From Streptomyces sudanensis (GTDB taxonomy: Bacteria > Actinomycetota > Actinomycetes > Streptomycetales > Streptomycetaceae): 38,320 bases of DNA. Location: contig NZ_CP095474.1 of the NCBI RefSeq assembly GCF_023614315.1, forward strand, positions 4,802,607 to 4,840,926, in the 5' to 3' direction. Shown in pieces: positions 1 to 38,320 of this stretch. Made by a program: the position numbers and the translations under genes. The notes beneath the pieces were generated by a model. It worked only from the letters and a program-made list of their open reading frames with translations. It was not told the origin of the DNA and did not search any database. Within the stretch, counting starts at the first letter, position 1, and every line of letters begins with the position of its first letter.

Positions 1-50
1 AGGCGGACGGAGCGGGCGTCGGGCCGGCCGGCCCGCGGGGCGGCTGACAC

Positions 51-188
51 CGGCGGGAGACCGGTGAGGGCCCCGGCGGGAGACCGGTGAGGGCCCCGGG
101 GGAAGACCGGTGAGGGCCCCGGGGGAAGACCGGTGACGGACCCGGCGGAAGACCGGTGACGGACCCGGCGGAAGACCGGTGACGGACC
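51..188. repeat. Six-copy 23-bp tandem repeat
   Basis: Six head-to-tail 23-bp units occupy 51-73, 74-96, 97-119, 120-142, 143-165 and 166-188. All share the core AGACCGGTGA. The first three units end GGGCCC and the last three GGACC, so the array has two sub-families, as expected from stepwise duplication. It lies upstream of the mltG-like gene. No spacer/repeat alternation is present, so this is not CRISPR. Its role is unknown; it could be a decayed terminator or protein-binding array, or simple replication slippage. Bases 189-287 contain no other recognisable feature except a candidate -10 (TACCGT, 276-281). Confidence 0.9.
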
Positions 189-287
189 CCGCCCCGGTGG
201 CCGCTCCGCCCCTCCACCGACCCGGTCACGCCCCTCCGTCTGTCCGATATGCGAAATTTGGGGGAGTGTGCGGGTTACCGTGCCTGC

Positions 288-1178
288 ATGAGGTACCAGG
301 CTCCGAAGGCGCCCCACCGCAGACGCGGCAGACATGGCAGACACCGCGGACACGGCGGGCTGCGGCTGACCCGCCGCGGCCGGATCGTCCTGATCACCGG
401 CGTGCTCGCCCTCGTCGCGGCGGGCGTCCTGGTGCCGCTGCTCCTCCTCCGGGAACCCCCCGCCCCGCCGCCCCCGCCACGGGCGACCCGGACGCTCCTC
501 GTCCCGGAGGGCTGGCGCGCCGCCCAGGTCTACGAGGCGGTGGACAAGGCGTTGCGCCTGCCGCCCGGCACCACCCGCATGGAGGCGGCCGGCGCCGGCC
601 TCGACCTGCCGGCCGCCGCGCGGGGCAACCCCGAGGGCTTCCTCTTCCCGGCGACGTACCCGGTCGACGACACGACCACGCCGCGGAGCCTGCTGAGGTA
701 CATGGTCACCACGGCCAGGGAGCGGTTCGGCAAGCCGGAGGTCGCCCAGGGGGCCCAGCGCACCGGCGCCGGCCTCTACGAGACGGTCGTCATCGCCAGC
801 ATCGTGCAGGCCGAGGCGGACACGGAGGGCGACATGGGGAAGGTCGCCCGCGTCATCCGCAACCGGCTCGCCCGCGGCATGCCCCTCCAGATGGACTCGA
901 CGCTCAACTACGCCCTCGACCGCTCCACCCTCGACACCTCGCACGCCGACACCCGCGTCAAGAGCCCGTACAACACCTACACCACCGCCGGGCTGCCGCC
1001 GACGCCGATCGGCAACCCCGGCGAGCAGGCCGTGCGCGCCGCGGTCGGCCCGCCGCCCGGCGACTGGCTGTACTTCGCCACCGTCAAGCCCGGCGACACC
1101 CGCTTCACCGCCGACTACGACGAGCACCTGGCCAACGTCGCGGAGTTCAACCAGCACCGCCGCACCGCCGCCCCCTGA
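288..1178 (+). CDS. mltG: MltG/YceG-like endolytic murein transglycosylase
   Basis: A 296-residue membrane-anchored protein predicted to cleave nascent peptidoglycan strands outside the cytoplasmic membrane and so end glycan polymerisation. It has a basic Arg/His-rich N-terminus (about residues 9-35), one transmembrane segment (about 38-58), a small LysM-like region, then the YceG domain. The catalytic-loop equivalent reads SIVQAEADTEG and keeps the family glutamate. It is followed by RNRLARGMPLQMDSTLNYAL and the C-terminal YNTYTTAGLPPTPIGNPG block typical of MltG. An ATG at 249 is also in frame, but neither start has a Shine-Dalgarno. The start at 288 sits 6 nt after a TACCGT -10-like hexamer, so a leaderless message is plausible. 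It is shorter than many streptomycete MltG proteins and may be a second copy. Confidence 0.85.
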   Translation: MRYQAPKAPHRRRGRHGRHRGHGGLRLTRRGRIVLITGVLALVAAGVLVPLLLLREPPAPPPPPRATRTLLVPEGWRAAQVYEAVDKALRLPPGTTRMEAAGAGLDLPAAARGNPEGFLFPATYPVDDTTTPRSLLRYMVTTARERFGKPEVAQGAQRTGAGLYETVVIASIVQAEADTEGDMGKVARVIRNRLARGMPLQMDSTLNYALDRSTLDTSHADTRVKSPYNTYTTAGLPPTPIGNPGEQAVRAAVGPPPGDWLYFATVKPGDTRFTADYDEHLANVAEFNQHRRTAAP

Positions 1179-1220
1179 CACGCCGTCGCGCCACCGCCAC
1201 CCCCCGACAGGCCGCGGCGC

Positions 1221-2321
1221 TCAGGCCGCCGCCGGACCGCGCTCCAGCAGCCGCCGCACGTCCCGGACGGCGGCCCGCCCGGCCCGGTTCGCCCCGACGG
1301 TCGACGCGGACGGACCGTAGCCGACGAGGTGGACCCGCTCGTCGCGCACGGCCCGGGTGCCGTCCATCCGCACCCCGCCGCCCGGCTCGCGCAGCCGCAG
1401 CGGCGCCAGGTGGCCGATCGCCGCCCGGAAGCCGGTCGCCCAGAGGATCACGTCCGCCTCCACGGACCACCCCTGCCCGCCCGCCGCGTCCGCGTCCCAG
1501 GCCACGCCGGTCGGGGTGATCCGGTCGAACATCGGCAGCCGGTCCAGGACGCCGCGCGCCCGCGCCTCCCGGACCGCGTCGTTCAGCGGCAGTCCCGTCA
1601 CGCTCACCACGCTGCGCGGCGGCAGGCCCCGGCGCACCCGCTCCTCCACCAGGGCGACCGCCGCCCGCCCCTCGGCCTCGCCGAAGCCCTCCTCGCGGTA
1701 CTCGGGCTCGCGCCGCGTCACCCACGTCGTCTCCGCCGCCACCCCGGCGACCTCCATCAGGTGCTGCGTGCCGGAGGCCCCGCCGCCGACCACGACCACC
1801 CGCAGCCCGGCGAACGGCCCGGGCCCCGGGTAGTCCGCCGTGTGCAGCTGCCGCCCCCGGAACGTCCCCTGCCCCGGGTAGCGCGGCCAGAACGGCCGGT
1901 CCCAGGTGCCCGTCGCGTTGATCAGCGCCCGCGCCGCGTACACCCCCTCGGACGTCTCCACGCGCAACCGCCCGCGCTCCCCGTCCCGCACCGCCGCCAC
2001 GTCGACGGGCCGGTGCACCCGCAGGCCGAACGCCTCCTCGTAGCGGGCGAAGTACTCCCCGATCACCTCGGACGAGGGGCGGCCCGCGTCCGCCCCGGTC
2101 AGCTCCATGCCGGGCAGCGCGTGCATCCCGTGCACCCTGCCGTACGTCAGCGACGGCCACCGGAACCGCCAAGCGCCGCCCGGGCCCGGGGCGCGGTCCA
2201 GCACGACGAAGTCCCGGTCGGGCGCGTACCCGGCGCGCCGCAGGTGGTACGCGGCGGACAGCCCGGCCTGGCCGGCGCCCACGACGGCCACGTCCACGTC
2301 CCGTACCTCGAACCCGCTCAC
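1221..2321 (-). CDS. NAD(P)/FAD-dependent monooxygenase-like oxidoreductase (CzcO type)
   Basis: A two-dinucleotide-fold flavoprotein of about 366 residues. The FAD-binding Rossmann motif GAGQAG lies at the N-terminus (VDVAVVGAGQAGLSAAYHL), the second nucleotide motif GGGASG is mid-protein, and the ILWATGF signature is near the C-terminus. This matches flavin monooxygenases and CzcO-like oxidoreductases; the substrate cannot be predicted. The GTG at 2321 was chosen because it gives the short N-terminal lead usual in this family, although a GGAGG lies almost against it. An in-frame GTG about 24 nt further in, with GAGG 8 nt upstream, is an alternative. Longer upstream reading would run into the divergent gene. 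It diverges from the YjbQ-family gene at 2385 and shares a 63-bp intergenic region with it. Confidence 0.85.
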   Translation of the reverse strand: MSGFEVRDVDVAVVGAGQAGLSAAYHLRRAGYAPDRDFVVLDRAPGPGGAWRFRWPSLTYGRVHGMHALPGMELTGADAGRPSSEVIGEYFARYEEAFGLRVHRPVDVAAVRDGERGRLRVETSEGVYAARALINATGTWDRPFWPRYPGQGTFRGRQLHTADYPGPGPFAGLRVVVVGGGASGTQHLMEVAGVAAETTWVTRREPEYREEGFGEAEGRAAVALVEERVRRGLPPRSVVSVTGLPLNDAVREARARGVLDRLPMFDRITPTGVAWDADAAGGQGWSVEADVILWATGFRAAIGHLAPLRLREPGGGVRMDGTRAVRDERVHLVGYGPSASTVGANRAGRAAVRDVRRLLERGPAAA

Positions 2322-2384
2322 ACCTCCACCAACTCCCCGGACGCGGGGGATCTTCCCGGCCCGCCGGGCGGGCACCATGGAGCC

Positions 2385-2807
2385 ATGAGCGACGCATTCA
2401 CCACCCGCATCCTGAACATCACCACCGGACGCCGCGAGACGGTCCACGACCTGACCGAGGCGTGCGCCGCCTTCCTCGGCGAGGTGGCGGCCGGCCGCGA
2501 CGGCCTGCTGAACGTCTTCACCCCGCACGCCACGGCAGGCGTCGCCCTCATCGAGACGGGCTCCGGCAGCGACGACGACCTGCTGGCCGCCCTGCACACC
2601 CTCCTGCCCGCCGACGAGCGCTGGCAGCACCGCCACGGCAGCCCCGGCCACGGCCGCGACCACGTCCTGCCGGCCCTGGTCCCGCCCCACGCGACCCTCC
2701 CGGTCGTCTCCGGGCGCCTGGCGCTGGGCACCTGGCAGTCGGTGTGCCTGGTCGACACCAACAAGGACAACCCCGACCGCCAGGTGCGGCTGAGCTTCCT
2801 GGGCTGA
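2385..2807 (+). CDS. YjbQ/UPF0047 family protein
   Basis: A compact 140-residue protein of the YjbQ (UPF0047) family, which databases name secondary thiamine-phosphate synthase because members show weak thiamine-phosphate synthase activity; the true physiological role is unsettled. Family landmarks are visible in order: LLNVFTPHATAGVALIE, the acidic GSDDDLL stretch, HRHGSPGHGRDHVLPALVPP, then LALGTWQSVCLVDTNKD and a short terminal strand. The conserved histidines and Glu are those proposed to bind a ligand or metal. It diverges from the flavin oxidoreductase and is followed by a strong hairpin separating it from the convergent three-domain gene. Confidence 0.9.
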   Translation: MSDAFTTRILNITTGRRETVHDLTEACAAFLGEVAAGRDGLLNVFTPHATAGVALIETGSGSDDDLLAALHTLLPADERWQHRHGSPGHGRDHVLPALVPPHATLPVVSGRLALGTWQSVCLVDTNKDNPDRQVRLSFLG

Positions 2808-2830
2808 CGGGGCCGGTACCGGCGGAGGCC

Positions 2831-2863
2831 CCGGACGGGACGGACACCGGTCCTCCCGTCCGG
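2831..2863. terminator. Bidirectional hairpin between convergent genes
   Basis: A perfect 10-bp inverted repeat (CCGGACGGGA at 2831-2840 and TCCCGTCCGG at 2854-2863) with a 13-nt loop. It lies between the YjbQ-family stop (2807) and the stop of the leftward gene (2883). There is no T-tract, which is usual for streptomycete terminators. Confidence 0.65.
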
Positions 2864-2882
2864 AGCCCCCGGCTCCCGCCCC

Positions 2883-5510
2883 TCAGCCCCGGGCCGCCGG
2901 GTACCGCCTCCCGAGCGCCGGGTACCGCCTCCCGAGGCGGGTCGCGGCGCGGCGCCCGGCGGCCCGGAGCGTCGGCAGGCGCCGGGCGAGCCGGCCGGTC
3001 GCCGCGGCGTACCCGATGCCGAAGAGCAGGGACGCGACGAGCGCCAGGTGCTTCGAGACGCCGTCGAGGACCGGGTAGACCTGCCAGTGCGTCAGGTAGA
3101 TGGCGAGCGAACTGCTCGCGAGTAGGCCGGCCGCCCGGTTGAGGCGGCGGGTGCTCGGCAGGGTCGGGAACCACGCCAGGAGGCAGAAGCCCACCATGAC
3201 GAACGCCTCCCGGCGCGGCTCGCCGGGGAAGAACCCGGGGACGGCGGCGAGGGCCGCGACGGTCACCAGGAGCCGCTGGGGCACCGTGCGGGACCGGGCC
3301 GCGGCCCAGCCGAGGGCGAAGAGCCAGAAGACGGTGACCGCGTCGGTCATCTGGGCGCGGGCCGGCAGGCCCACCAGTTCGTAGCGGGCGAGCAGGCCGA
3401 GGCCGGCCAGGGCGGCCGGCAGCCCGTACGGCAGGCGGCGCTCCAGGCGGTGGACCGCGGGGACGGCGAGCAGCGCCGTCACGACCAGCAGGATGTAGAC
3501 GAGGGCCTCGACGAACCACAGGTGGATCCCGGGGCCCATCGCCTCCGGCCAGAGCGCGTTGTGCAGGAGCAGGACGTTGGACAGGTCGTAGTCGTCGGTG
3601 ACGAGGAGCGCGGCGGCGGTCCAGGCCATGGTGGGGACGGCGATCCGCGCGACGCTGCGCAGGGAGCGGCGCGCCCGTTCGCGGCGTCCGGGCGAGGACA
3701 GGAGGAACCGGGCGAAGTTGAACCCGGCGACGGCGAGCAGGAGGTGGGCCCCGCCGCGCAGCTCGAAGAGGCGGATGTGCGAGCCGACGACGCACACGAT
3801 GGCCACCGCGCGCAGGGCGACGCTGGTCTCGACGCTCCGCCGCCGCGCCCGGCCGCCCGGTCCGGACGCCGGGGCGTGCCCCGCCAGTTCGCGGATGGTG
3901 GCGGTGTGCCACTGGGGCGGCACCCGGCCGAGGCGCTGTTCGAGGTGGAGCGAGGTCTCCACGTACGACAGGGAGTCGCCGCCGAGGGAGACGAAGGAGT
4001 CGTCGGGCGTCGCGTCCGGGCGGTCCAGGAGCCGCGCGTACAGCGCGCACAGGGATTCCGGGGTCACGCCCTCCTCCGCCGGGGGCGCCTTTGCCGCGGT
4101 CTCCCCGGCCGGGCCGTCGAGGGCGCGCACGGCCCGGTAGTCGGGCTTCCCCGTGGGCAGCCGGGGCAGTTCGCGCACCAGGTGGACGTGGACGGCGCGG
4201 GCGGGCAGGCCGCACTCCTCCGCCACGATCCCGCGGACCCGCCGCTCGTCCCACCCGGGCGCGCGGACGACGGCGAGGACGATCCGCTCGTCGTCCCCCG
4301 TGCACAGGGCGGCCTGCCCGTGCCGTTCCAGCATCGCCTCGATCCGCTGCGGGTCGACGCGCAGGCCGAGGATCTTCAGGAAGCGGCTGCGGCGCCCGAC
4401 GATCTCGTACAGGCCGGCCTCGGTGCGGCGGGCGAGGTCGCCGGTGCGCAGGGCGTCGACCGTGCGGCCGAGGGCGAGGTCGCCGGGGGTGCTGGCGTAG
4501 CCGAGCATGACGTTCGGGCCGGTGTAGACGAGTTCGCCCACGCCGTCGGGCGCGTCCTCGACCGGCTCCAGGCGGAACGAGCCGCCGGGGACCGGGACGC
4601 CGATCGCGCCGGGGTGCTCGGCGGCCAGGGCGGGCGGCAGGTACGCCATGCGGGCGGTCGCCTCCGTCTGCCCGTACATGACGAACAGGTCCCAGCCGCG
4701 CCGCCGCCCCAGCGCGGCGTACCGGGCGACCCGCTCGGGCGCCAGCCGCCCGCCCGCCTGGGTGACGTACCGCAGGTGGGGCAGGTCCATGTCGGCGAAG
4801 CCGACCCGGTCGAGCAGGTCGAAGGTGTACGGGACGCCGGCCAGGGCGGTGCCGCGGGCGGACCGGAAGAGGTCCCAGAAGCAGGCGTCGGCCACCGAGA
4901 GGCCGGTCAGGACGAGCCCGGCGCCGCGCAGCAGGTGGCTGTGGATCACCGACAGCCCGTAGCAGTAGTGCATCGGCAGGGTGGTCGCGGCCCGGTCGGT
5001 GCCGCGGATGCCGAGGTACGCGGCGATCGACTCGGCGTTCGCCTGGAGGTTCTCGTACGACAGCCGCACCAGCTTCGGGGAGCCGGTGGAGCCGGAGGTG
5101 CTGAGCAGCAGCGCCAGGTCGGGGTGGAGGGCGTGCGCGGAGACGGCCCGGCGCTCCTCGATCCGCCACTCGCCGCCCGCCTCCGGGCGGACCACCACGT
5201 CGGGGTCGTACGCGGCGGTGAGGGCGGCGACCGCCTCGGGGTGGTCGCCGGGCACCAGCAGCACCGGGTGGCCGGCCGCCAGCGCGGCCAGGTACGCCAC
5301 GAGCGCCCCGGTCTCGTTGGCGCCGGGCAGCAGGACCAGCCGCCGCTCCGGGCCGAGCCGCCGCGCCGCCTCCTCGACCCGGGCCGCCAGGTCGCGGTAC
5401 GAGACCTCGCCGCCGGCCGTCACCAGGGCGGTGCGGTCGCCGTGGCGTGCGAGGTCGCGGGCGAGGGGCAGGGCGTGGCCGTCGACGGGCGGGGCGGGGA
5501 GGAGCGTCAC
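2883..5510 (-). CDS. Three-domain adenylation / carrier / acyltransferase-3 protein
   Basis: An 875-residue fusion. Residues about 10-465 are an acyl/aminoacyl-adenylating domain, with the P-loop LLSTSGSTGSPK, MYGQTEAT, the TGDL hinge region and PTGKPDYR with the terminal lysine. Residues about 495-560 form a carrier domain with the phosphopantetheine site LGGDSLSY. The remainder is a multi-helix acyltransferase-3 membrane domain with an early histidine (VVGSHIRLF) and a late ITHW-like YLTHW. It should activate a carboxylic acid, tether it, and pass it to an acceptor at the membrane; neither substrate is known. An iron box at 5520-5538 overlaps its promoter, and the divergent operon is a ferric ABC transporter, so an iron-starvation role (for example acylating a siderophore or envelope component) is inferred. 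The GTG at 5510 lies 7 nt after a TACGAT -10 candidate and is probably leaderless. A TTG at 5591 would place the iron box inside the ORF. Confidence 0.85.
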   Translation of the reverse strand: MTLLPAPPVDGHALPLARDLARHGDRTALVTAGGEVSYRDLAARVEEAARRLGPERRLVLLPGANETGALVAYLAALAAGHPVLLVPGDHPEAVAALTAAYDPDVVVRPEAGGEWRIEERRAVSAHALHPDLALLLSTSGSTGSPKLVRLSYENLQANAESIAAYLGIRGTDRAATTLPMHYCYGLSVIHSHLLRGAGLVLTGLSVADACFWDLFRSARGTALAGVPYTFDLLDRVGFADMDLPHLRYVTQAGGRLAPERVARYAALGRRRGWDLFVMYGQTEATARMAYLPPALAAEHPGAIGVPVPGGSFRLEPVEDAPDGVGELVYTGPNVMLGYASTPGDLALGRTVDALRTGDLARRTEAGLYEIVGRRSRFLKILGLRVDPQRIEAMLERHGQAALCTGDDERIVLAVVRAPGWDERRVRGIVAEECGLPARAVHVHLVRELPRLPTGKPDYRAVRALDGPAGETAAKAPPAEEGVTPESLCALYARLLDRPDATPDDSFVSLGGDSLSYVETSLHLEQRLGRVPPQWHTATIRELAGHAPASGPGGRARRRSVETSVALRAVAIVCVVGSHIRLFELRGGAHLLLAVAGFNFARFLLSSPGRRERARRSLRSVARIAVPTMAWTAAALLVTDDYDLSNVLLLHNALWPEAMGPGIHLWFVEALVYILLVVTALLAVPAVHRLERRLPYGLPAALAGLGLLARYELVGLPARAQMTDAVTVFWLFALGWAAARSRTVPQRLLVTVAALAAVPGFFPGEPRREAFVMVGFCLLAWFPTLPSTRRLNRAAGLLASSSLAIYLTHWQVYPVLDGVSKHLALVASLLFGIGYAAATGRLARRLPTLRAAGRRAATRLGRRYPALGRRYPAARG

Positions 5511-5519
5511 GGACGCATC

Positions 5520-5538
5520 GTAGGTAAGGCTTCCCTTA
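5520..5538. promoter_or_regulatory. Iron box (IdeR/DmdR-type) for the leftward gene
   Basis: GTAGGTAAGGCTTCCCTTA matches the TTAGGTWAGSCTWACCTAA consensus apart from the first base and two right-arm positions. It overlaps the presumed -10 (TACGAT on the minus strand, plus positions 5518-5523) of the adenylation/acyltransferase gene, so a ferrous-iron-bound repressor would block RNA polymerase. Confidence 0.75.
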
Positions 5539-5598
5539 TCGAGAAGAGGGAGGTGGTTCCGGACGCCTCCGCGCGACCGGGCCGCTATCAAACCCGGC

Positions 5599-5627
5599 TT
5601 GACTATTAGGTAAGCTTTACCTTATCA
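5599..5627 (+). promoter_or_regulatory. Promoter with embedded iron box for the ferric ABC operon
   Basis: A -35 TTGACT (5599-5604) and a -10 TTATCA (5622-5627) are separated by 17 bp. The near-perfect iron box TTAGGTAAGCTTTACCTTA (5606-5624) fills the spacer. This is the classic geometry for repression by an IdeR/DmdR-type regulator when iron is plentiful. The first gene starts at 5681. Confidence 0.88.
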
Positions 5628-5680
5628 ATGCCGTATTCACCGGTTCTCCCCACTGATGACGGCAGGAAGGCACCACCCGT

Positions 5681-6700
5681 ATGCGCCGCCCCTTGGCCCG
5701 CACGTTGACCGCGATAGCCGCGGCCGTCCTGCTCACCCCGGCGCTCGCCGCCTGCGGCAGTGACGAACCGGCCGACCTCGTCATCTACTCCGGCCGCAAC
5801 GAGAACCTCGTGCAGCCGCTCATCGAGAAGCTGGAGAAGCACCTCGGCGCCGACGTCGAGGTCCGCTACGGCGACAGCGCCGAACTCTCCGCCCAGCTCC
5901 TCGAAGAGGGCGACAGGACCGAGGCCGGCCTCTTCCTCTCCCAGGACGCCGGCGCCCTCGGCGCGCTCTCCAAGGAGCAGCGCCTCGCCCCGCTCCCCGA
6001 GGCCACCCTCGGCAAGGTCGCCCCCGCCCACCGCGGTTCCGCCGGCGACTGGGTCGGCGTCAGCGGCCGGGTCCGCGTCCTCGCCTACCACCCCGGCCAG
6101 GTCCCCACCCCGCCGAACAGCGTCCACGACCTCGTGAAGCCGGAGTGGAAGGGCAAGATCGGCTTCGCGCCGACCAACGCCTCCTTCCAGGCGTTCGTCA
6201 CCGGCATGCGCGTCCTGGAGGGCGACGAGGCCACTCGCACCTGGCTCCGGGGCCTCAAGGCCAACGCGCCCAAGGCGTACGAGAAGAACACCGAGGTCCT
6301 GGAGGCCGTCGACAAGGGCGAGGTCGCCGTCGGACTGCTCAACCACTACTACTGGTACGAGCGGGTCGCCGAGAAGGGCGCCGACAAGGTCGCGGCCAAG
6401 GTCCACTACCTGCCCGGCGGCGACCCGGGCGGCCTCGTCAACGTCGCCGGCGCGGCCGTCCTCAAGGGCGCCGGCGCCAAGCAGGCCGCGCACGCCCGCA
6501 AGGCCGTCGACTTCCTCCTGTCGGCCGAGTCCCAGCGGTACTTCGCCGAGGAGACCAAGGAGTACCCGCTGGCCGCCGGCGTGAAGACGGCCGAGGGCGT
6601 CCCGTCGATGGAGTCCCTCCAGCCGCCGAAGATCGACCTCGGCAGGCTCGACTCCCTCAAGCAGACCCTCGCCATGCTCCAGGACGTCGGGCTCGTCTGA
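5681..6700 (+). CDS. Ferric iron ABC transporter substrate-binding lipoprotein (FbpA-like)
   Basis: A 339-residue extracellular solute-binding protein. The lipoprotein signal is clear: MRRPLARTLT, a hydrophobic core, then LAACGSDEP with the lipid-accepting cysteine at about residue 24. The mature protein opens with LVIYSGRNENLVQPLIEKLE, characteristic of periplasmic-type ferric-binding proteins. It carries the tandem-tyrosine region (LLNHYYWYE) that coordinates ferric iron in FbpA relatives. Its length is normal for the family. It is the first gene of a three-gene operon, one base ahead of the permease gene, and is driven by the promoter with an embedded iron box. Free ferric iron is the probable ligand; a ferric chelate cannot be excluded. 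Confidence 0.93.
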   Translation: MRRPLARTLTAIAAAVLLTPALAACGSDEPADLVIYSGRNENLVQPLIEKLEKHLGADVEVRYGDSAELSAQLLEEGDRTEAGLFLSQDAGALGALSKEQRLAPLPEATLGKVAPAHRGSAGDWVGVSGRVRVLAYHPGQVPTPPNSVHDLVKPEWKGKIGFAPTNASFQAFVTGMRVLEGDEATRTWLRGLKANAPKAYEKNTEVLEAVDKGEVAVGLLNHYYWYERVAEKGADKVAAKVHYLPGGDPGGLVNVAGAAVLKGAGAKQAAHARKAVDFLLSAESQRYFAEETKEYPLAAGVKTAEGVPSMESLQPPKIDLGRLDSLKQTLAMLQDVGLV

Positions 6701-6701
6701 C

Positions 6702-8291
6702 ATGGCCTCACCGGACGCCCCCGTCCGGCCGCGTGACGCCTCCCGCCCGGCGGGTGCCCCGGCACCCGCCGGGCGGCGGCGCGCCACCGGCCGGCCCGCC
6801 TGGATCCTGGTCGTGCCCGCCACGGCCGCCGCCCTGCTCGCCGTCCTCCCCCTGGGCTACCTCGCCGTCCGCGCCCTCGAACGCGGCCCCGCCCACGCCT
6901 GGGACGTCGTCGCGGACGAGCGGACCGGCCAACTCCTCCTGCGCAGCCTCGGCCTGACCGCCGCGGTCGTCGCCGCCTGCCTGGCCATCGCCGTCCCCCT
7001 CGCCTGGCTCACGGCCCGCACCGCGCTGCCCGGCGCCCGCGCCTGGTCCGTCCTGGTCACCCTGCCGCTGGCCGTGCCGAGTTACGTCACCGCCTACGCT
7101 TGGCTGTCCGCCGTGCCGTCGCTGGCCGGCTTCACCGGATCGGCCCTCGCCCTCACCCTGGCCTGCTTCCCGTACGTCTACCTGCCCGTCGCCGCCGCGC
7201 TGCGCGGCACCGACCCCGGGCACGAGGAGGCGGCCCGCTCCCTCGGCCACGGCCCCTGCCGCACCTTCCTGCGCGTCACCCTGCCCCAGCTGCGGCCCGC
7301 CGCGGCGGGCGGCGCCCTCCTCGTCGCGCTGTACGTGCTCTCCGACTTCGGCGCCGTCTCCCTCATGCGGTACGACACCTTCACCCGGGGCATCTACACC
7401 TCCTACCGCGCCAGCTTCGACCGCACCCCGGCCGCCGCGCTCAGCGTCGTCCTGGTCGTCATGACCGTGCTGCTCGTCACCGCCGAGACCCGCACCCGGG
7501 GCCGCGCCGACTACGCCCGCACCGGCACCGGCACCGCCCGGCGGGCCGTCCCCCTCGCCCTCGGACGCCTCAAGCCCCTCGCCCTCGCCTGGTGCGGCGC
7601 GATCGTCGCCCTGGCCGTCGGCTTCCCGCTCGCCACGCTCGGCTACTGGCTCGCCGTCGGCACCTCCGCCACCTGGGACCCGGCCGCGCTGACCACCACC
7701 GCCCTCACCACCCTCGGCGTCGCCGCCGCGGGCGCCGCCGTGACCACCCTGCTCGCGCTGCCGCTCGGCGTCATCGCCGCCCGCCACCGCGGCCGCCTCG
7801 CCCACCTCCTCGAACAGGCCGCCTACGCGGGCCACGCCGTGCCGGGCATCACCGTCGCGCTCGCCCTGGTGTTCCTCGCCGTCCGCTACGCGCGCCCGCT
7901 CTATCAGGAGACACCCCTGCTGGTCTGCGCGTACGCGGTGCTCTTCCTGCCCGTCGCGGTCGCCGCCACCCGCGCCGCCGTCCTCCAGGCGCCGCCCGTC
8001 CTCGACGACGTCGCCCGCTCCCTGGGGCGCACCCCCCTCGGCGTGCTGCGGGAGGTCACCCTGCCGCTCGCCGCGCCCGGCGTCGCGGCCGGCGCCGCCC
8101 TCACCTTCGTCGTCTGCATGAAGGAACTCCCCGCCACACTGCTGCTGCGCCCCACCGGCATGGACACCCTGGCGACCCGGCTGTGGACCGAGACCGGCAC
8201 CGGGTCCTTCGCCGCCGCCGCCCCCTACGCCGCCGCGCTGATCCTGCTGGCCGCCGTCCCCTCGTACCTCCTCGGAAGGCACCGCACATGA
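6702..8291 (+). CDS. Ferric iron ABC transporter permease (FbpB-like, fused two-domain)
   Basis: A 529-residue integral membrane protein with two tandem binding-protein-dependent permease domains, about residues 25-265 and 290-525, for roughly twelve transmembrane helices. Each half has its EAA-type coupling loop contacting the ATPase: EEAARSLGHGPCRTFLRVTLPQ in the first half, DDVARSLGRTPLGVLREVTLPL in the second. This fused arrangement is typical of the FbpB/ThiP class. The ATG at 6702 follows the binding-protein stop by one base, and the gene ends in an ATGA overlap with the ATPase gene, so all three are translationally coupled. Confidence 0.92.
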   Translation: MASPDAPVRPRDASRPAGAPAPAGRRRATGRPAWILVVPATAAALLAVLPLGYLAVRALERGPAHAWDVVADERTGQLLLRSLGLTAAVVAACLAIAVPLAWLTARTALPGARAWSVLVTLPLAVPSYVTAYAWLSAVPSLAGFTGSALALTLACFPYVYLPVAAALRGTDPGHEEAARSLGHGPCRTFLRVTLPQLRPAAAGGALLVALYVLSDFGAVSLMRYDTFTRGIYTSYRASFDRTPAAALSVVLVVMTVLLVTAETRTRGRADYARTGTGTARRAVPLALGRLKPLALAWCGAIVALAVGFPLATLGYWLAVGTSATWDPAALTTTALTTLGVAAAGAAVTTLLALPLGVIAARHRGRLAHLLEQAAYAGHAVPGITVALALVFLAVRYARPLYQETPLLVCAYAVLFLPVAVAATRAAVLQAPPVLDDVARSLGRTPLGVLREVTLPLAAPGVAAGAALTFVVCMKELPATLLLRPTGMDTLATRLWTETGTGSFAAAAPYAAALILLAAVPSYLLGRHRT

Positions 8292-9334
8292 ACGACCTCC
8301 AGGTCAGCGGCCTGGTCAAGGCGTACGGGCCGGGAGCTCCGGTCCTCGACGGGCTCGACCTCACCGTCCGCGGGGGCGCCCTCGCCGCCGTCCTGGGCCC
8401 GTCCGGCTGCGGCAAGACGACCCTGCTGCGGGTGGTGGCCGGCTTCCTGAAGGCCGACGCCGGCACCGTCACGGTCGCCGGACGCCTCCTCGGCGGCCCC
8501 GGCGTCCACCTGCCGCCCGAGCGGCGCCGCATCGGGATCGTCCCCCAGGAGGGCGCGCTCTTCCCGCACCTGAGCGTCGCCCGGAACATCGCCTTCGGCC
8601 TGCGGGACCTCGACCGCCCGGCCCGGCGGACGCGCGTGGGGGAGATGCTCGACCTGGTGGGCCTGCCCGGCTACGGCGACCGCATGCCGCACGAACTCTC
8701 CGGCGGCCAGCAGCAGCGCGTGGCCCTCGCCCGCGCCCTCGCCCCGCGCCCCCACCTCGTCCTGCTCGACGAGCCGTTCAGCGCGCTCGACAGCGGACTG
8801 CGCGGCGCCGTGCGGGCGGAGGTCCGCGCCGTGCTCCGGGAGAGCGGCGCGACCGGCCTGCTCGTCACGCACGACCAGCAGGAGGCGCTCTCCACCGCCG
8901 ACGTCGTCGCCGTCCTGCGCGGCGGGCGGGTGGCGCAGTGCGCCGCCCCCGAGGAGCTCTACCGCCGGCCCGTCGACCCGTGGCTGGCCTCCTTCGTCGG
9001 GGACGCCGTCCTGGTCCCCGGCACCGCTGACGGGGACACCGCCACGACCGCGCTGGGCCGCGTCCCGCTGGCCGCCGCCCCGGCCGGCCGGCGCGAGGGC
9101 CTGGTCCTGCTCAGGCCCGAACAGCTCCGGATCGTGGAACCGGGCGGCGCCGACGCCGAGGGCGTCGTGACCGACGTCCGCTTCTTCGGCCACGACGCCC
9201 TGGTCACCGTCGCCGTCGACGGCCTGGACGGACCGGTCGACGTCCGCGCCCCCGCCCCCCTGCGGGTGGAACCCGGCCGGAGGGTCGGCGTCCGCCTCAC
9301 CGGCGAGGCCACCCTGCACCCGCACGGAGACTGA
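8288..9334 (+). CDS. Ferric iron ABC transporter ATP-binding protein (FbpC-like)
   Basis: A 348-residue ABC ATPase that powers the ferric permease. All motifs are intact: Walker A GPSGCGKTT, Q-loop VPQEGALFPHL, signature LSGGQQQR, Walker B LVLLDEPFSALD and the switch histidine in VTHDQQEAL. The C-terminal 100 residues form a TOBE-type regulatory domain (LVLLRPEQLRIVEPG onward), as in the FbpC/PotA/CysA class. It overlaps the permease stop by 4 bp and ends the operon. The 200 bp downstream carry short repeats and a 17-bp-stem terminator. Confidence 0.93.
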   Translation: MNDLQVSGLVKAYGPGAPVLDGLDLTVRGGALAAVLGPSGCGKTTLLRVVAGFLKADAGTVTVAGRLLGGPGVHLPPERRRIGIVPQEGALFPHLSVARNIAFGLRDLDRPARRTRVGEMLDLVGLPGYGDRMPHELSGGQQQRVALARALAPRPHLVLLDEPFSALDSGLRGAVRAEVRAVLRESGATGLLVTHDQQEALSTADVVAVLRGGRVAQCAAPEELYRRPVDPWLASFVGDAVLVPGTADGDTATTALGRVPLAAAPAGRREGLVLLRPEQLRIVEPGGADAEGVVTDVRFFGHDALVTVAVDGLDGPVDVRAPAPLRVEPGRRVGVRLTGEATLHPHGD

Positions 9335-9424
9335 ACCGGCCCGGCACCCGGACCGAACGGGCCGCCCGAACGGGCCGCCGGGACGGGCCGCCCGAAGGGG
9401 TCGCCCGGACGGCCGGCGAACCGG

Positions 9425-9463
9425 ACCGGCGAAATGCACCGGTGAAATGCACCGGTGAAACGC
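9425..9463. repeat. Three 13-bp direct repeats
   Basis: Units ACCGGCGAAATGC (9425-9437), ACCGGTGAAATGC (9438-9450) and ACCGGTGAAACGC (9451-9463) directly abut the terminator stem. Just upstream (about 9355-9400) a looser CGGGCCGCCCGAA motif repeats about three times. Function unknown. Confidence 0.8.
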
Positions 9464-9503
9464 CTCGGGGTGCCTCCGGAACGAGATCCGGAGGCACCCC
9501 GAG
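9464..9503. terminator. Strong 17-bp-stem terminator
   Basis: A perfect 17-bp inverted repeat (9464-9480 with 9487-9503) around a 6-nt loop ACGAGA. It lies between the end of the ferric ABC operon and the convergent DUF397 gene, so it probably works in both directions. Confidence 0.85.
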
Positions 9504-9534
9504 CGGGTGCGCCGCCCTGTGCGTCGGTCCGCCG

Positions 9535-9744
9535 TCAGACGGAGGCCCCGCGCGCGTGGGCGGTGAACGCCGCCCACTGCTCACGGGAGAAGGCCAGCGT
9601 CGCTTCCGTCTTCTTCGAGTCCCGGACGTGCACGGTGCCGGGAGAGGCGGCGACCTCCACGCAGTCGCCGCCGTTCGTACCGCTGTGGCTGCTCTTGAAC
9701 CAAGCGAGTCCACCAGGCTGCCTGGTGTGCTGTTCGACGCTCAT
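9535..9744 (-). CDS. DUF397 small protein
   Basis: A 69-residue DUF397 protein with the hallmark LAWFKSSHSGTNGGDCVEVA, then VHVRDSKKTEATLAFSREQWAAF. DUF397 proteins are small actinobacterial partners of XRE/DUF5753 regulators; some (BldB- and WhiJ-associated relatives) influence development. It overlaps the upstream regulator gene by an ATGA stop/start, so the two are co-translated. It ends 31 bp from the strong terminator at 9464-9503. Confidence 0.92.
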   Translation of the reverse strand: MSVEQHTRQPGGLAWFKSSHSGTNGGDCVEVAASPGTVHVRDSKKTEATLAFSREQWAAFTAHARGASV

Positions 9745-10613
9745 AGCTCTCCTGCCATGCGCTCGATGAGGTGGGCAGACTCCTCCGGGTACAGAGCCTG
9801 TGACCGCAGCATTCCATACCGCAGCCAGAACTCGCTCACCTCGTTCCGGTCGGATCGGATGCTCACGACCCCCTGTGCCTCGATGCAGACGAACCGCCGG
9901 TGTTCGAGTGTCTCCAACAGGACCATCTGGCCGTTCACCCTGCTGTGGGCACCCCGCTGTGTCGGCATCACCTGAACTCCGATGTTGCGCAGACGGGTCT
10001 GTTCGTGGAGGTACGTCAACTGCTCCTTCATCACGGTGGTGCCCCCCACCATTCGGCGGAGGGCGCCCTCTTCGATGACGAAGGAGAACACCACGCACGA
10101 GTTCTTGCGGCTCGGGTTCTTACGGCTCAGGAGTTCCTGGCGGGCGAGCCGCGCTGCGAGGTGCTGCTCGATCACTTCCTCGCCCAGCGGGGGGAAGTGC
10201 GCTTCGAGAAGGGCGCGCGCGTACGCCTCGGTCTGCAGCAACCCCGGCACCAGCATCGGGTCGTACGAGAAGCGGCTGACGGCCTCGGCCTCCAGCAGGG
10301 CGAAGTCCTGGAAGAACAACGGCAGTTTGGCCCGGTCCACGTCCTCCTGGAGCACCCGCAGCGCCCCGCCCGCCTCCAGCACCCGTTCCGCGGCCTCGGT
10401 GAAGGCGCGCTTGGCGGGGCGCCGCCCCCGCTCGACCGAGGAGACCTGCTCCATCGAGTAGCCGATCGCGTCCGCGAGGGCCTGCTGGGTGAGACCGGCC
10501 CGCTCGCGGAAGAGGCGGACCAGCTTGCCGTACGCGCACCACACCGAAGGGTGCTCCCTGTCCGGTCCGCGCCGTCCGGCCGTCCGGCACTTCCGTTCCT
10601 CTGCCCTGTCCAT
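9741..10613 (-). CDS. XRE-family regulator with DUF5753 domain
   Basis: A 290-residue cytoplasmic regulator. An N-terminal helix-turn-helix (about residues 28-85: LVRLFRERAGLTQQALADAIGYSMEQVSSVERGRR) is followed by a DUF5753 domain (about 105-285) with the signature PMLVPGLLQTEAYARALLEA and a late IGVQVMP strand. Such proteins usually pair with a DUF397 protein, as here. The ATG at 10613 follows a GGGGG stretch; a GTG one codon earlier is equivalent. Three 21-bp direct repeats begin about 75 bp upstream and may be operator sites. A second, oppositely oriented pair lies at 18067-19094. Confidence 0.9.
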   Translation of the reverse strand: MDRAEERKCRTAGRRGPDREHPSVWCAYGKLVRLFRERAGLTQQALADAIGYSMEQVSSVERGRRPAKRAFTEAAERVLEAGGALRVLQEDVDRAKLPLFFQDFALLEAEAVSRFSYDPMLVPGLLQTEAYARALLEAHFPPLGEEVIEQHLAARLARQELLSRKNPSRKNSCVVFSFVIEEGALRRMVGGTTVMKEQLTYLHEQTRLRNIGVQVMPTQRGAHSRVNGQMVLLETLEHRRFVCIEAQGVVSIRSDRNEVSEFWLRYGMLRSQALYPEESAHLIERMAGEL

Positions 10614-11025
10614 CACGCCCCCTGCCTGCCGCGGTGTTCCGTCGCGTGGGGAACGACCGCCCCGCCACTCCGGTCGCGGCCGAAGACCGGTACAACCACC
10701 GCACGGACCGGTACAACCACGGCAGGGACCCGTACAACCACCGCACGCACAACGGCGCCACCGGAGGGGGGACGGGCGGTGCGATAAGGTCACGCATGGC
10801 GTGATGGAAGCAGCGCCTGTGCAGCACCGCGCGGGTCCCGGTTCGTCGTGACCTCGCCGCCCACCCGGCCGCATGTGCGAGCACCGACCCGCCGAGTGCG
10901 CCCGCCCCCAGAACGTCCGGAGCGGATTCTTCCGTCAACGCACCACCGGCCGGCGTCGATCCGTACCGCCCGTACGAGCCCCGCCGGTCGGCCGACCGAC
11001 GCGCGGGCTCCTTTCTGGAGACGAC
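10614..11025. other. Divergent regulatory region between the XRE gene and the IMPDH gene
   Basis: A 412-bp gene-free interval. It holds the 21-bp repeats at 10687-10749 and a 15-bp palindrome TCACGCATGGCGTGA (10790-10804). The right side (10850-11010) shows no convincing gene or hairpin; an upstream extension of the IMPDH frame to 10873 is low-complexity and unlikely to be translated. Confidence 0.6.
10687..10749. repeat. Three 21-bp direct repeats, candidate operator array
   Basis: Units at 10687-10707, 10708-10728 and 10729-10749 share the core GTACAACCAC; outside it they differ at one to three positions. A 21-bp period equals two helical turns, placing the copies on one DNA face. The position upstream of the XRE/DUF397 operon suggests autoregulation. 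Binding by that regulator is inference. Confidence 0.8.
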
Positions 11026-12519
11026 GTGAGAATCCTCCCCGAGATTTCCCGCACCCTGAGCGAATACCTCCTCATCCCGGGCCTGACCACGGAAGACTGC
11101 ACGCCGGACAACGTGGACCTCGGGGCGCCGCTGGTGCGCCACCCGGTCGGCGGGGAACCGGCGATCCGGATCGCCACCCCCATGGTGAGCGCTATCATGC
11201 AGGCGGTGTCGTCGCCGACGCTGGCGGTGGCGCTGGCGCAGGTCGGCGGACTGTCGTTCGTCCACCAGAACCAGCGGATCGAGGACCAGGCCGCGGACGT
11301 GACGGCGGTGAAGCGGCACAAGGCCGGCTTCCGGACCGGCGAGGTCACCGTGGCACCGCTGACGCCCCTCGGCGAGGTCGCCCGGCGGCTGGCCGACACC
11401 GAGCAGGGCGTGGCCGTGGTCACGGAGAACGGCGAGGCGGACGGCGGGTTCCTGGGGATCATCGGCCTCGACGACTTCCACCTGGAGCGCCACGGGGCCT
11501 CCGAGACCGCCGCCAACCGGATGCGGCGCCGGGACGACCTGGTCACCGCGCCCGCCTCGGTCTCGCTGTCCGAGGCGAACGAGTCGATCTGGCGGCACCA
11601 CCTGGACGTCCTGCCGGTGCTCGAAGGCGACCGGGTCGTCTCCCTGGTCCTCAGGAGCGACTACCAAGCCCACAAGACGTACCACCGCGCGACCGTGGAC
11701 GCCGGGAAGCGCCTGCGGGTGGGCGCCGGCGTCAACTCCCGCGACTACCGGGACCGCATCCCCGCCCTGGTGGAGGCCGGCGCGGACGTGCTGTGCCTGG
11801 ACTCCTCCGACGGCTACTCCGTGTACCAGGCGAGGGTCCTCGAATTCGCCCGGAAGACGTACGGCGACGACGTCCACGTCGGCGCGGGGAACGTCGTCGA
11901 CGGCCGGGCCTTCCGGTACCTGGCCGACGCGGGCGCCGCGTTCGTGAAGGTCGGGATCGGCGGCGGCGCCATCTGCACCACCCGGGCGCAGAAGGGCATC
12001 GGCCGCGGGCAGGCGTCCGCGCTGCTCGACGTGGTCCAGGAACGCGACGCCTACGCCCGGGAGACCGGGCAGTACGTGCCGCTGTGCTGCGACGGGGGCC
12101 TGCTCGACGACTCCCACATGGCGATGGCGCTGGCCATGGGGGCGGACTTCGTCATGCTCGGCCGTTACTTCGCCCGGCTCGACGAGAGCCCGTCGAGGAA
12201 GCTGCAGATCGGAGGCCAGTGGTACAAGGAGTACTGGGGTGAGGGCTCACGGCGCGCCCAGAACGCGGCCCGCTACGGCCAGCGCGGCCGGATGGTCTTC
12301 GAGGAGGGCGTCGACGGTTACGTGCCCTACGCCGGCAGCCTGTACGACAACGTGGAGCGGACCCGGGCCAAGATCGTCTCGACGCTGATCAGCTGCGGGT
12401 CGACGAACCTGCGGGACTTCCACCGCGACGCGGTGCTCGTCCCGGTGTCCGCGGAGTCGTTCAAGCAGACCGGCGCCGAGGTGCAACTGCGCCAGGCCAC
12501 TGCCGACTTCGGAGAGTGA
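11026..12519 (+). CDS. IMP dehydrogenase, divergent (Tritrichomonas-like) type
   Basis: A 497-residue enzyme predicted to oxidise IMP to XMP with NAD, the committed step to guanine nucleotides. The barrel has the catalytic-cysteine loop GIGGGAICTTRAQKGIGRGQ, the phosphate-binding CCDGGL, GADFVMLGRYFA, and a mobile flap with the Arg-Tyr pair (AARYGQRG) followed by EEGVDGYVPYAG. Two CBS modules interrupt the barrel at about residues 95-215. The opening EYLLIPGLTTEDCTPDNVDLG plus VSAIMQAVSS and SSDGYS resemble my memory of the Tritrichomonas foetus enzyme more than housekeeping streptomycete GuaB, so this is probably an additional copy. The GTG start has GGAG 5 nt upstream. A hairpin follows at 12525. 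Confidence 0.88.
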   Translation: MRILPEISRTLSEYLLIPGLTTEDCTPDNVDLGAPLVRHPVGGEPAIRIATPMVSAIMQAVSSPTLAVALAQVGGLSFVHQNQRIEDQAADVTAVKRHKAGFRTGEVTVAPLTPLGEVARRLADTEQGVAVVTENGEADGGFLGIIGLDDFHLERHGASETAANRMRRRDDLVTAPASVSLSEANESIWRHHLDVLPVLEGDRVVSLVLRSDYQAHKTYHRATVDAGKRLRVGAGVNSRDYRDRIPALVEAGADVLCLDSSDGYSVYQARVLEFARKTYGDDVHVGAGNVVDGRAFRYLADAGAAFVKVGIGGGAICTTRAQKGIGRGQASALLDVVQERDAYARETGQYVPLCCDGGLLDDSHMAMALAMGADFVMLGRYFARLDESPSRKLQIGGQWYKEYWGEGSRRAQNAARYGQRGRMVFEEGVDGYVPYAGSLYDNVERTRAKIVSTLISCGSTNLRDFHRDAVLVPVSAESFKQTGAEVQLRQATADFGE

Positions 12520-12524
12520 CCCGA

Positions 12525-12550
12525 CCGGCCGGGGGCGCGGTCCCGGCCGG
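12525..12550 (+). terminator. Hairpin after the IMPDH gene
   Basis: A 9-bp perfect stem (CCGGCCGGG, 12525-12533, with CCCGGCCGG, 12542-12550) and an 8-nt loop, starting 5 nt after the IMPDH stop. Confidence 0.6.
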
Positions 12551-12712
12551 AACGGCTCCGTGCCCCGCCCCTGACAGGGATGACCGGTGCCGGCCCGTTC
12601 GCCGGTGCGGCCGTTCCCGTGCCGGCCGGGCGGGCCGGTTTCCGCAGATCCGGTCGTCGTCCGCGTCGTTCGCAGTGGTTGGCGCGGGCTCGGTGCCGTC
12701 GTCTGCGGCACC

Positions 12713-14026
12713 ATGCCGACGCTAGAGTCGTCCGTCGTGACCGCGACAGCTCCTCAGCCGACCGACCCGCCGTCCGGCGCCGAACCGGGCGGGCTGTCGC
12801 GTCGACGACTGCTCACCGGGGGCGCCGCGTTGACCGCGCTGGGGGCCGGCGGGACCGCGGCGTGGGCGGCCTGCGTACGCGGAGGGGACGCGGAACCCCG
12901 GGACACCGGGACCGTGCCCGCGCCGCAACCCCGCTGGACGCGTGACTTCTCCACCCCGTCGAGCCTCGTGGGGGTGGCCGGCGGCGTGCTCGTGGTCTCC
13001 GGCGCGGGAGAAGGCCCGCAGTCGTGGTGGCTGGCCGGCGTCGACGTCCTCAGCGGGGCGAGGCTGTGGCAGTCCCGTTCGTACAGCACCGTGACCGACG
13101 TGGGCGAGTTGCTCGCCGTCGGCGTGAACGTGGAGGAGCTGGGCCACGTCGCGGACGGGACGGTCAGGGGCGTCGATCCGAGGACGGGCGAGATGGTCCC
13201 CCTCCGGGGCGATCTCGGCCGCCCCGGAGACGGCCTGGACACCGTGCACGCGACCGGGCAGCCCGGTGTCGTCCACCTGAGCGGTCCCGAGGCCGTCGCC
13301 GCGTACGACCTCGCGTCCCGCAGCCGCCTGTGGATCGCGCGCCACTCGTCCTGTCGGCCGGGCGCGGTCGCCGGTGGGGTCCTGCTCTGCACCACCGAGG
13401 GGAGGGACGCGGTCGTCGGCCTCGATCGGGCCGACGGCACCCGACGGTGGCGCCGGACATTCGCCCCGGGCGCCCTCGGCCCCATCGGCCCGAGGTCGGT
13501 CGGGGCCGGAACGGTGTACCTGGGCGGCCGGGAGGTCGTCGCGCTGGACGCCGACGGCGGCGAGGAGCTCTGGCGATGGGGGGCGGACCGGAAGGCCGGC
13601 CCCCGGCCGGACCGGCAGTACTACCAGGCCCCGCAGCCGGTGGGCGGCGTGGTCCACACCGTTGCGCCGGACGGCAGGAAGCCCGACGGCAGTTCGACGT
13701 TCAGCCTGATCGCGCTGGACGCGGCGACGGGCCGGCACCTGTGGACCCACCGGTCCGCCAGAGGAATGTTCGACCGGATGGGCGCGCCCCTGGTCCGCCG
13801 CGGCACGGTGTACGTCGACACGGGCGACGGGACCCGGCCGATCGTCGCCGTCGACACGCGCACGCACGCGACGCGCTGGGTTCTCCGCGGCTCCGCCACG
13901 TCCCAGGAGTGGGGCGGGGGAGCCCTTCTGGACGGGGCCACGTTGTACGTCTCGACGGGCACCCGGGTCGTGGCGCTGCCGATGGGCGCCGGGCGGAGCC
14001 GGGGGCAGGGCCCCGACGTCCGCTGA
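12713..14026 (+). CDS. Exported PQQ-type beta-propeller repeat protein
   Basis: A 437-residue secreted or membrane-attached protein. The N-terminus carries a twin-arginine signal (LSRRRLLTGGAALTALGAGG) followed by AWAAC, a possible imperfect lipobox. The rest consists of PQQ/YVTN-like blades: repeated units of the form ALDADGGEELWRW, LDRADGTRRWRR and LDAATGRHLWTH. Similar propellers form the sensory half of AfsK-type kinases and many streptomycete lipoproteins, generally as binding scaffolds. No enzymatic residues or kinase domain are visible. The ATG at 12713 is used; a GTG at 12737 is an alternative. The 223 bp that follow are GC-rich GGCCCGGTCCC repeats with no gene. Confidence 0.82.
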   Translation: MPTLESSVVTATAPQPTDPPSGAEPGGLSRRRLLTGGAALTALGAGGTAAWAACVRGGDAEPRDTGTVPAPQPRWTRDFSTPSSLVGVAGGVLVVSGAGEGPQSWWLAGVDVLSGARLWQSRSYSTVTDVGELLAVGVNVEELGHVADGTVRGVDPRTGEMVPLRGDLGRPGDGLDTVHATGQPGVVHLSGPEAVAAYDLASRSRLWIARHSSCRPGAVAGGVLLCTTEGRDAVVGLDRADGTRRWRRTFAPGALGPIGPRSVGAGTVYLGGREVVALDADGGEELWRWGADRKAGPRPDRQYYQAPQPVGGVVHTVAPDGRKPDGSSTFSLIALDAATGRHLWTHRSARGMFDRMGAPLVRRGTVYVDTGDGTRPIVAVDTRTHATRWVLRGSATSQEWGGGALLDGATLYVSTGTRVVALPMGAGRSRGQGPDVR

Positions 14027-14249
14027 CACCGGGCAGACGGCCGGCCCCGGCCCGGTCCCGGCCCGGTCCCGGCCCCGGTCTCCGGTGGGCCGGTGCCCCG
14101 TGCGCCCGGGGCGGAGGCCCGTGGGCGGACCGCCCGGCCGGCCCGTTCCGGGATGGAGGCCGGCTGGGCCGGGGTGAGCGGTCCCGTGCGCGGGTCGGTG
14201 TCCGTACCGCGCCGGGTACGCGCGCGAGGACGACGCGGACGCCGGGCCG

Positions 14250-16358
14250 TCAGGCGGGCCGGGCGGCGATGGTGCAGAGGCGCTTGGTGGCCCGGGTCAG
14301 CGCCACGTACAGGTCCCTCTCCCCATTGGGGCGGGCCGTGACGATCTCCTCGGGGTTCAGGACGACGACCCCGTCGAATTCCAGGCCGCGTGCTTCGGAC
14401 GCCGGCACGACGCGTGCGTGGTGGGCGACGCCCCGGGCCGTCAACTCGCTCACCCTGGTGTCGGCGCAGATCACTCCCAGAAGCTCGCCCGGGTGCGCGG
14501 TGCTCTGGGCGCGGAGTTCCCGGACGACCGCGGTGGCCAACCCGTCCGGAGGTGTGGTCACGGTGCGGGGGCTCTCACCGCTTCGCAGTGACCGTGTGGG
14601 CTTCTGCTCCGGTGCGATCCGCGTGAGCAGGTCCCGGACGCTGTCCAGGATCTCCTGCGTGGTGCGGTAGCTGACGGTCAGTTCGTGCAGTGTGAACCGC
14701 GGTCCGACGTGGGGGCTCAGCGCCTCCTCCCAGTCGCGTGCCGTCGTGACCGGGCCCGCCTGGGCGAAGTCGCCCACCAGCGTCATCGACCGTGCCGGGC
14801 AGCGGCGGACGATCATCCGCCACTGCATGGCGGTCAGTTCCTGCGCCTCGTCGACGACGACGTGCCCGTACGTCCGCTCGGGAGGGCCGTCGACCAGGCT
14901 CGCCGCCTCGTCCAGCAGCGGCACGTCCGCATCGGTCCACGGGGCGTCCGGACCGCGCAGCAGAAGGGACCGCTCCCGCGCGGTCAGGCGGGGCAGGTGC
15001 TCGGCGAGGGCGTCGGCGTCCGTCAGGAGCGCCCTCACGAGGTCGCCGGGTACCAGCCGCGGCCACAACGCCTCGACCGCCCGGTCGACGCCGGCGTCGT
15101 CGAGGAGATCGGCCCGGATGGCGTCCACGTCCAGTTCGTGGGCCGGACCGGGGTCGGCCGCACCTTCGGCACGGCGCTGGGCGACTCCCGTGAACCGGTC
15201 GAGGTCGATGCCCGTCATCTTTTCCGCATCGGCGTCGATCTGCTCCAGGATGTCGCCCACGTCTCGCTGCATCGCGTCGGTGACGGCGTCGATCAGAAGC
15301 TTTTTGAACACCCGGCGCGCGGGGTTGTGCCCCGGTACGGCGGCCGCGGCGGCGTCGCGCGCCACGGCGACCTCCTCGCCGGAGAGGCGGACCGACTCCC
15401 GTCCGACCCGCACGGTGAAGTCACCGGCGGGGGCCTGGTGGGCGCGCAGCAGGCCGGCCAAGGTGTCGGCGAGGCCGGAGCCGCCCTTCAGCCGTGCCGT
15501 GTCGAACGAGTCCGCCGTGCCCACCGTTTTCGCCGCGTCCGCCGTGTCCGCGGGCATCCCGGCCAGTTCCCGGCAGGTCGCCAGGACGACGTCGTTCTCC
15601 CCGAGCGAGGGAAGGACCTGGGAGATGTAGTCGAGGAACCGGGCATTCGGACCCACCACCAGTACCCCCTCCTCCGCGGCGCGCGGAAAGGCGTACAGGA
15701 CGTAGGCCGCCCGGTGCAGGGCGACCACCGTCTTGCCGGTGCCGGGCCCGCCCTGCACCACGGTCACCCCGCGGTGGGCGGAGCGGACGATCTTGTCCTG
15801 TTCGGCCTGCAGCGTCGCGACGGCCGAATGCATCCTGCCCGTACGCCGTGCCGACAGGGCCTCGGCCAACGGGCCGTCCCCCACGACGTCCTCGTCGGTC
15901 GGCTCGGTCCCGTCCAGCAGCTCGTCGCTCACCGAGACGACCGCGCGTTCCTCGAGGCGCAGGTGCCGGCGCCGCCGCAGTCCCATCGGATGCACCGGTG
16001 TCGCCTCGTAGAAGGGCCGCGCCGCGTGCGCGCGCCAATCCACGAGCAGCGGCAGATCGTCCTCCTCCCGGTGCAGTCCGATCCGCCCGACACGCAGGGC
16101 CGTGCCGTCCGTCCGGTCGACGCGCCCGAAGACCAGTCCCTTCTCGGCACCCTCCAGTCGGCCGATTTCCCTGGTCAGACGCTCGACGACGAGTTCCCTC
16201 TCGTAGGCTTCGCCGGCGCTGTCCGCCGGGGTCTTCAGCACCTTCGCCCGATCTGCTCGCGCCTCGGAAAGCCGCTCGGTGAGCAACTCGTATAAGGAGG
16301 ACACGTAATTCTGCTCCGATTCGACCGCGCGCATGGCGGGGTTGTTTATGTTCGACAA
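14250..16358 (-). CDS. HelD/HelR-like RNA polymerase-recycling helicase (UvrD/Rep superfamily 1)
   Basis: A 702-residue ATPase. An N-terminal coiled-coil arm (about residues 10-75) precedes a split superfamily-1 motor with Walker A GGPGTGKT (about 202-209), the DEAQEL box (about 500), VSYRTT and the late YVALTRATKRL. The long arm before the motor and the lack of a UvrD nuclease part match HelD, which pries RNA polymerase off DNA; streptomycete HelR additionally confers rifamycin tolerance. The start is a rare TTG (16358) with AAGGAG 8 nt upstream. Codon 22 is TTA (16293-16295), so translation early in the message should need the bldA tRNA. No obvious rifamycin-associated element was seen upstream. 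Confidence 0.87.
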   Translation of the reverse strand: MSNINNPAMRAVESEQNYVSSLYELLTERLSEARADRAKVLKTPADSAGEAYERELVVERLTREIGRLEGAEKGLVFGRVDRTDGTALRVGRIGLHREEDDLPLLVDWRAHAARPFYEATPVHPMGLRRRRHLRLEERAVVSVSDELLDGTEPTDEDVVGDGPLAEALSARRTGRMHSAVATLQAEQDKIVRSAHRGVTVVQGGPGTGKTVVALHRAAYVLYAFPRAAEEGVLVVGPNARFLDYISQVLPSLGENDVVLATCRELAGMPADTADAAKTVGTADSFDTARLKGGSGLADTLAGLLRAHQAPAGDFTVRVGRESVRLSGEEVAVARDAAAAAVPGHNPARRVFKKLLIDAVTDAMQRDVGDILEQIDADAEKMTGIDLDRFTGVAQRRAEGAADPGPAHELDVDAIRADLLDDAGVDRAVEALWPRLVPGDLVRALLTDADALAEHLPRLTARERSLLLRGPDAPWTDADVPLLDEAASLVDGPPERTYGHVVVDEAQELTAMQWRMIVRRCPARSMTLVGDFAQAGPVTTARDWEEALSPHVGPRFTLHELTVSYRTTQEILDSVRDLLTRIAPEQKPTRSLRSGESPRTVTTPPDGLATAVVRELRAQSTAHPGELLGVICADTRVSELTARGVAHHARVVPASEARGLEFDGVVVLNPEEIVTARPNGERDLYVALTRATKRLCTIAARPA
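16293..16295 (-). other. TTA leucine codon in the helD/helR-like gene
   Basis: The plus-strand TAA here is an in-frame TTA (Leu22) on the minus strand. Streptomycetes reserve TTA for the developmentally controlled bldA tRNA. Confidence 0.9.
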
Positions 16359-16384
16359 CAGGGGACTCCTTCGATTCGGGGCAC

Positions 16385-16413
16385 ACCATACAATCAGGAT
16401 TCCCCGAAGGTAA
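16385..16413 (-). promoter_or_regulatory. Candidate promoter of the helD/helR-like gene
   Basis: On the minus strand a TATGGT -10 (16385-16390) lies 17 bp from a weak TTACCT -35 (16408-16413). The predicted start at about 16378 would leave a 20-nt leader containing the AAGGAG site. A plus-strand TTGACT (16417-16422) overlaps the same region but has no good -10. Confidence 0.4.
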
Positions 16414-16649
16414 TTCTTGACTTGTTCGGCGAAGTCATGTCCCTACGGCCGAGTCCTTCCGGCCATGCCAGGCCCGGGTGGTGGCGGGGCCAGCGACGCC
16501 GGAAGCTCCCTGCCCATTGGGACAGCGCCGACTGCCGCCCGGAGCGGGGGGCTCCCCGGTCACCTGCCGTGCCGCCCCCGATGCCCCTGATGCACCTGAT
16601 GCGCCGGTTTCCCGGTCTGAGGACCTGATCTGCACCCGAAGGAGCGAGA

Positions 16650-16807
16650 CCGGCTTCTCCGCCGCAGGCATCGACCGTGACCGCGACGCCGTCATCGCCA
16701 AACTCACACTGTCCTGGAGCTCCGGCACTGTCCAAGGCCACGTCAACCGGACCAGGATATTCAAATGTCAGATGTTCGGCCGAATCGGCTTCGCTCTTCC
16801 GCGGAGG
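16650..16807 (+). pseudogene. ISL3-family transposase C-terminal remnant
   Basis: The plus-frame peptide reads DRDAVIAKLTLSWSSGTVQG, then HVNRTRIFKCQMFGRIGFAL. This corresponds to the conserved tail of ISL3 transposases (typically LTLPWSSG.VEGHVNRIK..KRQM.GRAGF.LLR), with several key positions changed, for example the catalytic-region VEG now VQG. No start codon with a ribosome site, upstream DDE domain or terminal inverted repeats were found. The surrounding 16359-16867 interval otherwise appears empty. Confidence 0.72.
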
Positions 16808-16867
16808 AGTGGGCCTCCGACCGACCCCGGCCACCCACGAGGTGACGGGAACGAGAGAAGATGCGTG

Positions 16868-17455
16868 ATGGATCCCCGCATACCCCGCCTGCGGCGCAAG
16901 CTGGCCGCGATCCCGTTCCAGCCGCTGCGCAGCCACTCCTTCGGGGAGGAACGACACGGGTTCCGCCTCGGTCCGAAGCTCGCGGAAGTACGTGTCGCCG
17001 CTTTTGAGGCCGAGCACGACATCGTCCTGCCCGACGCCTATCGGCAGTTCCTCACGCACGTCGGCGGCTCCGGCGCGGCGCCGTTCTACGGCCTCATGCC
17101 GCTGGAGCGGTGTTCCCTGCTGGTCATGAACCCACGTGGAGAACCGGGGGCGCCCCGCGGTTTCGACGGCACAGGCCCCAGGCCCCACGGGCGTGATCTC
17201 TTCCTCCACATCATCGAGATGGGCTGCACCGACGTCTGCGTCATCGCAGTGACCGGTCCCCTCACCGGCCGCGTCCTCATCGGCAACGGCGACGGGTTCT
17301 GGGGCCCTCACCTCTCCTCCGCCACCGACTTCCTCGACTGGTACGAACGCTGGCTCAACCACATGAGCGCCGGACGAGACAACCGGGCTCTGGAACTCAC
17401 CTCACCCCGGCTTCGAGCCCATCCGAACCGTCACCGCACGGCTCCGAGGAACTGA
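16868..17455 (+). CDS. SMI1/KNR4 (SUKH) family protein
   Basis: A 195-residue soluble protein of the SUKH superfamily. The core motif is clear: LAEVRVAAFEAEHDIVLPDAYRQFLTHVGGSGAAPFYGL, with the helix and the LP-x-x-Y-x-x-F-L turn, followed by strands and the ending FLDWYERWLNH. SUKH proteins often act as immunity proteins for contact-dependent or polymorphic toxins, but many are orphan. No toxin gene is adjacent, so immunity function is not shown. The ATG at 16868 is preceded by a weak GAGAGAAG. It sits directly downstream of a transposase remnant, in a region of gene decay. Confidence 0.8.
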   Translation: MDPRIPRLRRKLAAIPFQPLRSHSFGEERHGFRLGPKLAEVRVAAFEAEHDIVLPDAYRQFLTHVGGSGAAPFYGLMPLERCSLLVMNPRGEPGAPRGFDGTGPRPHGRDLFLHIIEMGCTDVCVIAVTGPLTGRVLIGNGDGFWGPHLSSATDFLDWYERWLNHMSAGRDNRALELTSPRLRAHPNRHRTAPRN

Positions 17456-17611
17456 CCTTCCGGGGCAGCGCCACGGAATGCGTGCCAGAAGCCGATCTCA
17501 TGGGCAGAGCCACTCGGCAGGCTCCGCCACCGTTCTTCGGAGGCGGAGGCGGAGGCGGAGGCGGAGGCGTTCCGGCGGACGACGCGACTCCGCACCGCTC
17601 CTCCAGGCTGC

Positions 17612-17660
17612 CGTACGGCCGGAAGCCGACCAGGGGTTCCGGTCGCCTTCCGGCCGTACG
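17612..17660. repeat. 14-bp perfect inverted repeat
   Basis: CGTACGGCCGGAAG (17612-17625) and its exact complement (17647-17660) flank a 21-nt loop. No gene ends here, so it may be a relic terminator or the end of a lost element. Confidence 0.75.
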
Positions 17661-17762
17661 AGCACACCTCATGCGCCGACGGATCCCCAACCATGCTTCC
17701 AGCACGGTCCGCTCGTCGGCGTGCGTGGGAGGAATCGGCCGTCCGTCCGGTGTCGTGCTCAT
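17650..17762 (-). pseudogene. Truncated DinB-like (mycothiol-dependent maleylpyruvate isomerase fold) gene fragment
   Basis: From an ATG at 17762, with CAGGGGG upstream, the minus strand encodes MSTTPDGRPIPPTHADERTV followed by LEAWLGIRRRM. This is the typical N-terminus of streptomycete DinB-superfamily proteins (usually ...ADERT.LE.WLDFHRATLA.KC.GL). Similarity stops after about 37 codons, and the frame then runs into the GGAGGC repeat. The call rests on remembered family patterns, so it is moderate. Confidence 0.45.
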
Positions 17763-18066
17763 GGGCCCCCTGGCAGCGGCAGCCGTACCGATGCGTGCCT
17801 TCGCCGACGACGAACACACCCCTCGTCCTCGCCTCGCCCGCCCTCACGAGCCGGCTCCGCCGGGGCCGTCTGGCTCCTCCGCCTGCTCCGTGCGGTCGAC
17901 GGCCGTGGCCGGCGCACAGCGCCGACCGGGTGCGGCGTGCTGACGGGTGCGGGTTGTACGCGTGACCGGCGTGCCTGTACCCGGTGTGGGCGTGACCGAT
18001 CTCCGGGCGGTGCGTTGGGCGGGCGGAGTCCGGTGACGGTGAGGGTCGTACGGGAGGAGCTGCGGC

Positions 18067-18894
18067 GTGGACGACGAGGTTCAGCATTCGGAACACGGCT
18101 TCGGAACGGGCATGTTGTCCGTCTTCGGGCGCCAGTTGAAGCTGCTGCGGGACCGGGCGGGGATGGACCGGGCGAAGTTCGGTTCGCTGACCGGATACTC
18201 GCCCTCGACCATCGCGGCGTTCGAGCAGGGGAGGCGGATCCCGCCACCGAGGTTCATCGATAAGGCGGACGAACTGTTGGAGGCGGGCGGGGTCCTGAGC
18301 GCGGGCAAGGAGGAGGTGGCCCGGGCCCAGTACCCGGCGTTCTTCCGGGACGCGGCCCGACTGGAGGCGGAAGCGGCCGTGCTGCAGGTGTACGCAGTTC
18401 AGGCCGTACCGGGGCTGTTGCAGACCGAGGAGTACGCGCGAGCGGTCTTCGCCATGTGGCGCCCCCGGTTGGAAAGAGACGTCATCGAGCAGAGGCTGGC
18501 CGCCCGACTGGCGCGGCAGGGGATCTTCCGGAGGTCCGCTCCACACCTGAGTTTCGTGATCGAGGAAGCCGTCCTGCTTCGGCCGCTCGGTGGGGAGGCG
18601 GTGTGGAAGGGGCAGTTGGAGCAGATCCTGCTGATCGAGGAGAAGCGGAACGTGGAGATCCAGGTGATGCCGCTCTGCCGTCACGAACACGCGGGACTGG
18701 CTGGCCCGTTCACCTTGATGGAGCTGAGGGAAGGGCGCAGGATCGCCTATGCGGAAGTGCAAGGCGACAGCAGGGTCCACACAGCGCGTCAGAAGGTCCG
18801 GGAGCTTGAATGCACATACGGGTCCCTGCGCGCACAGGCCCGCACTCCGGCAGAATCACGTTCGTTGATCGAGGAGCTGTTGGGAGAGGGATGA
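18067..18894 (+). CDS. XRE-family regulator with DUF5753 domain
   Basis: A 275-residue regulator. The helix-turn-helix occupies about residues 18-75 (QLKLLRDRAGMDRAKFGSLTGYSPSTIAAFEQGRR). The DUF5753 region has the expected VQAVPGLLQTEEYARAVF and NVEIQVMPLCRHEHAGLAG blocks. The GTG start at 18067 has a GGAGGAG site about 8 nt upstream. It overlaps the following DUF397 gene by ATGA, the same layout as the pair at 9535-10613, but the sequences differ enough that a recent local duplication is unlikely. It is the last regulator before the cluster beginning at 19696, so it is a candidate, unproven, cluster regulator. Confidence 0.9.
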   Translation: MDDEVQHSEHGFGTGMLSVFGRQLKLLRDRAGMDRAKFGSLTGYSPSTIAAFEQGRRIPPPRFIDKADELLEAGGVLSAGKEEVARAQYPAFFRDAARLEAEAAVLQVYAVQAVPGLLQTEEYARAVFAMWRPRLERDVIEQRLAARLARQGIFRRSAPHLSFVIEEAVLLRPLGGEAVWKGQLEQILLIEEKRNVEIQVMPLCRHEHAGLAGPFTLMELREGRRIAYAEVQGDSRVHTARQKVRELECTYGSLRAQARTPAESRSLIEELLGEG

Positions 18895-19094
18895 ACGGGG
18901 AAGAGGGCGGGCTCGGTCCGGACGGACCGGCCTGGTTCAAGAGCAGTTACAGCGCCGGTGACGGCGGCGAGTGCGTCGAGGTCGCCGCCGGTCCCGGCGG
19001 GGTCCACGTCCGTGACTCGAAGGACACCGCTCGCGCGCCGCTGGCCGTCGGCGCCCCGGCGTGGGCCGCGTTCGTGGAGTTCGCGGCGTTCTGA
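18891..19094 (+). CDS. DUF397 small protein
   Basis: A 67-residue DUF397 protein: PAWFKSSYSAGDGGECVEVA, VHVRDSKDTARAPL, then PAWAAFVEFAAF. Its ATG overlaps the stop of the XRE/DUF5753 gene (ATGA), giving coupled synthesis. It probably works with that regulator, as DUF397 partners do elsewhere in actinobacteria. A strong hairpin begins 9 nt after its stop. Confidence 0.92.
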   Translation: MNGEEGGLGPDGPAWFKSSYSAGDGGECVEVAAGPGGVHVRDSKDTARAPLAVGAPAWAAFVEFAAF

Positions 19095-19102
19095 CGGGAA
19101 CG

Positions 19103-19132
19103 GGGCCCCGGGCGGATGCCCGCCCGGGGCCC
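19103..19132 (+). terminator. Terminator after the XRE/DUF397 pair
   Basis: A perfect 13-bp GC stem (19103-19115 with 19120-19132) and a 4-nt loop ATGC, located 8 nt past the DUF397 stop at 19094. Confidence 0.85.
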
Positions 19133-19183
19133 GTACCTCCCTGGGGAAACCGGTGTCTCGACCGGGGCCCGGCCACGGGCAGA

Positions 19184-19294
19184 GGCATGGGTGAGGCGGC
19201 CGGTGTCGTCGACGATCGGGACACCGCCGACCCCCGGCCTGTAGGTGACGTGTTCCCGCAGGCCGTCGTGGACGTCATCGGACTCCGCTTCGAT
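19184..19294 (-). pseudogene. Possible CBS-domain remnant (chloride-channel-like)
   Basis: The minus strand reads ESDDVHDGLREHVTYRPGVG, then GVPIVDDTGRLTHA, which fits a CBS-domain C-terminal half (GVGG.PVVD..GRLTGWLTH) as found in streptomycete ClC-type transporters. It has no start codon, and a stop lies upstream in frame. The plus-strand frame over the same bases (from ATG 19187) shows no family features. Confidence is low. Confidence 0.3.
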
Positions 19295-19501
19295 CCGGCG
19301 AGGACCGCGCAGGCCGTCGGCGCCGGGGCTTCACGCGCATATACCGTGCTCCCCGCGGATCACAAGGGCGGGGGCCCGAACAAAGAATTTCAATATTCAA
19401 AAACCCGCTCCCGGGTACTTCTTGATGCCCTCTGAGCTGGCCAAATGCGGGGGAGACCGGAGACCGTACGCCGGTAGACGCTCGCAGTCCAAGGTCATGG
19501 A

Positions 19502-19517
19502 ACGGAGGGAACTCCGT
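19502..19517 (+). promoter_or_regulatory. Hairpin enclosing an upstream GTG's ribosome-binding site
   Basis: ACGGAG-GGAA-CTCCGT forms a 6-bp stem. Its left arm and loop contain GGAGGG, 6 nt before an in-frame GTG (19516) whose reading frame continues into the GNAT gene. It could be an operator palindrome or a translational control hairpin. Confidence 0.4.
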
Positions 19518-19695
19518 GATCACGGACGTCTGCGCCTGCTGTGTACCGAACCCCGCCCAACACGGCGAGACATCGGCAAACGGGCGCCACCCGACGGCGC
19601 CGGAGCCCCGGCAAAGACCCCTGGAATATGAGGGGAGTTGTGGTTATGATCGTGAAGCGCGCGATCCGCGGACAAGGGACAGGGGGAGGGTCTTC

Positions 19696-20169
19696 GTGGA
19701 AGTACCCGCCGTGACGTCGATCACCATTGACAGGGCCGGTGCGGACGACATAGAAATCGTCACCGATCTTTTTCTCGGCTATCTGGACTTCTACAAGGCT
19801 CCGGCCTCCAGGGAGGCAGCCGGTTCTTTTATCGCGGAACGGTTGGCCAAGGCCGATTCGATGATTTTCATCGCCCGGGACGCGGACGGGACCGCCCTGG
19901 GTTTCACTCAGGTCTACCCGACCTTCGCGTCCGTCTCCATGGGGCGGGTGTGGATCCTCAACGACCTGTACGTCGTCCCGGACGCGAGGCGCCTCGGGGC
20001 CGGCCGTGCGCTCGTCCGGTTCGTCACCGACAGGGCCCGGGCCGAGGGGGTCGTCAGGGTCACCCTGGCCACGGCCGAGGACAACGTGTCCGCGCAGGCG
20101 CTCTACGAGGCCGAGGGCTTCACGACCGGTCACCCGGTACGTCACTACGTCAAGCGGACGCGTCAGTGA
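19696..20169 (+). CDS. GNAT-family N-acetyltransferase
   Basis: A 157-residue single-domain GNAT, first gene of the cluster. Motif order is standard: helices 1-2 (VTDLFLGYLDFY), the strand with WILNDLYVVPDARRLGAGRALVRF containing the acetyl-CoA pyrophosphate loop (RRLGAGRA), then TLATAEDNVSAQALYEAEGF. It probably acylates an amine in the pathway or on the product (tailoring or self-protection). The GTG at 19696 follows AGGGGGAGGG. A second in-frame GTG at 19516, with its own GGAGGG, would add a 60-residue low-complexity tail containing a CACC motif. It resembles the cluster's other GNAT (34505) in the LNDL(Y/F)V strand. Its stop is 43 bp before the next gene. Confidence 0.85.
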   Translation: MEVPAVTSITIDRAGADDIEIVTDLFLGYLDFYKAPASREAAGSFIAERLAKADSMIFIARDADGTALGFTQVYPTFASVSMGRVWILNDLYVVPDARRLGAGRALVRFVTDRARAEGVVRVTLATAEDNVSAQALYEAEGFTTGHPVRHYVKRTRQ

Positions 20170-20212
20170 ATCTCCCGAGATGAGCTGAGCCTCCACGCGG
20201 TTAGAGGCTTTC

Positions 20213-21073
20213 ATGCAGACGATCCTTGTCGTGGACCGGCTCGCCGAAGCGGCGGTTCCCTATCACGAGTGGTTCACCCCGTCCGACGGCCGGCTGGTCC
20301 TGTTCACCACTCGGCCGGCGGAGGCGTTCTCATCCGTCGAGACCGCGCGTTACCTCGAAATGCACCACTATTCGACGGAGGACGCGCTCACGCTTCTGGA
20401 GCGCGACGCGCTGCGACGCGCGGGGCAGCCCGACGTCACGGCCGTCGTCGCGCCGGCCCGAATGGATCTGCTGCTCGCGGCAGTGCTGCGTGAACGGCGG
20501 GATCTGCCCGGGCAGACGAGAAGAAGCGCCCTTCTGTTCAACGACGTCTGCGCCCTCCGGCACGAACTGGAAGCCGCGGGTCTCCCCACGGTGAACTGCT
20601 CGCCGGTGACGCAGATACTGGACGTCTTCGGGTTCGCCGCGGAGCACGGGTTTCCCGTCCGGGTCCGGCCACGAGGAGCCCGGCACGGTGCGACCGTGGA
20701 ACTCGGAAGCACCGGGGAGGTCGAGGCGTACGTCGCCGGCGGACTCACCGCGCGCAAGGAGCACCTGCCCGACCTCGCCGTCGAATCGGTTCCGCAAGGG
20801 CGCCGGATGGACCTGGCGGGCACGACCGGCGGGGGAATCCCCGTGACGACCGGCGGGGGAATCCCCGTGACGCCGCAGGGCGGTCCGGTCGCCGACGAGG
20901 AAGTGGCGGGGCTCGTCGCCGCCGCGCTCGACGTCCTGTCCGTTCCCGCCGGCCACCACTGGCAGGCGAAACTGATCCGGACTCCGGAGGGAGTCCTGAT
21001 CGACGAACTGACGGTGGGGCTCACGGCCGGTGATCCCGTTCCGGCCCCCCGAATACGAGAGGCACAGCCGTGA
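20213..21073 (+). CDS. Degenerate ATP-grasp-like protein
   Basis: A 286-residue ORF that follows the next gene's ATP-grasp fold but has lost key residues. Recognisable pieces are FGFAAEHGFPVRVRPRGARHG (the ligases have PLVVKPRNAAG; the ATP-binding lysine is now Arg), VESVPQGRRMDLAG (against VEAFVPGGMCHVDG) and WQAKLIRTPEGVLIDEL (against FHIEVFHTPDD; the first metal Glu is Ala). It ends soon after. Two in-frame 24-bp repeats encode TTGGGIPV twice. It may be non-catalytic (a partner subunit or scaffold) or decaying. It starts 43 bp after the GNAT and overlaps the next gene by GTGA, which argues that translation is still useful. Confidence 0.72.
   Translation: MQTILVVDRLAEAAVPYHEWFTPSDGRLVLFTTRPAEAFSSVETARYLEMHHYSTEDALTLLERDALRRAGQPDVTAVVAPARMDLLLAAVLRERRDLPGQTRRSALLFNDVCALRHELEAAGLPTVNCSPVTQILDVFGFAAEHGFPVRVRPRGARHGATVELGSTGEVEAYVAGGLTARKEHLPDLAVESVPQGRRMDLAGTTGGGIPVTTGGGIPVTPQGGPVADEEVAGLVAAALDVLSVPAGHHWQAKLIRTPEGVLIDELTVGLTAGDPVPAPRIREAQP
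20822..20869. repeat. Two in-frame 24-bp tandem repeats
   Basis: Identical units at 20822-20845 and 20846-20869 lie inside the degenerate ATP-grasp gene. Each contains the small palindrome GGGGAATCCCC and keeps the reading frame. Confidence 0.9.
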
Positions 21074-22326
21074 GCTTGCTCATCCTGCACCGCGGTTCCC
21101 TCCGTGCGAACCGCTATGCCGAGTGGCTCGCGGATTTCGGCGGAGACGTCGTCCTCCTGGCTTCGCAGGAGAAGCTGGACGCGGTGAAGGAGGAACTGCG
21201 GCCGACGGCCGACGGCTTCCTGCACGCCGAAGCGATAACCGGATACGACCTGAGCGGCCGGCTGGAGTCGCGGGCCCTGGAACTCGCCGAGAAGTACGAC
21301 GTCCAACACGTCTTCGCGAGCAACGAGTACGACCTGGAAAGAGCGGCGCTCCTCCGGGAGATCCTCCGGATTCCCGGGCAGGGAAGCGACAGCGCACAGG
21401 CGTTCCGCGACAAGGTCCTCATGAAGGAGGCCGCCCTCGCCGGCGGTGTGCCCGTCGCTCCCTACCGTACGGTCGAGTGCGCCGCCGACGTCCACGCCTT
21501 CGCCGCCGACCACGGCTTCCCGCTGGTCGTCAAACCGCGCAACGCCGCCGGGTCGGTGGGGACCACCGTCGTCCGCACCCCGGAGGAGCTCGACGAACTC
21601 GTCGCGCTGCGGATGACGGCGGACCAGGGCCGGCCCAACCTGCTCGTCGAGGCGTTCGTCCCCGGTGGGATGTGCCACGTCGACGGCCTGGTCCTCGACG
21701 GCGAGGTCGTCCTCGCCTGGCCGTCGCGGTACCTGGACGCACTGGTGTCCTTCCCGGTCGGCGGAATCCTCGCCGATGTCTCCCTCGATCCGGACGATCC
21801 GCTCGCCGCGCGCCTGCTGGCTCTCTGCGACCGGCTGATGAGCGCCATGCCGACGCCGCCGAACTGCGCCTTCCACATCGAGGTCTTCCACACCCCGGAC
21901 GATCGACTCGTGCTGTGCGAGGTCGCGAGCCGCACCGGTGGCGCCAAGATCAAGGAAACGATCGAGGTCATGTTCGGCGTGGACCTGACCGAGGCGTGGC
22001 TGCGGGCCGAAGTCGGGCTGGAACCGCCCCGCGCCCTGCGCGGCCCCCGGCGGCCGCGGCCCCGCACCATGGCCGGATCGCTGCTGATGCTGTCCCGTCC
22101 GGGGCTGGTCCGCGACGTGCCGCGGACCGCCGACTTCCCCTGGGCGGAGCGGTACGAACTCCTGGTGGAGCCGGGGCAGCGGCTCGACCCGGCCGCCTTC
22201 TGCGGCGACGTGATCGCCTCACTGGTCGTGTCCGCGCCCGACCGGCGGGAGTGCGAGCGCCGACTGGGCCTGGCCCGCCGGTGGTTCGAGGACGCCGCCG
22301 TGATCGATCCCCCGCCGCACGCCTGA
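21070..22326 (+). CDS. ATP-grasp ligase (pair A, first copy)
   Basis: A 418-residue ATP-grasp enzyme expected to join a carboxylate, activated as acyl-phosphate, to an amine. An N-terminal substrate-binding fold (1-105, with VFASNEYDLERAALLREIL) precedes FRDKVLMKEAALAGGVPVAPY, the ATP lysine in FPLVVKPRNAAGSVGT, LLVEAFVPGGMCHVDGLV, and the metal-binding glutamates in FHIEVF and LCEVASRTGGAK. The usual ExN is ExA-S here, as in several amino-acid ligase relatives. A C-terminal domain of about 110 residues follows. The GTG at 21070 overlaps the previous stop. Its closest relative in the window is the gene at 26713, matching in the FHxEVF-TPD and HVDG segments. Confidence 0.9.
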   Translation: MSLLILHRGSLRANRYAEWLADFGGDVVLLASQEKLDAVKEELRPTADGFLHAEAITGYDLSGRLESRALELAEKYDVQHVFASNEYDLERAALLREILRIPGQGSDSAQAFRDKVLMKEAALAGGVPVAPYRTVECAADVHAFAADHGFPLVVKPRNAAGSVGTTVVRTPEELDELVALRMTADQGRPNLLVEAFVPGGMCHVDGLVLDGEVVLAWPSRYLDALVSFPVGGILADVSLDPDDPLAARLLALCDRLMSAMPTPPNCAFHIEVFHTPDDRLVLCEVASRTGGAKIKETIEVMFGVDLTEAWLRAEVGLEPPRALRGPRRPRPRTMAGSLLMLSRPGLVRDVPRTADFPWAERYELLVEPGQRLDPAAFCGDVIASLVVSAPDRRECERRLGLARRWFEDAAVIDPPPHA

Positions 22327-22391
22327 CGACCCCGCCCGTCGCTCCGCCGGACGCGCAGCCGCCGCCCGCCCCCAGCCGAAAGGACCCTCCC

Positions 22392-23594
22392 TTGCCACGC
22401 GTGGCCGTCATCGGAGGCACCATCAACATCCTCCTCCGCGCCGCCGCTCTGGACGTGAGCGTCGTGCTGTTCCACAAGGAGGGCGCCTACGACCCGGAAT
22501 CCGTCAAGTACTGCACGGAACTGGTCCACGTCGACTTCGTCGACGACCCCGAAGCCCTGGTGGAACTGGTGCGGGCCCACCACGAGCGCCGGCCGTTCGA
22601 CCGGGTCATGTCGCTGACCGAGAACGGCCTGGTGCCGGCCGCCCGGCTCAACGAGATCCTCGGGCTGGGCGGCAACTCCCTGCGCACGGCCGAGCTGCTC
22701 AAGGACAAGGTGTCCATGCGCCGCCGTCTCGACGAGGAAGGCATAAGCCCCGTCGCCTACCGCGCCGTGCGCAGCCGGCAGGAGCTCGACGCGTTCCGGC
22801 AGCTGATCGGCGGTCCCGTCTTCGTCAAGCCGGTGAACGGCTCCGCCAGCGTGGCCGTGCAGCGCGTGGACACGTCCGCCGACGCGGCGTCGGCCTGGGC
22901 CCGCCTCACCGCGGCGGGGTACGACGAGGCCATAGCGGAGGAGTTCCTGGAGGGGCCGGAGTTCAGCGTCGACGCCTACTCGTGGCAGGGCCGGCACACC
23001 GTCATCGCCGTCACGCGCAAGCTGCTCGCCCCCAACTCCCTGGAGATCGGGCACTCGATGCCCGCCCAGCTCGAAGAGGACACGCGGTCGGAGATGACGC
23101 GCATGGTCCGCGCGATGCTCGACGCCGTCGGCCTCGTGGAGGGCCCGACCCACACCGAAGTACGCCTGACCCCGAAGGGCCCGCGCATCATCGAGTCCCA
23201 GAACCGGATCGGCGGCTCGCGGCTCTACGAGATGATGTCCCTCGCCTTCGGCATCGACATCATCCGCCTCGCCGTGGCCGTCCCGCTCGGCCTGGAACCG
23301 GCCCCGGAGAAGACCCCCGACACCCTGGCGGGCGCCGCCGTCCGCTACTTCACGCCGCCCCCCGGCGTGGTCACCGCGATCACCGGCACGGAGCACCTGC
23401 CCGACGACGGGACGCTGCGCCTGGCCCTGGGCGTCGCGGTCGGCGACACGGTCGCGGAGCAGCGCACCTCGATCGACCGCGACACCCTCGGCTGCTACGT
23501 CGTCTGCTCCGGTGCGGACGAGGCGGACGCCGTCGCGCGCTGCGAAAGGGCCCTGGACACCGTGACGATCACCACCCGGGCGGTGGCGCGGTGA
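22392..23594 (+). CDS. ATP-grasp ligase (pair B, first copy)
   Basis: A 400-residue ATP-grasp amino-acid or peptide ligase. The N-terminus MPRVAVIGGTINILLRAAAL is followed by SLTENGLVPAARLNEILGLG, LLKDKVSMRRRLDEEGI, the ATP lysine in GPVFVKPVNGSASVAV, AIAEEFLEGPEFSVDAY, and the metal ligands Glu (THTEVRLT) and Glu-x-x-Asn (IIESQNRIGGSR), all intact. The start is TTG at 22392 with AAAGGA about 8 nt upstream; this choice gives the same MPRVAVIGG start as its paralogue at 27979. A 65-bp gap separates it from the previous gene, and a GTGA overlap couples it to the mutase small subunit. Confidence 0.9.
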   Translation: MPRVAVIGGTINILLRAAALDVSVVLFHKEGAYDPESVKYCTELVHVDFVDDPEALVELVRAHHERRPFDRVMSLTENGLVPAARLNEILGLGGNSLRTAELLKDKVSMRRRLDEEGISPVAYRAVRSRQELDAFRQLIGGPVFVKPVNGSASVAVQRVDTSADAASAWARLTAAGYDEAIAEEFLEGPEFSVDAYSWQGRHTVIAVTRKLLAPNSLEIGHSMPAQLEEDTRSEMTRMVRAMLDAVGLVEGPTHTEVRLTPKGPRIIESQNRIGGSRLYEMMSLAFGIDIIRLAVAVPLGLEPAPEKTPDTLAGAAVRYFTPPPGVVTAITGTEHLPDDGTLRLALGVAVGDTVAEQRTSIDRDTLGCYVVCSGADEADAVARCERALDTVTITTRAVAR

Positions 23595-24067
23595 CCGTCC
23601 CGACGCCCTGCCGGGACCGGGCTCCCGTCGCGAGGAAGACGGTCCTCGTCTCCAGCGTGTCCTCCGACTCGCACACCTGGAACCTGGTCTACCTGCAACT
23701 GCTCCTCGAGGAGATGGGGCACGACGTCGTCAACATCGGGGCGTGCGTCCCGGACCGGTTATTCGTCGACGAGTGCCTGCGGCACCGGCCGGACCTCGCC
23801 GTCGTGAGCACCGTGAACGGCCACGGGTACGCCGACGGCAGACGGCTGATCCGGCGCGTCCGCGAGGAGACCGCCCTGGACCGCCTGCCGGTCGTCATCG
23901 GCGGCAAGCTCGGAATCCGGGGCGGCCTGCCGCAGGACGCCGGCCTGGAGCTCATCGGGGAGGGCTTCAGCGCCGTGTTCGACGACAGCGCCTCCCCCGA
24001 CGACTTCCGCCGTTACGTCGAGTCCGTTAGTACGCGGCGGCTTCCCGCGGGGAGCCGGCACCGATGA
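23591..24067 (+). CDS. Glutamate (methylaspartate) mutase, small cobalamin-binding subunit
   Basis: A 158-residue B12-binding subunit. With the large subunit it rearranges L-glutamate to L-threo-3-methylaspartate by adenosylcobalamin radical chemistry. The cobalamin motif appears as VSSDSHTWNLVYLQLLLEEMG (residues about 20-40), supplying the axial histidine, His28; the classic DxHxxG is DxHxxN here. Later come VVSTVNGHGYADG and PVVIGGKLGIRGG, as expected for the nucleotide-tail groove. GTG at 23591 overlaps the previous stop, and the stop overlaps the large-subunit ATG. Codon 57 is TTA (23759-23761), so 3-methylaspartate supply should depend on bldA. Confidence 0.92.
   Translation: MTVPTPCRDRAPVARKTVLVSSVSSDSHTWNLVYLQLLLEEMGHDVVNIGACVPDRLFVDECLRHRPDLAVVSTVNGHGYADGRRLIRRVREETALDRLPVVIGGKLGIRGGLPQDAGLELIGEGFSAVFDDSASPDDFRRYVESVSTRRLPAGSRHR
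23759..23761 (+). other. TTA codon in the mutase small-subunit gene
   Basis: In-frame TTA encodes the leucine in PDRLFVDE (codon 57). It is a candidate bldA checkpoint within the cluster. Confidence 0.9.
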
Positions 24068-25392
24068 CGACACGTCCGGACCCTCCGGCGCCGCTCGGCG
24101 CGTTCGGCGGCTTCATCGCCCGGGCCAGGGCGGAGAAACGACTCGTCGTGCAGCCCCGCATGGGCTTCCCGGACCCCCGCCGGATGCGGGAGGGCCTCGA
24201 CGCCGTGAAGGCCGCGCGGGCCCGCACCATCGGCACCATCACCGTGGACAGCTACACCCGCACCGGCGACCACGACGGGGCCCGCGAGGCCCTGGCCGCC
24301 GGCGCGGACCTCAACGGCTTCCCGCTGGTGGCCCACGGGCCCGCCGTGACCCGCGAGATGCTCCGGGGAGTGGAGTCGGCCGAGTTCCCCGTTCAGGTCC
24401 GGCACGGTGCGCCACTGCCGTACGACATCCTGCGGACCCTGGCGGAGGCCGGTCTCACGGCCACCGAGGGCGGGCCCGTGTCGTACTGCCTGCCCTACGG
24501 CCGGACGCCGCTGCGGGACTCCGTGCGCGCCTGGCGCGGCGCCTGCGAGATGCTGGCCTCCCACGACGGCAGAGCCGGCCCGGTGCACATGGAGAGCTTC
24601 GGCGGCTGCCTGCTCGGCCAGCTCTGCCCGCCCGGCCTGCTGGTCGCCGTCACCCTCCTGGAGGGCCTGTTCTTCCGGCAGGCCGGGATCCGCAGCGTCT
24701 CCCTGAGCTACGCCCAGCAGACGAACCCCCGGCAGGACACGGAGGCGGTGTCCGTCCTGCGGGAGCTGGCCGGCGAGTACCTCGCGGACACCGACTGGCA
24801 CGTCGTGATCTACACCTACATGGGCGTGTACCCCCGGACCCGTGCCGGTGCCGCGAACCTGCTCCGCCAGAGCGCCGGGCTGGCGGTGAGGACGGGAGCG
24901 GAACGGCTGATCGTCAAGACCGAGGTCGAGGCGTACCGCATTCCGACGATCGCGGAGAACGTCCGGGCACTGGAGATCGCCGAAGAGGCCGCGGCGGAGG
25001 AGCGGTCGCTGCTCGGCGCCTCGGCGCCGCCGGCCGCACCGCGGGACACGGGGATCGGGGCGGAGAGCCGCGCGCTCGTCGAGGCGGTCCTGAGCCTCGA
25101 CGCGGACATCGGCACGGCTCTGGTGAAGGCCTTCGAACAGGGCCTGCTCGACGTGCCGTACTGCCTCCATGCCGACAACCACGGCCGGGCCCGGAGCTAC
25201 ATCGACGAGGAGGGGCGGCTGGGCTGGGTCGACACGGGGCGGATGCCCATCACCGGCTCCGTCCGTACGGGCGCCCCCGAGCGGATCGGTGCCGACCACC
25301 TCCTGAACATGCTGTCGTTCGTCGAACGCCGCTTCGACGAGTCCGAACTGGCGAAGCGCGCTTCCCGGAGGCACGACGGCCTCGCGCCCTGA
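24064..25392 (+). CDS. Glutamate (methylaspartate) mutase, large catalytic subunit
   Basis: A 442-residue catalytic barrel subunit of glutamate mutase. Recognisable family stretches include RLVVQPRMGFPDPRRMREGL, GTITVDSYTRTGDH, ADLNGFPLVAHG, FPVQVRHGAPLPYDI, TEGGPVSYCLPYGRTPL, MESFGGCLLGQLCPPGLLVA and SYAQQTNPRQD. It provides the glutamate pocket and positions the radical; the small subunit supplies the cobalamin. The ATG overlaps the small-subunit stop, so the stoichiometric pair is co-translated. In secondary metabolism this enzyme makes 3-methylaspartate for direct incorporation (lipopeptides) or as a precursor of beta-amino acid starters. Here its neighbours are ATP-grasp ligases. Confidence 0.93.
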   Translation: MTTRPDPPAPLGAFGGFIARARAEKRLVVQPRMGFPDPRRMREGLDAVKAARARTIGTITVDSYTRTGDHDGAREALAAGADLNGFPLVAHGPAVTREMLRGVESAEFPVQVRHGAPLPYDILRTLAEAGLTATEGGPVSYCLPYGRTPLRDSVRAWRGACEMLASHDGRAGPVHMESFGGCLLGQLCPPGLLVAVTLLEGLFFRQAGIRSVSLSYAQQTNPRQDTEAVSVLRELAGEYLADTDWHVVIYTYMGVYPRTRAGAANLLRQSAGLAVRTGAERLIVKTEVEAYRIPTIAENVRALEIAEEAAAEERSLLGASAPPAAPRDTGIGAESRALVEAVLSLDADIGTALVKAFEQGLLDVPYCLHADNHGRARSYIDEEGRLGWVDTGRMPITGSVRTGAPERIGADHLLNMLSFVERRFDESELAKRASRRHDGLAP

Positions 25393-25435
25393 CACGCACG
25401 GCGAACCATCCAACGAGCAGACCCCGGGGGGGCGC

Positions 25436-26716
25436 ATGACCACGAGCACCGACGCACAGCCGGCCGGCACCACCGCACCGGGACCGCGGCACAACCGCGA
25501 CTTCCTGAAACTCTGGTCCGGGCAGGCCGTCTCCGACTTCGGCACGCAGATCACCCTGCTCGCCTTTCCGCTCATCGCGGTCTCCTCGCTCGACGCGACC
25601 TCCCTGCAGATGGGGTTCCTCAACGCGGCGGGACACGTGCCCATCGTCGTCCTCACCCTCCTCGCCGGGGCCTGGGTGGACCGGGTCAGACGCAGACCCG
25701 TCATGATCGCCACCAATGTCGCGCGGGCCGTCACGATCGCCGCCGTGCCCTGCCTCGCCTTCGCGGGCGTGCTGCGCATGGAGTACCTGTACGCCATCAC
25801 CCTCGTCCTGGGCTCGCTGGGCGTGCTGTTCGACGTGTGCTACCAGGCGTACCTGCCCACGATCGTCCCCCCGGAGCAACTGGTCGCCGCCAACGGCCGG
25901 CTGCAGGCGACGTACTCGGCCGCGCGGGTCGGCGGCCCCGGGGTCGGGGGCCTCCTGGTGCAGGCGCTCTCCGCCCCGGTCGCGCTCCTCGTCGACGCGC
26001 TCTCGTTCCTGGTCTCCGCCGTCGGCCTGTCCTCCATCGAGGCGGAGGAACGGGTGCGGTCCAAGGAGGAGCGCGCCGGACGCGTGTGGACCAGCATCAC
26101 GGAAGGGCTGCGCTACTCGTTCGGCCAGCCGCTCCTGCGCGCCGTCACCATCCAGGCCACCTGCTGGAATCTGTTCATCGCCTCGATCCAGGCCGTGTAC
26201 ATCATGTACGCGACACGTCAGCTCGGGCTCTCCCCGGCACTGATCGGGCTCACCTCGGCGGGCGGCGCGGTCGGTTCCCTCATCGCGTCCTTCACCACGC
26301 GGCGGACGGCCCTGCGGTTCGGCACCGGACGGACCATCGCCGGCGCCGTGGTGCTCGGCTGCTCCGCGCCGCTGCTGCTGCCCCTCGCCGGCGGACCCAC
26401 GGCGCTGGTCATCGCGGTGATCGCCCTGTCGTTCTTCCTCAGCGGCGTGGGCGCCACCACGTCGAACGTCCACGTCGTCGCCCTGCGCCAGACCATCACA
26501 CCCCAGGACCTCATCGGCCGGGCGACCGCCAGCCACCGCTTCTGCGCGGGGAGCGCCCTGCCCCTGGGAGCACTGCTGGGAGGCGTGATGGGCGAGGTCC
26601 TGGGCCTGCGCGAGGCCCTCTTCGTGAGCGCCGCCGCACTCTTCTGCACCCCTGTCCTGATCCTCACGTCCCCCATTCCGGGGCTGCGCGAACTCCCGAA
26701 AGGCCCGATGAAGTGA
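25436..26716 (+). CDS. MFS exporter
   Basis: A 426-residue major facilitator with about twelve transmembrane helices, of the EntS-like drug/siderophore exporter type. The N-terminal RHNRDFLKLWSGQAVSDFGTQ precedes helix 1. The loop-2/3 motif appears as GAWVDRVRRRPVMI, and the helix-5 region has LLVQALSAPVALLVDALSFL. A CGSLIA-like repeat marks the second half. It probably exports the cluster product and so provides self-protection. The ATG at 25436 follows a GGGGGG stretch, 43 bp after the mutase. The stop is overlapped by the GTG of the next ligase gene. Confidence 0.92.
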   Translation: MTTSTDAQPAGTTAPGPRHNRDFLKLWSGQAVSDFGTQITLLAFPLIAVSSLDATSLQMGFLNAAGHVPIVVLTLLAGAWVDRVRRRPVMIATNVARAVTIAAVPCLAFAGVLRMEYLYAITLVLGSLGVLFDVCYQAYLPTIVPPEQLVAANGRLQATYSAARVGGPGVGGLLVQALSAPVALLVDALSFLVSAVGLSSIEAEERVRSKEERAGRVWTSITEGLRYSFGQPLLRAVTIQATCWNLFIASIQAVYIMYATRQLGLSPALIGLTSAGGAVGSLIASFTTRRTALRFGTGRTIAGAVVLGCSAPLLLPLAGGPTALVIAVIALSFFLSGVGATTSNVHVVALRQTITPQDLIGRATASHRFCAGSALPLGALLGGVMGEVLGLREALFVSAAALFCTPVLILTSPIPGLRELPKGPMK

Positions 26717-27942
26717 ACGTGCTGGTGATCGGTTGGAAGCAACTCGTCGAGGAGGCGCTGGAGGCCCTGGGCGTCCCCCACACCACGGTCGTCGAGATGC
26801 ACAAGTACCCGAAGGCGAGGGAGACGCGCCGGCAGGAGGCGACGTTCCTGCCCTGCGGGGACACGAGTGACGTCGAGGCGGTCCTCGGGGCGCTCGCCCG
26901 CGCCGACGCCCGCCTGGACGACGTGTCGATGGTCTGGGGCACCGACGAGTTCAACATCGTCTCCGCGGCGGCCGTCGCCGCGGTCCTCGGCAGGCCGTCC
27001 CGGTTCGACCCCGCCACGGCACTGCTCTTCCGCGACAAGTTCCTGCAGAAGCGCGCGGTGCGGCAGGCCGGCATCCGGGTCGCCCGCACGGCGGTCCTCT
27101 CCTGCCTCGACGACCTGGCGTCCGGGGCCGCCGCGGAGGTCGGCTTCCCGGCGGTGCTCAAGCCGATGGCGGGGGCGGGAACCATGCTCACCCAGCGGGT
27201 CGACACCGTGGAGGAGCTCCGCGAGGCGCTGGCCGAGGTGCTCGGGGACAGCCCCCGCTCCGGGCCGTTCCTCCTGGAGGAGTACGTCGACGGCAGCGAG
27301 ATGCACGTGGACGGCGTCCTCTTCGACGGCGAGATCACCACCTACGGCGTCTCCCGCTACTTCACCAACAACCTGCACGTCCGGTCGGGCGGTATCAACG
27401 GCGCCTACATGCTGGACCCCGGCAGGTTCCCGGCCGTGTACGCGGAGGTCGGTGCCCTCACCGCGCACGCCCTGCGGACGCTCGGCCTCACCCGAGGCGT
27501 CTTCCACATGGAGGTGTTCGAGACGCCCGACGGCTACTGCTTCTCCGAGTGCGCCGCGCGGCACGGCGGCAACGGCGTCTTCCAGTCGTTCCGGTACAAG
27601 TTCGGCCTCGACCTGCTCGCGGAACACGTCAAGTCCCTGGTCGGAATGGCCCCCGGCACGCCCGCCGCCTCGCCGCGCGCCTACGGCCGGACCCTGCTGA
27701 GAGCGCCTCACGGGCGCGTCACCGCCGCCCCCGCCGAAGAGGAGCTGCTCGCCCGGCCCGGCGTGCTGGAGGGCGCCGTGGACCTGCGCATCGGTGCCGA
27801 GACCCCCGACATGACCCGGAACAGCTTCGCCCGCGCCGGCAGCGCGATCATCGCGGCGGACGACGAGGAGGCCCTGCGCGTCCGCATCGACGACATCCGC
27901 GAATGGTTCCACGCCGCCGTCACGGTCGAGCCGACCGCCTGA
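26713..27942 (+). CDS. ATP-grasp ligase (pair A, second copy)
   Basis: A 409-residue ATP-grasp enzyme, paralogous to the gene at 21070. The sequence shows VNVLVIGWKQLVEEALEALG, WGTDEFNIVSAAAVAAVLG, FRDKFLQKRAVRQAGI, the ATP lysine in FPAVLKPMAGAGTML, LLEEYVDGSEMHVDGVLFDG, and the metal glutamates in VFHMEVFETPDG and FSECAARHGGNG. A C-terminal domain follows. It should form an amide, ester or hydrazide with ADP release; the substrate is not predictable. GTG at 26713 overlaps the MFS stop (GTGA). Confidence 0.9.
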   Translation: MNVLVIGWKQLVEEALEALGVPHTTVVEMHKYPKARETRRQEATFLPCGDTSDVEAVLGALARADARLDDVSMVWGTDEFNIVSAAAVAAVLGRPSRFDPATALLFRDKFLQKRAVRQAGIRVARTAVLSCLDDLASGAAAEVGFPAVLKPMAGAGTMLTQRVDTVEELREALAEVLGDSPRSGPFLLEEYVDGSEMHVDGVLFDGEITTYGVSRYFTNNLHVRSGGINGAYMLDPGRFPAVYAEVGALTAHALRTLGLTRGVFHMEVFETPDGYCFSECAARHGGNGVFQSFRYKFGLDLLAEHVKSLVGMAPGTPAASPRAYGRTLLRAPHGRVTAAPAEEELLARPGVLEGAVDLRIGAETPDMTRNSFARAGSAIIAADDEEALRVRIDDIREWFHAAVTVEPTA

Positions 27943-27978
27943 CCGGCCCAGCAGACGTCACGGAAACGAGGAGGAAGA

Positions 27979-29223
27979 ATGCCCCGAGTAGCAGTGATCG
28001 GCGGGGAGCTGTACGCCGTCCGCCACGCGAAGGACCTCGGCATCGACGTGGTGCAGGTCCACGTCCCGGGCAAGTACGACGAGCGCGTCGCCCACTACTG
28101 CGAGCAGGTGCTCGAGGTCGGCGCCCTCGCGGACAGCGAGGCCGTCGTCGAGGCCCTCAGACCCCTGCATCGCGCCCGGCCCTTCGACCGGGTCGTCACG
28201 ACCAGCGAGTTCGGCGGCGTCACCGCCGCCCGGGTCGCCGAGGAGTTCTCGCTCCCCGGCAACAGCGTCAGGACCGCGGAGATCCTCAAGGACAAGGCGC
28301 TGATGCGCCGCGTCCTGGACGAGCACGGCCTGAGCCCGGTCGCCCACCGCCTGGTGCGCAGCGCGGAGGACATCGTCGGTTTCCTGCCCTCCGTCGACGG
28401 CCGCATGGTGGTGAAGCCCGTCGACGGCACCGCCAGCGCCCACGTGCAGCTGGTGCGCGGCGAGGAAGAGGCCGCCGCGGCCTGGAAGGCCATGCGCGAC
28501 GCCGGATACACGGAGGCGCTGGCCGAGGAGTTCCTGGAAGGGCCGGTCGGCAGCGTCGAGTCGTTCTCCGCGGGGGGCCGGCACCTTCCGGTCACCGTCA
28601 CGGAGTACGTCGTCAACGACCGGTTCGTCGAGATAGGCACCACCATGCCGAGCCGGATCACCGACGGCGTCACCCGGCAGCTGTTCGACCTGACGACGGC
28701 GCTGCTGGACGCCGTCGGGCTGGTGGAGGGCCCGGCCCACACGGAATTCGTCCTCACCCCTCGCGGGCCCCGGATCCTGGAGTCGCACAACCGCATGGCC
28801 GGGGGCGGCATGCCGGAACTGGTGCGCCGCGCCCACGGCCTGGACTTCGCCAGGATGTTCCTCTCCGTGCCGACCGGTCTGGAGGCACTGCCGACCGCGG
28901 TGCCGGAGCACCGCGGGGCGGCCATCCGCATGTTCGCGCCGGATCCGGGGGTGGTCACGCACGTCACCGGGCTGGACGAGGTGGACGCCACCGTCGTCCG
29001 GACGCCGCCGGGCGTCGTCGTCCCGGGCACGCCGGGCATCGTGGAGCTCGCCGACGCGGAGGTCGGTGTCATGCTGCAGCTCAACCCGGGTGACGTGGTG
29101 CCGCCCCTGGACGCCGGCTGGAACCGGCGCGCCGGCTACGTGATCGCTTCGGGCCGCGACTGCCACGAGGCGACGGCGCGGTGCGAGGACGTTTTCGGGA
29201 AGATCGGTATCCACACCTCGTAA
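27979..29223 (+). CDS. ATP-grasp ligase (pair B, second copy)
   Basis: A 414-residue ligase clearly paralogous to 22392-23594. Shared blocks include MPRVAVIGG, RPFDRV, GNS(L/V)RTAE(L/I)LKDK, (A/I)AEEFLEGP, LVEGP(T/A)HTE and ES(Q/H)NR. Catalytic residues are intact: the ATP lysine in GRMVVKPVDGTAS, Glu in AHTEFVLTP and Glu/Asn in ILESHNRMAGG. The ATG at 27979 has a strong GAGGAGGAAG site. Its stop TAA is followed by a 214-bp AT-richer interval, so it may end a first transcription unit. Divergence from its paralogue in the region after the ATP site suggests a different substrate. Confidence 0.9.
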   Translation: MPRVAVIGGELYAVRHAKDLGIDVVQVHVPGKYDERVAHYCEQVLEVGALADSEAVVEALRPLHRARPFDRVVTTSEFGGVTAARVAEEFSLPGNSVRTAEILKDKALMRRVLDEHGLSPVAHRLVRSAEDIVGFLPSVDGRMVVKPVDGTASAHVQLVRGEEEAAAAWKAMRDAGYTEALAEEFLEGPVGSVESFSAGGRHLPVTVTEYVVNDRFVEIGTTMPSRITDGVTRQLFDLTTALLDAVGLVEGPAHTEFVLTPRGPRILESHNRMAGGGMPELVRRAHGLDFARMFLSVPTGLEALPTAVPEHRGAAIRMFAPDPGVVTHVTGLDEVDATVVRTPPGVVVPGTPGIVELADAEVGVMLQLNPGDVVPPLDAGWNRRAGYVIASGRDCHEATARCEDVFGKIGIHTS

Positions 29224-29437
29224 TATCCAGTTCTTCAAAGATTTTTCCGTTTCCGGGGCCGCCGCACGGAAAGGGCGTCATACTGTTTCACGCCGGGGCC
29301 GGTTGCCTCTCGATTTCCGGGTGAGCCTTGTCGCCTCCCGTGAAATGAACGGGGGTTGACTCGGGGAAGTGGTGGTCGGCAAGCTTGATAAAGCGGAGAA
29401 AACGAAGCGCCGCAGGGAAATGAAGGGGGGAACCGGG
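29224..29437. other. Intra-cluster intergenic region, possible internal promoter
   Basis: The only sizeable gap in the left half of the cluster (214 bp). It is AT-richer than its surroundings (29224-29255) and carries a TTGACT -35-like hexamer at 29356-29361. No well-spaced -10 follows (AAGCTTGATAAA lies 20 nt on), so a second promoter is possible but weakly supported. Confidence 0.3.
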
Positions 29438-29995
29438 ATGCCTCGCGTCGCGTTCACCACGTTCGCGATCCTGAAGCAGCCGTACGGAAATCCCGAGGTT
29501 CAGGAATTCGACGACCTGACGCCGCCCACGTTCGAAGAGGCGGAGCGCAGCCCCGGATTCGTCGCACGGGCGAAGGAGTCGAGCGGCCAGAGCCACCTGA
29601 CGAACTTCGAGAGGGACTGGGGCCGGTGGGGCGCCTTCGACGTGCCCCGCTTCTACACCGGCGGCCGCACCGACGAGACCGACAGCCGCGCCTCCACCCT
29701 GTCCCTGTGGGAGGATCTCGACTCGGTCTTCTCCTTCGTCTACAACGGCCTGCACCGCAGCACCTTACGCAGGCGCCACGAGTGGTTCCTCAAGCCCGAG
29801 TGGCCGAGTTACGCCGCCTGGTGGGTCTCCGACGACACCATCCCGACGTGGGCGGACGCCTGCGCGGCACTCGAGCACCTGCACGACCACGGGCCCACCC
29901 CGCGTGCGTTCACCTTCCGCCGGCCCTTCACCCCGGACGGCACCCCGACGCGCCTGCGCGCCATGGGCAGGGGCGAGCGGGAGCATGCGCGATGA
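29438..29995 (+). CDS. DUF3291 domain protein
   Basis: A 185-residue protein of the DUF3291 family, a dimeric alpha/beta-barrel fold related to antibiotic-biosynthesis monooxygenases. Typical features are present: RVAFTTFAILKQPYGNPEVQ, SPGFVARA, the LSLWEDLDSVFSFVYNGLHR strand-helix unit, RRRHEWF, the AAWWVSDDTIPTW segment and the closing HDHGPTPRAFTFRRPF. No enzymatic role is established for the family; cyclase- or oxygenase-like roles are conceivable. Codon 110 is TTA (29765-29767), a bldA signal. The ATG at 29438 follows AAGGGGGG; the stop overlaps the next gene's ATG. Confidence 0.85.
   Translation: MPRVAFTTFAILKQPYGNPEVQEFDDLTPPTFEEAERSPGFVARAKESSGQSHLTNFERDWGRWGAFDVPRFYTGGRTDETDSRASTLSLWEDLDSVFSFVYNGLHRSTLRRRHEWFLKPEWPSYAAWWVSDDTIPTWADACAALEHLHDHGPTPRAFTFRRPFTPDGTPTRLRAMGRGEREHAR
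29765..29767 (+). other. TTA codon in the DUF3291 gene
   Basis: In-frame TTA (codon 110, in HRSTLRRRHEW). It is the second bldA-dependent position in the cluster. Confidence 0.9.
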
Positions 29996-31317
29996 GCGAC
30001 CGGCGCTCCGTACTGCTGGTCATCGGCGCCGGCACCCGGAAGGACCGTGACAGCCGGCCGTATCGGGAGCGCCTGCCGGCCGGCGCGGCCCGGGAGTACC
30101 CGCCGTGGTTGCTGGAGACGGACGAACCCATCCGGCAGGCGCCCTGCGCGGCCGGCAGCGGCATCGTTTCCGAACGGACCGCCGAGGCGCTCGTCGCCGC
30201 TGCCCGGGAGGTCGCCGGGCGGCACGACGTCATCGGAGCGCTGTGCCCGGACGAGGCGCTGCTGCCGCCCGCCGCCCGCGTCGCGGCGGATCCGGGGCCG
30301 CCGGGCGCGAGCGTGGAAGCGGTGCGGGCCTGCCGGGACGAGGAGCCGGGCCGGCGGCCGCTCACGGAAGCGGACCTGCCGCAGCCGCGTCGCACCACGG
30401 TCGAGTCCGCGGACGGCCCGCGCGCGGTCGCCGGGGAGTACGGATACCCCGTCGCCCTCAAGCCCCCCGGCCCGGAAGCGAGTTCGGGCGTGATCGAGGC
30501 GGAGGGCCCGGACCGGGCGGACACCGCGTCAGCCGTCGCGGTCGCCGCCGACCACCCGGACGTGGAGCGGTACCCCGGCACGGTGGCCGGGGAGCTCCCC
30601 GGCGGCCCGGAGACCGGTGTCGGCGGGTCCGTGGCGGACGGCAGGCACGAGCCGTACGCCGTGGCCCGCGAGAGGGGCGGCTCGCCGCCGCGCTCCGTGG
30701 AGACCGGGCACGTGGTCGGCGCGGACGCCCCCGCCCTGACCGACCCGCTGATACGCGGCCTCCCGGACATCCCCGCCCTGACCGACCCGCTGGCCCGCGG
30801 CCTCCCGGAGCGCACGCACAAGGCCCTCGGCTTCGGCCACGGCATGACGCACGCCGAGGCGAAGCCCACGTCCCGCGGCCCCGTCGTCGAGAGCAACGGC
30901 CGGCCGGGCGGCGGCCCGATCCCGCGGCCCGGCCGGCCCGCCGCCGGGGTGGACCTCGGCCGGGCGGCGGCCCGGGTGGCGGCAGGTGTCCGGCCGCCGG
31001 TGCCGCCGGCCTCCGCGGACGCGCCGCACGGCGGGCCGCGCACCGTCGGCATCCGGCTCCGCGACCCCACCGGGGACCTCGCCGTCACCGGCATCGAACC
31101 GCCCCGCCCGGAGGACCACCCCGGCCTGATCGAGGCCGTGCCGCTCGTCGCGGTCGGCGCCGAACCGCGCCGCCCACCCGCCGGCCACGTGTCCCGTTCC
31201 GCCCACCCCACCGCCGAGGGCGCCGACACCGGGGAGCGCTCCGCGCGCCTCGGCGCCCCGGGGAGCGCCGTCACCGTGCACGGCAGACCTCCCACCGGCG
31301 GCGCACCGGCGATCTGA
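29992..31317 (+). CDS. Strongly eroded ATP-grasp-like ORF
   Basis: A 441-codon open frame whose skeleton is ATP-grasp but whose conserved residues are scrambled. It has YGYPVALKPPGPEASSGVI (the ATP lysine is still present), VAGELPGGPETGVGGSVADG, and GFGHGMTHAEAKPTSRGPVV followed by ESNGRPGGGPIPRP, where active relatives have HAE.K.TP.GPRL.EVNARLGGG.IPRL. Many hydrophobic core positions are replaced by Pro, Gly, Arg or Ala, consistent with relaxed selection or a pseudo-ligase. A 42-bp direct repeat (30733-30816) sits before the late motif. ATGA overlap with DUF3291 and the open frame over 1.3 kb suggest it is still translated. Whether it works is unclear. Confidence 0.6.
   Translation: MSDRRSVLLVIGAGTRKDRDSRPYRERLPAGAAREYPPWLLETDEPIRQAPCAAGSGIVSERTAEALVAAAREVAGRHDVIGALCPDEALLPPAARVAADPGPPGASVEAVRACRDEEPGRRPLTEADLPQPRRTTVESADGPRAVAGEYGYPVALKPPGPEASSGVIEAEGPDRADTASAVAVAADHPDVERYPGTVAGELPGGPETGVGGSVADGRHEPYAVARERGGSPPRSVETGHVVGADAPALTDPLIRGLPDIPALTDPLARGLPERTHKALGFGHGMTHAEAKPTSRGPVVESNGRPGGGPIPRPGRPAAGVDLGRAAARVAAGVRPPVPPASADAPHGGPRTVGIRLRDPTGDLAVTGIEPPRPEDHPGLIEAVPLVAVGAEPRRPPAGHVSRSAHPTAEGADTGERSARLGAPGSAVTVHGRPPTGGAPAI
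30733..30816. repeat. Two in-frame 42-bp tandem repeats
   Basis: Units 30733-30774 and 30775-30816 encode ALTDPLIRGLPDIP and ALTDPLARGLPERT. They are an internal duplication inside the eroded ATP-grasp ORF that keeps the frame. Confidence 0.9.
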
Positions 31318-31373
31318 CGCCCTCAGAACCGTCCCACCAGTCCCCTTTCCCCTACGTCAACGGTGGTGTCCAC

Positions 31374-33365
31374 ATGATCACGCGCGCCTTCGACAGGTCA
31401 GCCATGAGCTGGTCCTACGAAATGCACCTGCAGCCCATGCTGTCCGCGGCCGACATCAAGGGACTGCCCTTCGGGTCCGTCTTCGGCAGCGTTCCTGCCC
31501 ACAGCGTCTCCAAGCGCCACGCCCACCAGGACGGCGAGATGTTCATCGTCCTCTCGGGCCGGGCGGTCGTCGTCCTCGGCGAGGAGGAACGCGAACTCGG
31601 ACCCGGCGGGGTCGTGTACCTCTCGCCCTTCGGCTTCCACGAGATCCGCAACGAGTCCGACGAGCCGTTCGACATAGTCTCCGTCTACTGGGAGGACATC
31701 CCCTCCGCCGTGGAGGCCCTGGCGCAGATCCCGCCGCGCAGTCTCCTCGCCGAGCGGTCCCTGGTCTTCTGCCCGCCGCCCACCCCGAACGGCGGCCTGC
31801 ACCTCGGGCACCTCGCCGGCCCGTACGTCCGCGCCGACATGCTGGTGCGGGGGCTGCGCGGCATGGGCAAGGAGGCCCGCTACGTGACCGGCACGGACGA
31901 CCACCAGTCGTACGTGGCGGCCGCCGCGCGCCTCGCCTCCGCCGACCCCGCCACCGTGGCGAGGACCGAGGGCGACGCCATCGTGGCGACGCTGCGGGCC
32001 GCCGGGGTGGGATGCGACAGGCTCACCCGGCCGGCCACGACGGACGGGCACGCCGACCGCGTCAGGGAGCTCTTCGCCCGGGTGGCCGCGTCCCCCACCG
32101 TCGTCGAGGAGGAGCGGGAGACCGCGTACTGCGCCACCTGCGACCTGTCCCTGCACCAGGCCTTCGCCCGCGGACGGTGCGCCCACTGCTCGGCCGCCAG
32201 CGACGGGGAGATCTGCGAGGCCTGCGGGCGCCCCAACGAAGCGCGCGAGCTGATCGCCGTCGAATGCCGGATCTGCGGCACGCCCGCGGGCACGCGGCCG
32301 GAGAAGGCCCTGTGGCTGGACACGGCGGCCCACGCCGACGAGCTGCGCGAGTACCTGACGCAGGTCGACGCGAGCCCCGACCTGCGCGCCCTGGTGGAGA
32401 ACCTGCTGGACTCGCCCGAGGGCCTGGCCCCCTACCGGCTGACGCGCACCAGCGACTGGGGCGTCGGCTGGGGCGAGGAGGCGGGACAGGCCGTCGACCC
32501 GTGGGTGGACCTCGCCCTGACGTACCTCACCGCGGCCCGGGCGGAGACCGACGCCTCCGGCCCGGCGGAGATCTCGCTCTTCCTCGGGTACGACAACAGC
32601 TACTACTACGCCGTGCTGCTGCCCGTACTGGCCTTCGCGGGAGGCCTGCGCGACCTGCTGCCCTCCTCGTTCGTCACGAACAAGTTCCTGCACCTCGGCG
32701 ACGAGAAGTTCTCCACCAGCCGCGGTCACGCGGTGTGGGCCGACGACGCCCTGGCGGCGGCGGGCCCGGACGCCGTGCGCCTGGCGCTGCTGCGCAACGC
32801 CCCGGAGGGCCGGGTCACCCGCATCTCCGCACAGGCCGCCGACCGGCTGGACGACGACCCGTTCCTCCACCAGGTCCACGAATGGCTCGCCGGATTCGCG
32901 GAGCTGAGGGAGGAGTTCGGGGGCAAGGTGCCCGGCACCGGGGCCTGGACGTCCGCCCACCGCGAGTTCTACCGCTACCTCAACTCCGCCACCCAGCAGC
33001 TGGACGCCCTGCTGGTCCCGGCGTCCTTCAGCGCCCGCCGCTACGTCGCCCTGCTCGAATCCCTCGTCGGCCACGTCGTGGAGTTCCGCGCCACCGAGGA
33101 GCCGCTGCGCCGGATCCCCTCGATGGCCGAGGAGGCGCGGACCAGCCTGGCCCTGGAGTACCTGGCCGCCAAGGTGTTCGCGGGTCTGACCGCCCCGGTG
33201 ACGCCGGACCTCGCCCAGCGCGTCTGGAGCTGGCTCGGCCTGCCCGGCGAGCCCCGGCGCGAGCAGGAGTGGTCCTTCCTCCCCACCGGCACCGTGTGCG
33301 GTGACGCCGACTTCCGCCGCGACGCCCCCCGCCAGGAGCGCCCCGTCCCCGAAGAGGCGCGGTGA
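31374..33365 (+). CDS. Hydrazine synthetase: cupin-methionyl-tRNA-synthetase fusion
   Basis: A 663-residue two-domain enzyme. Residues about 30-110 are a cupin with metal ligands His49, His51, Glu55 and His89. From about residue 130 a class-I MetRS-like domain follows, with HLGH (143-146) and KFSTS (445-449) ATP-binding signatures and a zinc knuckle near 253-300 (CATC, CAHC, CEAC, CRIC). In the s56-p1 (Spb40) and triacsin (Tri28) pathways this fusion adenylates an amino acid, esterifies it to N6-hydroxylysine, and the cupin drives N-N bond formation. Here the N-hydroxylase and FAD oxidase are neighbours, supporting that role; the amino-acid partner is unknown. There is no anticodon-binding specialisation, so it is not housekeeping MetRS. 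The start ATG 31374 has only a weak GGTGGTG site; ATG 31404 is an alternative. Confidence 0.93.
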   Translation: MITRAFDRSAMSWSYEMHLQPMLSAADIKGLPFGSVFGSVPAHSVSKRHAHQDGEMFIVLSGRAVVVLGEEERELGPGGVVYLSPFGFHEIRNESDEPFDIVSVYWEDIPSAVEALAQIPPRSLLAERSLVFCPPPTPNGGLHLGHLAGPYVRADMLVRGLRGMGKEARYVTGTDDHQSYVAAAARLASADPATVARTEGDAIVATLRAAGVGCDRLTRPATTDGHADRVRELFARVAASPTVVEEERETAYCATCDLSLHQAFARGRCAHCSAASDGEICEACGRPNEARELIAVECRICGTPAGTRPEKALWLDTAAHADELREYLTQVDASPDLRALVENLLDSPEGLAPYRLTRTSDWGVGWGEEAGQAVDPWVDLALTYLTAARAETDASGPAEISLFLGYDNSYYYAVLLPVLAFAGGLRDLLPSSFVTNKFLHLGDEKFSTSRGHAVWADDALAAAGPDAVRLALLRNAPEGRVTRISAQAADRLDDDPFLHQVHEWLAGFAELREEFGGKVPGTGAWTSAHREFYRYLNSATQQLDALLVPASFSARRYVALLESLVGHVVEFRATEEPLRRIPSMAEEARTSLALEYLAAKVFAGLTAPVTPDLAQRVWSWLGLPGEPRREQEWSFLPTGTVCGDADFRRDAPRQERPVPEEAR

Positions 33366-34477
33366 CCCGTCCGACGGCGAACGCCCCCGCGCTCCGCTCC
33401 GACCCGGAACCGCCCCGCACCGCCGACGTCGTGGTGGTGGGCGCGGGGATCACCGGCGCTTCGATCGCCCACCACCTGGCGCTGCTCGGCGTCCGGGTCG
33501 CCGTGGTGGAGCAGGCGCCACGACCCGCGGCCGGCGCCACCGGCCCGTCCGGCGGGATGGTGCGGGCGTACGACACCGACCCCGTCGTCGCCGACCTGGC
33601 GGCGGCGAGCCTCGCCGTCTACCGCGACCCCCGCCGGTGGTCGGCCGGACGGTCCCCGCTGCGCACCGTGGGCGCCGTCACGGTGGCCGACCCGGCCTGC
33701 GAACAAGTCCTGCGCCGGGCGGCCGAGGACCTCGCGGCGGCCTGCCCGGACACCTCCGCCCACGTGGTCGCGGACCGCGACGAGGCCATGGGGGTCCGCC
33801 TCGACGGAGGCATCGCCCTCGTGGAGCCCGACGCGGGGTGGGTCCCTCCCGCGGACGTCACCGAGGACTGGCTGCGACGGGCCCTGGCCGACGGCGCCTC
33901 GCTGCACTGCGGGGTCCGGGTGCTCGGGGTGGAGGCCGAAGGAGGGCGGCCGGTCGTCCGCACGACGGCCGGGGACGTCCGCGCCGGGACGGTCATCGCG
34001 GCCACCGGGCCCTGGACGGCCCGCCCGCCGCGGGGACTGGCCCCGCGTTCGGCCGTGCGTTCCCGGTCCATCCAGGTCGGCATCGTCCGCAGGCCCGCGG
34101 ACACGCCCCCGCACGCCACCTTCATCGACCTGCGCACAGGGGTCTACGGCAAGCCGGTCGACGCGGCCCACTCCCTCGTCGGCATGCCGCACCTGGTGTG
34201 GGACGCCCCGTTCGACGCGGCCCCGGACCCGGCCCACGCCCTGGCCACCACGCGCGCCGCCCACCCCTACCTGCCGTGGGCCCGGGACGCCGAGCAGGTG
34301 TCCGTCGTCCGCGCGGCCGACGGCTACGGCGACGGCTCGCACCTGCTCACGCGAACGGAATCACCCCACGTGTGGTCGGTGCGGGGCTGGAACGGCGGCG
34401 GAGTGAAGACCGCCCCGGAAGCCGGCCGCCGCATCGCCGAACTCCACGTCAGCGACGAGCTGACCACCCGCATCTGA
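33362..34477 (+). CDS. FAD-dependent oxidase (D-amino acid/glycine oxidase-like) of the hydrazine cassette
   Basis: A 371-residue DAO-superfamily flavoenzyme. The FAD motif VVVVGAGITGASIAHHLALLG is at the N-terminus, ATGPSGGMVR is the typical loop contacting the isoalloxazine, and the C-terminal half ends with VRGWNGGGVKTAP. In the s56-p1 pathway the equivalent (Spb39) oxidises the C-N bond of the lysine-hydrazine intermediate, releasing the hydrazino acid plus 2-aminoadipate semialdehyde. The GTG at 33362 overlaps the hydrazine synthetase stop (GTGA), so the two are made together. The same role is inferred here. Confidence 0.85.
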   Translation: MTRPTANAPALRSDPEPPRTADVVVVGAGITGASIAHHLALLGVRVAVVEQAPRPAAGATGPSGGMVRAYDTDPVVADLAAASLAVYRDPRRWSAGRSPLRTVGAVTVADPACEQVLRRAAEDLAAACPDTSAHVVADRDEAMGVRLDGGIALVEPDAGWVPPADVTEDWLRRALADGASLHCGVRVLGVEAEGGRPVVRTTAGDVRAGTVIAATGPWTARPPRGLAPRSAVRSRSIQVGIVRRPADTPPHATFIDLRTGVYGKPVDAAHSLVGMPHLVWDAPFDAAPDPAHALATTRAAHPYLPWARDAEQVSVVRAADGYGDGSHLLTRTESPHVWSVRGWNGGGVKTAPEAGRRIAELHVSDELTTRI

Positions 34478-34504
34478 CCGCCCCCGACCGACAGCGAGAC
34501 AACC

Positions 34505-35014
34505 GTGCACGACAACGCACCCACGCCGTACCGGATCGACCGGGTCGACCCGTCGACCTTCGACGACCTGCTTCCCCTGATCGCCGACTACCAGCGGTTC
34601 TACGGCTGCGAGCCCGACGAGTCGCGCAATCGCCGCTTCTTCGGCGACATGGTCGGCGACGACACCCACGGCCTGCAGCTCCTCGCCCGCCACGGCGACC
34701 GGGCCGCCGGCTTCGCCACCCTCTACTGGACCCGGGTGTCGACCCGGGCGACGACGGTGGCCCTGCTCAACGACCTGTTCGTCCACCCGGACCACCGCGG
34801 TGGGCGCCGGGACGGCCTCGGGACCCTGCTGCTGCGGGCCGCCGCCCGGGAGGCCGCCGCGCGCGGCTACCGCAACCTCGTCTGGCAGACGGCGCCCGAC
34901 AACACGGCGGCACAGGCGCTCTACGACCGTTTCCTCGCGGACGCCTCCGTCCCCGGTTCGACATCCGGCTGGATCGAGTACTCGTGTCCGCTTCCGTACG
35001 AGGGGGAGAGATGA
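34505..35014 (+). CDS. GNAT-family acyltransferase of the hydrazine cassette
   Basis: A 169-residue GNAT: FDDLLPLIADYQRFYGCEPD (acceptor side), TTVALLNDLFVHPDHRGGRR with the CoA loop continuing DGLGTLLLRAA, then WQTAPDNTAAQALYDRF. In triacsin biosynthesis a GNAT acylates hydrazinoacetate, so this enzyme may acylate and protect the free hydrazine; it could equally modify the final product. The start is GTG at 34505 with a weak GCGAGAC site, 27 bp after the oxidase. Its stop overlaps the hydroxylase ATG. It is a relative of the cluster's first gene. Confidence 0.85.
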   Translation: MHDNAPTPYRIDRVDPSTFDDLLPLIADYQRFYGCEPDESRNRRFFGDMVGDDTHGLQLLARHGDRAAGFATLYWTRVSTRATTVALLNDLFVHPDHRGGRRDGLGTLLLRAAAREAAARGYRNLVWQTAPDNTAAQALYDRFLADASVPGSTSGWIEYSCPLPYEGER

Positions 35015-36312
35015 GCCACGTCCACGACGTCATCGGCATAGGCTTCGGGCCCGCGAACCTGGCCCTGGCCATCGCGCTCCAGGAGGAGGACAGCGGCCTC
35101 GACGCGCACTTCCTGGAATCCCGGCCCGGACCGTCGTGGCAGAGCGCCATGATGCTGCCCGGTTCCGACATCCAGAACCACCCCGTACGCGACCTGGTGT
35201 CGCTGCGTAACCCGCGCAGCCGCTACAGCTTCATCAACTACCTGTTCGAACAGGGCCGGCTGCTCGACCACCTGAACCTGCCGGTGGAGTTCCCGCTGCG
35301 CAAGGAGTACGCGCAGTACGTCTGCTGGGCCGCCGGCCACTTCGCCGACCGCGTCGACTACGGCACCTCCGTGTCCGCCGTCACGGTGGAGCAGGACGGC
35401 GGGGGAGAGCCCTGCTACGCGGTGACCACGTCCACGGGCGCCCGGCACCGGGCCCGCTCCCTCGTCGTCGGCACCGGCCGCAGCCCCTACGTGCCCGCGC
35501 CGTTCGACACGGTCGACTCGCCCCGCGTCTTCCACCTCACCCGGTACCTGCCGGCACTGGAGACGCTGGCCGAACGCGGCCTCGTCGGCGGTGACGGCCC
35601 CGCCCCGAAGGACATCGCCGTGATCGGCGGCAGCCAGAGCGCCGTCGAGCTGACCCTGGACCTCTCCCGGCGCTTCCCCGACGCCCGGGTGACCACCTAC
35701 GTCCGGCCGTTCGGCCTGCGGGAGAAGGACACGAGCCCCTTCAGCGAAGAGGGCTACTTCCCGGAGTTCACCGACTACTACTACCGCGTCCCGCGCGAGC
35801 GGAAGGACGTCCTCGACTCCTACATGCGGCTGACGAACTACTCGGCGGCCGACGGGGACGTGCTGCGCGAGCTCTACACCCTCATCTACGAGCAGCGCCT
35901 CGACGGCGACCAGCGGGTGTTCGTACGGGGCTCCCGCCAGGTCCGCCGGGTCGAAGCCGACGAGGCCGGGGTCGGCCTGACGATCGAGGAACTGAACACC
36001 GGCGCGCACGAACAGGCCCGCGCCGACATGGTCGTCCTCGCGACCGGCTTCCGGGACCTCGGCCCGGCCGCCCACCAGGAGCCGGTGCCGCCGCTGCTGA
36101 GCCGTCTCACCGACCGCTTCGCCTTCGACGAGCACGGCTACCTCAAGGTCACCTACGACTACGAGGTCGAGACCGGCGCGGCGGGCACACCCCCGCTGTT
36201 CCTCAACGGCCTGTGCGAGTCGTCCCACGGCATCGGCGACTCCGGATCGTTCAGCCTGCTGTCGCTGAGGGCCAAGGCCATCACCGACGGACTGCGGAAA
36301 CACCTGCTGTGA
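35011..36312 (+). CDS. L-lysine/L-ornithine N-hydroxylase (flavin NMO)
   Basis: A 433-residue class-B N-hydroxylating monooxygenase using FAD, NADPH and O2. The FAD motif is GIGFGPANLALAIAL (residues about 8-22), the substrate/FAD loop is SSWQSAMMLPGSDIQNHPVRDL-like, NADPH binding is VIGGSQSAVELTLDL, and the ATGF motif occurs at about residue 343. Chain length and motifs fit IucD/PvdA/SidA and Spb38. Given the hydrazine synthetase and oxidase neighbours, lysine N6-hydroxylation is the likely reaction, although ornithine cannot be excluded. AGGGGGAGAG precedes the ATG, which overlaps the GNAT stop. Confidence 0.92.
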   Translation: MSHVHDVIGIGFGPANLALAIALQEEDSGLDAHFLESRPGPSWQSAMMLPGSDIQNHPVRDLVSLRNPRSRYSFINYLFEQGRLLDHLNLPVEFPLRKEYAQYVCWAAGHFADRVDYGTSVSAVTVEQDGGGEPCYAVTTSTGARHRARSLVVGTGRSPYVPAPFDTVDSPRVFHLTRYLPALETLAERGLVGGDGPAPKDIAVIGGSQSAVELTLDLSRRFPDARVTTYVRPFGLREKDTSPFSEEGYFPEFTDYYYRVPRERKDVLDSYMRLTNYSAADGDVLRELYTLIYEQRLDGDQRVFVRGSRQVRRVEADEAGVGLTIEELNTGAHEQARADMVVLATGFRDLGPAAHQEPVPPLLSRLTDRFAFDEHGYLKVTYDYEVETGAAGTPPLFLNGLCESSHGIGDSGSFSLLSLRAKAITDGLRKHLL

Positions 36313-36945
36313 CGGACCGCGGGGCGGGCCCGGCCGCTCCGGCGCGCGGGTCCGGCCGGGCCGCCCGGGCGGCCGGGGAAGGGCCATGACCGCGGCACGG
36401 ACCGCCGCACCCGGGCATGGCGGCACCGGCCGGGAGGTGGCGGCCGCCGCCGCCCGCGGCGCGCCCGGAGGGGGAGGGCCGTCATGCCGCCGGCGGTCGC
36501 GGCACCGGCCGGCGAGGACGACCGGCGCGCCCGGGCGTTCCGCCGGCGCCCGGCCGGAGCGGTCCGCGGCTGCGGAGGCCACGCCCTGAACGCGTTCGGC
36601 ACGGCCCTCGCGGTCCGGCCGGCCGGGGTCCTCGTCCCGACCGCCGGGGGGACGCTCCCGGCACCGGTGGCCGCCGCGTACGCCGGTGAGACCGCCCCGC
36701 CCGGTGCGGGCGCCCCGTACCGGTCGCTCCCCGGTCCGTGCCGGGCGGCGGGCATGTCCCCCGGCCCCGCCGCCGGCGTCCTCTCCCACGGCCGGGACAC
36801 GCGACCGCCCTGGCTGCCCGGCACCGCGGCCCTCGTGACCACGGCCGGCCGGTCCGCACCACTTCGCCCCGCGTGCCCTCGCCGCGCGCTTCGCCGGCGG
36901 ATCCCGCCGACTCGCCCCACCCGTTCCTTCCACCAAGGAGGCACC
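36313..36945. other. 633-bp interval with possible decayed coding sequence
   Basis: No intact gene is recognised. A plus-strand frame from 36484 is open into the aminotransferase gene, and its peptide (for example FGTALAVRPAGVLVPTAGGT) has no family I know. The aminotransferase has its own strong AAGGAGG site just before 36946, so a real N-terminal extension is unlikely. Base composition resembles the eroded ORF at 29992, so a relic gene is possible. Confidence 0.5.
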
Positions 36946-38196
36946 ATGACCCAGGCCGCTCTCGAGTCCGAGGTCCGCAGCTACTGCCGCGGCTGGCCCA
37001 CCACCTTCACCCACGGCCGCGGCAGCCGGCTGTACGACGGCGACGGCCGCGCGTACCTGGACTTCTTCGCCGGCGCCGGCGCGCTGAACTACGGCCACAA
37101 CCACCCCGTCCTGAAACAGGCGCTGCTGTCCTACCTCGACGGTGACGGGGTCACGCACAGCCTCGACATGGCCACCGCCGCCAAGGCCGACTTCCTGGAG
37201 GCCTTCGGCACGCACGTGCTGGCACCGCGCAACCTCGACTACCGGGTGCAGTTCTGCGGCCCCACCGGCACCAACAGCGTGGAGGCCGCCCTGAAGCTCG
37301 CGCGGAAGGTGACGGGGCGCCCCACCGTCGTCGCTTTCACCGGCGCCTTCCACGGCATGTCCCTCGGGTCGCTGGCCGTCACGGGGAACGCGGCCAAACG
37401 CGCCGGAGCGGGTGTCCCCCTCGGGCACACCTTCCGCGTGCCGTACGACGGCTTCGGCGGTCCCGGCGCCTTCGGGCTCGACCTGCTGGAGAGCACGCTC
37501 GACGACAGCAGCAGCGGCGTGGAGCTGCCGGCCGCCGTCATCGTCGAGACCGTGCAGGGCGAGGGCGGCGTGAACGTCGCCCGGGCCGAGTGGCTCGTCC
37601 GCCTCGCCCAGATGTGCCGCGAGCGCGGGGTCCTGCTGATCGTGGACGACGTGCAGATGGGCTGCGGCCGCACCGGGCCCTTCTTCAGCTTCGAGCAGAC
37701 GGGTGTCGAACCCGACATCGTCTGCCTGTCGAAGTCGATCAGCGGCTACGGACTGCCGATGGCCCTGACCCTGTTCAGGCCCGAACTGGACGTGTGGAAT
37801 CCCGGCGAGCACAACGGCACGTTCCGCGGCTTCAACCCCGCGTTCGTCACGGCCGCGGCGACAGTGCGGGAGTTCTGGTCGGACGGCGCGCTGGAGAAGG
37901 GGACCGCCGACAAGGCCGCCTTCGTGGAGGGCCGGCTCGACCAGCTCGCCGACCGCTTCTCCGGACTGGGAGCCCGCACCCGGGGACGAGGACTCGTCAG
38001 GGGCCTGGAGTTCGACGACACCTCCCTCGCCGGCCGGGTCGGCGCCGAGGCCTTCAGCCGGGGCCTGCTGGTGGAGACCTCGGGCTCCGCGGACCAGGTG
38101 GTCAAGTTGCTGCCGCCGCTGACCACGACGGAAGGGGAGCTCGCCGAGGGCCTGGACGTCCTCGCCGAGGCCGTGGCGGCCGCCGCGCGGACCTGA
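36946..38196 (+). CDS. Class-III PLP aminotransferase, EctB-like (diaminobutyrate/2-oxoglutarate type)
   Basis: A 416-residue fold-type I aminotransferase. Features are GRGSRLYDGDGRAYLDFFAGAGALNYGHN, the PLP-phosphate region CGPTGTNSVEAALKLAR, FTGAFHGMSLGSLAVTGN, ETVQGEGGVNVA, VDDVQMGCGRTG, the Schiff-base lysine in LSKSISGYG (about Lys263), and GTFRGFNPAF. EctB enzymes convert aspartate semialdehyde plus glutamate to 2,4-diaminobutyrate. Ectoine genes do not follow within the window. Here it could supply diaminobutyrate, or re-aminate the 2-aminoadipate semialdehyde released by the hydrazine cassette back to lysine; both are inference. AAGGAGG sits 4 nt before the ATG. Confidence 0.9.
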   Translation: MTQAALESEVRSYCRGWPTTFTHGRGSRLYDGDGRAYLDFFAGAGALNYGHNHPVLKQALLSYLDGDGVTHSLDMATAAKADFLEAFGTHVLAPRNLDYRVQFCGPTGTNSVEAALKLARKVTGRPTVVAFTGAFHGMSLGSLAVTGNAAKRAGAGVPLGHTFRVPYDGFGGPGAFGLDLLESTLDDSSSGVELPAAVIVETVQGEGGVNVARAEWLVRLAQMCRERGVLLIVDDVQMGCGRTGPFFSFEQTGVEPDIVCLSKSISGYGLPMALTLFRPELDVWNPGEHNGTFRGFNPAFVTAAATVREFWSDGALEKGTADKAAFVEGRLDQLADRFSGLGARTRGRGLVRGLEFDDTSLAGRVGAEAFSRGLLVETSGSADQVVKLLPPLTTTEGELAEGLDVLAEAVAAAART

Positions 38197-38262
38197 GTCC
38201 GGCTGTCCGCCGGTCGGCACGGCGCCCGACCGGGTACCCGGCGGCGGGCGCGCCGCGGGGCC

Positions 38263-38298
38263 GGGGCGGAGGCGGCGGCGCCCGCCGTCCTCCGCCCC
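38263..38298 (+). terminator. Candidate terminator after the aminotransferase gene
   Basis: GGGGCGGAGG (38263-38272) and CCTCCGCCCC (38289-38298) form a 10-bp stem, with extra GGCGG/CCGCC pairing inside. It is 67 bp past the stop, near the window edge. If real, the cluster's rightward unit may end here. Confidence 0.5.
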
Positions 38299-38320
38299 GC
38301 CCTTCACCCCCCGTCCGGGC

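Follow-up and report, generated by a model that had tools for sequence, protein, structure and literature searches.

A predicted hydrazine-synthetase cassette abutting a mutase and ATP-grasp unit in Streptomyces sudanensis

The actinopyridazinone pathway (Apy9/Apy10/Apy11) hydroxylates diaminobutyrate and resembles the locus described here in its flavin N-monooxygenase (NMO), cupin-MetRS and DAO-type oxidase, with diaminobutyrate as the partner there and a diaminobutyrate transaminase here, a likeness in described gene content; it differs in that the available part of the article mentions neither a mutase nor paired ATP-grasp genes (PMC11705231). The hydrazinoacetate module of triacsin, azaserine and s56-p1 also has an NMO, a cupin-MetRS, a DAO and a GNAT but, in the available parts of its descriptions, uses lysine and glycine in a PKS/NRPS context; one ATP-grasp and one MFS gene are further entries in the azs gene list (PMC11705231, PMC10445470, PMC13061610). 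Aravind et al. 2010 placed ATP-grasp ligases, a GNAT and a diaminobutyrate transaminase beside MtRS-paralogue/cupin/NMO genes, in neighbourhoods that differ from ours in that the word "mutase" has 0 occurrences in the accessible text (PMC2922099). The first-pass annotation of our locus had taken its combination of genes to be apparently undescribed; the pairing of ATP-grasp with cupin-MetRS/NMO genes has been known since 2010 (PMC2922099), and, as far as the accessible parts of these sources go, the mutase is the new element beside them. Our literature search, whose scope excluded most subscription literature, found no work in which a glutamate mutase is joined to a cupin-MetRS synthetase.

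Layout and gene content

We analysed a 38,320-nt window (the whole stretch of DNA under study) of Streptomyces sudanensis, GCF_023614315.1, contig NZ_CP095474.1, contig positions 4,802,607-4,840,926, with the focus on window positions 19696-38196; all coordinates are window-based. The genes, all on the + strand, comprise two GNATs, six ATP-grasp genes (four intact, two degenerate), a mutase S/L pair, MFS, DUF3291, cupin-MetRS, DAO, NMO and EctB (Table 1). Profile matches in Pfam/NCBIfam and the coordinates bear out this inventory as first annotated, as well as the absence of NRPS/PKS modules from the run, and the 4-bp overlaps said to link most of the genes were located at seven junctions (20213-21073/21070, 23594/23591, 24067/24064, 26716/26713, 29995/29992, 33365/33362 and 35014/35011).

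Table 1. Features of the two halves and the gap between them, in window coordinates.
Feature	Position	Strand	Match or property
GNAT acetyltransferase 1, left half	19696-20169	+	Pfam 1.5e-16
Degenerate, shortened ATP-grasp gene, left half	20213-21073	+	30% to 21070-22326
ATP-grasp ligase type I, pair 1	21070-22326	+	Pfam ATP-grasp family
ATP-grasp ligase type II, pair 1	22401-23594	+	LAL_C2 3.2e-14
Methylaspartate-mutase-like small subunit, B12-binding	23591-24067	+	Pfam B12-binding 1.2e-12
Methylaspartate-mutase-like large subunit	24064-25392	+	Met_asp_mut_E 6.7e-93; glutamate mutase epsilon 7.7e-39
MFS exporter, left half	25436-26716	+	MFS_3 4e-33
ATP-grasp ligase type I, pair 2	26713-27942	+	Pfam ATP-grasp family
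ATP-grasp ligase type II, pair 2	27979-29223	+	46% to 22401-23594
Gap between halves, 214 bp	29224-29437	+	GC 0.589
DUF3291 protein	29438-29995	+	Pfam 4.3e-40
Decayed ATP-grasp ligase of hydrazine cassette	29992-31317	+	43% to intact homologue in G089
Cupin-MetRS hydrazine synthetase (predicted)	31374-33365	+	tRNA-synt_1g 9.4e-54 + Cupin_2 1.9e-13
FAD-dependent DAO-type oxidase	33362-34477	+	DAO 1.5e-41
GNAT acyltransferase 2	34505-35014	+	Pfam 1.7e-15
Flavin N-monooxygenase (NMO), Lys/Orn/diamine family	35011-36312	+	Lys_Orn_oxgnase 2.4e-90
Remnant of cassette MFS exporter	36553-36828	+	48-50% over 80-91 aa to exporters of three cassette operons
EctB-like diaminobutyrate transaminase	36946-38196	+	Aminotran_3 7.3e-71

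In the left half, the type II ATP-grasp genes score above the Pfam cut-offs for both ATP-grasp and LAL_C2; the type I genes match ATP-grasp, with LAL_C2 only under its cut-off. The closest solved relative of the pair 1 type II ligase is the L-amino acid ligase BL00235 (3vot, 5.5e-29); its gene has a possible alternative TTG start at 22392. Neither degenerate ATP-grasp gene has a Pfam match at 0.01. Of 20 loci, 4 have a homologue of the left-half MFS beside their ATP-grasp genes.

Both mutase subunits score under the NCBIfam equivalog cut-offs (50.9/110, 41.6/135.8 and 179.7/390.1 bits, the last two for the glutamate mutase equivalogs TIGR01501 and TIGR01503). The small-subunit B12 motif, D-S-H-T-W-N, departs from D-x-H-x-x-G and is common to homologues in the genus, with N as the final residue in every one whose motif is readable. 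By alignment and motifs, the large subunit retains the arginine, E, Y, Y, K and E positions, which we take to be the substrate-binding residues of glutamate mutase. The family is widespread in the genus (142/392 genomes). The S/L pair is like the glutamate (methylaspartate) mutases of actinobacterial secondary metabolism (47-64% and 53-62% identity to genus/class homologues) and, unlike them, adjoins two ATP-grasp pairs; one ATP-grasp gene adjoins the mutase in 2/14 class loci, there with adenylation domains.

Conservation and decay of the cassette

Cupin and MetRS-like domains are fused in a single protein, whose gene has NMO and DAO genes in its neighbourhood, as expected of the family, and HLGH, KFSTS, H49, H51, E55 and H89 are invariant in nine clade sequences; H49/H51/E55/H89 are presumably the zinc ligands. 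Its sequence places the protein among the hydrazine synthetases, and N-N bond formation is predicted. Among the 120 nearest genomes there are two other relatives over 1e-150, at 76% and 53% (the latter in G400).

The right half (29438-38196) recurs as a cassette in 23 other actinobacterial loci. No mutase match was found in the stretch read near any of these 23 distinct close loci (the upstream flank of L161 being uncovered), nor near 20 distant synthetase loci at 30-37% to the window enzyme. The cassette is very probably separable from the left half. The first-pass annotation had proposed one pathway, against which the conservation of the right half without the mutase in 23/23 loci speaks, and had considered that the halves might be conserved separately, which is seen for the right half but not for the left: around ATP-grasp or mutase genes in 40 genus and 14 class loci no copy of the complete left-half unit was seen. 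The region is better read as two abutting units than as one new cluster, and any pathway link between the left unit and the cassette is conjectural.

The 214-bp gap falls exactly at the boundary between the left half (19696-29223) and the right, and may be where a separate transcription unit begins. A pattern scan for promoters and terminators found no sigma-70-like site; it gave 0 promoter-like patterns and 6 terminator-like ones, against 4.4 expected, and neither it nor a fold of the junction (z 0.66) was informative.

The degenerate gene at 29992-31317 aligns to the cassette's own ligase, intact in three relatives, and we rejected it as a paralogue of the left-half ATP-grasp genes. The gap between NMO and EctB (36313-36945) is not empty, as it contains a decayed exporter, to which the exporters of three cassette operons align with E 9e-18 to 1e-15 in a comparison with the window; a tRNA-Arg called there by ARAGORN was rejected, as it sits in the high-GC remnant region. 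The cassette's ligase and exporter genes are both intact in L170, L174 and G089 (two genomes of Nocardiopsis and one of the genus of the window). The compact operon of Nocardiopsis listeri, N. xinjiangensis and G089 shares NMO, ATP-grasp ligase, MFS, DUF3291, cupin-MetRS, DAO and GNAT with the window, but has ligase and MFS intact, has a permease gene and lacks EctB and mutase. AT-to-GC changes at codon positions 1+2 number 17/332 in the synthetase, 27/265 in the NMO and 94/214 in the decayed ligase. The alignments indicate that an ATP-grasp ligase and an MFS exporter formerly belonged to the cassette and have since decayed.

The four left ATP-grasp ligases and the left MFS might have replaced the decayed ones in a hybrid pathway, whose ligases would build a pseudopeptide containing both a hydrazino amino acid and 3-methylaspartate. 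The halves adjoin on one strand, the other right-half genes are undecayed, and the left half holds genes of the very kinds that have gone from the right (ATP-grasp ligase, MFS), which fits a takeover too. The left MFS has no blastp match to the cassette exporter at 1e-3; since it is not that exporter, replacement is conceivable. We nevertheless consider such a hybrid doubtful, and a single pathway for both halves by whatever route equally so, given the absence of mutase matches from close and distant loci, the 59% GC gap at the junction and another possible hydrazine user, a second locus in the same genome.

Substrate of the N-monooxygenase

EctB clears NCBIfam TIGR02407 (617.3 bits, cut-off 552.2). 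It accompanies the cassette in 18 of the 21 covered relatives, against 1/20 for the distant synthetase loci, which makes diaminobutyrate a better candidate than lysine for hydroxylation; from this distribution, the NMO probably acts on diaminobutyrate. That the NMO acts on lysine, like its counterparts in the s56-p1, triacsin and azaserine pathways, with EctB serving another step, appears unlikely. In favour of lysine, the solved protein nearest to the NMO is the lysine hydroxylase MbtG (1.1e-69), though ornithine PvdA is close behind (1.5e-65), and the L170, L174 and G089 cassettes lack EctB, though each of these genomes encodes one EctB above the cut-off at another place. The gene had been annotated as a lysine N-hydroxylase, with a labelled-lysine test proposed; both are doubtful, because EctB accompanies the synthetase clade and the actinopyridazinone pathway, in the part of its description available, hydroxylates diaminobutyrate (PMC11705231).

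A second locus and the joint reading

About 1.3 Mb from the window lies a second cluster with adenylation domains, a PCP-rhodanese and a flavin monooxygenase. Its synthetase has shrunk to residues 1-46 and 544-641, no DAO match was found in it, and its GNAT2 is decayed (54%); 11/15 of its genes are at or above their relatives' median identity. GNAT2 is missing in most relatives of this type (eight best matches, median 24%), so its decay there means little. Loci of this type occur in 11/392 genus genomes in a search without the synthetase as query, and the 10/10 others retain the synthetase in place (on the G102 contig the DAO is uncovered). Genome-wide, with 18/18 candidates scored against the Pfam MetRS family, only the canonical MetRS and the window protein exceed 100 bits, and the single DAO match at 1e-5 is the window copy; an intact cupin-MetRS and DAO were found in this genome only in the window. 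We rejected the idea that the window cassette was recently copied from the second locus: in the synthetase tree the window falls outside the 16-row group containing the adenylation type (fork of 17 at 97/98), and in the NMO tree the second-locus NMO groups with the adenylation type, the window NMO in another supported group.

These losses suggest that the window cassette may well supply a hydrazine block in trans to the second locus. As the second locus retains its own NMO and EctB, trans supply would duplicate both. The case comes from one genome.

Gene content, decay and conservation are observed; from them we infer all substrates and reactions, and the trans supply, of a joint reading to which we give a probability of roughly 0.5, a hydrazino-amino-acid cassette supplying the second locus in trans beside a separate mutase/ligase unit. 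EctB would yield diaminobutyrate, whose side-chain amine the NMO would hydroxylate; the cupin-MetRS would adenylate a second amino acid and form an N-N bond between it and the hydroxylamine. Cleavage of this conjugate by the DAO would release a hydrazino amino acid, which GNAT2 would acylate. The block would most likely be delivered to the adenylation-domain locus. In the left unit, the mutase would convert glutamate to 3-methylaspartate, the two ATP-grasp pairs would assemble a small peptide with it, and the unit's own MFS would export this. That one diaminobutyrate-derived hydrazino amino acid (aza-ornithine) feeds both the ATP-grasp/methylaspartate unit and the adenylation-domain cluster, two metabolites thus depending on one synthetase, seems improbable. 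Least probable is that the right half is a relic being lost, its ligase and exporter gone and the rest to follow: two of its eight genes are decayed and the similarity of the window DAO, GNAT2, NMO and EctB to relatives is 8-10 points lower than that among the relatives, but the synthetase stands at 0.76 to relatives (0.78 among themselves), with motifs intact and no GC-ward drift.

The window may document how such cassettes exchange ligase and exporter, and diaminobutyrate in place of lysine is a testable guess for a synthetase clade of at least 23 other actinobacterial loci. If the joint reading is true, a hydrazine pathway is divided between two distant loci of one genome, and genome mining by single clusters would misread both.

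Gene content of the window and the mutase-ligase half

The genes and gene order that the first-pass annotation had read in the window (C1:4802607-4840926 of the 5.26 Mb single-contig genome) were borne out by gene calls and profile searches. The left half runs GNAT1, a shortened ATP-grasp gene, ATP-grasp pair 1, mutase S, mutase L, an MFS exporter and ATP-grasp pair 2, and the right half runs DUF3291, a degenerate ATP-grasp gene, cupin-MetRS hydrazine synthetase, an FAD-dependent oxidase (DAO), GNAT2, a flavin N-monooxygenase (NMO) and the diaminobutyrate transaminase EctB, with seven 4-bp overlaps between window genes. The ATP-grasp genes are of two types. A tRNA-Arg (gcg) called by ARAGORN in the NMO-EctB gap is probably spurious, as it overlaps a high-GC stretch holding an exporter remnant.

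By sequence, the left unit is a mutase/ligase/exporter set. The mutase scores under the NCBIfam equivalog cut-offs; sequence comparison finds large-subunit motifs kept at residues that we take to be the substrate site, and the B12 motif D-x-H-x-W-N is the same as in genus homologues with a readable motif. Of 392 genus genomes, 142 carry a mutase large subunit, no more than 62% identical to the window copy, and 16/384 class genomes have one (at 1e-110). An ATP-grasp match lies near one of 20 genus mutase loci read (33%, opposite strand), and none of 20 ATP-grasp loci read has a mutase nearby; at least two ATP-grasp matches occur in 12 of these ATP-grasp loci, and a homologue of the left MFS adjoins ATP-grasp genes in four. 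Because two of 14 class mutase loci have a single same-strand ATP-grasp gene directly upstream, with adenylation domains near, the mutase and ATP-grasp pairing has precedent. The full left-half set had no second instance in the genus and class mutase and ATP-grasp loci read. In other contexts, at L129, L133 and L137, both ATP-grasp types alternate and are followed by a homologue of the window MFS.

Features and their locations (bare numbers are window positions; C1, source contig; L, locus coordinates)
Feature	Location	Observation
ATP-grasp genes, one type	22401; 27979	46% identity
ATP-grasp genes, other type	21070; 26713	30% identity
Decayed ligase	29992-31317	79-83% GC; changes mostly AT to GC
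tRNA-Arg (gcg)	36424-36515	probably spurious
MFS exporter remnant, between NMO and EctB	36553-36828	79-83% GC; changes mostly AT to GC
Decayed gene, second locus	L190 13928-14966	79-83% GC; changes mostly AT to GC
Second mutase large subunit, source genome	C1:2083930-2085183	61% to window copy
Second locus	C1:3529500-3560000	adenylation-domain type
Compact operon	L170 5563-14716	NMO, ATP-grasp ligase, MFS, DUF3291, cupin-MetRS, DAO, GNAT, permease; likewise L174, G089
ATP-grasp directly upstream of mutase S/L	L231 9415-12311; L232 9373-11963	two genomes of another family

The hydrazine cassette in other genomes

The right half is predicted to be a cassette of the hydrazine synthetase kind. Ten synthetase relatives at 64-77% were found among 295 genus genomes, the next best falling to 36%, and a genome-contig scan yielded 20 named loci, seven on contigs already found, giving 23 distinct loci. 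Within the stretch read, no mutase match occurs at any of the 23 (L161 missing its upstream side, L159 being a short contig). EctB accompanies the cassette in 18 of 21 loci with the downstream side covered, in two pieces at L177. Among 20 distant synthetase loci, EctB was found in one, a weak ATP-grasp match in seven and a mutase in none.

Two main architectures are seen. The first, with adenylation domains, a hydrolase, a PCP-rhodanese and a flavin monooxygenase, accounts for 16/22 loci with upstream sequence covered. The second carries an intact ATP-grasp ligase and MFS, in Nocardiopsis listeri (L170), N. xinjiangensis (L174) and a same-genus genome (G089); this compact operon contains no NRPS or PKS and, judged by gene content, is probably a minimal pathway to a ligase-made hydrazine peptide. 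Single ATP-grasp matches (32-35%) lie downstream of EctB in eight of the 20 named loci, so an ATP-grasp gene near the cassette is not peculiar to the window.

We take the cassette substrate to be diaminobutyrate, because EctB travels with the cassette and diaminobutyrate is hydroxylated in the actinopyridazinone pathway (PMC11705231). The predicted product is a hydrazino amino acid; the Apy10 route would give 2-amino-4-hydrazinylbutanoate, in which a nitrogen takes the place of one ornithine carbon.

Losses at two loci

The degenerate ATP-grasp gene aligns over its full length to the ligases of L170, L174 and G089, much of the conserved ATP-grasp sequence being gone, and the exporter remnant matches their MFS at 48-50% over 80-91 residues. 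Substitutions were counted at codon positions 1 and 2 where the three relatives agree. AT-to-GC and reverse changes number 94/214 and 28/314 in the decayed ligase, 17/332 and 21/496 in the synthetase, and 27/265 and 21/304 in NMO. The decayed pieces have a GC content of 0.80 and 0.83, versus 0.66-0.69 in intact homologues; pseudogenes are usually expected to drift toward AT, the opposite of what these genes have done.

The source genome has a second hydrazine-type locus, C1:3529500-3560000, with the adenylation-domain architecture. When 15 genes of the second locus were compared with S. cyaneus, setting identity against the median of ten relatives, 11 were at or above the median. The synthetase survives as two end pieces, DAO and EamA have no match, and GNAT2 is decayed, at 54% with raised GC. 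EamA is present in just two of the ten relatives. GNAT2 is absent in most relatives of this type, which leaves synthetase and DAO as the only informative losses. A PCP-rhodanese search found the type in 11/392 genus genomes, and the ten others have the synthetase in place. Scoring all 18 candidates of the Pfam MetRS family and all 70 DAO candidates gave no further copy of either gene in the source genome.

A 2010 study (PMC2922099) had already found synthetase, NMO, GNAT, ATP-grasp and diaminobutyrate transaminase together. As far as our literature searches show, a mutase adjoining the cassette, a decayed ligase and exporter within it, and gene losses that match between two loci in a single genome are apparently new.

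A hybrid pathway of the left unit and the cassette is possible, and would account for a dispensable cassette ligase and exporter. The cassette product probably feeds the second locus. The second locus retains NMO and EctB, which speaks against its full dependence on the window.
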